Shown piece after piece: positions 1 through 64,000 of a stretch of 64,000 nt of DNA; positions within the stretch are counted from its first letter, which is position 1; each line of letters starts with the position of its first letter. The translations under genes were made by a program, and so were the position numbers. The notes beneath the pieces were generated by a model. That model worked only from the letters and a program-made list of their open reading frames with translations, searched no databases and was not told where the DNA came from. This stretch comes from Pristionchus mayeri (Eukaryota > Nematoda > Chromadorea > Rhabditida > Neodiplogasteridae): contig BTRK01000005.1 in the NCBI GenBank assembly GCA_036245805.1, positions 42,953,216 through 43,017,215 of the forward strand. Direction: 5' to 3'.

Positions 1-75
1 ACACTCACCAAGTACTACGTGTGGGCACATTTAGGAGGAATTCGATTTTTGGCCTAATGCCAAGCATATGTTCAC
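1..75. repeat. End of the 52431-53645 fold-back element, left-arm copy
   Basis: This is the reverse complement of about 52440-52513, the outer TIR of the fold-back element in the right flank. Related TIR sequence lies at 14741-14840 and 53530-53640. The shared core reads ATATGCTTGGC.CTAGGCC followed by CCTCCTAAATGTGC in the other orientation. Confidence 0.7.
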
Positions 76-169
76 TGACTGAAAAAGTCTCTCATAAACT
101 GTTTGCTAATGTTAATGTGTTTCCGGAAAATATATCCCAGAAATTAACCCTTTTCAGTCTAGTGTTGCA

Positions 170-600
170 TTGTTGATACACTCTCCTCGATTAGACCTGA
201 TAAAATACCAATGAAGCCAGACTTTGCGTGTTTGTTGAATTTCTCTTCTTGTCCGCAGAAGAACGAGGACAAGGAAGACCACGCGAGAGATGGAGAAATG
301 ACATCACACGGAGAAAAGGCGAACGTTGGTGGAGCCTTACAGATGAAGAATGGAACTCTTAAAGCCCAGATCAGCGCTAATAGCGACCCCTGATAAATTC
401 TGTTCTGTTCTGTTCTGTCCTCCGTTAGCAAGAGGTTTTTTTTCTCAGCAATTCTGCGGATCTTCCTCCAGTTCTCTTGACTTATTTTTGAACATGCTAC
501 TTCTATTCATTTTCGATTTATTTTCCTTATTCTTCACCAATATTGCTGTATTATTTTTGTTTGTGCATATGTCCCTCATCACTTGTCTTCCGTTAGCAAG
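170..600. repeat. Dispersed repeat copy A, interrupted by a non-LTR 3' end
   Basis: The core GACCTGATA...GCCAGACTTTGC around 195-230 and the later stretch AATTCTGCGGATCTTCC...CTCTTGA near 450-482 match two consecutive parts of the uninterrupted copy at 25200-25490. About 170 bp of foreign sequence (about 246-420) sit between them. The motif CCGTTAGCAAGAGG occurs at about 422-435 and again at about 590-603. Confidence 0.6.
246..420 (+). pseudogene. 5'-truncated non-LTR retrotransposon 3' end (RTE/Jockey-like)
   Basis: The frame ending in TAA at 360-362 reads GQGRPRERWRNDI, then a tryptophan-rich tail (GERWW, EEWNS). This resembles the GRP..RW.DD...W signature at the C-terminus of many RTE/Jockey-type reverse transcriptase ORFs. 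It is followed within 40 bp by a (TTCTG)n array at about 398-417, a typical simple-repeat 3' tail. Only about 35 codons remain and no RT domain is visible. The family assignment rests on this short motif. Mirror copy: about 52094-52268. Confidence 0.45.
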
Positions 601-652
601 AGGTTGTGTGGGAAGGGCGACGAATGGTTGGGGTCACATGAATATCAAGTAG

Positions 653-657
653 GAAGT
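653..657. repeat. BEL target-site duplication GAAGT, left side
   Basis: GAAGT lies immediately before the 5' LTR and again immediately after the 3' LTR (9220-9224). A 5-bp duplication is the usual size for LTR elements, and it fixes both LTR boundaries. Confidence 0.85.
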
Positions 658-1388
658 TATAGCGAAATGTCACTTCGCTACTACAATTCATTCATAAAAA
701 AATCAAAATAAATAATCATTCCAAAAAAAAAATAATATATTCATTTTACGATTCACTCTCCATAACGCAGTCATACTGTAGCCAAGTTCGCCGCGGCCTC
801 TCGGCGCCTTTTTTCTTCCCTTCTATTTATTTGAACTTTCCCGCGTTCCTCGAAGCCATTCCAATATGTTCCGCCTTCATGAGCGTCATAAAAACGGCCG
901 CGACTCGCGATGATTTTCTTTTTCAGGTGAACGAATCTCGGCGCAGCTCACGTCGCTTTTACGTCGCTTTCTTTTTCTTCTTCAACCATTCACTAGGCTC
1001 ACTTGCCTAATTCTCATCATCATTGCATTGCTTTACTTGCGTGCGGTCACACCTTTCACTCGTTCCATCCACCTTTTCCCATTGTCATCATTTCATCACT
1101 CAGGACGATTCCGCGAGTCGTTCGGGTATCATCAACAGCACTCCTCCCATCCACTCACTGACGACCTCCACAAGGCGTCGGGTATCCAAGGATTCAAGAC
1201 CTCATAAAGGTACTTCAATCTTTCTCAATCTTTTTCCAACCAATCAATAGTCACGTAAAAACCCCATTCCTTTCTTGTGATCTACCATTTACTTCGTGTT
1301 TCCCTTGTGAATTAAAGTAAATAAATATATTTTATTATCACCCCTTTTGCCTTTGCCTCACACCACAAAGACACGAAAATTGTCTACA
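658..1388 (+). repeat. BEL 5' LTR
   Basis: Direct repeat of 8488-9219. It starts TATAGCGAAATGTCAC (AGCGAA...TTCGCT can form a hairpin) and ends GTCTACA, so its ends are TA...CA and not the common TG...CA. A candidate poly(A) signal AATAAA lies at 1320-1325. Short reading frames inside it (such as 1023-1250) recur in all four LTR copies and have no recognisable product. Confidence 0.92.
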
Positions 1389-1400
1389 TGGTGCATCGGC
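1389..1400 (+). promoter_or_regulatory. Primer-binding site, tRNA-Gly
   Basis: TGGTGCATCGGC starts at the first base after the 5' LTR. It is complementary to a tRNA 3' end GCCGATGCA plus CCA. From memory this matches nematode tRNA-Gly(GCC), so minus-strand synthesis would be primed by tRNA-Gly. Confidence 0.8.
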
Positions 1401-1554
1401 TTTTTTAAAACAATCCTAGCCATAATTATCAAGTCCCGCGTGGCCCAAAAGCATTCTACCACCAGTCACTCCATTTTCGCTCAGAAGCATTCCCAAACCA
1501 ATCACAATTGATTTTGCAATCCCTTCCTCTGTCAGCACCCGCCGCTCTCGCAAA

Positions 1555-4044
1555 ATGGGTGACGTTTTCGTGTCAGATTTCACTAATGACTACGACAAAC
1601 TCTATTCCCTTCTCGATGAGCTCAAGCCACTGTTCGACAAAATCAATCTCGAAACATCGAGACTGCCCCAGATTTCGAATCTAAACGATATCCAGTCACT
1701 GAGCTCCCACATGGTCACTACCATTGGTGACGCCGAAGAATTCTTCACCAGTTATGCAGGAATCGCCGAGTCGATCGAAGCGAGAATCGAAGAAATGGCC
1801 AAGAAGATCGAGGACAATGAGAAAGCTGGAAAGGAGAAGAACCATTACGACCAAGTAAAGAAGGCCGAGCATGGATCGAGCGGTCTTCCGATGGGCGCAG
1901 TCAGTTTGGCTTCTCTTCTCAAAAGTAAAGAGTCGAAATACGAAAATACCCTCACTAGATCGATACGACGCGTTCGCGCAGTGTCGATGCTAGGAAATTT
2001 CGTTGACCAGGGCGCATCTCTCAATCAGCCTTCCCCTCAGTCTTTCGCACCTACGCCCAATCAAAACGCATTCACCGAGCAATCATCCCCTCCCTCCCCT
2101 GTCACTCAGTCTCATCCCGCGCATGTCAGCCAGGGGGGAAATAGTAGTATCATCGACAGCCGTTCACTTACTGCTGTTCCCTTCCCGCCAGCAACCGGCA
2201 CTCGGGAATCAACTCTCACTCATATTTCATCACCCAATGCAATTATTTCGTCATCGACGGAATCACCTCCCCCACTCGATTCAGTGTCGCATAGGCCTAG
2301 CCTCTCACTTCCACCCATCAGACTCGAGACTTTCGACGGCAGTGATATTACTCGATGGTCCGCCTTCAAGTATCAGATTGAGTCCCTCATTATCAACCAG
2401 CCACACTTGTCAGAAGTAGAAAAGATTTTCCACATTCGCTCTAATCTGAAAGGAGAAGCGCACTCTCTAATCGCATCACTTCCCGTTCAGCCTAGCTTCC
2501 TCACCAAAATGCTCACTAGACTAGAATCAGAATACGATCGGTACGACCTCACTCAAGCTCGTCTAATGCAATCACTTCGTTCCATTCGAGCCAAATCATC
2601 CCGAGTAGACGACCAACTGTCAGCTGTCCGTGCCATGATCAACATAGCTCACTCCATTCATGGAGACTCGGGAATCAATGCTCTTTGTATGCAACAACAA
2701 CTTGCCGAAAGCATCCACCCCAAGTTTATTACACTTGTCACTCGTAAAAAACCTGATTCACTTGTGTCCGCTCTCGAACTAATTGAGGATAAATTGCGCG
2801 AAGAGCGAGAAGATTCAGTCATGATCAGCGCTTTCACTTCTAACTCTGTTGTCAACTCACAATACAATAATGGCTCACTGCCTTCCAAGGCGCACGCGTC
2901 GACAGCGCCTCACACTAAGTCGTCCCACTCCTCAGCCTCCCACTCCTCATCTACACCCAACCACTCTAGGAAGATTCCACTGTGTGTTTTCTGTGGCACA
3001 CATCAGTACAGTGGAGAATGCGCTCGTGTCACTTCAATCAGGGAAAAGAAAGAGATTCTCAAGAACAAATCACTCTGCTTTTCTTGCTTCTCTCCCAACC
3101 ACTCTTCTGATGCCTGCTACAAATCGTGTCCACAGTGCAAGGCAAAGCATCACAAGTCCCTGTGTACAAAGCAATCTACTCCTAACCAGTCTGGCGTCCA
3201 TTCATTAGCTACTAGTCCATGTATTTGGCTCAACACTAAACTGTTCACAGCACCCGTCATGCTAGCAAACACGATCGCGCTCAGAAGTTCCTACGCGAAC
3301 GCACTACTAGATGCTGGTGCACAAGTATCTCTCATCTCTCGAAGACTAGTCAATCAGCTTCACCTCAAACCAATCGACCAGTTACATGCTTCCATCACAG
3401 GAGTAATGATTGCCGATCAGAATTTCCTTCCCTCTAGCCACGAAATAGTACAATTTGAGCTCATCACTGACCATTGTAGGGAAGTCATCAAAGCTATTGT
3501 TCATGATACTGACACCATCACTCACTCGATACATCATCAGCCATTGTCTGAAGCTGATTTAGATGTAATCAGGACAACTCTCACTACCATCCCAGTTCAT
3601 TTCACTAAGTCGACTGTTAGTCCCGATTTACTTCTCGGTGTCGGAGACACACTCAAGTTACTGGAGAACTCAACATCGACGACACTTCCTGGAGGATACC
3701 GCTTGATCCAATCTGTAATCGGTCCCCTCGTCGCCGGTTCCGAGAACCTGACGCCACCACTTCCGACCAAGAAGAATAAGGCAGCTTCTACAAATCAGAG
3801 TCAGGGTCTTCCCCCAACAAACCCCTCTGATCACCAAGTCACTCCTTCACTCACAGTCGCCTCAGTCACCACGGTCAATCATTCAGTAGATCAATTAGCT
3901 GAGCGTTTCCTTTCTGTGGATCCGATCTCGCGCATATACGAGACCACAGAGAAGGAGGAGCGAAAACTGGCTGACGAATTAGTGACGAAACATTCGACAC
4001 CGTCCAGTCTCACGATGACGGATACTATGTTCAGTATGCCATGA
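1555..4044 (+). CDS. gag: BEL gag-protease polyprotein, 829 aa
   Basis: Structural protein fused to an aspartic protease, expected to form cytoplasmic virus-like particles and process the polyprotein. Residues 1-120 include acidic/charged helical segments and about 160-255 are Ser/Pro-rich. From about 255 (LETFDGSDITRW) it resembles the DUF1759 gag region. Three zinc-type motifs lie at about 475-540: CVFCGTHQYSGEC, CFSCFSPNHSSDAC (canonical CX2CX4HX4C) and CPQCKAKHHKSLC. The protease core LLDAGAQVSLIS is near residue 584, with D-A-G in place of D-S/T-G. ATG follows an acceptor-like CTGTCAG (ending 1535). The ORF ends in an ATGA overlap with the RT frame. BEL proteins usually run on into RT, so a frame change here is notable. 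Confidence 0.9.
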   Translation: MGDVFVSDFTNDYDKLYSLLDELKPLFDKINLETSRLPQISNLNDIQSLSSHMVTTIGDAEEFFTSYAGIAESIEARIEEMAKKIEDNEKAGKEKNHYDQVKKAEHGSSGLPMGAVSLASLLKSKESKYENTLTRSIRRVRAVSMLGNFVDQGASLNQPSPQSFAPTPNQNAFTEQSSPPSPVTQSHPAHVSQGGNSSIIDSRSLTAVPFPPATGTRESTLTHISSPNAIISSSTESPPPLDSVSHRPSLSLPPIRLETFDGSDITRWSAFKYQIESLIINQPHLSEVEKIFHIRSNLKGEAHSLIASLPVQPSFLTKMLTRLESEYDRYDLTQARLMQSLRSIRAKSSRVDDQLSAVRAMINIAHSIHGDSGINALCMQQQLAESIHPKFITLVTRKKPDSLVSALELIEDKLREEREDSVMISAFTSNSVVNSQYNNGSLPSKAHASTAPHTKSSHSSASHSSSTPNHSRKIPLCVFCGTHQYSGECARVTSIREKKEILKNKSLCFSCFSPNHSSDACYKSCPQCKAKHHKSLCTKQSTPNQSGVHSLATSPCIWLNTKLFTAPVMLANTIALRSSYANALLDAGAQVSLISRRLVNQLHLKPIDQLHASITGVMIADQNFLPSSHEIVQFELITDHCREVIKAIVHDTDTITHSIHHQPLSEADLDVIRTTLTTIPVHFTKSTVSPDLLLGVGDTLKLLENSTSTTLPGGYRLIQSVIGPLVAGSENLTPPLPTKKNKAASTNQSQGLPPTNPSDHQVTPSLTVASVTTVNHSVDQLAERFLSVDPISRIYETTEKEERKLADELVTKHSTPSSLTMTDTMFSMP

Positions 4045-5192
4045 AGCCTGATGCCAAGGATACATTGCCAGATAATTACAATCTGGCAGTCTCCCGTCTT
4101 TCCTCCACACAGCGCAATCTGTCCACTGACAGAAACCTGCTGCTCTTTTACGATTCTGTAATCCAAGACCAGATTTCATTAGGGCAAGTAGAAGCAGTCG
4201 ACCCATCTGACACTAGTGGTATCATACACTATCTTGCTCATCAAGCAGTCCTTCGACCAGACAAACCAACCACTCCACTGCGCATAGTCTATTATGATGC
4301 TTCAGCCCATCTCAAAAACAAACCATCACTCAACGACATGATCTACCCTGGACCAAATGACCTGGAAATGATCCCGTCCCTCATCATTCGTGCCAGACTC
4401 AGGCCATTTCTCATCGTTGCCGACGTTGAGAAAGCATTCCTGCAAGTGAAACTGTGTCCTTCACAGAGAAATATGCTCAGATTCCTATGGCTGAAAGACA
4501 TCGACAAGCCTGTCTCCCCCAACAACATTCTTGTCCTACGCTTTTGCGTAACGCCTTTCGGTGTCAACCAGAGCCCGTGCCTTCTTAACAAGGTAATCAA
4601 CCATCACATCCAGCACGAGGGCAAGAAATGCGACCCCCACTTAGTCCATCAACTTGTTTCCAATCTTTACGTAGACAACATCATCATCATTGCTGACAAC
4701 CCATCTTCCCTCATGTACACACAGTCGAAACACCTGTTCCAATCGATGTCCATGAACCTTAGAGATTACTCATCCAATTCATCCTCATTCATGTCGTGTG
4801 TGCCAGATTCCGATCAATCAAAGGATAGTAACCAGAAACTTCTCGGTCTCATTTGGAACACTGAGGAAGATTCTCTCTCTATCAATATTCCCGTCTCTAC
4901 CAAGAGAGAAAAAGAGTCGAAGAGATCCATGCTACCGTATCGAGTCGAAGTCGAAGAGATCCATGCTACCGTACCGTATCGAGTTCATACGATCCACTCG
5001 GGCTTCTCAACCCACTCCTTCTCCCTCCTCGACTCACAGTCCAAGGTCTATGGAACAGTCCAATCAAGTGGGATGAACCAGTCGACCAGAGCACTAGGGA
5101 ATCCTTCCACAATCAGATTTCAGACCTCGAACAGTTCTCACTCCCAATTGATCGATTTACGCATATCTCTGAATCAAATGACATCACTCTAG
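4041..5192 (+). CDS. pol: BEL reverse transcriptase part, broken downstream
   Basis: RNA-dependent DNA polymerase of the element. The frame is open from 3975 and overlaps gag-protease by 70 nt in the -1 frame. The conserved BEL stretch before the ATG (HDDGYYVQYA) shows that translation should enter from upstream. Motif A reads VADVEKAFLQV (near residue 125). The catalytic box reads YVDN near residue 210, not YVDD. At about 4926-4985 the sequence AAGAGATCCATGCT is duplicated, adding about 35 bp and shifting the frame, so the last 80 or so codons here are out-of-frame sequence. A 3-bp insertion near 4291 doubles a Tyr. The mirror copy lacks both changes and stays open. Confidence 0.85.
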   Translation: MKPDAKDTLPDNYNLAVSRLSSTQRNLSTDRNLLLFYDSVIQDQISLGQVEAVDPSDTSGIIHYLAHQAVLRPDKPTTPLRIVYYDASAHLKNKPSLNDMIYPGPNDLEMIPSLIIRARLRPFLIVADVEKAFLQVKLCPSQRNMLRFLWLKDIDKPVSPNNILVLRFCVTPFGVNQSPCLLNKVINHHIQHEGKKCDPHLVHQLVSNLYVDNIIIIADNPSSLMYTQSKHLFQSMSMNLRDYSSNSSSFMSCVPDSDQSKDSNQKLLGLIWNTEEDSLSINIPVSTKREKESKRSMLPYRVEVEEIHATVPYRVHTIHSGFSTHSFSLLDSQSKVYGTVQSSGMNQSTRALGNPSTIRFQTSNSSHSQLIDLRISLNQMTSL

Positions 5193-5701
5193 TTGCATTC
5201 TGCGATGCTTCAAAATCAGCAATGGCAGCCTCGGTCTATAGTTACGTGTCTGGTCAAAAACCTACAATTATCATTTCCAAAACTAGGCTAGCCCCCATCA
5301 ACTCCAACAATTTGCTTCAGTTCACGGTGGAGACTATCCGAAAAGAGTTTCCCACAAAGCAAATCCATGTATACTCTTTCTCGGATTCAGCTGTGACACT
5401 TCACTGGTGTAGACCTGGGTTCAACAAGCCAGTCGGTGTATTCGTTTCCAATAGAGTCAAGCTCATTCATTCGATCAGAGACGCCCTTACGTCTGATAAT
5501 CTTCTCTCTTACCACTCTCCGAGACATGTCAGAGGCGAAGAGAACCCTGCCGACCATGCAACTCGTGGCCTTTCCTCATCAGACATGAACGATCCTTCGC
5601 ATCAATGGTGGATTGGCCCTCCGTGGTTATCATCCAATCCTTCTGAATGGCCTGACACGAATCTATCCGAACTTCAGTACCCGGATATCCATTCCCAGTA
5701 G
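4985..5701 (+). CDS. pol: BEL RT connection and RNase H part, displaced frame
   Basis: Continuation of pol in another frame after the duplication near 4926-4985. It holds the BEL stretch YDPLGLLNPLLLPP as seen in the mirror copy, then an RNase H-like domain with CDASKSAMAASVYSY, FSDSAVTLHW and ENPADHATRG, whose Asp residues fit the metal-binding set. The frame ends at TAG 5699-5701. An ATG at 5222 is internal and is not a real start. Without frame restoration this copy cannot make a complete RT-RNase H. Confidence 0.75.
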   Translation, partial: SYDPLGLLNPLLLPPRLTVQGLWNSPIKWDEPVDQSTRESFHNQISDLEQFSLPIDRFTHISESNDITLVAFCDASKSAMAASVYSYVSGQKPTIIISKTRLAPINSNNLLQFTVETIRKEFPTKQIHVYSFSDSAVTLHWCRPGFNKPVGVFVSNRVKLIHSIRDALTSDNLLSYHSPRHVRGEENPADHATRGLSSSDMNDPSHQWWIGPPWLSSNPSEWPDTNLSELQYPDIHSQ

Positions 5702-6711
5702 TGATCAGCGCTCAGGTAATTGAGACACCACCAGAGTCTCCCATCAATCTCCCTCGCCATTCGAGCCTCAAAAGGGCTATCAACGTGGCAGCGCTAATTT
5801 ATAGATTCATCGCCCGATGCGCACATAAGACCAGTAATGCAAGCATTCTCGAGAAACTGAGTCACCTCCCCCAACCCACTGCATCTACTCTGGATGCACG
5901 GGAGAAGAGATTCGCTTTCAATCGCCTCATTTTTTTCAGTCAGCAATCGCTCAGTGACTCAGTCATCAAGAAGATGTCTCTAATCAATGATCCATCCACT
6001 GGATTGTTAAGAGTCAGCACTCGAGTTGCTAACTCGAATCAACATGAGGAATTCAAATCCCCCATCTTCATCCCCACTTCTCCTGATAGCACTCTAGCTC
6101 GACTTCTCATTAGGGACATTCACTCTTCCACCCATGCTGGTGTAGACGTAGTCCTCAATACACTCAAGAGTAAGTTCTTGATTCCTCGAGCCAGACCACT
6201 CGCCAAATCAACTCTCAGACAATGTGTCCCATGCAGGAGAACGAACAACCTGCCATTCACTTACCCTCAGACTCCACCACTCCCAACTGATAGAGTCACT
6301 CAAAGTCTCCCATTCGCACATTGCGGAATCGATTATGCAGGCCCATTCCACTTGAAAGGCGATTCAAAAGTCTGGATAGTAGTTATCACTTGTTTTTCCA
6401 CCAGACTTACCCACTTGGAAGTTGTCGATTCACTACTTCCGTCTGCATTCATTCTAGCATTCCGTCGATTCTGTTCACGTAGAGGCACACCCCAGAGAGT
6501 CACCTCTGATAAGGCCACGACTTTCAGACTAGCCAGTACACTACTGTGCAAATCAGAGATCAGCCCCGACATCAATACTCTCTTCTCATCTCTAGGAATC
6601 ACCTGGTCTTTCACCACAGCACATTCTCCATGGAAGGGTGGCATCTATGAGAGACTCATTAAAATAATCAAGGATTCTTTCTCTCGATCTATTCGAAACC
6701 ATCACTTGTGA
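5656..6711 (+). CDS. pol: BEL integrase, N-terminal and core
   Basis: Strand-transfer enzyme that inserts the cDNA. The frame is open from 5656, overlaps RNase H by 46 nt in the -1 frame, and has no convincing ATG start. A zinc-binding H-H-C-C set is formed by IHSSTHAGVD and RQCVPCRR. The catalytic core has D in CGIDYAGPF, D in VTSDKATTF and E in WKGGIYERL. The frame ends at TGA 6709-6711 while the conserved C-terminal part continues in the +1 frame from 6668. The core is intact here, unlike in the mirror copy. Confidence 0.85.
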   Translation, partial: HESIRTSVPGYPFPVVISAQVIETPPESPINLPRHSSLKRAINVAALIYRFIARCAHKTSNASILEKLSHLPQPTASTLDAREKRFAFNRLIFFSQQSLSDSVIKKMSLINDPSTGLLRVSTRVANSNQHEEFKSPIFIPTSPDSTLARLLIRDIHSSTHAGVDVVLNTLKSKFLIPRARPLAKSTLRQCVPCRRTNNLPFTYPQTPPLPTDRVTQSLPFAHCGIDYAGPFHLKGDSKVWIVVITCFSTRLTHLEVVDSLLPSAFILAFRRFCSRRGTPQRVTSDKATTFRLASTLLCKSEISPDINTLFSSLGITWSFTTAHSPWKGGIYERLIKIIKDSFSRSIRNHHL

Positions 6712-7300
6712 AGTCGAGGCACTTCTCAATTCTCGACCCCTCACTTACGTTTCATCAGACGATATTCATTCATTCCATGGACCTAGTCTAAGACCAATTG
6801 ATCTCATTCTGCCCCAGTCATTCCTAGGATGCTCACTCTCCCTCACTAATAAGGAGGACTACATCCCTCCAGAAGAAGAGAATTCGAGTAGGGAGAATGC
6901 AGTCAAATTGCTGAAAAGATCAATCAATATCGTTGATTCATTCTGGCAAAAGTGGCATACTGAGTACCGCGCTACCCTCAGAGATTCGTTCAATAAGTCT
7001 TCAGACACTCTCCAGTCAAACCGATCATCCAGTTCCAACCCCAAAATCGGCTCCATTGTCTTAGTCATGGATGAGAGTGGTAACACCCCGAGATCAGCGT
7101 GGAAAATGGCAAAAATCCTCACTCTCACAGATTCCTCTGCGACCCTGCGCTCACTTGCTGGCAGAATCATTGAGAGACCACTCAACTTCCTTATTCCACT
7201 TGAAATTCATTCATCTGAAGAGTCACACCCGGTGGGCCCTGTAGCACAAACATCTCATCCAATGGTCACTCGATCAAAGAACGCACGCCGAAATCACTAG
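6668..7300 (+). CDS. pol: BEL integrase C-terminal part, shifted frame
   Basis: Reads ETITCEVEALLNSRPLTY near 6695, the conserved BEL segment that follows the catalytic Glu region. It continues through a basic/aromatic stretch (SFWQKWHTEYR) and a C-terminal domain with GSIVLVMDE and SAWKMAKIL, typical of the BEL integrase tail. It stops at 7298-7300. The +1 change relative to the core is shared by both arms, so it predates the palindrome. Confidence 0.8.
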   Translation, partial: SRILSLDLFETITCEVEALLNSRPLTYVSSDDIHSFHGPSLRPIDLILPQSFLGCSLSLTNKEDYIPPEEENSSRENAVKLLKRSINIVDSFWQKWHTEYRATLRDSFNKSSDTLQSNRSSSSNPKIGSIVLVMDESGNTPRSAWKMAKILTLTDSSATLRSLAGRIIERPLNFLIPLEIHSSEESHPVGPVAQTSHPMVTRSKNARRNH

Positions 7301-7450
7301 GATTCATCTCCCTTTCCCATTTCCCATTCCCCCCCCCCCCCGAGGTTTCCACTGTGAATTCACACTGTAATTATCAAATCATTTATCTTTCAATCATTCT
7401 CTCATTTCATCAATCCCATTCAGCCTCTCGCGAACGCAGAGAAAAGCAAG
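7301..7450 (+). other. Linker between pol and the third ORF
   Basis: Contains a 13-C tract at 7329-7341 and, at 7414-7423, an acceptor-like ATCCCATTCAG that could serve cis- or spliced-leader trans-splicing of the downstream ORF. The mirror tract is 10 G. Confidence 0.5.
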
Positions 7451-8234
7451 ATGGACGAGGAAGCCGAGCTTCTCGCCGTTTCCTACCAGGATGACTTCAC
7501 CACTAGGGTAATCATTGCACATGATTTTTCATATTCTCCAAACCAATCTAGTCATCCTTTCATAATCACTGCGATTCTCAAAATCTTATGACGAATCAAT
7601 AGTATCTCAATTTCATATCAAATCACTTATCATTTATCCTCAGGATTACATCGAGTCGATGTACACTCACCTCACTCAAGAGGTCAACGATGTCAAGGAG
7701 GACGTCAGTGATCTCAGAGCACTCGTCTCCAATGAGCTCAAGGCTATCAAAGACGACCTTGGATCCATGACGCTCACTCTATCTGCCATTCTGACCAAGA
7801 TCTCCCAGCCTTCTCCCATTACCCAGTCGGTATCTACCCCCAGAACTCCCCGAGTTATCATTGCCCCTCGCTCTCAGTATCGTACCCCCAATTCAATTGA
7901 CCGTCCCAGTCACAAAAGAGATCGTAGTCGATCTCCAATTGTACCTCGCACTACTCCCAATTTCAAGACGTCCCACACTTCTCAGATCGTCAAATGCACT
8001 TTCTGTTCCTCTGTCTGTCATCTTTCTCGCAATTGCACTATTGTTACCAGTGTCTCCACCCGTATCTCCCTCATGTCACCCATCCAGTGCCATAGATGTT
8101 TCCGTCACATCGGTCCCACCCATAGCGCCTCATGCGAACCCGAAATCTGCACACGCGAATGCTCGGACGAGCTCGGTCGTGGTCTCCGCCACATGCAGTT
8201 CTTCTGCCCTCGCAACCCCGACCTCCAGCCCTAA
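7451..8234 (+). CDS. BEL third ORF, two-exon zinc-knuckle protein
   Basis: Exon 1 is 7451-7507 (19 codons, starting MDEEAELLAVSY), then donor AGG|GTAATC, an intron 7508-7643 (136 nt) ending ATCCTCAG, and exon 2 at 7644-8234. Splicing joins whole codons, giving about 215 aa; unspliced reading stops inside the intron. The N-terminal part of exon 2 (EVNDVKEDVSDLRALV) is probably coiled coil. A Ser/Arg/Pro-rich middle follows. CTFCSSVCHLSRNC is a canonical CX2CX4HX4C knuckle and CHRCFRHIGPTHSASC is a second Cys/His cluster. It resembles a small gag/nucleocapsid-like protein; function unknown. It has no membrane segment, so it is not an envelope protein. Confidence 0.65.
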
Positions 8235-8487
8235 CAGGCAATGAAGAAATCGACCACCCCGATTGGTGCCTGGAGTTACCCCTATTAGTATTTCGGCCAT
8301 ATTGGCATATGCTTGTACCACCTGTTGTCACCTAATCGTTTTTCGTGCTAACTTGTTCTAGTTCGTTGACTGTTTTACGTTTTCCACTTTGCTACTCTAG
8401 CTTCATAAAGCTCGACCAATTAGTCTCATTCATTCATCACACAACAATCAGAACACTTTCCTTCGTTCTCTTTCGCCTCCCTCCCAG
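8235..8487 (+). other. BEL 3' untranslated stretch
   Basis: No gene seen. The bases before the 3' LTR are pyrimidine-rich (TTCTCTTTCGCCTCCCTCCCAG), where a purine tract for plus-strand priming would be expected. Confidence 0.6.
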
Positions 8488-9219
8488 TATAGCGAAATGT
8501 CACTTCGCTACTACAATTCATTCATAAAATAATCAAAATAAATAATCATTCCAAAAAAAAAATAATATATTCATTTTACGATTCACTCTCCATAACGCAG
8601 TCATACTGTAGCCAAGTTCGCCGCGGCCTCTCGGCGCCTTTTTTCTTCCCTTCTATTTATTTGAACTTTCCCGCGTTCCTCGAAGCCATTCCAATATGTT
8701 CCGCCTTCATGAGCGTCATAAAAACGGCCGCGACTCGCGATGATTTTCTTTTTCTGGTGAACGAATCTCGGCGAAGCTCACGTCGCTTTTACGTCGCTTT
8801 CTTTTTCTTCTTCAACCATTCACTAGGCTCACTTGCCTAATTCTCATCATCATTGCATTGCTTTACTTGCGTGCGGTCACACCTTTCACTCGTTCCATCC
8901 ACCTTTTCCCATTGTCATCATTTCATCACTCAGGACGATTCCGCGAGTCGTTCGGGTATCATCAACAGCACTCCTCCCATCCACTCACTGACGACCTCCA
9001 CAAGGCGTCGGGTATCCAAGGATTCAAGACCTCATATAGGTACTTCAATCTTTCTCAATCTTTTTCCAACCAATCAATAGTCACGTAAACAACCCCATTC
9101 CTTTCTTGTGATCTACCATTTACTTCGTGTTTCCCTTGTGAATTAAAGTAAATAAATATATTTTATTATCACCCCTTTTGCCTTTGCCTCACACCACAAA
9201 GACACGAAAATTGTCTACA
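8488..9219 (+). repeat. BEL 3' LTR
   Basis: 732 bp, direct repeat of 658-1388. Differences include TTTTTCTGGTG versus TTTTTCAGGTG, CGAAGCTC versus CGCAGCTC, CATATAGG versus CATAAAGG and a 1-bp indel. AATAAA lies at 9151-9156. It is followed by target duplication GAAGT (9220-9224). Confidence 0.92.
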
Positions 9220-9224
9220 GAAGT

Positions 9225-10484
9225 CGACCTGAACATTGTGGTTTCAAAATATATGTCCTGCAATCAGGGTGTCTTTAATGATTTTCTTCTTTTGTCTGCA
9301 AAATACGTTACTTTGAACAGTACTAAACGGTACCGAGAGGTTTCATTCCAGTGCACGCGTATCATGCTGTTTGATTTCAACTCAATCCAGGCGACGAGCG
9401 CAGATTGAAGAGAAGGAGGAGATATGCTTCTTGATCATTGATCGATTGTCTATCGTTTTATAGTCGCAGTGGTAACAGGTGAATGGCGGTTATGGGTTCT
9501 ATATATGCATGACCTGTTCGAGAAAAAAACCTTAATTTGTGCCACGGCGGCGAATACGAAAAAAACTCCTCAAATAGGAACACATCTTTCCGTGATACAT
9601 GTTCGATCTTCATTTTTTCCATTCCTTGTCGCTTTTCCGATGCGATCATCTTCTCTTCGATCAGGCAATGTGAGAGAGCGCGCAGTATTGAGAGAGTCAG
9701 ACACACGATCGTTCTCAGTCACACAGCGCGAGAGGGGAGATGAACATGGAAGAGCGCATAATTTTCGCTGTGAGACTCTGAAACATTCATTCCTCCGAGA
9801 ACTCATTTAAGAAAAATCTATAATTGATTGTCTCCTCCAGAGCTGACCCTTCCTCCAAGGGGGGGGGGGTGTACTCACATCGCCCGTCGACGAGGACACC
9901 TTCTTACAGTGGTTAGAATATTAATTTACCTATTTACAATAATTACTAATGTTTTTAGTTCACAAGAAGACTGCATTGCAGTCGTAATAATCCAGAGTAT
10001 GTTGTTGATTTCTAGAAGCACTTAAAGGGTATACAAGTTAGTTTTCTCCTGATAAAAAAGATGAGCGCTAATTCATCGATTTCGTTCTAGCCAAATTCGA
10101 CTGGGTGATTTTGTTTTATGGCCGTTACTGTTAGCTTTAAATTGCTTTTGATTGCAGGAACTGCTTCATTATGGATTGAAATCAACACCGTAATCATTTA
10201 TTCTGTTTACTTTGGTATAGTTTTGAAGCACCGAATCTACTAGTTTAAGTTGGCCCTCCAGATATAGGAGGTACTTACCGTGCTATAACAAATTGAGTTT
10301 TCTATCACTCGTGGATGAGTCAGAAGCATTGCTTCTTCACTGCCGAATAGTATTCTATGTGAACGTGAAACTGCAACGGAGCGTGGAAGAAACTACAGTA
10401 ATTTTTTTTAGCTGTTAAGATTCACAATAACATTGCTATTAGAGTAAAAATATTTTGAGACAGAATTTCAAAATTCGATTGGGA
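9225..10484. other. No gene recognised
   Basis: AT-rich sequence with an 11-G tract at 9859-9869. The stretch around 9815-9900 (ATAATTGATTGTCTCCTCC ... CATCGCCCGTCGACGAG) is shared with about 12345-12415 and 21800-21875, so it is a dispersed repeat. A frame at 9178-9408 starts inside the LTR and has no family match. Confidence 0.5.
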
Positions 10485-10624
10485 GTTAAAGGAGGAGTAA
10501 ATGCAAACGCGCGCCCGGTTGGAAAATGTTTCACCAAGGAACGCGCTCTCTTCAAGTCGCGTGCTATCTCGCCCTCTTCCCAGAGCTTTCCCTGATCTGG
10601 CTCCCTGCCAACTAGCTATAACTA

Positions 10625-11853
10625 CAGGGTGCGGAGAAAGTACTTTGACAAAGTTTGAACTAGAATATTTCATCAGTCCTATCAACCTGTTAATGCATGT
10701 TATAACACGTTTTAGTATACCACTCGAGGTGTTCAATGCGCACTTCAAATAGTATCCCCTAGTAATGACTCGACCACACCAGTACCGGAAATCCATTATT
10801 GACCATTGGACCCTCGGCGAGCCCCCAGCTGGAATTTTGAAGAAACTCCGAGATTCCCGTCAGACCGTTCACAATTCCATCTGCCGCTTCAAGGCTCTGG
10901 GCACGACTAAGGACCGTACTAGAGTGGGCAGACCTCACACTGCTGTCACTCGGAAGAACAAGAAAATCGTGCAGATGCGAGTTGCACGTGATCCCATCCC
11001 ATCTCTGAGAAATATGGCCCGTGATCTCGGAATCGACGAGCATTCGGTGCGCAAGATAGTTCACTCTGGTCTCACGTCCCACCCTTACAAGACGTCCCAC
11101 CCCCTTCAAGAGATGCAAGAAGCTCTTAGGGAGGATCGCACATGGCGAACATCTCACGACTTTCTACTCCGATGATAAGGTGTTCACGGTGGAGCAGGTC
11201 TTCAACAGCCAGAACACGAGGATCACTGCCAAGTCAAGTCAGCAAGACAATGCCCGAGGAAGAATTGTCTCACGTGTTTCCCACCCGCAATCGGTGATGG
11301 TTTGGGCAGAGGTCTGTGCGACTGGCAAGACCCCCCTCGTCTTCGTCAAGCCCGGTGTGAAGGTGGACAAGAACTACTACATCAAGGAGATTCTGGAGAA
11401 GAACCTCCTCCCTTGGTCTCGTTCCCACTTCAAAGGACGTCATTGGACCTTCCAGCAGGATTCTGCCCCCGCTCATTCCGCAAAACTGACCCAGAACTGG
11501 TGCACCACCCATTTGCCCGACTTCATTCCATCCGATGAATGGCCCTCGAACAGTCCGGATCTCTCTCCCCTTGACTTCAGTGTGTGGTCGGTACTGGAGA
11601 AGAATGCTTGCTCTGTTCGCCACCAGAGTTTGGATAGCCTCAAGAAGTCCCTCCAGAATGCATGGGAGAAAATCGAGTCAGTCCCTTCTCGTCTCAAGGC
11701 TGTCGTCAAGGCCAATGGAGGTCAAATCGAGTATCATGTTGTGATCTTCCTACTGTCTCTGATAAATAATGTGTACTGTTTCGAAAAAAATTCGATGCCA
11801 TTGAAGGAAGATACATGGTTAAATCCATGCCAAAGTATTTTCTCCGCACCCTG
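10625..11853 (+). mobile_element. Mariner-superfamily DD37D element, left-arm copy
   Basis: 1229 bp bounded by CAGGGTGCGGAGAAA...TACTTT and its inverted copy, flanked by TA on both sides (10623-10624 and 11854-11855). The related empty site near 13770 lacks it. It encodes a frameshifted transposase. Mirror copy: 40676-41904. Confidence 0.88.
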
Positions 11854-11881
11854 TATGTTCGGAATGGGGATATCAATGTGA
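10765..11881 (+). pseudogene. DD37D (maT-like) transposase, frameshifted
   Basis: Cut-and-paste transposase. The first frame (10765-11175, 136 aa) holds two helix-turn-helix-like regions (SIIDHWTLGEPPAGILKKL; IPSLRNMARDLGIDEHSVRK) separated by a GRP-type linker (VGRPHT). It ends at a TGA while the next frame carries on with YSDDKVFTVEQVF, whose Asp (11171-11173 or 11174-11176) is the first catalytic residue. The second Asp is in QQDSAPAH (11459-11461) and the third in SPLDFSVW (11573-11575), with 37 residues between them. The single shift lies just before 11165 and is present in both arms. The second frame has no stop before the 3' TIR and runs into flanking DNA to 11881. Likely inactive unless the shift is a sequencing error. 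Confidence 0.85.
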
Positions 11882-11960
11882 AAATTTCAGAGCTTTTTAT
11901 CGTTGTTGAGCTCTAGGCAGTGCATATGATAGCTTCAACAATTGAATTCTGAGTTTACTC

Positions 11961-12470
11961 CTATAATCAGCAAGCGTAACATGAAGCGAACTAGTCATTT
12001 GTAAAAATCTTTCTCTTGGTTATTCTAAAATTTATCCTTATTATGCCCGTTGATATATATTCTCTTCCTTTTCTGTCTCTTCAGGTTCACTTGCTATCTC
12101 ATCCTACTACATGTTGTCAGAGACAATCCAGCGAGAGATACGAGATCAGGGATTAGTTATTATATTGTGAGGGATTCAAATATTGGCTGCTCGTTGTTTG
12201 TGAAGATTAACAAGAATACTTGAAACGTCAAGTTGAAGGGACCGATTTGGCAGTGTGGTTAGCCTGTACAGTAGATCTGTCCTAGTATTACGATATCATT
12301 TTGACATATTATTAAAAATGAGATTACGAAAAGCGAATAAATAGATAATTGATTTCATCTCCTTCGCCCACCCGACCCCCCGTAATCCACGCATCGCCCG
12401 TCGACGAGAACACGCTTTTTCGAGTAGCTATACTATTTACTTACAATTAAATATTACATTATTACAATTA
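11961..12470. other. No gene recognised
   Basis: AT-rich. It contains a copy of the dispersed GCATCGCCCGTCGACGAG repeat at about 12391-12410, and otherwise nothing identifiable. Confidence 0.5.
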
Positions 12471-13281
12471 TTGGGGTGTCCCAAAAGTTAGTGGAATTTT
12501 TTTCGAAAATTTGTTTCTTTGAAGCGATGAATCTTACTGCCTAATATGACGTATAATTGAGTAGAGCAATCAGTGCTCTAGAATTTCCGAGCTTCACACA
12601 TTAGAAATGTTCAAGTTTACAAGAATAATGCGATTTCGAAGTTCTGGCTCAAAAGTTTAAAAAAAGTTAAATTCTTTCCTATGAAGAGATATTATGCGTA
12701 GTTACTTTGTAGTTGCAAAGTAACTTACTGGACACTATTCTGGCCTTCCGAATCGCGATTAGGAAAATCGAAAATTTCAACGTGTTCTAAAAATTTTCAT
12801 CGATTTCGTTACCAGCAGAGGTTTCAAAATGCAATAGATAATATAAAACGAATTTACATTGCAAAATTGGACCAATTGACTAGCAAACTGCAATCAAAAT
12901 TTGAAAAAATTCTAAAAAAAGACCTTCCATAGACAAGATAAAAATCACAAGTTTAGATGTTTTTCGCCCGCCTATAAAGAAAGATGCAATTTAATATGTT
13001 TAATTGAAAGTATGGTAGCGGCTACTAATTAACAATTAACTAGAGTTTTGAAACTTTAAAGGAAATGAAATTATATTTTTTATATTTTTTTTATTTCAAA
13101 AAACTCCTAAAAACTAAAAACGCTTGGACTATTTCATCATCATTTGGTAATCATTTAAAGACGCAAAAAAATATTGCAGGTCCAGCTATAATATATATTA
13201 ACAATTATTAGTTTTCTTGACTTTTACTTCGCGAGAAAATATAATCAGAAAAAAATTCCACGAACTTTTGGGACACCCCAA
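12471..13281. mobile_element. Non-autonomous mariner-type element (MITE-like)
   Basis: 811 bp with inverted ends TTGGGGTGTCCCAAAAGTT (then .GTGGAATTTTTTT), flanked by TA at 12469-12470 and 13282-13283. No transposase frame is visible. The interior is AT-rich. Its TIR differs from that of the DD37D element at 10625, so it was probably mobilised by another transposase. Mirror copy 39239-40058 is about 9 bp longer. Confidence 0.82.
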
Positions 13282-13429
13282 TATTATAAATATTTTTTTC
13301 AGAAACAGTGAACCGTACATTGTTCCCCTGTGTAGCTAGCGCATGTTCATGATTTTATGAAGCATGTATTCGAATGTTGCATGATCATCTTGGTTTGAAA
13401 CTCGTACACTTGCATATGAGGCCGTTCGT

Positions 13430-13735
13430 GTAAGAACTGTAACCAGTATGCGCTCCCCTACATTTACATATAGATGGTTAGTTGCCATTCGATCTTGAGT
13501 TTTACTCCAAATCAACGTACATGGGTTCGTGATTTAAGAGTTTCCATGATACTTTGATTTGGAGTAAAACTCAAGAGCGCCTGGCAACAAGCCATATATA
13601 TGCAAATGTAGGGGAGCACATACTGGTTACAATGAAACAACTTCCAAGTTGCCAAGCCGAATTGCAAGCGAACGGCGGCTCGTTTGGCAAATGTCACCCC
13701 CCCCCCCCCCCGCGTGCTCTCTCGCTCGTTGCCTG
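13430..13735. repeat. Inverted repeat around GAGTTTTACTCCAAATCAACG
   Basis: 13440-13520 (AACCAGTATGCGCTCCCCTAC ... GAGTTTTACTCC) pairs with 13555-13635 in inverted orientation. It runs on through CCAAACGAGCC-type sequence to a 15-C tract. A diverged copy lies at 60034-60315 in the right flank. Confidence 0.7.
13697..13711 (+). repeat. Poly-C tract (15 C)
   Basis: Homopolymer at the joint between the 13430 and 13735 repeats. The mirror tract is at about 38812-38823. Confidence 0.9.
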
Positions 13736-14140
13736 AACTTTCCCTGATTTTGCTCCCAGCCAACTACCGATATCTCTGTTCGGAATGGAGATATCAATGT
13801 GAAAATTTCGGAGCTTCTTATCGCTGGGGAGATCCAGGCCGTACATATGAAAGCTTAAAAATTTTAGAGCTTAAAAGCTTAAAAGCTTAAAAATTCAAAA
13901 TTTAAATGTTGAAGCTATCATATGTACGGCCTAGAGCTCCACAACGGTAAGAAGCTCCAAAATTTTCACATTGATATCTCCATTCCGAACAGAGTTATAC
14001 CTAGTTGGCTGCGAGCCAGATCAGGGAAAGCTCAGGGAAGGGGCGAAGAGCACGCGACTTGAAGAGAGGTAACCTCTAATTGAAACATAGTGCGCGTTTG
14101 TCTTCACTCTTCCTTTAATTGGTTCTTTGCTAACGCTGTG
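13735..14140. repeat. Fold-back element, uninterrupted copy
   Basis: Arms of about 145 bp (13735-13880 and 13895-14060) pair around AAGCTTAAAAGCTT-type sequence. The arm core is TTCGGAATGGAGATATCAATG. It is the empty-site relative of the mariner-interrupted copy at 10485-11960. Confidence 0.75.
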
Positions 14141-14485
14141 TATGTATTTAAAATCCCATTTTAGACAACACATTTTCAAATGTTGCGTTTTCCGAAGCTT
14201 GCCAGAATTTCGGAAAAATTGCTCATTTCAGTTGACATCTCGCCTCTATGTCGAGACTACTCTCGAAAACAAAAATAAGATTCGGGAAGTTTCTGATCAC
14301 GTATGACAATGAGGCTTGTTTAATGTGAATAGTTAACGTACCAACCCAGGTGTCTGCACTAGCATCAGAATAGAACAAAATTGTGGATAGATAAATTTGA
14401 ACCTTGAATTTGTTCAAGTATTCATTGAAGTATGTGAAGAATATTATCGCAATAATTTCCTAATAATTGATCTTTGATCTCTGTA
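14141..14485. other. No gene recognised; intron-like sequence
   Basis: AT-rich. It ends with TTGATCTTTGATCTCTGTAG, a stretch also found near 26076 and, inverted, near 57530 and 59283. It precedes a putative gpi N-terminal exon and is probably old intron sequence. Confidence 0.4.
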
Positions 14486-14578
14486 GTATCTGATCACGCA
14501 ACTGGAGCTCGAGGAGAATACGCAGCTACGGGCAGAGACGAGTTAGCCAAGAATGGGATGAGAATCGAGAAGTTGAAG
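14486..14578 (+). pseudogene. Possible gpi N-terminal exon remnant
   Basis: After an acceptor-like CTCTGTAG the reading includes DELAKNGMRIEKLK. It parallels DEFIKDEKRFEKLR at 25765-25805, and both resemble the GPI N-terminal segment with an F..D..RF.K.S pattern. A frame change lies near 14535. Similarity is short, so this is a weaker call than the other gpi remnants. Mirror: 37943-38035. Confidence 0.35.
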
Positions 14579-14740
14579 TGATGAGAGATAGGGATGCGTA
14601 TGAGTGATAACTGTAGCAACAGCAAGCTTCATCAAAAATAATTTCGAGTGGAACGTTTTAAGAAATATTTTATTTCTTTTTACTATTTTTTACCCGTGAT
14701 ATGAGCGGAGAATTAAGAGAGATTATCTGAGAAATTGAAC

Positions 14741-15320
14741 ATATGCTTGGCACTAGGCCAAAAATCGAAATCCTCCTAAATGTGCATACATGCAGTACTC
14801 GGTGAGCATAGCTCGGGCGTTGCTTATTTAGTGTTCTAAATTAACCGTTGAGAAATGGGAAGCACTTTAGTTCGAAAAGATCCGAACGGTTCATATCTCT
14901 AAAAATAGGAAATATTCAGCTGATCATACCTGCCACGTTTCATGATAAATGTGTAAAAACTCTTGATAAAACAATGAAAAATCCACATATGTTGGGTTTT
15001 GTCGAATTTTATCGCCTTCAGACGGGATGAGATGGAAGGTTTTCTTTCCTTGTATTTGTAGCTCAGGTTACTAACTATATATTGCTTCAAAATAATTAAA
15101 ATTAAAAAATAACGTTTTGATAAATTGGCGAACATCGGTAGGCAACTTGAAATCAGTTCATGATAAGGCCGGCGACCTACCGTACCCCGATCGAACCGGA
15201 GGAAATATGATTTAGAGTTGCCCTACACCGAGTACGCGATGAGCGAAATCTACCAGCGTCACTAAAATTTCGATGCGTATCCTCGCGCGAGAGAGCGCTA
15301 ATGTTTAAGAGACCCTCCAC
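14741..15320. repeat. Half copy of the 52431-53645 fold-back family
   Basis: Shares the TIR (ATATGCTTGGCACTAGGCC, CCTCCTAAATGTGC) and the interior blocks around 15150-15310 (CAGTTCATGAT, CCTACCGTA.CCC, AAATTTCGAT.CG.AT.C) with 52440-53010, in the same order. No coding capacity is seen. Confidence 0.65.
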
Positions 15321-15628
15321 GAGAGAACGTAACAAATATGCAGGGGTCTGACACGCTGTGAATTGAAAAGAACTAGTTCTTTTGACATAACTAGTTCATT
15401 TTGAAAGTCTACTCCGTAGTAAATCACTCGCACACTTGTTCAATACAGTGGCGGTAAGTATTCTTAAGCATCTTCTGGAATAATTTTGATCCGATTATGT
15501 TTTTACTGTGATGTGTAAAGATAAACATGATAAGGTTCAAGCGATCATCGAAGTTCATCGAAATAACCGAAAAGCGGAGAATATTGTCTCAAGAATTTAT
15601 AAATAATTGATCTAATCAAGGACTGGCA
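15321..15628. other. No gene; carries a TGACACGCTGTG terminal motif
   Basis: TGACACGCTGTG at about 15349-15360 is the terminal sequence shared by the elements at 16719, 18004 and 19792. A small palindrome AGAACTAGTTCT follows near 15369. The rest is intron-like AT-rich sequence. Confidence 0.4.
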
Positions 15629-15724
15629 TGTCACGTGTATGCCGACGAGAATACGCATTTCGCTGGCGACATTTTCAACAAGATCAACGACGTCGTCAAC
15701 ATCGGCTTCGGCGGATCGGATCTG
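15629..15724 (+). pseudogene. gpi exon remnant (IGIGGSDL region)
   Basis: Glucose-6-phosphate isomerase interconverts glucose-6-phosphate and fructose-6-phosphate in cytosolic glycolysis. This 32-codon stretch reads NDVVNIGFGGSDL at its end, matching the family's TDV.NIGIGGSDLGP phosphate-binding loop. The exon stops at GGSDL and is followed by a good donor CTG|GTGAGT (15725). Upstream residues (ADENTHFAG) are degenerate. No neighbouring coding exon joins it into a working gene. Other copies of the exon: 24310-24400 and 63836-63875 (minus). Mirror: 36797-36892. Confidence 0.8.
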
Positions 15725-15934
15725 GTGAGTGGAGTGCGGTTGAGAAGGATACGGTAGCATATGAGTGTACGGCAGCTTTGCGAACAATGAGATGCGCTTT
15801 GTATTTTTTTACGAAGATAATGCCAATGAATTACCATCTATAGACGTTCATGTTATTGTTCCATGGCATCGGCTCCAAGTCACCGGGTGTTTTTTTGAAA
15901 GGAGAAATAATTCTGAAATTTCCGGTTCCTTTTA

Positions 15935-15985
15935 AAGGAGGAGTAAATGCAAACGCGCGCCCGGTTGGAATATGTTTTTGCTCTA
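15935..15985 (+). repeat. Terminal fragment of the 10485 fold-back family
   Basis: TTTAAAGGAGGAGTAAATGC followed by AAACGCGCGCCCGGTTGGAA repeats 10485-10525 almost exactly and then diverges. A truncated or solo end. Confidence 0.7.
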
Positions 15986-16059
15986 TGCAAAATTATTCAA
16001 ATTATGATTACTACATGATTCCGGGGAATTTTGTGTATTCGTACATTGTTCAATAATCC

Positions 16060-16141
16060 CTTCCTCCCATGACGGCTGAGGCGATGTGTCACCACAGAAC
16101 GAACCCCAAAGTCCACGTCATTAGCAACAACCATCCAGTAG
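16060..16141 (+). pseudogene. gpi exon remnant (VTEAL...KVHFVSN region)
   Basis: Reads MTAEAMCHH, then NPKVHVISNN. This fits the GPI segment directly after GGSDLGP (LMVTEALKPY, then K.HFVSN.DG). It lies 340 bp downstream of the GGSDL exon in the correct order and strand, so 15629-16141 is two consecutive exons of one decayed gpi copy. A donor-like GTTAGT follows. Mirror: about 36380-36461. Confidence 0.68.
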
Positions 16142-16367
16142 GTTAGTGAATGAACTGTTGATGTAGTAACTACTGTCTAACAATTATGTGTGATATGTTG
16201 CTCTTTTCGATATTACCTGCATTTGCGTCCCACAAAATACTGAAATATGTCATTTTGGCTTGGAGGATTGTGGTTGCAACTATGAGATATGAGATATTGC
16301 ATTTCCGCAAAGTAATGTGTCAAATCCTCCCTTCAATAGAAAATAATATCCAATCGTAGTGACTGTG

Positions 16368-16418
16368 ATGGAAAGACCTAGGAAGAAGAACGTTCCCGAG
16401 AAGATCGCCACTCACAAG
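16368..16418 (+). pseudogene. gpi exon remnant (PEKIAPHK region)
   Basis: Seventeen open codons from an ATG end VPEKIATHK at the donor AAG|GTACGG. GPI proteins have a PE.IEK.APHKVFEGNRPTN-type stretch here, late in the protein. About 250 residues of GPI expected between this and the 16060 exon are missing. The same exon end recurs at 17824 and 54336. Mirror: 36103-36153. Confidence 0.7.
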
Positions 16419-16718
16419 GTACGGCATGACAGTGGATAGAAAGAATAATTTTCAATTTATTGACTCGAAGATACGAGTTTCATTGTTTAGAAAACTTTGT
16501 GATAATTGATCATTCGGTGATCGTAGTGGGGGCTATTCTGTAAATAAAAAATCGGTAGTAGGGAGAGGGAGGCAGTAAGAATTATGAGTGAATAAACACA
16601 GCGTAGTTGTTGACTAGATGGAGTGAGGAAAGATCGAGCAGGAAACCTCAAGATTTCGATTTCAGCGAGTAAATATATTTCTAGCAATCCGAGTGATGTT
16701 GTTCTTGGTTCTGCTCCG
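16419..16718. other. No gene recognised
   Basis: AT-rich, intron-like. Nothing identifiable apart from short frames with no family match. Confidence 0.4.
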
Positions 16719-17499
16719 CACAGCGTGTAAAAGGGGGGATGAAAGTTCATTTGCGTGGCAGATCACTTTTCGGATCGCACTCGCCCTCTCACTGTGGCTT
16801 ATTACAGTGAGAGGGCTTATTATCACCCCTATAGTCGGTTTACGGAAAGTCATCCCTAATTTTGATAATAATGGGCAAAATATATTATCAATATTGTGAA
16901 AGATATTAGCAATCGTTGATATCTGTGAAAGCTTGAGAAAATCAGAAAATACGATCGTTATTGGCAGCTGAAACATACTTAAAACTATATCTAATCAAAC
17001 AACAGACAGTTGGTTCTTCTGCTTTGACTGAAACACACTGTAAAAAGCATTGAAATGGCTTCAAAACAACAGTTCTGTCTATTCAAATTAGAACTCCTCA
17101 GAGGAGAGTGAAGCTATCCAGATGGCGTTTGTGCACAAAATTGCGTAAAGACTTTCCGCACAATTCTATTTAGCGGTTTTTTCGATTTAAATTCATTAAC
17201 AGCATGAAAAAATATGGCAAAAACAGCCAAAAACAGCTGTTGTTGGCACTCAAATGAGAACTCCTCATAGGAGAGTAAAGCTATCGATATGGAGTTTGTG
17301 CACAAAGTTGCGTAGACATGTTTTCCACAATTCTATGTAGCGGTTTTGCAAAATTCGATCTAGTTCATAAGCAGCGCATAAAAAAGGCACAAAAAACAAC
17401 AATAATCACCGCTTTTTCACTCTGTAATCCGAAAATGAAAGGGATCAATTCTGCCACGCAAATGAGCTTTTCTCCCCCCCCCCCCCTTGACACGCTGTG
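16719..17499. mobile_element. TIR element with CACAGCGTGT ends
   Basis: Starts CACAGCGTGTAAAAGGGGGG and ends in the inverted form (13 C then TTGACACGCTGTG). The arms also share TCATTTGCGTGGCAGA next to the tips. About 780 bp, no coding capacity, with two tandem units inside. Mirror: 35023-35802. Confidence 0.68.
17085..17400 (+). repeat. Two tandem units of about 160 bp
   Basis: GAACTCCTCAGAGGAGAGTG followed by AAGCTATC.A.ATGG.GTTTGTGCACAAA recurs about 160 bp later (17250-17320), along with the downstream CACAATTCTAT.TAGCGGTTTT. Confidence 0.75.
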
Positions 17500-17737
17500 C
17501 TCCTGAAATTTTTTAAAAGAGAAATGATATGTTGTTTGCGGTACACTTGTCTCATTCCGGACGATTTCACATCTCCAGCACACTCAATCTGATCAGGTGA
17601 GGATTAGAAGATACGGAATTATGCGAGTGGGGAATCAGTCCAAAATCGCCGTACCTACTTTTTTGTTTTCTAAACTTTACCTTTGTGATCTAATCACGAC
17701 TACCTCATGAAGAACTTTTTCTATCTCCTCATTTCAG

Positions 17738-17824
17738 AAAAGGTATCCACCACGAGACTATGCTGGTCAATGTCTTTGCTCAAACTGAGGTCGAGTGAGG
17801 AAAGAGAAGATCGCCCCTAACAAG
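17738..17824 (+). pseudogene. gpi exon remnant (GLHHEILLANF and APHK)
   Basis: After the acceptor ATTTCAG the phase-1 reading is KGIHHETMLVNVFAQTEVE, then a stop. It matches the GPI segment KGLHH.ILLANFLAQTEAL. About 30 bp are deleted relative to the copy at 54336-54458. The exon then ends EKIAPNK at donor AAG|GTATGA. Same acceptor phase and same donor position as at 54336 show common descent from one exon. Mirror: 34693-34779, one substitution seen. Confidence 0.78.
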
Positions 17825-18003
17825 GTATGAGAGGGATACATGTTCACAGCAATGCTACTCCTGAATCTTGAAATTTGACTGTAATATGAATTTTCCCTAA
17901 CACTAGTGGACTCAAATAATTTTCTCATCCTACTCGATCAAATCGGATAAACGTCGCAGTCTAATGTTGCCTAGTGTCGTACTTCTCATTGTATTAAATG
18001 AGG
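17825..18003. repeat. gpi-intron-like segment with dispersed repeat core
   Basis: The stretch ACTCGATCAAATC...TTGCCTAGTGTCGTACTTCTCAT around 17932-17990 has a counterpart (inverted) at about 54150-54230. In each case it lies 105-130 bp downstream of the same gpi exon donor, so intron sequence was duplicated with the exon. Confidence 0.5.
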
Positions 18004-18491
18004 AACAAAGGCAATTCGTTTTGTCAAAATATATTCAATGGAATATACTTTGACAAAACTAAAAGAGACTACTAGTCAGTAGCAAAATGAGATAAAGCCG
18101 TGTTTGTCTAGATATGGGCAGAATCCGCTTTCGGAGAGATCTGTCAACCAGATTTCTCAATTTCGATCTGTATCGTTTTTTATGTACGCAAATGTGTGAA
18201 AACCCTTCGAAGATTTTATGCAGAAAATTTTATGCAGAAATTTTATGTTTTCGATACTCTAAAGACTACTAGTTGGTAGCGAAATGAGATAGAGAGATGG
18301 CGTTTGTCTAGAAATGGGCAGAAACCCTTTTCGGAGAGATCTGTCAACCAGATTTCTCAATTTCGATCTCTATCATTTTTTATGTATGCAAATGTGTGAA
18401 AAATCTTCGATTTTTGCGCAAAATCATTCAATTTGAGATATGTTTCATATTGTTTCCGCGCCGCCTTTTTTCCCCCGTTTGACACGCTGTG
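18004..18491. repeat. Repeat block ending TTTGACACGCTGTG, with two tandem units
   Basis: Begins with a hairpin-prone TTTTGTCAAAATATATTC...GAATATACTTTGACAAAAC. It contains two units of about 185 bp (GACTACTAGT..GTAGC.AAATGAGATA... at 18066 and 18255) and ends at the shared TGACACGCTGTG tip. The left arm has an internal TTTTATGCAGAAA duplication near 18218-18245 that the mirror (34043-34510) lacks. Confidence 0.6.
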
Positions 18492-18639
18492 CTAGTACGT
18501 GTTTCGGGTTTATTTGAAAAAAAATATACTTTAACAAGTGTAGTGAGACCGTTTCTAGCAAAAAGATTCCCGAAATGGATCCTTTTCGCTGTTTCTTTGT
18601 AATTTATTTGTTCAAAATCCAGTTGAATATTAATTGAGT

Positions 18640-18985
18640 CGCAATGCTCGAGCAGATCTGATAGATTGCCCGTGCAACCAGACTTTGCCAAGTGACTAAT
18701 TTGATCCTCCTGTCGCATTAATTCGCCTTTGCGCCATTTGTAAATGATTTTTTTATGAATGCTTCCTTCTTCTATGATCTCTTTATAATTAAATTGCTTA
18801 CCGTACTCATTAACCTAATAACCGTCACTTCTGCAAATCAACCTCGTTCCTCTTCCTTCTCTAAGATGATCTCACTGTAGACTACGCCTTCAAGTGAGAA
18901 GTGATTGAATTTAAGGTAGTCCCTATATCCTATTGAATTATCGGATGTTATGGCCAGCTGAAAATTTGGAAATAAAAAAAAGCAT
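18640..18985 (+). repeat. Dispersed repeat copy B (about 340 bp)
   Basis: GATCTGATAGA...GCAACCAGACTTTGCC, then GCCTTTGCGCCATTTG, then TTCTCTAAGATGATCTCACTG, ending GCTGAAAATTTGG. Same block order as copy C (25200-25490). No coding capacity seen. Confidence 0.7.
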
Positions 18986-19054
18986 CATATCACGGATCTC
19001 CTGTAATGGTGCGAACAGTGTCATATCACGGATCTCCTGTAATGGTGCGAACAC
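18986..19054 (+). repeat. Tandem duplication of about 36 bp
   Basis: TCATATCACGGATCTCCTGT then AATGGTGCGAACA occurs twice in a row at the edge of the next fold-back element. Confidence 0.85.
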
Positions 19055-19785
19055 GTCTAGACCATTTCTCTGGAGAGAAATCGTCTAGACGGGTCGGTCT
19101 AGACGAAAATGAGGGAGAAAAGACCCCCTCATTCTCCCCTCTCATTTCGTGGGTGAACGGCTCGATTAGCGTTGCGGGTTCGACTCCCGCGCGGTGCAGA
19201 GTTCTTGCTGATTTTGTATCTCTTTGATAACGACCAGCCCAATGCCATGGGAGTGTTCGTGCATGATTTTATGGTAGTTTGGATCGAATTGAGCGATGTT
19301 TAGTGAGGTCGTGATTGTTGTGCAAACCGGAATCCAGAAAATATTCCATTCTGTGAAAACAATTAAGAAGTGTGATATTGGCTTGCCAGTACACAATTGC
19401 GGATCATAACCTCCCGCTTAACCTTTAGAAGAACGTTGAGAGAATTTGCCCTGGGTCATTTTTTAATTCATTTTCTTAATTTAGAACGATTTCTCGCACT
19501 GACATCACGGTTGAATGAAACAGCGCTCAATTCGATCCAAAGTCATCCTAAAATCATGCACGAACACTCCCATGGCATTGGGCAGGTCGTTATCAAAGAT
19601 ATACAAAATCAGCAAGAACTCTGCACCGCGCGGGAGTCGAACCCACAACGCTAATCGAGCCGGTCTCCCACGAAATGAGAGGGGAGAATGAGGGGGTCTT
19701 CTCTCCCTCATTTTGTCTAGGCCGACCCGTCTAGACGATTTCTCTCCAGAGAAATGGTCTAGACGTCGACACTGTTCGCACCATT
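19041..19785. repeat. Fold-back element with a tRNA-like box in each arm
   Basis: Arms of about 260 bp start GGTGCGAACA...GTCTAGACC (left) and end with the inverse (GGTCTAGACGTCGACACTGT then TCGCACC). A 12-bp inner palindrome (TTTCTCTGGAGAGAAA) and TCTAGAC repeats lie near the tips. Each arm carries the T-arm-like GCGGGTTCGACTCCCGC. No protein coding is recognised. Mirror: about 32749-33493. Confidence 0.75.
19174..19198 (+). other. tRNA-like 3' half (T arm and acceptor strand)
   Basis: GCGGGTTCGACTCCCGC forms a perfect 5-bp T stem with a 7-base TTCGACT loop and contains a consensus B box (GGTTCGACTCC). GCGGTGCA follows like an acceptor 3' strand. No matching 5' acceptor strand (GCACCGC) or normal anticodon arm is found upstream, so this is a fragment or mimic and not a tRNA gene. 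The opposite arm has it at 19630-19646 (minus) with one T-stem mismatch. Mirrors: 33344-33360 and 32888-32904. Confidence 0.5.
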
Positions 19786-19791
19786 ATAATG

Positions 19792-20570
19792 CGCAGCGTG
19801 TCAAAGTATGTTTGTCGCGGCGCCGAGTCGACCTTGAAACATAACATTTTGGGCTGAAATGAGCGATGAAAATTTGAACCAAAGTATGTGAAAGATATAA
19901 CAATACTTAGCAACAAAAAATACACAAATATTTTTAATGTAATGGATCTCTCAGGATTGTAACCAAGGTAATTTTGAAAAACTTTAAAATTTGTTACATG
20001 AATTCTTCAAATTGTTATGCATAAATCGAAAAAGTTGAGAATGCACAGCAATAGGGAACCCCACATATGCAGAACTTTTTCATATCTACGTGAAGAGGTA
20101 TACAAATTGTAGCACCCCGATTTTTTCAAAAATGTTGAAATATTTTGAGAAATTCGCGATTTAAGCCGTATATTCGACATTTCTCAAAAAATTTCAACAT
20201 TTTTGAAAAAACGGGCTGCTACAAATTGTAGATCTCTTCACGTAGATAGGAAAAAGTTCTGCATCTGTGGGGTTCCATATTGTTGAGCGTTCTCAACTTT
20301 TTCGATTCATGCGTAAAAATTTGAAAAATTCATGTAACAAATTTTAAAGATTATCAAAATTATCAAAAATGATAGGGAGGCACCTTAGTTACAATCCTGA
20401 GAGATACATTGCATTAGAAATGTGTATTTATTTTTTGTTGCTAAGCATTGATATATCTTTCATTAGTTTAGTTCAAATTTTCTTCGTTCATTTCAGCCGA
20501 AAATGCTATGTTTCAAGATTGACTCGGCGCCGCGACAAACAAAGGAAACCTTCGCTTTGACACGCTGTGT
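19792..20570. repeat. Full-length fold-back element with GCGTGTCAAAG ends
   Basis: About 780 bp, palindromic almost throughout. Arms start GCGCAGCGTGTCAAAG and end CTTTGACACGCTGTGT, then share GTTTGTCGCGGCGCCGAGTC and TTTCAACATTTTTGAAAAAA around a centre near 20165. No coding capacity. Mirror: 31964-32742. Confidence 0.82.
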
Positions 20571-23500
20571 AATGCAGAAACCGATGCAAAAGGAAAATAT
20601 GTTTGGTCTTGGATTTCGCTGAAACCAAAATGACTTAACAAAGTCAGGATGAGGAACACGCCTATCACCTTCGTTTTTCAAAATTTGCTTGTTTTTGCAA
20701 TTACTGCTTTGGAAGGCTGTATCTCAGCCAATTTTATCTCAGCGGGCTGAACTTGGCCAATTTCGTTTATTGGCCAATTTCGTGTTGCAGACGGTTATAT
20801 TAGATCGGAAAGTGCAAGGGATTACAATGTAATCTTCAAGTTCTTTAAATATTGTAACTAGAATTTGTGAATTGTGAAAACAGTCAGTGGATGTATTTTG
20901 ACTGGCTGAAGCCTGTCAAAATAAAATTATGTTAAACACAAATGATAGCCTAATTAGACATATTTAAATCGTGCCCCATCACGGGGCTCCAAGGAGACTT
21001 GATTCAACGAAAGAGTCTTCCCTGCCCGTATCTCCGTCCCCCCAATTAGACGAGGATGGGAGGGGTGGGGGTAAGGAAGTAGTGCTCATTGTTGTCCGCC
21101 GAAATGATTACGAGAATTGAATATAATTTCAGCTGTGCCATGTGCACTAAAAATGTTACCCGAAGGATAGGTGCTGTCGAACAAATTCATTAATAATTTC
21201 CGAATAGAAATCTGATTCGTACCGATTGGGTTCTCCACAAAATAACAATTACAGTAGTATCATCCTGAATTAGCAGTTGCACTTAATTTATCTATATGGT
21301 CGTATTTCATTCCTGGGAATCTGTACATTCCTCTCGCTCTCGTCGATCAGACAGGGAGAGAAAACGTGAGGATAGAGGAAGGGACACGATCATTCTCAAC
21401 TCGCATATGGTCTCCCGTGCAGTATGCGGAGAAGATACTGCTGGCCGATGAGTGAAAGGGATACGGAAGGGAAAAGTATACGGCATGAAATAAAATGGTC
21501 CTTGAGGATATACTTTATCGGAAATGAGGATCTTGTCGTAATATCTGGGCAAGGGTTGTCTAGGAGAATTCGCGTTTCATCAGTGGCAATTAGCACAGAG
21601 AAGTCAGGAGAATGTTGATTATTTGTTCTTCTATCCGAAATAAAATGTTTTTTCGTTTGCTAGGATTAATAATATTCATGAAACGTCAAGTTGATGGGGT
21701 CAATTCTAAAATTTTTATCCAACTTTTCTTAAATATATTTGCTTTGATTAAAATTCTAAATTTAAAAGGTGAATAGGAATTTATTTTGGTATCAAACAAA
21801 CTGATAATTGATTATCTTCTTCAGAGTCTTTTCGTCCTCCAAGGAGTGCTCGCATCGCCCGTCCACGAATCTTGCAAATATTTATTTGTTTACGTATTTT
21901 TTATTCAGTTATCATAATTGTTTTCCTAGTAGTCAAGCGGCAAACCAAGAATTGCTCTTCTGGTAAGATTTGAATAGTTAATGCTTCATCGAAGCATCAA
22001 TGTGAGAGGTGTCCACTTTTTTAACACATGAGAAATCGCAAGGAAGCATTTTGTCGTAAGGACTATTCTCCTGTAAGGAACACTGACTAATTTGTTTTAT
22101 TATGCTTTTGATTTCAAATCTTTTAAACCCTATTTCTGTCATATTCGCCGGCGATCCCATGCAACCCATCATCTACGCGTAAGATCGAGTGTCCATTCTA
22201 CATGCATCCAGAAACGATCCAAATGGATACAAAATCGATAGCGGGAGTTAAGGTCGAAGGATGAGGGATACGGAATATGGAATATGGAGTTATTATAATT
22301 ATTATATATGCGTTCAAGTTTAAGTTGAACAGGTTATTGTTGTCCTAATAATGCAGAGCCTGTTGATGATTTATCGAAGCACAAGTTTCGCGGGTGTGTG
22401 AAACACGCGAAAAACGCGTGCGAATGCAATGACGGAATTTTTGAGCTCTAAATTTGCTACGATTTCCGTAAGATTCTTCCTTGTTCGTAATCTCAACGAA
22501 TTTGGTTTGGTAAAGTCGTGTTACAGCCGGTTGTGTTAGGCTCAATAGTTCAAACGGTTGCTGTGAACTCGTCCTGACAATGCCAATATTTTAATTAATA
22601 TGCTCTAATGTTTCAAACAATCAGTGAGTGCCTTCGCACGTGTTGAAATTGGCCTGTCGATATTAGTTATGTTGAATAGTAGTGATAATTTAATCAAAAT
22701 TATTCAAGGAGTATCTGATCAAGGGTCCCGATTAGACTGTCTTCACCAATGGAGTCTTCCCTGCGTTCATCTCCTTCTCGTAGGATTACTCAATTCGTCC
22801 TAAAAGAGGTGCTGTGGACTGCAGAGTGGGGATTAGAGTAGGGCGTAATTGCTTATTTTACCACGGTTGTCATGTAGGAATTGTTGTTCGTAAATCTTCG
22901 GGGCATTTGGTGTAACGGGGAAGCATCGTTGTGACTAGGTGGTACGAGTGAATTTTTTTGCACACTTTGCTGGTGAATGGATGTTATGGGTTTGCTACCT
23001 GAGCAGTTCGTGGATCAGCGATTGGTTTTTGAAGGATAGGTTTTTAAAGAAAGAGCTGTATTTTTATTTCTGGCGTTTTCATTAGGTACAATGATCTTTC
23101 TTGCGATTTAGACAGTAACTAAATTTATGCAATAAATAAATAGTGTCAACACACTGCCATTCTTTGGGAAGATCGACCCCTTAATTTTTACACACCAAAT
23201 TTTTATTGAAAAATTGAGCATTGTTTGGTCAATTTTGTATTGATTTTAGTGAACTGGGTATATCTAAGTATCTGAAAAAACTAAGCAAATATTTTAAAAT
23301 TTTGTTTTGAATTTTGATGCAAAAACACCGGCTGCCGCGACGCATGAGATACTGTAGCGCAACGCATAACAACGACAAGAGCGAATAGTGCAGCGATCCT
23401 GCTGAGTGAAATTATGACGTTGTGAAGTTGATGAAATAGCACTATGATGTTAATTGAATTTCTATGAGCGAATGCGAAGAGGAACCACTGAGTGGACATT

Positions 23501-23822
23501 CAATCTCCCTTACCTCAAAGTCGCAGCGCCAATTCTCCAAGCAATTCACTAAACTTAGATTTTGCACAGCCGTAAAATGGAGTTTTCAGCTTGAGAACCT
23601 CAGCTAATAATTAATTAATTATTTTAGTCATAATTCATTTTCTCATTACTCTCTCTCTCAATTCCTCTCTCCGTGTTCCATCGTCGTTACGGCACGGCGT
23701 TCTAAAGGGGTAGCGAGAGAAAGTGAGGACAGGGAAAGAGAGAGAAGTGCAAGAGATACGGTATTATAATTTCAGCGCCTGGCAATTTGCCAACCTTGCA
23801 TACGCGGTGCAAATGGGTCATC
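20571..23822. other. Gene-poor stretch with low-copy repeats
   Basis: No gene recognised. It contains two related blocks with GAGTCTTCCCTGC..., at about 20995-21080 and 22735-22860. A copy of the GCATCGCCCGTCCACGAA repeat lies at about 21853-21870. AAGG.TGAAGGATGAGGGATA near 22255 recurs near 25003. The small frames at 21307-21552, 21978-22172 and 23281-23499 (minus) have no family match and no codon signal I would defend. Mirror: 28719-31963. Confidence 0.5.
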
Positions 23823-23896
23823 AGACGACTGCCATGTTTCCCAGCAATATTGTTTCAAACGTGGCGGTAAAACGCCGTGTACGGAAGAAGTAGGGG
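23823..23896 (-). pseudogene. Possible gpi exon remnant (LLPYDQY...RFAAYF region)
   Basis: Minus strand reads LLPYTAFYRH, then in a shifted frame RFTATFETILLGNMAVV. Both fit parts of the GPI stretch LLPYDQY.HRFAAYF..GDMES, and the nucleotides GGAAACATGGCAGTCGTC fit an expected GGAGACATGGAGTCGAA. It needs at least one frame change and lacks a clear splice site. Mirror: 28645-28718 (plus). Confidence 0.35.
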
Positions 23897-24309
23897 CCGG
23901 TTTGGTAATGATGACAAAAATACAAGATGAGTTTGGGCTCGGGCCTCTGCTTGACATCCTCGCACGTATGAATATCATTTAGATGGAAATGCGTATGACC
24001 AGGTGGAATAGTGCCGCGGAGAAGTTAGTTAGGAAGGAGGGGAACTCCATGTTGGTGCGTGCGGTGTTCTGTGTAAAAATATACTTAATTCGCAATATAA
24101 TTACATGAGAGTGCGGTGGTAAACTGCACTTCGTAGTCAATTGGATCATTCTTGTGGAAGGGAAGCATATGAATGCAGGGAGAGAGAAATCAGGAAATCA
24201 GGACAGGACCATAATTACATCATTCTCCTCACGGGACATTTTGGCTCTGTCTTTCTCACACTCAATTCGTTATTATAGAGTGAAAGAATATGAGGAATGG
24301 AGACAATCA

Positions 24310-24400
24310 GAGATAACTGATCTTGCCTCAGATCCACGGACAGGCTATACTGGCAAGAAGATCACCGATGTTGTCAACATCGGACGTTCGGTTCTGGTGA
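24310..24400 (+). pseudogene. gpi exon remnant (YTGKKITDVVNIG region)
   Basis: Reads GYTGKKITDVVNIG, matching the GPI segment GYTGK.ITDV.NIGIGG very closely. Next come degenerate bases where GIGGSDL should be; CGGTTCTGGTGA is all that remains of GGATCGGATCTGGTGA at 15714-15729. The LTR-like block begins at the old donor. Upstream sequence (24170-24310) is open but unlike GPI. Mirror: 28141-28231 (minus). Confidence 0.82.
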
Positions 24401-24988
24401 TGTGAAAGCTCGCACCGAGCGAGCTGTGTATGCAGTGTGTGTAGCAACGAGGGGGGAAGGGTCTGCCGGGATTGGGCACCTTTTATCGCAGGACAAGGGG
24501 GAGAACAGCTCCCTTACAGTAGCAGATGAAGACTAGTAGCGATGCCCCTCGAACCCGCGTGTCAACTCACTCCTCAACTTGTACGGCCCAGCTGAGTGAT
24601 CTCAGGCCAGACGACAAGTCAGAGAAGTAGTTGCACAAGCGGGTGGTTCAAGGAAGGTCCAGAAGGGGGAAACAGACGGTTTATATAGGTGGACTAGAGC
24701 GAAATAGCAGGGGAAACGAGGGGAGGCAGAGAAACGAGAGTGTAACGTATGGAGTGTATGGTGCAGAAATGAAGCAGGGGCAGAAAGTGTCACAGGGGAA
24801 ATAGTGAGCGAATAGAGAGAGACGAGGGGGAAAGGAGGGGGCGGCACTTAGAATAACCACGAGAAGAGATGGATGGGACAGATAAAGCTAGCGCAATGGC
24901 GAAAGTGAGTACAATGCACGATACAAGCTACATAGTACAAAAAGGCAATCATCCGTCTTGGGAAGTCCAAGACACTCCCGGACACAAG
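24401..24988 (-). mobile_element. LTR-like block, possible solo LTR
   Basis: Read on the minus strand it starts TGTGTCTTGTGTCC and ends GAGCTTTCACA, giving TG...CA ends. It has a TATA-like CACCTATATAAACCGTC and pyrimidine-rich GC-high sequence unlike its neighbours. It sits exactly at the donor of a gpi exon; the related locus at 15724 continues into intron there. I found no target-site duplication and no second copy, so element class and boundaries are unsure. Mirror: 27553-28140. Confidence 0.4.
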
Positions 24989-25199
24989 ACACAAGTTAAG
25001 GTTGAAGGATGAGGGATATGGAATATGGAGTCAGGGAGGTGTACGGTGGATGGAGTCAGCGAAGAAGAGTACTGCAGGCGGGAACGGAAGAGCTGTGGTA
25101 CTCCATGCGTAATGGTATTGACAATGTGAATGTCATGCGTATGTGAGTGCGAATGTACGTGTTGATGTATTTGTTCATCTGAAATTGGGAAGAATTGGC

Positions 25200-25490
25200 T
25201 CACCCAACTCCATTAGGCCTGATAGAATAGCATTGCAGCCGGACTTTGCCTAGTTGCTTATTTCTAGTTGTATTATTCAATTGCCTAAGCGCCATTCCGC
25301 AGCTCTTCCAGTTCTTTTGATTTGTTTAGCATAATGCGGTAACTTCCTTTGTAGATCCCCCTCATCCCTCGCCCTCCTCTAAAATATCCATCACCGATGA
25401 CCCCGCCTTTTGGTGAGAAATGACTCATCAACTTTACGGAAGTTCCTGTGCCCCATTTCCGAATGCTGAATCAGCAGAAAATTTGGAAGG
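25200..25490 (+). repeat. Dispersed repeat copy C (most complete)
   Basis: GGCCTGATAGAATAGCATTG, then CAGCCGGACTTTGCCTAG, GCGCCATTCCGCAGCTCTTCC, CCCTCGCCCTCCTCTAAAAT and a terminal CAGCAGAAAATTTGG. Other copies: 18640 and 56535 (plus); 56690, 58975, 60355 and 63150 (minus orientation). Mirror: 27051-27341. Confidence 0.7.
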
Positions 25491-25764
25491 AATATAATAT
25501 TTCGTGCTATTATATTCGGAGATAGAGAGATAGATAGAGAGAGAAGGACACGCGATCACTCAATCTCAGATGATCTTCCACGCATCCGATGGAGGGGATC
25601 TTGATGTCGGTGGTATTCTTGAACGAGTGGATGATACGCTAGACGTACGGAATACAATGCAGATAGGATGATCAATGACTCGTCTTTATCGGGATCTGCA
25701 CTTTCTATAAGACATTTTTAAATTATTGGTTATGATCATAAGATGAGCATCACGCAGCTCAAGT
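25491..25764. other. No gene; possible gpi-like trace
   Basis: The minus strand near 25585-25630 reads TDIKIPSIGCVEDHLR, faintly like the GPI segment TK.IP.DFL.PV....PIR. Too short and diverged to call. The rest is AT-rich. Confidence 0.25.
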
Positions 25765-25805
25765 GACGAGTTCATCAAGGATGAGAAAAGATTCGAGAAA
25801 TTGAG
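25765..25805 (+). pseudogene. gpi N-terminal exon remnant
   Basis: Reads DEFIKDEKRFEKLR and ends at a donor GAG|GTGAGG. The N-terminal GPI segment has a LF..D..RF.KFS pattern, and a diverged copy lies at 14537-14578. A stop immediately upstream (AAGTGA) prevents longer reading. Mirror: 26736-26776 (minus). Confidence 0.45.
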
Positions 25806-26150
25806 GTGAGGAGAGGCAGAACGAGATGAGTATGACTGGCTGTTGAGGCAAGGGATGAACCAGGAATTGATTTATCCAATGCATGGATTGGTTTTGTACC
25901 AATCAAGCCATAGATTAATATCGACTGCAATTGTGTTTCATTTCGTTCTTATAATTCATCGTATTAGAGGCATTTCAATTGATTCAGCATTTCTGGTATA
26001 CTAAGAAAATGTGATAATTCTTAATTCGGCATGAGAAATTGGTGTTTTTTAAAAATAATACTTTATTATGTTTGATCTTTGATCTCTCTTTCAGCCGCCC
26101 TCTTCCGACTACTTCTGGCCTAATGCTCTTCTACTGTAGTTTGATTTTTG

Positions 26151-26390
26151 CACATAATGGTTACACTGAAACAACACCCGATTGGCTAGCTCGAATCCCC
26201 AGCGAGGGGCGTTCCGTTGCCGGAATGTCCGTTGCCGGATTGTCCGCCCCCATTGGCCTCTCTAGCATTCGTCGCGCTCACCTGATGTATCAGTTGGTAG
26301 AATTCGTGCTGACGGGAAACGTCACATCGGTGAATCTTCCCGCGATGGGACATCATCTGCTCGAAATCGCGAGAGCGAGCTAAGAGAGAT
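26151..26390. other. Unique spacer at the palindrome axis
   Basis: These 240 bp are the only part of 1-52513 without a mirror partner. They are GC-richer than the AT-rich inner arms. The minus strand holds a gpi exon remnant with a splice donor (26282-26360). The plus strand stays open across the spacer (from 26039 to 26383) but that reading matches nothing I recognise. A short motif, GTTGCCGGAATGTCC / GTTGCCGGATTGTCC, is tandemly repeated around 26214-26245. The spacer's asymmetry shows that the junction is not a simple zero-spacer hairpin. Confidence 0.9.
26282..26360 (-). pseudogene. gpi exon remnant in the palindrome spacer (GQHAFYQLIHQ region)
   Basis: Minus strand reads SRQHEFYQLIHQ and stops at the donor CAG|GTGAGC. 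GPI proteins carry NGQHAFYQLIHQG here, so ten of eleven residues after the Ser/Gly position agree or nearly agree. The preceding GPIVWGEPGTN part is degraded (KIHRCDV). This is the only gpi piece in the first 52.5 kb without a mirror partner. Confidence 0.8.
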
Positions 26391-26735
26391 CAAAAATCAA
26401 ACTACAGTAGAAGAGCATTAGGCCAGAAGTAGTCGGAAGAGGGCGGCTGAAAGAGAGATCAAAGATCAAACATAATAAAGTATTATTTTTAAAAAACACC
26501 AATTTCTCATGCCGAATTAAGAATTATCACATTTTCTTAGTATACCAGAAATGCTGAATCAATTGAAATGCCTCTAATACGATGAATTATAAGAACGAAA
26601 TGAAACACAATTGCAGTCGATATTAATCTATGGCTTGATTGGTACAAAACCAATCCATGCATTGGATAAATCAATTCCTGGTTCATCCCTTGCCTCAACA
26701 GCCAGTCATACTCATCTCGTTCTGCCTCTCCTCAC

Positions 26736-26776
26736 CTCAATTTCTCGAATCTTTTCTCATCCTTGATGAACTCGTC
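26736..26776 (-). pseudogene. Mirror of gpi N-terminal exon remnant 25765-25805
   Basis: Exact inverted copy as far as read, including the GTGAGG donor. Confidence 0.45.
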
Positions 26777-27050
26777 ACTTGAGCTGCGTGATGCTCATCT
26801 TATGATCATAACCAATAATTTAAAAATGTCTTATAGAAAGTGCAGATCCCGATAAAGACGAGTCATTGATCATCCTATCTGCATTGTATTCCGTACGTCT
26901 AGCGTATCATCCACTCGTTCAAGAATACCACCGACATCAAGATCCCCTCCATCGGATGCGTGGAAGATCATCTGAGATTGAGTGATCGCGTGTCCTTCTC
27001 TCTCTATCTATCTCTCTATCTCCGAATATAATAGCACGAAATATTATATT

Positions 27051-27341
27051 CCTTCCAAATTTTCTGCTGATTCAGCATTCGGAAATGGGGCACAGGAACT
27101 TCCGTAAAGTTGATGAGTCATTTCTCACCAAAAGGCGGGGTCATCGGTGATGGATATTTTAGAGGAGGGCGAGGGATGAGGGGGATCTACAAAGGAAGTT
27201 ACCGCATTATGCTAAACAAATCAAAAGAACTGGAAGAGCTGCGGAATGGCGCTTAGGCAATTGAATAATACAACTAGAAATAAGCAACTAGGCAAAGTCC
27301 GGCTGCAATGCTATTCTATCAGGCCTAATGGAGTTGGGTGA
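27051..27341 (-). repeat. Mirror of dispersed repeat copy C
   Basis: Inverted copy of 25200-25490. Confidence 0.7.
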
Positions 27342-27552
27342 GCCAATTCTTCCCAATTTCAGATGAACAAATACATCAACACGTACATTCGCACTCACAT
27401 ACGCATGACATTCACATTGTCAATACCATTACGCATGGAGTACCACAGCTCTTCCGTTCCCGCCTGCAGTACTCTTCTTCGCTGACTCCATCCACCGTAC
27501 ACCTCCCTGACTCCATATTCCATATCCCTCATCCTTCAACCTTAACTTGTGT

Positions 27553-28140
27553 CTTGTGTCCGGGAGTGTCTTGGACTTCCCAAGACGGATGATTGCCTTT
27601 TTGTACTATGTAGCTTGTATCGTGCATTGTACTCACTTTCGCCATTGCGCTAGCTTTATCTGTCCCATCCATCTCTTCTCGTGGTTATTCTAAGTGCCGC
27701 CCCCTCCTTTCCCCCTCGTCTCTCTCTATTCGCTCACTATTTCCCCTGTGGCACTTTCTGCCCCTGCTTCATTTCTGCACCATACACTCCATACGTTACA
27801 CTCTCGTTTCTCTGCCTCCCCTCGTTTCCCCTGCTATTTCGCTCTAGTCCACCTATATAAACCGTCTGTTTCCCCCTTCTGGACCTTCCTTGAACCACCC
27901 GCTTGTGCAACTACTTCTCTGACTTGTCGTCTGGCCTGAGATCACTCAGCTGGGCCGTACAAGTTGAGGAGTGAGTTGACACGCGGGTTCGAGGGGCATC
28001 GCTACTAGTCTTCATCTGCTACTGTAAGGGAGCTGTTCTCCCCCTTGTCCTGCGATAAAAGGTGCCCAATCCCGGCAGACCCTTCCCCCCTCGTTGCTAC
28101 ACACACTGCATACACAGCTCGCTCGGTGCGAGCTTTCACA
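27553..28140 (+). mobile_element. Mirror of the LTR-like block
   Basis: Inverted copy of 24401-24988, here in LTR sense: TGTGTCTTGTGTCC ... TATATAAACC ... GAGCTTTCACA. One substitution seen (CCTGTGGCAC versus CCTGTGACAC). Confidence 0.4.
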
Positions 28141-28231
28141 TCACCAGAACCGAACGTCCGATGTTGACAACATCGGTGATCTTCTTGCCAGTATAGCCTG
28201 TCCGTGGATCTGAGGCAAGATCAGTTATCTC
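28141..28231 (-). pseudogene. Mirror gpi exon remnant (YTGKKITDVVNIG)
   Basis: Inverted copy of 24310-24400 with the same reading. Confidence 0.82.
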
Positions 28232-28644
28232 TGATTGTCTCCATTCCTCATATTCTTTCACTCTATAATAACGAATTGAGTGTGAGAAAGACAGAGCCAA
28301 AATGTCCCGTGAGGAGAATGATGTAATTATGGTCCTGTCCTGATTTCCTGATTTCTCTCTCCCTGCATTCATATGCTTCCCTTCCACAAGAATGATCCAA
28401 TTGACTACGAAGTGCAGTTTACCACCGCACTCTCATGTAATTATATTGCGAATTAAGTATATTTTTACACAGAACACCGCACGCACCAACATGGAGTTCC
28501 CCTCCTTCCTAACTAACTTCTCCGCGGCACTATTCCACCTGGTCATACGCATTTCCATCTAAATGATATTCATACGTGCGAGGATGTCAAGCAGAGGCCC
28601 GAGCCCAAACTCATCTTGTATTTTTGTCATCATTACCAAACCGG

Positions 28645-28718
28645 CCCCTACTTCTTCCGTACACGGCGTTTTACCGCCACGTTTGAAACAATATTGCTGG
28701 GAAACATGGCAGTCGTCT
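28645..28718 (+). pseudogene. Mirror of possible gpi remnant 23823-23896
   Basis: Inverted copy; LLPYTAFYRH reads on the plus strand here. Confidence 0.35.
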
Positions 28719-31700
28719 GATGACCCATTTGCACCGCGTATGCAAGGTTGGCAAATAGCCAGGCGCTGAAATTATAATACCGTATCTCTTGCACTTCTCT
28801 CTCTTTCCCTGTCCTCACTTTCTCTCGCTACCCCTTTAGAACGCCGTGCCGTAACGACGATGGAACACGGAGAGAGGAATTGAGAGAGAGAGTAATGAGA
28901 AAATGAATTATGACTAAAATAATTAATTAATTATTAGCTGAGGTTCTCAAGCTGAAAACTCCATTTTACGGCTGTGCAAAATCTAAGTTTAGTGAATTGC
29001 TTGGAGAATTGGCGCTGCGACTTTGAGGTAAGGGAGATTGAATGTCCACTCAGTGGTTCCTCTTCGCATTCGCTCATAGAAATTCAATTAACATCATAGT
29101 GCTATTTCATCAACTTCACAACGTCATAATTTCACTCAGCAGGATCGCTGCACTATTCGCTCTTGTCGTTGTTATGCGTTGCGCTACAGTATCTCATGCG
29201 TCGCGGCAGCCGGTGTTTTTGCATCAAAATTCAAAACAAAATTTTAAAATATTTGCTTAGTTTTTTCAGATACTTAGATATACCCAGTTCACTAAAATCA
29301 ATACAAAATTGACCAAACAATGCTCAATTTTTCAATAAAAATTTGGTGTGTAAAAATTAAGGGGTCGATCTTCCCAAAGAATGGCAGTGTGTTGACACTA
29401 TTTATTTATTGCATAAATTTAGTTACTGTCTAAATCGCAAGAAAGATCATTGTACCTAATGAAAACGCCAGAAATAAAAATACAGCTCTTTCTTTAAAAA
29501 CCTATCCTTCAAAAACCAATCGCTGATCCACGAACTGCTCAGGTAGCAAACCCATAACATCCATTCACCAGCAAAGTGTGCAAAAAAATTCACTCGTACC
29601 ACCTAGTCACAACGATGCTTCCCCGTTACACCAAATGCCCCGAAGATTTACGAACAACAATTCCTACATGACAACCGTGGTAAAATAAGCAATTACGCCC
29701 TACTCTAATCCCCACTCTGCAGTCCACAGCACCTCTTTTAGGACGAATTGAGTAATCCTACGAGAAGGAGATGAACGCAGGGAAGACTCCATTGGTGAAG
29801 ACAGTCTAATCGGGACCCTTGATCAGATACTCCTTGAATAATTTTGATTAAATTATCACTACTATTCAACATAACTAATATCGACAGGCCAATTTCAACA
29901 CGTGCGAAGGCACTCACTGATTGTTTGAAACATTAGAGCATATTAATTAAAATATTGGCATTGTCAGGACGAGTTCACAGCAACCGTTTGAACTATTGAG
30001 CCTAACACAACCGGCTGTAACACGACTTTACCAAACCAAATTCGTTGAGATTACGAACAAGGAAGAATCTTACGGAAATCGTAGCAAATTTAGAGCTCAA
30101 AAATTCCGTCATTGCATTCGCACGCGTTTTTCGCGTGTTTCACACACCCGCGAAACTTGTGCTTCGATAAATCATCAACAGGCTCTGCATTATTAGGACA
30201 ACAATAACCTGTTCAACTTAAACTTGAACGCATATATAATAATTATAATAACTCCATATTCCGTATCCCTCATCCTTCGACCTTAACTCCCGCTATCGAT
30301 TTTGTATCCATTTGGATCGTTTCTGGATGCATGTAGAATGGACACTCGATCTTACGCGTAGATGATGGGTTGCATGGGATCGCCGGCGAATATGACAGAA
30401 ATAGGGTTTAAAAGATTTGAAATCAAAAGCATAATAAAACAAATTAGTCAGTGTTCCTTACAGGAGAATAGTCCTTACGACAAAATGCTTCCTTGCGATT
30501 TCTCATGTGTTAAAAAAGTGGACACCTCTCACATTGATGCTTCGATGAAGCATTAACTATTCAAATCTTACCAGAAGAGCAATTCTTGGTTTGCCGCTTG
30601 ACTACTAGGAAAACAATTATGATAACTGAATAAAAAATACGTAAACAAATAAATATTTGCAAGATTCGTGGACGGGCGATGCGAGCACTCCTTGGAGGAC
30701 GAAAAGACTCTGAAGAAGATAATCAATTATCAGTTTGTTTGATACCAAAATAAATTCCTATTCACCTTTTAAATTTAGAATTTTAATCAAAGCAAATATA
30801 TTTAAGAAAAGTTGGATAAAAATTTTAGAATTGACCCCATCAACTTGACGTTTCATGAATATTATTAATCCTAGCAAACGAAAAAACATTTTATTTCGGA
30901 TAGAAGAACAAATAATCAACATTCTCCTGACTTCTCTGTGCTAATTGCCACTGATGAAACGCGAATTCTCCTAGACAACCCTTGCCCAGATATTACGACA
31001 AGATCCTCATTTCCGATAAAGTATATCCTCAAGGACCATTTTATTTCATGCCGTATACTTTTCCCTTCCGTATCCCTTTCACTCATCGGCCAGCAGTATC
31101 TTCTCCGCATACTGCACGGGAGACCATATGCGAGTTGAGAATGATCGTGTCCCTTCCTCTATCCTCACGTTTTCTCTCCCTGTCTGATCGACGAGAGCGA
31201 GAGGAATGTACAGATTCCCAGGAATGAAATACGACCATATAGATAAATTAAGTGCAACTGCTAATTCAGGATGATACTACTGTAATTGTTATTTTGTGGA
31301 GAACCCAATCGGTACGAATCAGATTTCTATTCGGAAATTATTAATGAATTTGTTCGACAGCACCTATCCTTCGGGTAACATTTTTAGTGCACATGGCACA
31401 GCTGAAATTATATTCAATTCTCGTAATCATTTCGGCGGACAACAATGAGCACTACTTCCTTACCCCCACCCCTCCCATCCTCGTCTAATTGGGGGGACGG
31501 AGATACGGGCAGGGAAGACTCTTTCGTTGAATCAAGTCTCCTTGGAGCCCCGTGATGGGGCACGATTTAAATATGTCTAATTAGGCTATCATTTGTGTTT
31601 AACATAATTTTATTTTGACAGGCTTCAGCCAGTCAAAATACATCCACTGACTGTTTTCACAATTCACAAATTCTAGTTACAATATTTAAAGAACTTGAAG

Positions 31701-31963
31701 ATTACATTGTAATCCCTTGCACTTTCCGATCTAATATAACCGTCTGCAACACGAAATTGGCCAATAAACGAAATTGGCCAAGTTCAGCCCGCTGAGATAA
31801 AATTGGCTGAGATACAGCCTTCCAAAGCAGTAATTGCAAAAACAAGCAAATTTTGAAAAACGAAGGTGATAGGCGTGTTCCTCATCCTGACTTTGTCAAG
31901 TCATTTTGGTTTCAGCGAAATCCAAGACCAAACATATTTTCCTTTTGCATCGGTTTCTGCATT
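28719..31963. other. Mirror of the gene-poor stretch 20571-23822
   Basis: Inverted copy with a few substitutions (for example GGCAAATAGCC versus GGCAATTTGCC at 28748). No gene recognised. Confidence 0.5.
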
Positions 31964-32742
31964 ACACAGCGTGTCAAAGCGAAGGTTTCCTTTGTTTGTC
32001 GCGGCGCCGAGTCAATCTTGAAACATAGCATTTTCGGCTGAAATGAACGAAGAAAATTTGAACTAAACTAATGAAAGATATATCAATGCTTAGCAACAAA
32101 AAATAAATACACATTTCTAATGCAATGTATCTCTCAGGATTGTAACTAAGGTGCCTCCCTATCATTTTTGATAATTTTGATAATCTTTAAAATTTGTTAC
32201 ATGAATTTTTCAAATTTTTACGCATGAATCGAAAAAGTTGAGAACGCTCAACAATATGGAACCCCACAGATGCAGAACTTTTTCCTATCTACGTGAAGAG
32301 ATCTACAATTTGTAGCAGCCCGTTTTTTCAAAAATGTTGAAATTTTTTGAGAAATGTCGAATATACGGCTTAAATCGCGAATTTCTCAAAATATTTCAAC
32401 ATTTTTGAAAAAATCGGGGTGCTACAATTTGTATACCTCTTCACGTAGATATGAAAAAGTTCTGCATATGTGGGGTTCCCTATTGCTGTGCATTCTCAAC
32501 TTTTTCGATTTATGCATAACAATTTGAAGAATTCATGTAACAAATTTTAAAGTTTTTCAAAATTACCTTGGTTACAATCCTGAGAGATCCATTACATTAA
32601 AAATATTTGTGTATTTTTTGTTGCTAAGTATTGTTATATCTTTCACATACTTTGGTTCAAATTTTCATCGCTCATTTCAGCCCAAAATGTTATGTTTCAA
32701 GGTCGACTCGGCGCCGCGACAAACATACTTTGACACGCTGCG
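31964..32742. repeat. Mirror of fold-back element 19792-20570
   Basis: ACACAGCGTGTCAAAG ... CTTTGACACGCTGCGC. Confidence 0.82.
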
Positions 32743-32748
32743 CATTAT

Positions 32749-33493
32749 AATGGTGCGAACAGTGTCGACGTCTAGACCATTTCTCTGGAGAGAAATCGTC
32801 TAGACGGGTCGGCCTAGACAAAATGAGGGAGAGAAGACCCCCTCATTCTCCCCTCTCATTTCGTGGGAGACCGGCTCGATTAGCGTTGTGGGTTCGACTC
32901 CCGCGCGGTGCAGAGTTCTTGCTGATTTTGTATATCTTTGATAACGACCTGCCCAATGCCATGGGAGTGTTCGTGCATGATTTTAGGATGACTTTGGATC
33001 GAATTGAGCGCTGTTTCATTCAACCGTGATGTCAGTGCGAGAAATCGTTCTAAATTAAGAAAATGAATTAAAAAATGACCCAGGGCAAATTCTCTCAACG
33101 TTCTTCTAAAGGTTAAGCGGGAGGTTATGATCCGCAATTGTGTACTGGCAAGCCAATATCACACTTCTTAATTGTTTTCACAGAATGGAATATTTTCTGG
33201 ATTCCGGTTTGCACAACAATCACGACCTCACTAAACATCGCTCAATTCGATCCAAAGTACCATAAAATCATGCACGAACACTCCCATGGCATTGGGCTGG
33301 TCGTTATCAAAGAGATACAAAATCAGCAAGAACTCTGCACCGCGCGGGAGTCGAACCCGCAACGCTAATCGAGCCGTTCACCCACGAAATGAGAGGGGAG
33401 AATGAGGGGGTCTTTTCTCCCTCATTTTCGTCTAGACCGACCCGTCTAGACGATTTCTCTCCAGAGAAATGGTCTAGACGTGTTCGCACCATT
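32749..33493. repeat. Mirror of the tRNA-like fold-back element
   Basis: Inverted copy of 19041-19785 with T-arm-like boxes at 32888-32904 (plus) and 33344-33360 (minus). One substitution is seen near 33260. Confidence 0.75.
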
Positions 33494-33548
33494 ACAGGAG
33501 ATCCGTGATATGACACTGTTCGCACCATTACAGGAGATCCGTGATATG

Positions 33549-33894
33549 ATGCTTTTTTTTATTTCCAAATTTTCAGCTGGCCATAACATCCGATAATTCA
33601 ATAGGATATAGGGACTACCTTAAATTCAATCACTTCTCACTTGAAGGCGTAGTCTACAGTGAGATCATCTTAGAGAAGGAAGAGGAACGAGGTTGATTTG
33701 CAGAAGTGACGGTTATTAGGTTAATGAGTACGGTAAGCAATTTAATTATAAAGAGATCATAGAAGAAGGAAGCATTCATAAAAAAATCATTTACAAATGG
33801 CGCAAAGGCGAATTAATGCGACAGGAGGATCAAATTAGTCACTTGGCAAAGTCTGGTTGCACGGGCAATCTATCAGATCTGCTCGAGCATTGCG
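33549..33894 (-). repeat. Mirror of dispersed repeat copy B
   Basis: Inverted copy of 18640-18985. Confidence 0.7.
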
Positions 33895-34042
33895 ACTCAA
33901 TTAATATTCAACTGGATTTTGAACAAATAAATTACAAAGAAACAGCGAAAAGGATCCATTTCGGGAATCTTTTTGCTAGAAACGGTCTCACTACACTTGT
34001 TAAAGTATATTTTTTTTCAAATAAACCCGAAACACGTACTAG

Positions 34043-34510
34043 CACAGCGTGTCAAACGGGGGAAAAAAGGCGGCGCGGAAACAATATGAAACATATCTCA
34101 AATTGAATGATTTTGCGCAAAAATCGAAGATTTTTCACACATTTGCATACATAAAAAATGATAGAGATCGAAATTGAGAAATCTGGTTGACAGATCTCTC
34201 CGAAAAGGGTTTCTGCCCATTTCTAGACAAACGCCATCTCTCTATCTCATTTCGCTACCAACTAGTAGTCTTTAGAGTATCGAAAACGATCGTTTTCTGC
34301 ATAAAATCGAAGGGTTTTCACACATTTGCGTACATAAAAAACGATACAGATCGAAATTGAGAAATCTGGTTGACAGATCTCTCCGAAAGCGGATTCTGCC
34401 CATATCTAGACAAACACGGCTTTATCTCATTTTGCTACTGACTAGTAGTCTCTTTTAGTTTTGTCAAAGTATATTCCATTGAATATATTTTGACAAAACG
34501 AATTGCCTTT
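34043..34510. repeat. Mirror of repeat block 18004-18491
   Basis: Shorter than the left copy because it lacks the TTTTATGCAGAAA duplication. Confidence 0.6.
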
Positions 34511-34692
34511 GTTCCTCATTTAATACAATGAGAAGTACGACACTAGGCAACATTAGACTGCGACGTTTATCCGATTTGATCGAGTAGGATGAGAAAATTA
34601 TTTGAGTCCACTAGTGTTAGGGAAAATTCATATTACAGTCAAATTTCAAGATTCAGGAGTAGCATTGCTGTGAACATGTATCCCTCTCATAC

Positions 34693-34779
34693 CTTGTTAG
34701 GGGCGATCTTCTCTTTCCTCACTCGACCTCAGTTTGATCAAAGACATTGACCAGCATAGTCTCGTGGTGGATACCTTTT
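34693..34779 (-). pseudogene. Mirror gpi exon remnant (GIHHETMLVNVF)
   Basis: Inverted copy of 17738-17824. A substitution changes the GCTCAAACT stretch to GATCAAACT. Confidence 0.78.
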
Positions 34780-35022
34780 CTGAAATGAGGAGATAGAAAA
34801 AGTTCTTCATGAGGTAGTCGTGATTAGATCACAAAGGTAAAGTTTAGAAAACAAATAAAGTAGGTACGGCGATTTTGGACTGATTCCCCACTCGCATAAT
34901 TCCGTATCTTCTAATCCTCACCTGATCAGATTGAGTGTGCTGGAGATGTGAAATCGTCCGGAATGAGACAAGTGTACCGCAAACAACATATCATTTCTCT
35001 TTTAAAAAATTTCTCTGCGGAG

Positions 35023-35802
35023 CACAGCGTGTCAAGGGGGGGGGGAGAAAAGCTCATTTGCGTGGCAGAATTGATCCCTTTCATTTTCGGATTACAGAGT
35101 GAAAAAGATGTGATTATTGTTGTTTTTTGTGCCTTTTTTATGCGCTGCTTATGAACTAGATCGAATTTTGCAAAACCGCTACATAGAATTGTGGAAAACA
35201 TGTCTACGCAACTTTGTGCACAAACTCCATATCGATAGCTTTACTCTCCTATGAGGAGTTCTCATTTGAGTGCCAACAACAGCTGTTTTTGGCTGTTTTT
35301 GCCATATTTTTTCATGCTGTTAATGAATTTAAATCGAAAAAACCGCTAAATAGAATTGTGCGGAAAGTCTTTACGCAATTTTGTGCACAAACGCCATCTG
35401 GATAGCTTCACTCTCCTCTGAGGAGTTCTAATTTGAATAGACAGAACTGATGTTTTGAAGCCATTTCAATGCTTTTTACAGTGTGTTTCAGTCAAAGCAG
35501 AAGAACCAACTCTGTCTGTTGTTTGATTAGATATAGTTTTAAGTATGTTTCAGCTGCCAATAACGATCGTATTTTCTGATTTTCTCAAGCTTTCACAGAT
35601 ATCAACGATTGCTAATATCTTTCACAATATTGATAATATATTTTGCCCATTATTATCAAAATTAGGGATGACTTTCCGTAAACCGACTATAGGGGTGATA
35701 ATAAGCCCTCTCACTGTAATAAGCCACAGTGAGAGGGCGAGTGCGATCCGAAAAGTGATCTGCCACGCAAATGAACTTTCATCCCCCCTTTTACACGCTG
35801 TG
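35023..35802. mobile_element. Mirror of TIR element 16719-17499
   Basis: Ends CACAGCGTGTCAAGGGGG and TTTTACACGCTGTG. It contains the tandem units inverted and a shorter G tract than the left copy. Confidence 0.68.
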
Positions 35803-36102
35803 CGGAGCAGAACCAAGAACAACATCACTCGGATTGCTAGAAATATATTTACTCGCTGAAATCGAAATCTTGAGGTTTCCTGCTCGATCTTTCCTCACTC
35901 CATCTAGTCAACAACTACGCTGTGTTTATTCACTCATAATTCTTACTGCCTCCCTCTCCCTACTACCGATTTTTTATTTACAGAATAGCCCCCACTACGA
36001 TCACCGAATGATCAATTATCACAAAGTTTTCTAAACAATGAAACTCGTATCTTCGAGTCAATAAATTGAAAATTATTCTTTCTATCCACTGTCATGCCGT
36101 AC

Positions 36103-36153
36103 CTTGTGAGTGGCGATCTTCTCGGGAACGTTCTTCTTCCTAGGTCTTTCCAT
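36103..36153 (-). pseudogene. Mirror gpi exon remnant (VPEKIATHK)
   Basis: Inverted copy of 16368-16418 with donor GTACGG. Confidence 0.7.
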
Positions 36154-36379
36154 CACAGTCACTACGATTGGATATTATTTTCTATTGAAGGGAGGATTTG
36201 ACACATTACTTTGCGGAAATGCAATATCTCATATCTCATAGTTGCAACCACAATCCTCCAAGCCAAAATGACATATTTCAGTATTTTGTGGGACGCAAAT
36301 GCAGGTAATATCGAAAAGAGCAACATATCACACATAATTGTTAGACAGTAGTTACTACATCAACAGTTCATTCACTATC

Positions 36380-36461
36380 CTACTGGATGGTTGTTGCTAA
36401 TGACGTGGACTTTGGGGTTCGTTCTGTGGTGACACATCGCCTCAGCCGTCATGGGAGGAAG
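36380..36461 (-). pseudogene. Mirror gpi exon remnant (KVHVISNN)
   Basis: Inverted copy of 16060-16141. The donor side differs slightly: the left continues GTAGGTTAGTG, this copy GTAGGATAGTG. Confidence 0.65.
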
Positions 36462-36796
36462 GGATTATTGAACAATGTACGAATACACAAAATTCCCCGG
36501 AATCATGTAGTAATCATAATTTGAATAATTTTGCATAGAGCAAAAACATATTCCAACCGGGCGCGCGTTTGCATTTACTCCTCCTTTAAAAGGAACCGGA
36601 AATTTCAGAATTATTTCTCCTTTCAAAAAAACACCCGGTGACTTGGAGCCGATGCCATGGAACAATAACATGAACGTCTATAGATGGTAATTCATTGGCA
36701 TTATCTTCGTAAAAAAATACAAAGCGCATCTCATTGTTCGCAAAGCTGCCGTACACTCATATGCTACCGTATCCTTCTCAACCGCACTCCACTCAC

Positions 36797-36892
36797 CAGA
36801 TCCGATCCGCCGAAGCCGATGTTGACGACGTCGTTGATCTTGTTGAAAATGTCGCCAGCGAAATGCGTATTCTCGTCGGCATACACGTGACA
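36797..36892 (-). pseudogene. Mirror gpi exon remnant (NDVVNIGFGGSDL)
   Basis: Inverted copy of 15629-15724, donor CTG|GTGAGT intact. Confidence 0.8.
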
Positions 36893-37200
36893 TGCCAGTC
36901 CTTGATTAGATCAATTATTTATAAATTCTTGAGACAATATTCTCCGCTTTTCGGTTATTTCGATGAACTTCGATGATCGCTTGAACCTTATCATGTTTAT
37001 CTTTACACATCACAGTAAAAACATAATCGGATCAAAATTATTCCAGAAGATGCTTAAGAATACTTACCGCCACTGTATTGAACAAGTGTGCGAGTGATTT
37101 ACTACGGAGTAGACTTTCAAAATGAACTAGTTATGTCAAAAGAACTAGTTCTTTTCAATTCACAGCGTGTCAGACCCCTGCATATTTGTTACGTTCTCTC

Positions 37201-37780
37201 GTGGAGGGTCTCTTAAACATTAGCGCTCTCTCGCGCGAGGATACGCATCGAAATTTTAGTGACGCTGGTAGATTTCGCTCATCGCGTACTCGGTGTAGGG
37301 CAACTCTAAATCATATTTCCTCCGGTTCGATCGGGGTACGGTAGGTCGCCGGCCTTATCATGAACTGATTTCAAGTTGCCTACCGATGTTCGCCAATTTA
37401 TCAAAACGTTATTTTTTAATTTTAATTATTTTGAAGCAATATATAGTTAGTAACCTGAGCTACAAATACAAGGAAAGAAAACCTTCCATCTCATCCCGTC
37501 TGAAGGCGATAAAATTCGACAAAACCCAACATATGTGGATTTTTCATTGTTTTATCAAGAGTTTTTACACATTTATCATGAAACGTGGCAGGTATGATCA
37601 GCTGAATATTTCCTATTTTTAGAGATATGAACCGTTCGGATCTTTTCGAACTAAAGTGCTTCCCATTTCTCAACGGTTAATTTAGAACACTAAATAAGCA
37701 ACGCCCGAGCTATGCTCACCGAGTACTGCATGTATGCACATTTAGGAGGATTTCGATTTTTGGCCTAGTGCCAAGCATAT
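37201..37780. repeat. Mirror of half fold-back copy 14741-15320
   Basis: Inverted copy. Confidence 0.65.
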
Positions 37781-37942
37781 GTTCAATTTCTCAGATAATC
37801 TCTCTTAATTCTCCGCTCATATCACGGGTAAAAAATAGTAAAAAGAAATAAAATATTTCTTAAAACGTTCCACTCGAAATTATTTTTGATGAAGCTTGCT
37901 GTTGCTACAGTTATCACTCATACGCATCCCTATCTCTCATCA

Positions 37943-38035
37943 CTTCAACTTCTCGATTCTCATCCCATTCTTGGCTAACTCGTCTCTGCCCGTAGCTGCG
38001 TATTCTCCTCGAGCTCCAGTTGCGTGATCAGATAC
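37943..38035 (-). pseudogene. Mirror of possible gpi N-terminal exon 14486-14578
   Basis: Inverted copy, same readings. Confidence 0.35.
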
Positions 38036-38380
38036 TACAGAGATCAAAGATCAATTATTAGGAAATTATTGCGATAATATTCTTCACATACTTCAATGAA
38101 TACTTGAACAAATTCAAGGTTCAAATTTATCTATCCACAATTTTGTTCTATTCTGATGCTAGTGCAGACACCTGGGTTGGTACGTTAACTATTCACATTA
38201 AACAAGCCTCATTCTCATACGTGATCAGAAACTTCCCGAATCTTATTTTTGTTTTCGAGAGTAGTCTCGACATAGAGGCGAGATGTCAACTGAAATGAGC
38301 AATTTTTCCGAAATTCTGGCAAGCTTCGGAAAACGCAACATTTGAAAATGTGTTGTCTAAAATGGGATTTTAAATACATA

Positions 38381-39091
38381 CACAGCGTTAGCAAAGAACC
38401 AATTAAAGGAAGAGTGAAGACAAACGCGCACTATGTTTCAATTAGAGGTTACCTCTCTTCAAGTCGCGTGCTCTCTCGCCCCTTCCCTGAGCTTTCCCTG
38501 ATCTGGCTCGCAGCCAACTAGGTATAACTCTGTTCGGAATGGAGATATCAATGTTAAAATTTTGGAGCTTCTTACCGTTGTGGAGCTCTAGGCCGTACAT
38601 ATGATAGCTTCAACATTTAAATTTTGAATTTTTAAGCTTTTAAGCTTTTAAGCTCTAAAATTTTTAAGCTTTCATATGTACGGCCTGGATCTCCCCAGCG
38701 ATAAGAAGCTCCGAAATTTTCACATTGATATCTCCATTCCGAACAGAGATATCGGTAGTTGGCTGGGAGCAAAATCAGGGAAAGTTCAGGCAACGAGCGA
38801 GAGAGCACGCGGGGGGGGGGGGGTGACATTTGCCAAACGAGCCGCCGTTCGCTTGCAATTCGGCTTGGCAACTTGGAAGTTGTTTCATTGTAACCAGTAT
38901 GTGCTCCCCTACATTTGCATATATATGGCTTGTTGCCAGGCGCTCTTGAGTTTTACTCCAAATCAAAGTATCATGGAAACTCTTAAATCACGAACCCATG
39001 TACGTTGATTTGGAGTAAAACTCAAGATCGAATGGCAACTAACCATCTATATGTAAATGTAGGGGAGCGCATACTGGTTACAGTTCTTACA
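38381..39091. repeat. Mirror of fold-back and inverted repeats 13430-14140
   Basis: Inverted copies of both elements with the G tract (mirror of 13697-13711) shorter than on the left. Confidence 0.72.
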
Positions 39092-39238
39092 CGAACGGCC
39101 TCATATGCAAGTGTACGAGTTTCAAACCAAGATGATCATGCAACATTCGAATACATGCTTCATAAAATCATGAACATGCGCTAGCTACACAGGGGAACAA
39201 TGTACGGTTCACTGTTTCTGAAAAAAATATTTATAATA

Positions 39239-40058
39239 TTGGGGTGTCCCAAAAGTTCGTGGAATTTTTTTCTGATTATATTTTCTCGCGAAGTAAAAGT
39301 CAAGAAAACTAATAATTGTTAATATATATTATAGCTGGACCTGCAATATTTTTTTGCGTCTTTAAATGATTACCAAATGATGATGAAATAGTCCAAGCGT
39401 TTTTAGTTTTTAGGAGTTTTTTGAAATTAAAAAAATAAAAAAAATATAAAAAATATAATTTCATTTCCTTTAAAGTTTCAAAAAAAAAGTTAATTGTTAA
39501 TTAGTAGCCGCTACCATACTTTCAATTAAACATATTAAATTGCATCTTTCTTTATAGGCGGGCGAAAAACATCTAAACTTGTGATTTTTATCTTGTCTAT
39601 GGAAGGTCTTTTTTTAGAATTTTTTCAAATTTTGATTGCAGTTTGCTAGTCAATTGGTCCAATTTTGCAATGTAAATTCGTTTTATATTATCTATTGCAT
39701 TTTGAAACCTCTGCTGGTAACGAAATCGATGAAAATTTTTAGAACACGTTGAAATTTTCGATTTTCCTAATCGCGATTCGGAAGGCCAGAATAGTGTCCA
39801 GTAAGTTACTTTGCAACTACAAAGTAACTACGCATAATATCTCTTCATAGGAAAGAATTTAACTTTTTTTAAACTTTTGAGCCAGAACTTCGAAATCGCA
39901 TTATTCTTGTAAACTTGAACATTTCTAATGTGTGAAGCTCGGAAATTCTAGAGCACTGATTGCTCTACTCAATTATACGTCATATTAGGCAGTAAGATTC
40001 ATCGCTTCAAAGAAACAAATTTTCGAAAAAAATTCCACTAACTTTTGGGACACCCCAA
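39239..40058. mobile_element. Mirror of the mariner-type MITE
   Basis: 820 bp, same TTGGGGTGTCCC ends and TA flanks. The interior near 39480-39495 differs from the left copy (AAAAAAAAAG versus an AACTCTAG-type stretch). Confidence 0.82.
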
Positions 40059-40647
40059 TAATTGTAATAATGTAATATTTAATTGTAAGTAAATAGTATA
40101 GCTACTCGAAAAAGCGTGTTCTCGTCGACGGGCGATGCGTGGATTACGGGGGGTCGGGTGGGCGAAGGAGATGAAATCAATTATCTATTTATTCGCTTTT
40201 CGTAATCTCATTTTTAATAATATGTCAAAATGATATCGTAATACTAGGACAGATCTACTGTACAGGCTAACCACACTGCCAAATCGGTCCCTTCAACTTG
40301 ACGTTTCAAGTATTCTTGTTAATCTTCACAAACAACGAGCAGCCAATATTTGAATCCCTCACAATATAATAACTAATCCCTGATCTCGTATCTCTCGCTG
40401 GATTGTCTCTGACAACATGTAGTAGGATGAGATAGCAAGTGAACCTGAAGAGACAGAAAAGGAAGAGAATATATATCAACGGGCATAATAAGGATAAATT
40501 TTAGAATAACCAAGAGAAAGATTTTTACAAATGACTAGTTCGCTTCATGTTACGCTTGCTGATTATAGGAGTAAACTCAGAATTCAATTGTTGAAGCTAT
40601 CATATGCACTGCCTAGAGCTCAACAACGATAAAAAGCTCTGAAATTT

Positions 40648-41764
40648 TCACATTGATATCCCCATTCCGAACATACAGGGTGCGGAGAAAATACTTTGGC
40701 ATGGATTTAACCATGTATCTTCCTTCAATGGCATCGAATTTTTTTCGAAACAGTACACATTATTTATCAGAGACAGTAGGAAGATCACAACATGATACTC
40801 GATTTGACCTCCATTGGCCTTGACGACAGCCTTGAGACGAGAAGGGACTGACTCGATTTTCTCCCATGCATTCTGGAGGGACTTCTTGAGGCTATCCAAA
40901 CTCTGGTGGCGAACAGAGCAAGCATTCTTCTCCAGTACCGACCACACACTGAAGTCAAGGGGAGAGAGATCCGGACTGTTCGAGGGCCATTCATCGGATG
41001 GAATGAAGTCGGGCAAATGGGTGGTGCACCAGTTCTGGGTCAGTTTTGCGGAATGAGCGGGGGCAGAATCCTGCTGGAAGGTCCAATGACGTCCTTTGAA
41101 GTGGGAACGAGACCAAGGGAGGAGGTTCTTCTCCAGAATCTCCTTGATGTAGTAGTTCTTGTCCACCTTCACACCGGGCTTGACGAAGACGAGGGGGGTC
41201 TTGCCAGTCGCACAGACCCCTGCCCAAACCATCACCGATTGCGGGTGGGAAACACGTGAGACAATTCTTCCTCGGGCATTGTCTTGCTGACTTGACTTGG
41301 CAGTGATCCTCGTGTTCTGGCTGTTGAAGACCTGCTCCACCGTGAACACCTTATCATCGGAGTAGAAAGTCGTGAGATGTTCGCCATGTGCGATCCTCCC
41401 TAAGAGCTTCTTGCATCTCTTGAAGGGGGTGGGACGTCTTGTAAGGGTGGGACGTGAGACCAGAGTGAACTATCTTGCGCACCGAATGCTCGTCGATTCC
41501 GAGATCACGGGCCATATTTCTCAGAGATGGGATGGGATCACGTGCAACTCGCATCTGCACGATTTTCTTGTTCTTCCGAGTGACAGCAGTGTGAGGTCTG
41601 CCCACTCTAGTACGGTCCTTAGTCGTGCCCAGAGCCTTGAAGCGGCAGATGGAATTGTGAACGGTCTGACGGGAATCTCGGAGTTTCTTCAAAATTCCAG
41701 CTGGGGGCTCGCCGAGGGTCCAATGGTCAATAATGGATTTCCGGTACTGGTGTGGTCGAGTCAT
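40648..41764 (-). pseudogene. DD37D transposase, frameshifted, right-arm copy
   Basis: Same two frames (136 aa, then 233 aa) and the same frameshift before the first catalytic Asp as in the left arm. One difference is seen: VWAGVCATG here, VWAEVCATG on the left. Gly is the commoner residue at this position in related transposases as I recall them, so the left arm probably carries the derived state. Confidence 0.85.
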
Positions 41765-41904
41765 TACTAGGGGATACTATTTGAAGTGCGCATTGAACAC
41801 CTCGAGTGGTATACTAAAACGTGTTATAACATGCATTAACAGGTTGATAGGACTGATGAAATATTCTAGTTCAAACTTTGTCAAAGTACTTTCTCCGCAC
41901 CCTG
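40676..41904 (-). mobile_element. DD37D mariner-like element, right-arm copy
   Basis: 1229 bp with TIRs CAGGGTGCGGAGAAA and TA flanks, inverted copy of 10625-11853. Confidence 0.88.
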
Positions 41905-43316
41905 TAGTTATAGCTAGTTGGCAGGGAGCCAGATCAGGGAAAGCTCTGGGAAGAGGGCGAGATAGCACGCGACTTGAAGAGAGCGCGTTCCTTGGTGAAA
42001 CATTTTCCAACCGGGCGCGCGTTTGCATTTACTCCTCCTTTAACTCCCAATCGAATTTTGAAATTCTGTCTCAAAATATTTTTACTCTAATAGCAATGTT
42101 ATTGTGAATCTTAACAGCTAAAAAAAATTACTGTAGTTTCTTCCACGCTCCGTTGCAGTTTCACGTTCACATAGAATACTATTCGGCAGTGAAGAAGCAA
42201 TGCTTCTGACTCATCCACGAGTGATAGAAAACTCAATTTGTTATAGCACGGTAAGTACCTCCTATATCTGGAGGGCCAACTTAAACTAGTAGATTCGGTG
42301 CTTCAAAACTATACCAAAGTAAACAGAATAAATGATTACGGTGTTGATTTCAATCCATAATGAAGCAGTTCCTGCAATCAAAAGCAATTTAAAGCTAACA
42401 GTAACGGCCATAAAACAAAATCACCCAGTCGAATTTGGCTAGAACGAAATCGATGAATTAGCGCTCATCTTTTTTATCAGGAGAAAACTAACTTGTATAC
42501 CCTTTAAGTGCTTCTAGAAATCAACAACATACTCTGGATTATTACGACTGCAATGCAGTCTTCTTGTGAACTAAAAACATTAGTAATTATTGTAAATAGG
42601 TAAATTAATATTCTAACCACTGTAAGAAGGTGTCCTCGTCGACGGGCGATGTGAGTACACCCCCCCCCCCCTTGGAGGAAGGGTCAGCTCTGGAGGAGAC
42701 AATCAATTATAGATTTTTCTTAAATGAGTTCTCGGAGGAATGAATGTTTCAGAGTCTCACAGCGAAAATTATGCGCTCTTCCATGTTCATCTCCCCTCTC
42801 GCGCTGTGTGACTGAGAACGATCGTGTGTCTGACTCTCTCAATACTGCGCGCTCTCTCACATTGCCTGATCGAAGAGAAGATGATCGCATCGGAAAAGCG
42901 ACAAGGAATGGAAAAAATGAAGATCGAACATGTATCACGGAAAGATGTGTTCCTATTTGAGGAGTTTTTTTCGTATTCGCCGCCGTGGCACAAATTAAGG
43001 TTTTTTTCTCGAACAGGTCATGCATATATAGAACCCATAACCGCCATTCACCTGTTACCACTGCGACTATAAAACGATAGACAATCGATCAATGATCAAG
43101 AAGCATATCTCCTCCTTCTCTTCAATCTGCGCTCGTCGCCTGGATTGAGTTGAAATCAAACAGCATGATACGCGTGCACTGGAATGAAACCTCTCGGTAC
43201 CGTTTAGTACTGTTCAAAGTAACGTATTTTGCAGACAAAAGAAGAAAATCATTAAAGACACCCTGATTGCAGGACATATATTCAGTGGTTGAAACCACAA
43301 TGTTCAGGTCGACTTC

Positions 43317-44048
43317 TGTAGACAATTTTCGTGTCTTTGTGGTGTGAGGCAAAGGCAAAAGGGGTGATAATAAAATATATTTATTTACTTTAATTCACAA
43401 GGGAAACACGAAGTAAATGGTAGATCACAAGAAAGGAATGGGGTTGTTTACGTGACTATTGATTGGTTGGAAAAAGATTGAGAAAGATTGAAGTACCTAT
43501 ATGAGGTCTTGAATCCTTGGATACCCGACGCCTTGTGGAGGTCGTCAGTGAGTGGATGGGAGGAGTGCTGTTGATGATACCCGAACGACTCGCGGAATCG
43601 TCCTGAGTGATGAAATGATGACAATGGGAAAAGGTGGATGGAACGAGTGAAAGGTGTGACCGCACGCAAGTAAAGCAATGCAATGATGATGAGAATTAGG
43701 CAAGTGAGCCTAGTGAATGGTTGAAGAAGAAAAAGAAAGCGACGTAAAAGCGACGTGAGCTTCGCCGAGATTCGTTCACCAGAAAAAGAAAATCATCGCG
43801 AGTCGCGGCCGTTTTTATGACGCTCATGAAGGCGGAACATATTGGAATGGCTTCGAGGAACGCGGGAAAGTTCAAATAAATAGAAGGGAAGAAAAAAGGC
43901 GCCGAGAGGCCGCGGCGAACTTGGCTACAGTATGACTGCGTTATGGAGAGTGAATCGTAAAATGAATATATTATTTTTTTTTTGGAATGATTATTTATTT
44001 TGATTATTTTATGAATGAATTGTAGTAGCGAAGTGACATTTCGCTATA
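43317..44048 (-). repeat. BEL 3' LTR, right-arm copy
   Basis: 732 bp and matches the left 3' LTR variants (CCAGAAAAAG, GAGCTTCGCC, CCTATATGAGG on the plus strand). Confidence 0.92.
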
Positions 44049-44301
44049 CTGGGAGGGAGGCGAAAGAGAACGAAGGAAAGTGTTCTGATTGTTGTGTGAT
44101 GAATGAATGAGACTAATTGGTCGAGCTTTATGAAGCTAGAGTAGCAAAGTGGAAAACGTAAAACAGTCAACGAACTAGAACAAGTTAGCACGAAAAACGA
44201 TTAGGTGACAACAGGTGGTACAAGCATATGCCAATATGGCCGAAATACTAATAGGGGTAACTCCAGGCACCAATCGGGGTGGTCGATTTCTTCATTGCCT
44301 G

Positions 44302-45085
44302 TTAGGGCTGGAGGTCGGGGTTGCGAGGGCAGAAGAACTGCATGTGGCGGAGACCACGACCGAGCTCGTCCGAGCATTCGCGTGTGCAGATTTCGGGTTC
44401 GCATGAGGCGCTATGGGTGGGACCGATGTGACGGAAACATCTATGGCACTGGATGGGTGACATGAGGGAGATACGGGTGGAGACACTGGTAACAATAGTG
44501 CAATTGCGAGAAAGATGACAGACAGAGGAACAGAAAGTGCATTTGACGATCTGAGAAGTGTGGGACGTCTTGAAATTGGGAGTAGTGCGAGGTACAATTG
44601 GAGATCGACTACGATCTCTTTTGTGACTGGGACGGTCAATTGAATTGGGGGTACGATACTGAGAGCGAGGGGCAATGATAACTCGGGGAGTTCTGGGGGT
44701 AGATACCGACTGGGTAATGGGAGAAGGCTGGGAGATCTTGGTCAGAATGGCAGATAGAGTGAGCGTCATGGATCCAAGGTCGTCTTTGATAGCCTTGAGC
44801 TCATTGGAGACGAGTGCTCTGAGATCACTGACGTCCTCCTTGACATCGTTGACCTCTTGAGTGAGGTGAGTGTACATCGACTCGATGTAATCCTGAGGAT
44901 AAATGATAAGTGATTTGATATGAAATTGAGATACTATTGATTCGTCATAAGATTTTGAGAATCGCAGTGATTATGAAAGGATGACTAGATTGGTTTGGAG
45001 AATATGAAAAATCATGTGCAATGATTACCCTAGTGGTGAAGTCATCCTGGTAGGAAACGGCGAGAAGCTCGGCTTCCTCGTCCAT
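44302..45085 (-). CDS. BEL third ORF, two exons, right-arm copy
   Basis: Exon 1 45085-45029, intron 45028-44893, exon 2 44892-44302 on the minus strand. Same donor, acceptor, phase, coiled-coil-like start and CX2CX4HX4C knuckle as in 7451-8234. It has the same length, so the ORF is preserved in both arms. Confidence 0.65.
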
Positions 45086-45232
45086 CTTGCTTTTCTCTGC
45101 GTTCGCGAGAGGCTGAATGGGATTGATGAAATGAGAGAATGATTGAAAGATAAATGATTTGATAATTACAGTGTGAATTCACAGTGGAAACCTCGGGGGG
45201 GGGGAATGGGAAATGGGAAAGGGAGATGAATC

Positions 45233-45866
45233 CTAGTGATTTCGGCGTGCGTTCTTTGATCGAGTGACCATTGGATGAGATGTTTGTGCTACAGGGCCCA
45301 CCGGGTGTGACTCTTCAGATGAATGAATTTCAAGTGGAATAAGGAAGTTGAGTGGTCTCTCAATGATTCTGCCAGCAAGTGAGCGCAGGGTCGCAGAGGA
45401 ATCTGTGAGAGTGAGGATTTTTGCCATTTTCCACGCTGATCTCGGGGTGTTACCACTCTCATCCATGACTAAGACAATGGAGCCGATTTTGGGGGTGGAA
45501 CTGGATGATCGGTTTGACTGGAGAGTGTCTGAAGACTTATTGAACGAATCTCTGAGGGTAGCGCGGTACTCAGTATGCCACTTTTGCCAGAATGAATCAA
45601 CGATATTGATTGATCTTTTCAGCAATTTGACTGCATTCTCCCTACTCGAATTCTCTTCTTCTGGAGGGATGTAGTCCTCCTTATTAGTGAGGGAGAGTGA
45701 GCATCCTAGGAATGACTGGGGCAGAATGAGATCAATTGGTCTTAGACTAGGTCCATGGAATGAATGAATATCGTCTGATGAAACGTAAGTGAGGGGTCGA
45801 GAATTGAGAAGTGCCTCGACTTCACAAGTGATGGTTTCGAATAGATCGAGAGAAAGAATCCTTGAT
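45233..45866 (-). CDS. pol: BEL integrase C-terminal part, right-arm copy
   Basis: Inverted copy of 6668-7300, carrying STPKIG in place of SNPKIG. Separated from the core by the same +1 shift. Confidence 0.78.
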
Positions 45867-46068
45867 TATTTTAATGAGTCTCTCATAGATGCCACCCTTC
45901 CATGGAGAATGTGCTGTGGTGAAAGACCAGGTGATTCCTAGAGATGAGAAGAGAGTATTGATGTCGGGGCTGATCTCTGATTTGCACAGTAGTGTACTGG
46001 CTAGTCTGAAAGTCGTGGCCTTATCAGAGGTGACTCTCTGGGGTGTGCCTCTACGTATCGACGGAATG

Positions 46069-46887
46069 CTAGAATCGACGGAATGCTAGAATGAATGCAG
46101 ACGGAAGTAGTGAATCGACAACTTCCAAGTGGGTAAGTCTGGTGGAAAAACAAGTGATAACTACTATCCAGACTTTTGAATCGCCTTTCAAGTGGAATGG
46201 GCCTGCATAATCGATTCCGCAATGTGCGAATGGGAGACTTTGAGTGACTCTATCAGTTGGGAGTGGTGGAGTCTGAGGGTAAGTGAATGGCAGGTTGTTC
46301 GTTCTCCTGCATGGGACACATTGTCTGAGAGTTGATTTGGCGAGTGGTCTGGCTCGAGGAATCAAGAACTTACTCTTGAGTGTATTGAGGACTACGTCTA
46401 CACCAGCATGGGTGGAAGAGTGAATGTCCCTAATGAGAAGTCGAGCTAGAGTGCTATCAGGAGAAGTGGGGATGAAGATGGGGGATTTGAATTCCTCATG
46501 TTGATTCGAGTTAGCAACTCGAGTGCTGACTCTTAACAATCCAGTGGATGGATCATTGATTAGAGACATCTTCTTGATGACTGAGTCACTGAGCGATTGC
46601 TGACTGAAAAAAATGAGGCGATTGAAAGCGAATCTCTTCTCCCGTGCATCCAGAGTAGATGCAGTGGGTTGGGGGAGGTGACTCAGTTTCTCGAGAATGC
46701 TTGCATTACTGGTCTTATGTGCGCATCGGGCGATGAATCTATAAATTAGCGCTGCCACATTGATAGCCCTTTTGAGGCTCGAATGGCGAGGGAGATTGAT
46801 GGGAGACTCTGGTGGTGTCTCAATTACCTGAGCGCTGATCACTACTGGGAATGGATATCCGGGTACTGAAGTTCGGATAGATTCGTG
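46069..46887 (-). CDS. pol: BEL integrase, truncated in the core
   Basis: Same zinc-binding and first catalytic Asp motifs as the left copy. After AFILAFRRF the frame is lost because ATCGACGGAATGCT is repeated in place of GAAC (about 46055-46080, net about +10 bp). The second Asp and the Glu therefore lie out of frame (45880-46060). The left copy is intact here. Confidence 0.82.
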   Translation of the reverse strand, partial: HESIRTSVPGYPFPVVISAQVIETPPESPINLPRHSSLKRAINVAALIYRFIARCAHKTSNASILEKLSHLPQPTASTLDAREKRFAFNRLIFFSQQSLSDSVIKKMSLINDPSTGLLRVSTRVANSNQHEEFKSPIFIPTSPDSTLARLLIRDIHSSTHAGVDVVLNTLKSKFLIPRARPLAKSTLRQCVPCRRTNNLPFTYPQTPPLPTDRVTQSLPFAHCGIDYAGPFHLKGDSKVWIVVITCFSTRLTHLEVVDSLLPSAFILAFRRF

Positions 46888-48464
46888 TCAGGCCATTCAG
46901 AAGGATTGGATGATAACCACGGAGGGCCAATCCACCATTGATGCGAAGGATCGTTCATGTCTGATGAGGAAAGGCCACGAGTTGCATGGTCGGCAGGGTT
47001 CTCTTCGCCTCTGACATGTCTCGGTGAGTGGTAAGAGAGAAGATTATCAGACGTAAGGGCGTCTCTGATCGAATGAATGAGCTTGACTCTATTGGAAACG
47101 AATACACCGACTGGCTTGTTGAACCCAGGTCTACACCAGTGAAGTGTCACAGCTGAATCCGAGAAAGAGTATACATGGATTTGCTTTGTGGGAAACTCTT
47201 TTCGGATAGTCTCCACCGTGAACTGAAGCAAATTGTTGGAGTTGATGGGGGCTAGCCTAGTTTTGGAAATGATAATTGTAGGTTTTTGACCAGACACGTA
47301 ACTATAGACCGAGGCTGCCATTGCTGATTTTGAAGCATCGCAGAATGCAACTAGAGTGATGTCATTTGATTCAGAGATATGCGTAAATCGATCAATTGGG
47401 AGTGAGAACTGTTCGAGGTCTGAAATCTGATTGTGGAAGGATTCCCTAGTGCTCTGGTCGACTGGTTCATCCCACTTGATTGGACTGTTCCATAGACCTT
47501 GGACTGTGAGTCGAGGAGGGAGAAGGAGTGGGTTGAGAAGCCCGAGTGGATCGTATGAACTCGATACGGTACTGAGCATGGATCTCTTCGACTCTTTTTC
47601 TCTCTTGGTAGAGACGGGAATATTGATAGAGAGAGAATCTTCCTCAGTGTTCCAAATGAGACCGAGAAGTTTCTGGTTACTATCCTTTGATTGATCGGAA
47701 TCTGGCACACACGACATGAATGAGGATGAATTGGATGAGTAATCTCTAAGGTTCATGGACATCGATTGGAACAGGTGTTTCGACTGTGTGTACATGAGGG
47801 AAGATGGGTTGTCAGCAATGATGATGATGTTGTCTACGTAAAGATTGGAAACAAGTTGATGGACTAAGTGGGGGTCGCATTTCTTGCCCTCGTGCTGGAT
47901 GTGATGGTTGATTACCTTGTTAAGAAGGCACGGGCTCTGGTTGACACCGAAAGGCGTTACGCAAAAGCGTAGGACAAGAATGTTGTTGGGGGAGACAGGC
48001 TTGTCGATGTCTTTCAGCCATAGGAATCTGAGCATATTTCTCTGTGAAGGACACAGTTTCACTTGCAGGAATGCTTTCTCAACGTCGGCAACGATGAGAA
48101 ATGGCCTGAGTCTGGCACGAATGATGAGGGACGGGATCATTTCCAGGTCATTTGGTCCAGGGTAGATCATGTCGTTGAGTGATGGTTTGTTTTTGAGATG
48201 GGCTGAAGCATCATAGACTATGCGCAGTGGAGTGGTTGGTTTGTCTGGTCGAAGGACTGCTTGATGAGCAAGATAGTGTATGATACCACTAGTGTCAGAT
48301 GGGTCGACTGCTTCTACTTGCCCTAATGAAATCTGGTCTTGGATTACAGAATCGTAAAAGAGCAGCAGGTTTCTGTCAGTGGACAGATTGCGCTGTGTGG
48401 AGGAAAGACGGGAGACTGCCAGATTGTAATTATCTGGCAATGTATCCTTGGCATCAGGCTTCAT
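46842..48464 (-). CDS. pol: BEL RT-RNase H, 540 aa, uninterrupted
   Basis: Single frame from the ATGA overlap with gag-protease to the stop before integrase. RT motif A VADVEKAFLQV is near residue 125 and YVDN near 209. The connection segment is YDPLGLLNPLLLPP, and RNase H has CDASKSAMAA near 375, FSDSAVTLHW and ENPADHATRG. The upstream frame is open to about 48530 and overlaps gag-protease by 70 nt in -1. The Asn at the fourth position of YVDN is shared with the left copy, so it is not a recent error. Confidence 0.88.
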   Translation of the reverse strand: MKPDAKDTLPDNYNLAVSRLSSTQRNLSTDRNLLLFYDSVIQDQISLGQVEAVDPSDTSGIIHYLAHQAVLRPDKPTTPLRIVYDASAHLKNKPSLNDMIYPGPNDLEMIPSLIIRARLRPFLIVADVEKAFLQVKLCPSQRNMLRFLWLKDIDKPVSPNNILVLRFCVTPFGVNQSPCLLNKVINHHIQHEGKKCDPHLVHQLVSNLYVDNIIIIADNPSSLMYTQSKHLFQSMSMNLRDYSSNSSSFMSCVPDSDQSKDSNQKLLGLIWNTEEDSLSINIPVSTKREKESKRSMLSTVSSSYDPLGLLNPLLLPPRLTVQGLWNSPIKWDEPVDQSTRESFHNQISDLEQFSLPIDRFTHISESNDITLVAFCDASKSAMAASVYSYVSGQKPTIIISKTRLAPINSNNLLQFTVETIRKEFPTKQIHVYSFSDSAVTLHWCRPGFNKPVGVFVSNRVKLIHSIRDALTSDNLLSYHSPRHVRGEENPADHATRGLSSSDMNDPSHQWWIGPPWLSSNPSEWPDTNLSELQYPDIHSQ

Positions 48465-50959
48465 GGCATACTGAACATAGTATCCGTCATCGTGAGACTG
48501 GACGGTGTCGAATGTTTCGTCACTAATTCGTCAGCCAGTTTTCGCTCCTCCTTCTCTGTGGTCTCGTATATGCGCGAGATCGGATCCACAGAAAGGAAAC
48601 GCTCAGCTAATTGATCTACTGAATGATTGACCGTGGTGACTGAGGCGACTGTGAGTGAAGGAGTGACTTGGTGATCAGAGGGGTTTGTTGGGGGAAGACC
48701 CTGACTCTGATTTGTAGAAGCTGCCTTATTCTTCTTGGTCGGAAGTGGTGGCGTCAGGTTCTCGGAACCGGCGACGAGGGGACCGATTACAGATTGGATC
48801 AAGCGGTATCCTCCAGGAAGTGTCGTCGATGTTGAGTTCTCCAGTAACTTGAGTGTGTCTCCGACACCGAGAAGTAAATCGGGACTAACAGTCGACTTAG
48901 TGAAATGAACTGGGATGGTAGTGAGAGTTGTCCTGATTACATCTAAATCAGCTTCAGACAATGGCTGATGATGTATCGAGTGAGTGATGGTGTCAGTATC
49001 ATGAACAATAGCTTTGATGACTTCCCTACAATGGTCAGTGATGAGCTCAAATTGTACTATTTCGTGGCTAGAGGGAAGGAAATTCTGATCGGCAATCATT
49101 ACTCCTGTGATGGAAGCATGTAACTGGTCGATTGGTTTGAGGTGAAGCTGATTGACTAGTCTTCGAGAGATGAGAGATACTTGTGCACCAGCATCTAGTA
49201 GTGCGTTCGCGTAGGAACTTCTGAGCGCGATCGTGTTTGCTAGCATGACGGGTGCTGTGAACAGTCTAGTGTTGAGCCAAATACATGGACTAGTAGCTAA
49301 TGAATGGACGCCAGACTGGTTAGGAGTAGATTGCTTTGTACACAGGGACTTGTGATGCTTTGCCTTGCACTGTGGACACGATTTGTAGCAGGCATCAGAA
49401 GAGTGGTTGGGAGAGAAGCAAGAAAAGCAGAGTGATTTGTTCTTGAGAATCTCTTTCTTTTCCCTGATTGAAGTGACACGAGCGCATTCTCCACTGTACT
49501 GATGTGTGCCACAGAAAACACACAGTGGAATCTTCCTAGAGTGGTTGGGTGTAGATGAGGAGTGGGAGGCTGAGGAGTGGGACGACTTAGTGTGAGGCGC
49601 TGTCGACGCGTGCGCCTTGGAAGGCAGTGAGCCATTATTGTATTGTGAGTTGACAACAGAGTTTGAACGCTGAGAAGTGAAAGCGCTGATCATGACTGAA
49701 TCTTCTCGCTCTTCGCGCAATTTATCCTCAATTAGTTCGAGAGCGGACACAAGTGAATCAGGTTTTTTACGAGTGACAAGTGTAATAAACTTGGGGTGGA
49801 TGCTTTCGGCAAGTTGTTGTTGCATACAAAGAGCATTGATTCCCGAGTCTCCATGAATGGAGTGAGCTATGTTGATCATGGCACGGACAGCTGACAGTTG
49901 GTCGTCTACTCGGGATGATTTGGCTCGAATGGAACGAAGTGATTGCATTAGACGAGCTTGAGTGAGGTCGTACCGATCGTATTCTGATTCTAGTCTAGTG
50001 AGCATTTTGGTGAGGAAGCTAGGCTGAACGGGAAGTGATGCGATTAGAAAGTGCGCTTCTCCTTTCAGATTAGAGCGAATGTGGAAAATCTTTTCTACTT
50101 CTGACAAGTGTGGCTGGTTGATAATGAGGGACTCAATCTGATACTTGAAGGCGGACCATCGAGTAATATCACTGCCGTCGAAAGTCTCGAGTCTGATGGG
50201 TGGAAGTGAGAGGCTAGGCCTATGCGACACTGAATCGAGTGGGGGAGGTGATTCCGTCGATGACGAAATAATTGCATTGGGTGATGAAATATGAGTGAGA
50301 GTTGATTCCCGAGTGCCGGTTGCTGGCGGGAAGGGAACAGCAGTAAGTGAACGGCTGTCGATGATACTACTATTTCCCCCCTGGCTGACATGCGCGGGAT
50401 GAGACTGAGTGACAGGGGAGGGAGGGGATGATTGCTCGGTGAATGCGTTTTGATTGGGCGTAGGTGCGAAAGACTGAGGGGAAGGCTGATTGAGAGATGC
50501 GCCCTGGTCAACGAAATTTCCTAGCATCGACACTGCGCGAACGCGTCGTATCGATCTAGTGAGGGTATTTTCGTATTTCGACTCTTTACTTTTGAGAAGA
50601 GAAGCCAAACTGACTGCGCCCATCGGAAGACCGCTCGATCCATGCTCGGCCTTCTTTACTTGGTCGTAATGGTTCTTCTCCTTTCCAGCTTTCTCATTGT
50701 CCTCGATCTTCTTGGCCATTTCTTCGATTCTCGCTTCGATCGACTCGGCGATTCCTGCATAACTGGTGATGATTTCTTCGGCGTCACCAATGGTAGTGAC
50801 CATGTGGGAGCTCAGTGACTGGATATCGTTTAGATTCGAAATCTGGGGCAGTCTCGATGTTTTGAGATTGATTTTGTCGAACAGTGGCTTGAGCTCATCG
50901 AGAAGGGAATAGAGTTTGTCGTAGTCATTAGTGAAATCTGACACGAAAACGTCACCCAT
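48461..50959 (-). CDS. gag: BEL gag-protease, 832 aa, right-arm copy
   Basis: Same architecture as 1555-4044. Differences seen: SQRSNS versus SNS (9 bp longer here), EEII versus EEFF, NLKTS versus NLETS, EAHFL versus EAHSL and NTRLF versus NTKLF. All differences keep the frame open. Confidence 0.9.
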   Translation of the reverse strand: MGDVFVSDFTNDYDKLYSLLDELKPLFDKINLKTSRLPQISNLNDIQSLSSHMVTTIGDAEEIITSYAGIAESIEARIEEMAKKIEDNEKAGKEKNHYDQVKKAEHGSSGLPMGAVSLASLLKSKESKYENTLTRSIRRVRAVSMLGNFVDQGASLNQPSPQSFAPTPNQNAFTEQSSPPSPVTQSHPAHVSQGGNSSIIDSRSLTAVPFPPATGTRESTLTHISSPNAIISSSTESPPPLDSVSHRPSLSLPPIRLETFDGSDITRWSAFKYQIESLIINQPHLSEVEKIFHIRSNLKGEAHFLIASLPVQPSFLTKMLTRLESEYDRYDLTQARLMQSLRSIRAKSSRVDDQLSAVRAMINIAHSIHGDSGINALCMQQQLAESIHPKFITLVTRKKPDSLVSALELIEDKLREEREDSVMISAFTSQRSNSVVNSQYNNGSLPSKAHASTAPHTKSSHSSASHSSSTPNHSRKIPLCVFCGTHQYSGECARVTSIREKKEILKNKSLCFSCFSPNHSSDACYKSCPQCKAKHHKSLCTKQSTPNQSGVHSLATSPCIWLNTRLFTAPVMLANTIALRSSYANALLDAGAQVSLISRRLVNQLHLKPIDQLHASITGVMIADQNFLPSSHEIVQFELITDHCREVIKAIVHDTDTITHSIHHQPLSEADLDVIRTTLTTIPVHFTKSTVSPDLLLGVGDTLKLLENSTSTTLPGGYRLIQSVIGPLVAGSENLTPPLPTKKNKAASTNQSQGLPPTNPSDHQVTPSLTVASVTTVNHSVDQLAERFLSVDPISRIYETTEKEERKLADELVTKHSTPSSLTMTDTMFSMP

Positions 50960-51113
50960 TTTGCGAGAGCGGCGGGTGCTGACAGAGGAAGGGATTGCAA
51001 AATCAATTGTGATTGGTTTGGGAATGCTTCTGAGCGAAAATGGAGTGACTGGTGGTAGAATGCTTTTGGGCCACGCGGGACTTGATAATTATGGCTAGGA
51101 TTGTTTTAAAAAA

Positions 51114-51125
51114 GCCGATGCACCA
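51114..51125 (-). promoter_or_regulatory. Primer-binding site, right-arm BEL
   Basis: GCCGATGCACCA on the plus strand, the complement of the PBS, directly inside the 5' LTR. Confidence 0.8.
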
Positions 51126-51856
51126 TGTAGACAATTTTCGTGTCTTTGTGGTGTGAGGCAAAGGCAAAAGGGGTGATAATAAAATATATTTATTTACTTT
51201 AATTCACAAGGGAAACACGAAGTAAATGGTAGATCACAAGAAAGGAATGGGGTTTTTACGTGACTATTGATTGGTTGGAAAAAGATTGAGAAAGATTGAA
51301 GTACCTTTATGAGGTCTTGAATCCTTGGATACCCGACGCCTTGTGGAGGTCGTCAGTGAGTGGATGGGAGGAGTGCTGTTGATGATACCCGAACGACTCG
51401 CGGAATCGTCCTGAGTGATGAAATGATGACAATGGGAAAAGGTGGATGGAACGAGTGAAAGGTGTGACCGCACGCAAGTAAAGCAATGCAATGATGATGA
51501 GAATTAGGCAAGTGAGCCTAGTGAATGGTTGAAGAAGAAAAAGAAAGCGACGTAAAAGCGACGTGAGCTGCGCCGAGATTCGTTCACCTGAAAAAGAAAA
51601 TCATCGCGAGTCGCGGCCGTTTTTATGACGCTCATGAAGGCGGAACATATTGGAATGGCTTCGAGGAACGCGGGAAAGTTTAAATAAATAGAAGGGAAGA
51701 AAAAAGGCGCCGAGAAGCCGCGGCGAACTTGGCTACAGTATGACTGCGTTATGGAGAGTGAATCGTAAAATGAATATATTATTTTTTTTTTGGAATGATT
51801 ATTTATTTTGATTATTTTATGAATGAATTGTAGTAGCGAAGTGACATTTCGCTATA
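51126..51856 (-). repeat. BEL 5' LTR, right-arm copy
   Basis: 731 bp and shares the 5' LTR-specific variants of the left arm (CCTGAAAAAG, GAGCTGCGCC, CCTTTATGAGG). It has arm-specific substitutions near 51680 and 51716, and carries the 3'-type base in ATAAAATAATC. Confidence 0.92.
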
Positions 51857-52093
51857 ACTTCCTACTTGATATTCATGTGACCCCAACCATTCGTCGCCCT
51901 TCCCACACAACCTCTTGCTAACGGAAGACAAGTGATGAGGGACATATGCACAAACAAAAATAATACAGCAATATTGGTGAAGAATAAGGAAAATAAATCG
52001 AAAATGAATAGAAGTAGCATGTTCAAAAATAAGTCAAGAGAACTGGAGGAAGATCCGCAGAATTGCTGAGAAAAAAAACCTCTTGCTAACGGA

Positions 52094-52268
52094 GGACAGA
52101 ACAGAACAGAACAGAATTTATCAGGGGTCGCTATTAGCGCTGATCTGGGCTTTAAGAGTTCCATTCTTCATCTGTAAGGCTCCACCAACGTTCGCCTTTT
52201 CTCCGTGTGATGTCATTTCTCCATCTCTCGCGTGGTCTTCCTTGTCCTCGTTCTTCTGCGGACAAGAA
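52094..52268 (-). pseudogene. Mirror of the non-LTR 3' end
   Basis: Inverted copy of 246-420, including the (CAGAA)n tail at 52097-52116. Confidence 0.45.
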
Positions 52269-52430
52269 GAGAAATTCAACAAACACGCAAAGTCTGGCTT
52301 CATTGGTATTTTATCAGGTCTAATCGAGGAGAGTGTATCAACAATGCAACACTAGACTGAAAAGGGTTAATTTCTGGGATATATTTTCCGGAAACACATT
52401 AACATTAGCAAACAGTTTATGAGAGACTTT

Positions 52431-53645
52431 TTCAGTCAGTGAACATATGCTTGGCATTAGGCCAAAAATCGAATTCCTCCTAAATGTGCCCACACGTAGT
52501 ACTTGGTGAGTGTAGGACAGCGGTGGCATATTTAGAGATCTAGGTCAAGCGCTGAGAAGTGCATCGAACTTTGCTGGGGAAAATTACGGTATCCAATTTT
52601 CCCTCTTTCGCTCTCGCTTGGAACGGCGCATATCTAGAAAGACTTGCCGTACTCTGCTCATTATCTGACCCACCTTTCATCTCAATTGGATTGAAATCCA
52701 TCGACTTCAAAAAAAAAAAAATTTTAATTTTAGCTCGTTCAGATGGGTGGGTAGATACGTTTTTTATTCCTTTGGATTGTACTGCGGGCTGATAGGTATC
52801 TATTAAAAATTTTAAAGAAAAATAAAAAAATACACTTTTTGAGAAAATTACAAAAATGTAGAAAAAAACTCAGTTCATGATCATGCAACTGCCCTACCGT
52901 AACCCAAGCGAACCCGAGAAAAATGTTCTAGAGGTATGCTACACGCAGTAATCGACGAGGGTAATCTATCACCACCAGTAAAATTTCGATACACATCTTT
53001 GCGCTCCAGCGCGTGAATGATGAATATTATCGAAAAATACGGTAGGTTTTTAGCATCAGCGCTCTTGCGCGCGCGGATGCCTATCGAAATTTCATTGGTG
53101 CTGCAGGTATTCCCACATCGAGTACTGCGTGTAGGATACCTCGAGAACAATTTTCCTCGGGTTCGTTTGGGGTACGGTAGGCCGGTGGCATGATCATGAA
53201 CTGACTTTTTTTCTACATTTTGTCATTTTCTCAAAATTTTTTTATTTTTCTTGAAAATTTTAATAGATAGCTATCAGCCCGCAGTACAAACCAAAGGAAT
53301 AAAAAACGTATCTACCCACCCATCTGACCGAGCTAAAATAAAAATTCAAAATTTAATTTTTTGCCGTCGATGGATTTCAATCCAATTGAGATGGAACTTG
53401 TTTCAGATAATGAGCAGAGTACGGCGAGTCTCTCTAGATATGCGCCGTTCCAAGCGAGAGCGAAAGAGGGAAAATTGGATACCGTAATTTTCCCCAGCAA
53501 AGTTCGATGCACTTCTCAGCGCTTGACCTAGATCACTAAATATGCCACCACTGTGCCACACTCACCGAGTACTGCATGTGGGCACATGTAGGTGGTATTC
53601 GATTTTTGGCGTAATGCCAAGGATCTTCACAAATATGTTCACTGA
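52431..53645. repeat. Fold-back element spanning the outer palindrome edge
   Basis: About 1.2 kb. 52440-53030 pairs with 53640-53050 in inverted orientation (for example GCGCTGAGAAGTGCATCGAA near 52550 and its complement near 53510, and the GGAACGGCGCATATCTAGA block). Arms are diverged (TCTAGGTCAAG conserved; GAATTCCTCC versus GGTGGTATTC). The giant palindrome's visible right arm ends inside its left arm at 52513. No coding capacity. Confidence 0.8.
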
Positions 53646-53788
53646 GTCAAAAAGTTTCTCTTATAACGTGCATGCATCAAACAAATCACACACTTCTACT
53701 ACGCCTTTTCCATATTCTTCGTCGCTTTTATATAATCTTTCCTGCAGTCATAATCTACCACATCCCTTCCACTTCTCATTGATTTTAC
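53646..53788. other. No gene recognised
   Basis: AT-rich. On the minus strand it would be the intron after the 53789-53893 gpi exon. Confidence 0.4.
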
Positions 53789-53893
53789 AGAACTCGAAAA
53801 TATTCGCGGTGTTGCTGTCGAATTCGGTGGCCTTGGGGCATTGGTGGAGAGAGGGACTAAGTGATTGGCTTCTTCGGCAGAAGAGGCGCCTAG
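53789..53893 (-). pseudogene. gpi exon remnant (HFVALSTN...EFG.D...MFEF region)
   Basis: Minus strand reads SSAEEANHLVPLSTNAP, then after a one-base frame change ATEFDSNTANIFEF. These match the GPI sequence VAKHFVALSTN.PKV.EFGID..NMFEFWDW in order. A donor GAGTTCT|GTAAAA follows. The frame change inside the exon shows decay. This is a region of GPI not represented in the palindrome arms. Confidence 0.75.
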
Positions 53894-54149
53894 TATCAAC
53901 ATTAACATGCGTATCCCCACATACCGATCATTACACAACCATGATTATGGTCATGCAAATCAATTTTATATCATACCTATGTGGAAAGGAACCACTCCTG
54001 TGGAAAGGAACCACTCCTTGGAAGTCTATGCATTAGTGATCGTGTCTTGAATAGTTAAAGTTTTTTTTATATTCTTATTTCAGAACTTTAAGCTTGCTCA
54101 ATATTCGGCAGTTTTGTAGGAACTACTGTAAGCATGGATAGATTCATCT

Positions 54150-54230
54150 CTCACATGAGTATGACACTAGGCAAAATCACGATGTAACGTGATTATATTA
54201 GATTTTATCGAGTCGGGTGAGTCAATTCCG
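54150..54230 (-). repeat. gpi-intron-associated dispersed repeat core
   Basis: GACACTAGGCAAAATCACGA ... GATTTTATCGAGTCGGGTGAG is the inverted counterpart of 17932-17990 and lies at the same distance downstream of the same gpi exon. Confidence 0.5.
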
Positions 54231-54335
54231 GCCAGTCGAATTTAAGAAAATACTTATTCCAGCAAAATGACAACGAAAAGGTTTTTTTATTTTTTTGGGA
54301 AAAAAGTTTTCTAGAAATCAGTGCTCATCTCTTGC

Positions 54336-54458
54336 CTTGTGAGTGGCGATCTTCTCCGGAACGCTCTCCTTCCTCACATTTAGATGTCCTTACCCGTAAT
54401 GAGAGCCTCAATTTGAGAGATGAAATTGGCGAGTAGAATCTCGTGGCGGAGACCATTC
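54336..54458 (-). pseudogene. gpi exon remnant, nearly whole exon (GLRHEILLANF to ATHK)
   Basis: Begins after the acceptor TTTCAG in phase 1 with NGLRHEILLANF, then ISQIEALITGKDI, matching GPI GLHH.ILLANFLAQTEALM.GK. A stop follows, then the exon resumes with VPEKIATHK (GPI E.IAPHK) and ends at a GC-type donor AAG|GCAAG. The other members of this exon are 17738-17824 (internal deletion) and 16368-16418 (3' part only). The best-preserved gpi piece in the window. Confidence 0.85.
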
Positions 54459-55272
54459 CTGAAATGCGTCGAAACAGCAATGAAGGAGTAAGTAAATAAT
54501 TACATTATTATTTGCAGTCACAGGAGGCATTCGATGACTCAACTTCAAGTGCTGAAATATTCATTCTAATATAATACAATCGGCTGTAACAAGAGACTAC
54601 GAAGTCGAATTCGGTGACAATAACGAATAACCTGTTTAGTTGATATCAAACATTTGTCCCCAATAGTCCCGTTAATGCATTCGCGCACAGGTTTTTTTCA
54701 CGAGTTTCAAACCCACGATCATACGCGTTCGCGAAATGATTAAAAGCTTCTCCTCACCACTGAGAGCAAGATAAGGAATGTCTACAGTACCTCTTGACAC
54801 ATCTTCGTTGCACTATCTTTAGCCGCCGACTTACCGATGGGCTCTGCAGGGAAATCGATTAAGAAATTATAATACAAGATTCCCGAGCAAGATCGAAATT
54901 GCTGCGATTATCTCTCTAAATGACAACGATGCAACCGCAACATTCCTGGAAATACTTCACCACCAGTATTGAATATTCCGTGGCTAGATTGAACTATAAC
55001 TGATAGCAATGTATGCGAAAACCCTATTGTAAGTTAATTTAGAAAACCACTATGTGACAACGCTGTAGCAGCGACTTTCATGAAGCTACTTCAGGTCATT
55101 GTAACAGAACAGACCGAAGTAATTATACATTTTGATTAAGAAGTACGATTTATTAACGTTTCCGCACTCTTTCTGTGCCGTGTAACACTCGCGCAACACC
55201 AACTCTCCTAGAAAACTATTGCACAGATTTCAAGTAAAGACCCTCATTTCCGAGAAAGCCATTCGACCTTCC
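54459..55272. other. No gene recognised
   Basis: AT-rich sequence without repeats I can match, except a weak ACTCTCCTAGA...CTCATTTCCGA stretch (55202-55252) resembling about 30960-31020. Confidence 0.4.
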
Positions 55273-55452
55273 GGCACTAGGTCGGATGAGAACCCACCGG
55301 ATGAAAACCAAAAAAATGGACCCTTCTGTAGGACTTTCACAGAAGCATTTTTACACATTGGGAATCTACTGTGAACGTGCTGGAGAACGGTAATTTTTTT
55401 GGTTCTCATCCGGTGGGTTCTCATCCGACGGTTCTCATCTGACATAGTGCCG
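55273..55452. mobile_element. Small TIR element (MITE-like, 180 bp)
   Basis: Inverted ends GGCACTA.GTC.GATGAGAACC. The left 55273-55317 and right 55391-55452 arms pair through GGATGAGAACCCACCGG and ACCAAAAAAAT. No coding capacity and no clear target duplication. Confidence 0.6.
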
Positions 55453-55875
55453 AAAATTTAGAAGGAAAAAAATTCAAAAATTTTAAAATTTTCCGTGCAT
55501 AATATTCTGGAAGATCAGGTAAATAGAGAGAGAGTAAACAGAATACGACTTCCGGATCACTCAGAATACTACCCGGCTTCCACCCAAGCTCTCAATTAAT
55601 CGACACGTCACACTAAGTATGCCGTGACAATTTCGTCAAGTTGAACCAACCGTTCGCGATCGGCTGATCCTCCTGGACTTGAGAGAAGCGTAACTCCCGA
55701 AGCTCTCCCGAGCGAACCTTCCTCGTTGCTGCTTGATACCCGGCGACCCGAGTCTGCAGAAAAATAATTGACGATAGCCTCCGGCGGACCCAACGCAATT
55801 ACAATTCCAGGTCTCGGATCTAGTCACCGCGCCGTATGCGGAGTGACACACCGGCGAAAGAACAACACAGAATGT
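55453..55875. other. GC-richer unassigned block
   Basis: 55600-55870 is GC-richer than its surroundings and open in several minus-strand frames (for example 55636-55911), none with a recognisable family. Possibly an old LTR or gene fragment. Confidence 0.3.
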
Positions 55876-55922
55876 CCGCACCTTATGTGGAGACACTCTG
55901 ACGAGCCGCACCTTATGTGGAG
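55876..55922 (+). repeat. Two 17-bp direct repeats, 30-bp period
   Basis: CCGCACCTTATGTGGAG at 55876-55892 and 55906-55922. Confidence 0.9.
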
Positions 55923-56257
55923 CTCGCTTTTCAACAAGACGGAACAGGAAATAAAGACAGAGTCAAGATAGATCTACGGCTCCAAACCGTTTCAATATTC
56001 GAGACGATGCAATTAATTAATCGAAGGATTTATATAAAAACAAAGGCAAAAACAACAATCAATTACGGGAAAAACAAGCAAGAAAGAACAACCGCCTAAA
56101 ATATTTCGAAAACAAAGAATATACTAGTACGGCCTACTAGAGAGTAAACTAAGTATGTGTACTGCTAATACGAGCGGAACGATTAAATTCGAAAACACTG
56201 TAGTGGTTATTGGAAACCATAAATTGATATTATTACTTAATAAAATTCACAGATAAT

Positions 56258-56393
56258 CGACGATTAAGAGGGGACCCGTCTCCTCTTCATGCCCCTCTTC
56301 TACTCAGCGAGCGTCCTCGCTCGTATGAAGTTTCTGAAGATGCTGGTCGGATGCTGGATGTCGACGATTAAGAGGGGACCCGTCTCCTCTTCA
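56258..56393 (+). repeat. 33-bp direct repeat, 103 bp apart
   Basis: TCGACGATTAAGAGGGGACC followed by CGTCTCCTCTTCA at 56258-56290 and exactly again at 56361-56393. The sequence between contains a small frame with KFLKMLVG that I cannot place. Confidence 0.9.
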
Positions 56394-56534
56394 AAAGGAG
56401 TTGTTTTGACTACCGAAGCAAAAACAGTTCTAGCTGAGCTTCTAGCAAATCATTTTCAGAAATTATGCTGGGGCTGGCATTGGCACTCGAGTTTTATTGT
56501 AATTATTTTTATGTATTGTGTATCTTGATAGAAT

Positions 56535-56660
56535 TGACTCACATTACTCGATTAGACCTGATAGAAGAGCAATGCAGCCAGACTTTGCATAGTCGATGAA
56601 TTTCACTTGTTATTGCATTAAGTTGCCTTTACGTCATTCCAAAGCGCTTTGCGTATGGAC
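56535..56660 (+). repeat. Dispersed repeat copy, plus orientation
   Basis: GATTAGACCTGATAGAAGAG, GCAGCCAGACTTTGCATAG, TTGCCTTTACGTCATTCC. Confidence 0.65.
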
Positions 56661-56689
56661 ACAATGTGTGAAAAATATGCGTGAGAAAA

Positions 56690-57030
56690 AAATAGCAATG
56701 GTTTGACGCAAAAGCAAAAATTGACAAAGTTAGCAACTAGGTAAAATCATGCTGCACAGTTAACCTAAGGTCTATTCAAATAGTATGAGTCAATGTTGTG
56801 CTTCGTCTAACTTTAAAAATATTATAAACATTGTCTGAATAAAATGGCTTCATTATCATTCAATAAAATAATGGCTCTCCTGGAAGGAGAGGTATATGGT
56901 GAGGCTCATCTTAGAGGAAGGCGAGGGATGCTGGAGATCTGCAAAGGGTATCGTCATGTTTCGATTTTTGAGGATTGATAAGATAAGATGAATATAAAAA
57001 ATATAAGTAGGATAGGTTTAATGAGTGTAT
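56690..57030 (-). repeat. Diverged segment duplicated at 60355-60725
   Basis: Direct copy pair: TTGACGCAAAAG, GCAACTAGGTAAAATCA.GCTGCAC, GGAAGGCGAGGGATGCTGGA, and ATAAGTAGGATAGGTTTAAT occur in the same order. It includes an inverted dispersed repeat copy (GAGGAAGGCGAGGGATG corresponds to 25360-25385 reversed). Confidence 0.8.
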
Positions 57031-57348
57031 GACAAAAAAATCCACGAAAATCAAAAAAAAAGACACGCCTGGCAAAGTCTGTACTTCACTGTGTGATATA
57101 TCAATTCTAACTGAGCAAAGTTAATCAATTTTTGTACACACAATGAATCCATGAATAAAGAAAAATATCAAGCAAAACGCGAACGAAATACACAATTTAT
57201 ATATGCACTCAAACACCGCCATTGCTGTTATTTTGGTAAATATAAAGCCCGTAAAAGTCGCCCATTTTTGCATAACAACCAATTATCGACCATCCTTTCG
57301 CCCCATACCTTATTCTTCTAATGTATCGTATTCCTCCATCTCACCGGC

Positions 57349-57475
57349 CAGCATGCTCACAACCGATAGCAGGATCTTCTTCATCGACAACTCGAGGAAC
57401 CAGATCATGCCGTTCGTCTCACTACTGCTCTCGTATCCGGTCGGATCGCCTCCGGGAGTCTGTAGGCTCGACTAT
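57349..57475 (+). pseudogene. Probable gpi exon remnant (ILVDYSKN region)
   Basis: Reads LTTDSRIFFIDNSRNQIM, then FVSLLLSY. GPI has a L.T..G.ILVDYSKN...E.M..LL.LA pattern at this N-terminal position, so spacing and several residues agree. Codon use is GC-rich against an AT-rich background. It ends at a stop (TAA 57476-57478) with no clear donor. Similarity is moderate, so other origins remain possible. Confidence 0.5.
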
Positions 57476-57639
57476 TAACGTAGATGTTATGATGGAAGAT
57501 TACAAGTAAATCTGAATGAGGATGAGATTAGAGATCAAAGATCACAATAATATAAATTGTAGAGAATGAGTAGTTCGTTTCATGTTGCGATTGCTGATTA
57601 TAGCCATATCCTGAATTAACGTCCAGTTTTCCATCGAAA

Positions 57640-58320
57640 AATGATATTTGTACTCACTTAAAATTTCTTCCATCGATCCGTCTTCCATAGAATAATATTG
57701 GACAGGGAAACAGGCAATTCATCTTACTCCTCGAGAGCCACGGAAAAACTCCACATACAATTCCTTCCGCGCCACATATCATTCCTTGCAGAGAGGAGAG
57801 CCAACGTAACATAATCGATTTGTTGCATCGCCACTCAAACTCTCCGATTGTGTGCAAGATGTGATCTTCTCTGCATTCGTTGATCAAACAAACAAAAAAA
57901 AACATCCACTTTAATTATGCCAAAACACTCACCCCTTCAAACTCGTGTTTCAATACATCAACAACAGGTTTTAAAAATTAACAGAGTAATCGAAGAGAGA
58001 GTCATTTCTCCAACAACAATAGGAACAATTCTAACAAATTTAAAATATTATCAAATAAGTACATGTAATAAGAAAAAAATGCAACCACTCGAAGAAGTTA
58101 TCATCGTTGACTGACGATGCAAGCACTCCATCGGGAGAACGAAGAGTCATCTCTGAATACGATAATCAAGAATCAATTGTATGCTTTACGATCAAAATAC
58201 ATTTCAATTCATCTTTTGTTGCTATCGAACTAATTTTAAATTTAAAAAAAACACATAAATTTACGAGAAAAGTCGGAACCGCATTGGCAAATCGTTCCCA
58301 TGAACTTCACATTCCTGGAA
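57640..58320 (+). repeat. Diverged segment duplicated at 62370-62930
   Basis: Shared blocks in order: GCAAGATGTGATCTTC.CTGCATTCGTTGAT, CTTCAAACTCGTGTTT..TACATCAACA, CGTTGAC.G.TGATGC, GAAAAGTCGGAACC.CATTGGC. Small frames (such as 58107-58337) are not conserved between the copies, so they are not treated as coding. Confidence 0.75.
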
Positions 58321-58699
58321 TGTACGTTTGCGCTTAAAAATGAATGACAGTCAGTATATTTCCGTTATTTCTCGCCAAAAAAAACAACAAGAGCAGATAA
58401 GTCAAAATAAGCCAAAAGCGACCTTGTAATCTCTCGGATTCAGGCACACAGAAGCCGCCGAAAAATATACAAAACCTCGCTGACACACGATTTTTAAAGG
58501 AAAAAAATATAGATCAAGGAACACTCATCTTTTGTACAATGAGTTGCTTCTCCATGCGATCAAGCTACGGTAATACTATACAATGAATGGGTACGGTAAG
58601 TAAAATAATATAAAATAATATCAAAAATAGAAGAAAGATAAGTGAGGCAAGTCAGCATGAACAGGAGCTAGGACAAGTTTCAAAGGGAAATTAAAGGAG

Positions 58700-58860
58700 T
58701 GCTCAATGAATAATAGGGAGTCCCACCACGAAAATTCTGCGCTCTCAGTGGGAAACTGTAACGAATTTACGCAGAGAAAGAGAAGATAATTATGTTGAGC
58801 GACTGAAACATAAACAAACTAGCCACATCCCTGCGCTATCAATGAACTAAATACAAAGTC
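58700..58860. repeat. Inverted duplicate of 63400-63545
   Basis: TCCCACCACGAA.AT..TGCGCTC and GGGAAACTGTA, then AAACTAGCCACATCCCTGCGC, pair with the reverse strand near 63410-63540. Confidence 0.7.
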
Positions 58861-58974
58861 GTCCATTTAAAAGTCGCCCATTCAAAGTGCTTTCTGATCG
58901 GATGAGTAGCATCTACGTTATCCACGCAGTTACTATGGGTAACTGGACATTGCCCGGAGCACCCCTTTAATGCA

Positions 58975-59060
58975 ACAAGTTGAGAGTAGGCGCCAGGTAA
59001 AGTCTGGCTGCACGATTATTCTATCAGGGCAAAGGGAGCAGCGCGAGTCAATTCGTGGCT
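58975..59060 (-). repeat. Dispersed repeat copy, minus orientation
   Basis: CAGGTAAAGTCTGGCTGCAC ... TATTCTATCAGGGC ... GAGTCAATTC. Confidence 0.65.
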
Positions 59061-59190
59061 GCCTCTGGAGATACAAAATACAGAACAAAACAGTGAAAAG
59101 AGCATCGATTTGGCGATATATTCGATTAGCTGAAGGATTGAGGTTGTTTTCTTAACTAGCTAATCCTATTCCTTTCTAGCATCACCTCAC

Positions 59191-59275
59191 TTTTTTGAAG
59201 CCGGCGAGATACTTGGAGTATTCGTCCGTGATCAACAATTGCGTCTTTGCAGTGGATTTCAATTGCGTAGCCACA
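59191..59275 (-). pseudogene. Possible gpi exon remnant (T..ITNAETAK region)
   Basis: Minus strand reads TAKTQLLITDEYSKYLAGFKK and ends at a donor AAAAAG|TGAGG or AAAAAA|GTGAGG. It resembles the end of GPI [20 protein letters not shown] and sits 140 bp from the clearer copy at 59418-59527. Identity is low. Confidence 0.35.
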
Positions 59276-59417
59276 CGGTACAGAGATTAAAGATCAATCA
59301 GCAATTAGTATTTTCGATAAAGAACGACAGAATTATTATGGGCGACAAATTCGCTAACTGTGAACTACGAAGGCCATAACCCCAAAGCACACGGTCAACC
59401 ATGAAGATCGAAATGCT

Positions 59418-59527
59418 ACATTCTTTAGATATTTATGTACGGCAATTTCTACCTTCGTGATCTTCTTTTGTGCTGTGAATGTCTTCGATGCGACGATGAA
59501 GAGAATAGAGGCATGGCGACGTACTGG
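59418..59527 (-). pseudogene. gpi exon remnant ([16 protein letters not shown] region)
   Basis: Minus strand reads ASILFIVASKTFTAQKKITKVEIA, of which LFIVASKTFTAQ..IT...IA follows GPI [21 protein letters not shown] residue for residue at most positions. The KTF.TQE.. stretch belongs to the sugar-phosphate site; here TQE is AQK. No flanking exon joins it. This GPI region is absent from the palindrome arms. Confidence 0.8.
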
Positions 59528-59589
59528 AAATCGCACAATTATTGTTTTTTATAGATATGAAAACGAAAAATAGAATAACAAATCGCTGA

Positions 59590-59660
59590 GGGAAAATACA
59601 TTCTTTCAAATCTCATAGTTGCAGCCACAATCCGCCAAGTCAAAATGTCTAACTTCATTA
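59590..59660 (-). repeat. Copy of the 16255-16320 segment
   Basis: TCTCATAGTTGCAGCCACAA then TCCGCCAAGTCAAAATG matches the right-arm stretch near 36232-36280 with few changes. The match resumes at 59980-60030 after an inserted GC-rich block. Confidence 0.65.
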
Positions 59661-59980
59661 TTTTGTAGGGCCACGAGGGCTCACAGGCGCGGCCTCAGTG
59701 CAACGCAAATGCACAGGGGACGGACCACGCCCTCTCTCTCCCCTTCCCCCCCCCGTTTCTCTAACCCGCGGCGACTAGAGCGCGCCCTCTACCCTACGCC
59801 ATCGCTTCCTCCCTTCGTGTGCAAGCGCGCCACGTACACTCTCACTTTCTCTGACCGACGAGAGATCATTCGATCTAGAGAGACGGTATACTACAGTAGC
59901 CCGCGTCCTACCGTGTCCCATTTTTCAGTTGAAAAATGAGGTCCGACTTTTTCTTCACCATCTGAACCCCCGTGAGGGCA
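59661..59980. other. GC-rich insertion, no gene recognised
   Basis: Lies between two parts of a sequence that is contiguous in the palindrome arms (about 36280-36340), so it is probably an insertion. It contains 9 C at about 59748-59756. The frame 59619-59939 has no family match. Confidence 0.45.
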
Positions 59981-60033
59981 CAAATACAGAAAATTTCGAA
60001 GGCATCAGAATGTCGCGCATAATTGTTAGATAG

Positions 60034-60315
60034 TTAATAGGGGGGGGGGGGGGGGTGCAATTTGCCAAACGAGCCACAGTTCGCTTGCAATTCGGCATAG
60101 CGACTTGCAAGTTGTTTCATTGTAACCAGTATGTGTTCCCCTACATATACATATGTAGGTCTTGTTACCAGGCGATCTTGAGTTTCAACGTATAGGGGTT
60201 CATGGAAACTCCTAAACCACGAAATAAAATACGTCGATTTGGAGTAAAATTCAAGATCGCCCATCAAAAAGATTTATGTAAGCAAATGTAGAGGAGCACA
60301 TACTGGTTATAATGA
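60034..60315. repeat. Diverged copy of inverted repeat 13430-13720
   Basis: Sixteen G (60040-60055), then TTTGCCAAACGAGCC, CTTGCAATTCGGC, CCAGTATGTG.TCCCCTACAT and GATTTGGAGTAAAA.TCAAGA in the same order as the left-arm element read on the opposite strand. Confidence 0.75.
60040..60055 (+). repeat. Poly-G tract (16 G)
   Basis: Homopolymer at the boundary of the preceding repeat copy. Confidence 0.9.
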
Positions 60316-60354
60316 ATGCTTGAGATGAATGCTTGAGAAACATGCGTGAGAGAA

Positions 60355-60725
60355 AAAATAGTAATGGCTTGACGCAAAAGAAAATTAATATGGCAAATTG
60401 GCAAAATTAATATGGCAAATTTAGCAACTAGGTAAAATCAGGCTGCACAGTTAACTTATAAGGTCTTTTCAAATAGTATGAGTCAATGTTGTGCTTCGTC
60501 TAACTTTGAAAATATTATAAACATTGTCTGCATAAAATAGCTGCGTTATCATTCAATAGAATGATTTCTCGCCTAGAAGGAGGGGTATATGGCGAGGCTC
60601 ATCTTAGAGGAAGGCGAGGGATGCTGGAGACCTGGAAAGGGTATCGTCATGTTTCGATTTTTGAGGATTGATAAGATAAGATGAATATAAAAAATATAAG
60701 TAGGATAGGTTTAATGAGTGTATGA
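60355..60725 (-). repeat. Second copy of segment 56690-57030
   Basis: Same block order, with AAAATTAATATGGCAAATT duplicated near 60385-60420. Confidence 0.8.
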
Positions 60726-60935
60726 CGAAGTTCGCAAGGGAAAAGAAATCCAAGAAAATAAAAGAAAATGGGCTGCTGGAATTGCGATATTTCCATTGAT
60801 TAATCCGAGGAAAGCTGCAAAAGTACAGATCAGGTTAAAATAGACCTAGTGACCAAGAACTGGGTTAAAATCCCCCGAGAGCGCGTGCTCTAACCGAATG
60901 GCGCTCTCGCCGCTTGACCTCCCTCTCCCTCCCCT

Positions 60936-61749
60936 CTGCGGGCGCGGATATCGAAAAATTAACTACGGTAGCTTCGAAATTTGTATATCGACTCCAATCA
61001 CTGCGGCGGTAGGGGCGCTGCATTCCTTGACAAATTCTAAGACTTTTTTACTTCGGAGAGTTTTTCGATCAGATTCCATCTAAGGCCGGAAATCGCTAAT
61101 TCCACTTTTGTTTCGTACATGAAAGCAGTTCCCCAGAAATTTTTCAAAAACTCCCCTAAATATTATTGGTGATCTAGCTTCTGCTTGAATCGATACCTAC
61201 TCCCGTAGAACAGCGCGATTCAACTAGACGCGTAAGTTGGTCAAAATGAATTATGGTGTAATTTTTGGGTTACTGTAGGTGAGTGCACAAGTTGGACGAC
61301 TTTTCCCAATTGGTGTAGGATAGCTTCAAATTGATTTTCGGACCATTTAACACCTGTTGGGAAATGTCGCCCTAACTTCGCACTCGCATACCGTAACCCA
61401 AAAATTACACCATAATTCATTCAAAATTCATTTTGACCAACTTACGCGTCTTGTTGAATCGCGCTATTCTACGTGAGAATGTATCGTGTCAAGCAGAAGC
61501 TAGATCACCGATTATATTTAGGGGAGTTCTTGAAAAATTTCTGGGGAACTGCTTTCATGTACGAACTAAAAGTGGAATTATCGATTTCAGGCGTTTGATG
61601 GAATCTGATCGACAAACTCTCCGGAATAAAAAAGTCTTAGAATTTGTCAAGGGATGCAGCGCCCCTATCGCCGCAGTCATAGGAGTCGCTTTTAAAATTT
61701 CGAAGCTACCGTAGTTAATTTTTCAAATTCCGCGCCCCGCCCGCGCGGA
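60936..61749. repeat. Fold-back element of about 810 bp
   Basis: Left arm 60936-61285 and right arm 61370-61749 pair (AACTACGGTAGCTTCGAAAT at one end; GGTGTAATTTTTGGGTTAC near the centre), with a spacer of about 85 bp. The 93-codon frame at 61433-61714 is arm sequence and has no family match. Confidence 0.8.
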
Positions 61750-62228
61750 TGCGGATCGACATTCTGACGATGCTCGTCGGTTTCCCTCCTGGAGGCCGAC
61801 CTACTGGTGAAGTTAGCAGGAATTGGAATTTTCGGCCAGTGCCAAGTCTATTCCGATTATCACGGATAGTGTGTTATATGTACTACAAGTTAAGCATGAT
61901 AACCCAATATGTTTTCCCGATTTCCAGAGATACGCAATTTTTGGTGCACTCGACCGCCCCGCATCAGGATGAACAGCGGGAATGATGACTTCAACATAAA
62001 ATTGTAAAGCAGGATGGTAGATTTCTTTTGAAAAAAAGAACGACGTTCTATTTCAATTTTGAACGAAGATATGACCACTTAAGTGGTCCCGATTTGACTG
62101 TCGAAAAGTAATAGTACCAAGTTTGGCCTTCTGAATCTCGAAGATGACGACATATAGAGAGCGTCATTCAAAGTACTCATAACCAAAATTATAGCCGGAT
62201 CGAACAAACTTGAATCCTACCGCCGTTG
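61750..62228. other. No gene recognised
   Basis: A short open GC-rich piece (RIDILTMLVGFPPGG, 61755-61800) resembles nothing definite. The rest is AT-rich. Confidence 0.35.
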
Positions 62229-62245
62229 CCCCCCCCCCCCCCCCC
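62229..62245 (+). repeat. Poly-C tract (17 C)
   Basis: Longest homopolymer in the window. Confidence 0.9.
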
Positions 62246-62369
62246 TCAAATGGTCGATTCTCTCGCGATTCGCCTCATATCAATTCTGTCCGATCGGAGT
62301 TAATCAATTTTTTACACTCAATGAATCCATGACTAATTAATATCAAGCAAAACGCGAAAGGAATGCACA

Positions 62370-62930
62370 ATTTCTATATGCACTCAAGGGGCCAACGTAA
62401 ACTACTCGATTTATTGCTTCGTCACTGCATAAAATGGACCGATTCTGGGCAAGATGTGATCTTCGCTGCATTCGTTGATAACATAAGCAAAACAAACCGC
62501 AGTCAATTATGCGAAAAAAACGCGAGCCCTTCAAACTCGTGTTTTAGTACATCAACACAGGTTTCAGAAAATGAAAAGAGTAATCGGAGAGTCCCATTAA
62601 TCCAACAACAATAGAAAACAATTCTGACAACTTTAAAATATTATTATATATTATAAATCGAAATTCTAACCACTGGAAGAATATATCCTCGTTGACGGGT
62701 GATGCGAGCACTCCCTCTGAAAGACGAGGAGTCATCTCTGAAGACGATAATCAAGTATCAATTGTATATTTTTTTTATCAAAATAAATTCGTATTCACCT
62801 TTTGGTGCTATCGAACTAATTTTGAATAAAAAAAACACAAATTTACAAGAAAAGTCGGAACCACATTGGCAAATCGTCCCCTTTGCATTTCATGAATTCT
62901 TATTTGGCCTTACAAACGAATAGGACTCAG
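62370..62930 (+). repeat. Second copy of segment 57640-58320
   Basis: Direct, diverged copy with block order preserved. Confidence 0.75.
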
Positions 62931-63149
62931 TAAATTTCCCTTATGCGTCCACAAAAACAAAAATAACGATAAGTGAGCATCATCTGCGACCTTGTAACTT
63001 CTCGGATTCAGCCACACATCAAAAGCCGCCGGAAAATAAACAATGCCTCACTAGCATCGGATCTATTAGACGAAAAACAGTAAAAGATGGATCAAAGATC
63101 GCGGAATAACGCAAAAAGGAAATTAAAGAACCAATTTAAGAAAGTTGAC

Positions 63150-63260
63150 AACCCGGATAAATCTGGAAGCATTATTAGTCTATCAGCTCTGATCGAGAAA
63201 TGCGAGTCAATTCTCCGTCGCTCTTATTTAATGAAACAAATAATTCAGAAAAAAAATTAG
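63150..63260 (-). repeat. Dispersed repeat copy, minus orientation
   Basis: CCGGATAAATCTGGAAGC ... AGTCTATCAGCTCTGATCGAG ... GCGAGTCAATTC. Confidence 0.55.
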
Positions 63261-63399
63261 TGCAAATAATACATTTCTTAAAGAAGGAGTAACACGAAAA
63301 ATTAGTTCAATTATCAACTATGTGTATGTAATAGAAGCCGGCAGCACGATAACGAATCACTTTATCCGAAGTATCACAGACAGCTCTGAGGCTATTTAC

Positions 63400-63545
63400 A
63401 TAGGCGCAAAGTTCATTGACAGCGCAGGGACGTGGCTAGTTCGTTTATGTTTCGATTGCTCTACATAATTTTCGCCTCGCTCTTGGGGTAATTTAGCTAC
63501 AGTTTCCCATGGCGAGCGCAATATCTTCGTGGTGGGATTCCCTAT
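63400..63545. repeat. Inverted duplicate of 58700-58860
   Basis: See the partner. Sequence conserved across both includes GCGCAGGGACGTGGCTAGTT read in reverse. Confidence 0.7.
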
Positions 63546-63639
63546 CATCCATTCGTGTTACCCCTTCTTTAAACCGGTCCACTAGAAACGATCTATGTTG
63601 AAGCTTGCCTTTGGTTTCCAATCGAGCCAGTCTCTTAAT

Positions 63640-63900
63640 GGAAAGACGGCTGAAATTTAAAAAAATAGAATTTGAGCCGAGGTCATGGGATAATAACATG
63701 GACGATCGGAGATCTTAATTCTTTATCGATCTTTCTACAAAAAATAATAATATTGCCTCGCATTGTTTCCCAAATATACCATATTCTCAACATCTACCGT
63801 AAACAACATCTCCTTATATACCGAACTCCAGACACCAGATCCGATCATGCGATGCTGATATCTCTGATCTGCTTACCTGTTTGGTACGTTCGCGCGCCAG
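63640..63900 (-). repeat. Diverged copy of the 15630-15880 segment
   Basis: GATAATAACATGGACG, TACAAAAAATAATAAT.TTGCCTCGCATTGTT and CACCAGATCCGATC follow the same order as 36660-36800 in the right arm. Confidence 0.6.
63836..63875 (-). pseudogene. gpi exon remnant (VVNIG..GSDL region), degraded
   Basis: Minus strand reads IRDISIA, a stop, then SDL at CTG|GTGTC. It aligns codon by codon with INDVVNIGFGGSDL|GTGAG at 15629-15724 because the flanking intron also matches. On its own it would not be recognisable. Confidence 0.55.
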
Positions 63901-64000
63901 AAATGAGATAAATTTTCTCCGGCTCACTTCATCTCACGCACTCTCTCGCCTTTTCTGACAGGCGAGAGAGCGCAACTCATTCATATCTAACTAAGGCATA

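Follow-up and report, generated by a model that had tools for sequence, protein, structure and literature searches.

The large palindrome in this 64,000-nucleotide window (the whole stretch of DNA analysed, C5:42953216-43017215 in a 290.8-Mb assembly of 73 contigs) and a second palindrome adjoining it on the left lie together as a 45.9-kb insertion inside a single fold-back MITE that has been split in two. Both probably arose in one event, in which a double-strand break within the MITE would have been followed by fold-back copying from both ends. The structure is regarded as a repair scar, and no selected function is proposed for it. Coordinates are given relative to the window throughout, with negative values denoting DNA to its left.

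An earlier note on the window had described a palindrome of more than 52 kb, with arms of about 26 kb and a 240-bp spacer, in which 1-26150 is mirrored at 26391-52513 with scattered differences. Self-BLAST bears this out, pairing 1-4945 with 52513-47559 and 4949-26150 with 47593-26391 at 99.5-99.6% identity (gaps counted, within the window), and the true size proves larger. The window start truncates the left arm, and once flanking DNA is added the arms extend over -1936..26150 (28,087 bp) and 26391..54455 (28,065 bp), for a total of 56.4 kb. When aligned with MAFFT, the arms differ by 41 mismatches in 28,017 columns, 20 of which are isolated, and by 20 gaps, the longest identical stretch being 1,916 bp; such likeness is far above chance. 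Several of the gaps are complex, with filler that duplicates adjacent sequence, and they break different reading frames of an LTR element in each arm. The DNA outside the two arms is unrelated between left and right. In the 290.8-Mb assembly, 20700-26150 has two full-length matches, namely the two arms (best 40 candidates scored), the remaining 39 among the matches listed being partial repeats of no more than about 650 bp. The spacer of about 240 bp is single copy: a 242-bp query returns one full-length match, and its other matches span the first 102 or so bases only.

A single fold-back MITE family is represented in both spacers, by one piece in each. The right piece (102 bp, 26150-26251, plus strand), identified by its match to the dispersed element, is cut at the arm edge, and the remainder of the single-copy spacer (26260-26390, plus strand) is original MITE flank, as judged from the spacer search. 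The left piece (407 bp, -20162..-19756), matched to the same family and in the same orientation, lies at the end of the spacer of the second palindrome. The two pieces meet at position 418 of reference copy L005, amount when joined to 509 bp as compared to 515-535 bp in full copies, and align to those copies with a largest gap of one base at the join. Full copies are nearly self-complementary, with ends reading G6CGGACAATCC and GGATTGTCCGC6, and are without coding capacity. Target duplications of 8 bp were found in all four independent copies examined (L004, L005, L006 and L007: TCTTTCTG, GCATTCGC, AATAATAG, ATATCTTC; copy L008 is the same as L007 and was counted once). The element is a MITE by its terminal inverted repeats, its lack of coding capacity and its constant 8-bp target duplication.

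On the right, the octamer ATTGGCCT adjoins the end of the MITE (26252-26259, plus strand), and on the left the same octamer stands beside the MITE terminus (-20170..-20163). It occurs nine times on both strands of 264 kb, and the chance of meeting it at both prescribed sites is about 1 in 65,000. Because the pieces abut and ATTGGCCT lies outside both, they represent a single MITE insertion that was split, with 45,905 bp now inside it, in the order inverted left-flank copy, a 3.9-kb segment here called X, and inverted right-flank copy. The same octamer is also present exactly at the junction of X with the left arm of the large palindrome (-1938), where the right arm already matches six of the eight bases; no explanation except chance is offered for this. 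That occurrence was a candidate for the MITE's target duplication on the left, a reading dropped in favour of the true one at -20170, beside the MITE terminus. The earlier note made no mention of the MITE piece in the spacer, and the second palindrome lay outside its view.

The second palindrome has arms at -38616..-20519 and -19755..-5827, around a single-copy spacer of 763 bp. BLAST reports it as two palindromes because a 4,389-bp block, with TATGC on both sides, is present only in the left copy; this block must be a separate insertion or deletion. The arms differ by nine isolated substitutions in 13,677 aligned columns (ten in another alignment), the raw count of 216 mismatches being too high because of unalignable tandem arrays. 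Between the two palindromes lies X, which is single copy as a whole and includes two repetitive stretches. A 64-bp tandem array passes from the arm into X at -5827, and only the end of the array is found at -38616. Since the array is continuous at the first site and cut at the second, the connection of the left-flank sequence (A) to X is original and the junction with the present left flank is new. At this new junction (-38617/-38616), the trinucleotide TAC is shared. Two sites some 240 kb off, C5:43154892 and C5:43159916, match the left flank beside -38617 perfectly over 303 bp; they sit in a paralogous stretch with 91% identity across 1.5 kb, and given these matches the left side of the structure may be more complicated.

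A comparable mark is found at the outer edge of the large palindrome, where a PGI (glucose-6-phosphate isomerase) pseudo-exon (54335-54466, minus strand) lies across the arm edge at 54455, with its splice acceptor outside the arm. The right arm continues at 54455 through the pseudo-exon and acceptor, in the arrangement seen in the PGI gene located 245 kb off, and the left arm ends within the pseudo-exon at -1936. Because the pseudo-exon is whole at one edge and cut at the other, the right arm (26391-54455, plus strand) is judged, with the arm alignment, to be the original copy, and the left arm (1-26149 in the window, starting at -1936; minus strand) the inverted derived copy. The original order can be read from these junctions as X'-A-MITE-C-right flank, where C is the right-flank sequence. 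The PGI gene is on the same contig, which is 50.3 Mb long, and is at best 77% identical to the proteins of Necator, Caenorhabditis auriculariae and Haemonchus (three proteins at a strict cut-off); a mitochondrial COX1, located where contig C2 ends, shares 92% identity with a Litoditis cluster. On these two genes, the source is taken to be a rhabditid nematode.

With respect to other contents, the left arm carries an LTR retrotransposon (658-9219, plus strand; LTRs at 658-1388 and 8488-9219, with a 5-bp flanking repeat, GAAGT) that self-BLAST and the arm alignment place in the right arm at 43317-51856 on the minus strand. It encodes the domains DUF1759, RVT_1, Integrase_H2C2 and DUF5641, a set that we take to indicate a BEL/Pao-type element. 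Four differences between the LTRs are common to both arms, and the element therefore predates the duplication. Tc1/mariner-like transposase frames (DDE_3) are present at 10753-11881 (plus strand), with their mirror at 40648-41776. A six-frame Pfam scan of 11900-26380, from which short exons may escape, gave no family at all, and the arm scans as a whole revealed no host gene; these ran inward from 2.6 kb off the outer edge, as far as 9220 and again from 10750, and used long translations with stops written as the letter X. A Pfam scan of the right flank (52513-64000) found nothing beyond the PGI exon, and searches of the window with Rfam (gathering thresholds) and for tRNAs were both negative.

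Could the palindrome have been made in the library or by the assembler, through a head-to-head joining of two haplotypes or through fold-back reads that were chimeric? Equal match scores elsewhere in the assembly do hint at a redundant contig pair (C7/C3). Such an artefact is nonetheless highly improbable here, as it is at odds with the 20 isolated substitutions and 20 gaps between the arms, some with locally duplicated filler, and with the presence of X only once. The head-to-head join, which the earlier note had listed among its alternatives, finds no support because the flanks beyond the arms show no relation to each other, only one of the two arm edges interrupts the PGI pseudo-exon, and a single split MITE, its halves bearing the same target duplication, spans both palindromes. 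A fold-back read artefact, already disfavoured in that note, likewise fits poorly.

The two palindromes show equal divergence, with isolated substitutions at 20 of 28,017 positions (0.071%) in the large palindrome and 9 of 13,677 (0.066%) in the second (Fisher p = 1.0), which fits simple age. At a Caenorhabditis-like mutation rate of about 2.5e-9 per site per generation, and with conversion ignored, this age would be of the order of 1e5 generations. A different reading is that of an old palindrome whose arms have been homogenised by gene conversion, as on the mammalian Y or in the inverted gene pairs of Caenorhabditis. The arms are indeed 99.9% alike in substitutions, and, in the part of the source covered, inverted repeats are described as persisting over long periods in relatives of C. 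elegans (PMC1803023). However, the substitutions of the large palindrome, counted in six bins that run inward along the arm, outermost first (6, 4, 1, 3, 4, 2), are not clustered as conversion tracts would suggest, and the equal divergence of both palindromes fits simple age. Long-term homogenisation is considered very unlikely; conversion would moreover alter the age, not the split-MITE origin. Where the earlier note had suggested an inverted duplication kept alike by conversion, the inverted duplication stands, whereas conversion, though it may have acted, is not needed, because both palindromes have diverged equally and differences are found all along the arm.

The remaining suggestion of that note was fold-back amplification; an inverted or fold-back duplication arising at a break gains support from the split MITE and the shared target duplication. 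In the mechanism that we favour, a double-strand break would have occurred inside the MITE, whose nearly self-complementary sequence may, as a guess, have made it a fragile site. Each 3' end would then have folded onto its own flank, leaving loops of 763 and 241 bp, or fused to the sister chromatid, and copying would have proceeded outward, over some 14 kb and then X on the left side and over some 28 kb on the right side, before the two extended ends were joined together at -1937/-1936. An extra step would be required, in which X was lost from the left flank at the junction -38617/-38616. Single-copy spacers in both palindromes are predicted by fold-back, and run-on copying predicts that the left arm copy runs natively into X, as it does through the 64-bp array. 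The microhomology at both central junctions is at most 1 bp, short of the 2 bp or more of inverted microhomology expected of fold-back and under the 2-8 bp of human fold-back junctions, and end joining to a sister or other molecule therefore fits equally well. In addition, the MITE is cleanly split, as it would be equally after a stalled fork or a double-strand break. The same order would also result from sister-chromatid fusion on the two sides, from a circular copy being inserted, or from template switching at a fork, and the finished sequence cannot choose between these routes.

The second of these, the insertion of a rearranged copy, would involve a circular or tandem X-A-MITE-C molecule, joined at an X/C junction, opened near its own MITE and end-joined backwards into the broken chromosomal MITE. 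This would give rc(A)-X-rc(C), where rc denotes the inverted copies, the link between rc(A) and X being native and that between X and rc(C) new, and would account both for central microhomology of at most 1 bp and for the missing 1 kb or so around the second MITE. Such an insertion is nevertheless unlikely, as it needs breaks near the same MITE on both molecules and leaves the absence of X from the left flank standing, and as a circle or tandem duplication has left no other trace in the assembly among the matches listed. Under FoSTeS/MMBIR, a fork would have left its template within the MITE, a sequence prone to hairpins, and gone on to copy the left flank in inverted form, then X, then the right flank, also inverted, before picking up the MITE again at its very next base. 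An excursion and return without loss of MITE sequence is what this process predicts, and short or absent microhomology is compatible with it; on the other hand, it needs about 46 kb to be copied as two inverted segments, from both sides, with an exact return, and we consider it quite unlikely, even though the finished sequence alone cannot separate it from two-sided fold-back. Two further routes were worked through: the ODIRA order does not yield the observed A, rc(A), X, rc(C), C, and a staggered-break inversion fails to give it.

Additional palindromes were met as by-catch among the matches listed, rather than in a survey. The palindrome at 199493-209185 has arms of at least 4.78 kb that are 99.94% alike and a spacer of 131 bp, and is cut off where the sequence covered ends. 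One repeat family has at least 31 matches over 600 bp, including, among the matches listed, four pairs less than 4 kb apart, all four of them inverted. The scores of these pairs are equal or nearly equal, and the C7 pair is possibly the same as the C3 locus. The one pair examined forms a palindrome; its arms measure at least 3.46 kb and agree at 99.5%, and its spacer is 274 bp long. Close direct pairs in other families (C4:1607516/1611929, a tandem set at C5:15.705 Mb and C5:14977808/14982869, among the matches listed) count against a general rule of inverted pairs. No MITE was found in the 131-bp and 274-bp spacers of the two other palindromes, which argues against the MITE as a general cause.

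Large palindromes usually lack a record of their formation. Here, the split transposon with its target duplication, the cut pseudo-exon and the cut tandem array reveal the original order and distinguish original from copied arms, and the same marks tie two palindromes to one event; no title among the best literature matches describes twin palindromes flanking one split transposon. If two-sided fold-back is true, it would offer a directly testable way in which palindromes can form while the chromosome keeps its end, and the remaining palindromes of the genome might be readable in the same way. More tentatively, and with considerable doubt, two-sided fold-back could be a means of healing a broken, probably holocentric chromosome, with one break in a MITE giving twin palindromes, and fold-back MITEs as recurrent break sites could be a running source of scattered short-spacer palindromes.

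Among known systems, the fold-back-type transposon Galileo of Drosophila reportedly leaves transposon ends and target duplications at distant breakpoints, a likeness to the split MITE. The inversions ascribed to Galileo, in the part of the source covered, come about by recombination between two copies, whereas here one copy was split and its flanks duplicated (PMC2775673). Reverse-complement blocks on autosome-like contigs of small invertebrates, namely Adineta vaga, Folsomia candida and a few nematodes, are a further parallel; those palindromes are gene-level collinear blocks, and the passages covered describe no formation scar (PMC7953838). The structure resembles ODIRA inverted triplications and their derivatives in its long palindromic junctions, low-homology secondary junctions and interstitial position. 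As outlined in the sections covered, ODIRA predicts a contiguous inverted segment between direct copies, and palindromes centred on the outer ends (PMC10766186), unlike the arrangement A, rc(A), X, rc(C), C, in which the palindromes are centred on the inner break. In yeast, induced breaks lead to Pol delta-dependent fold-back inverted duplications, and a break near inverted repeats primes fold-back synthesis, according to the part of the report covered (PMC10622511). The yeast product is dicentric, whereas here the scar is interstitial, and the split MITE itself supplies the inverted repeats. Human fold-back inverted duplications, as described in the passages covered, have single-copy (disomic) spacers of 766-70,466 bp, and 13 junctions show microhomology of 2-8 bp (PMC3907307). 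As in those cases, an inverted copy lies beside a short single-copy spacer at the putative break end, the spacers being 763 and 241 bp here. The human events affect one chromosome end, with a terminal deletion or translocation, whereas here an inverted copy is present on both sides, microhomology does not exceed 1 bp, and the chromosome runs on uninterrupted.

The octamer ATTGGCCT, which forms the target duplication of the fold-back element (MITE) split between the two palindrome spacers, also straddles the junction at window -1938 (negative positions lie left of the window start) between the left arm of the large palindrome and the 3.9 kb separating it from the second palindrome. In the second palindrome, a 4,389-bp block with TATGC on its flanks (window -27676 to -23288) is present in one arm only, representing either an insertion or a deletion. 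A long satellite array lies just to the left of the palindromes (window -67932 to -56698). Across C5:42.948-43.264 Mb, exon pieces of PGI are dispersed about the PGI gene, in scrambled order and on both strands, and some of these fragments are contained in the outer ends of the palindrome.

Other short-spacer palindromes occur on the same contig, C5. In the near-perfect palindrome of stretch L044 (C5:43152500-43162400, window 199285-209185), a 131-bp spacer separates arms that are each 4.78 kb or longer and 99.94% identical to each other. That of stretch L045 (C5:10096000-10103300) was predicted because inverted repeat matches scored equally, and the prediction was then confirmed; here the spacer is 274 bp, and the arms, which are 99.5% identical, each measure 3.46 kb or more.

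On other contigs, one inverted pair occurs with equal scores at both C7:261658-264531 and C3:40110717-40113589, which may reflect a duplication or redundancy between contigs. Three COX1 copies lie at C2:44550843-44582507, close to the end of that contig (44,588,995 bp); two of the three score identically and are separated by 15,181 bp. These copies represent tandem mitochondrial DNA, either joined by the assembler or inserted in the nuclear genome.
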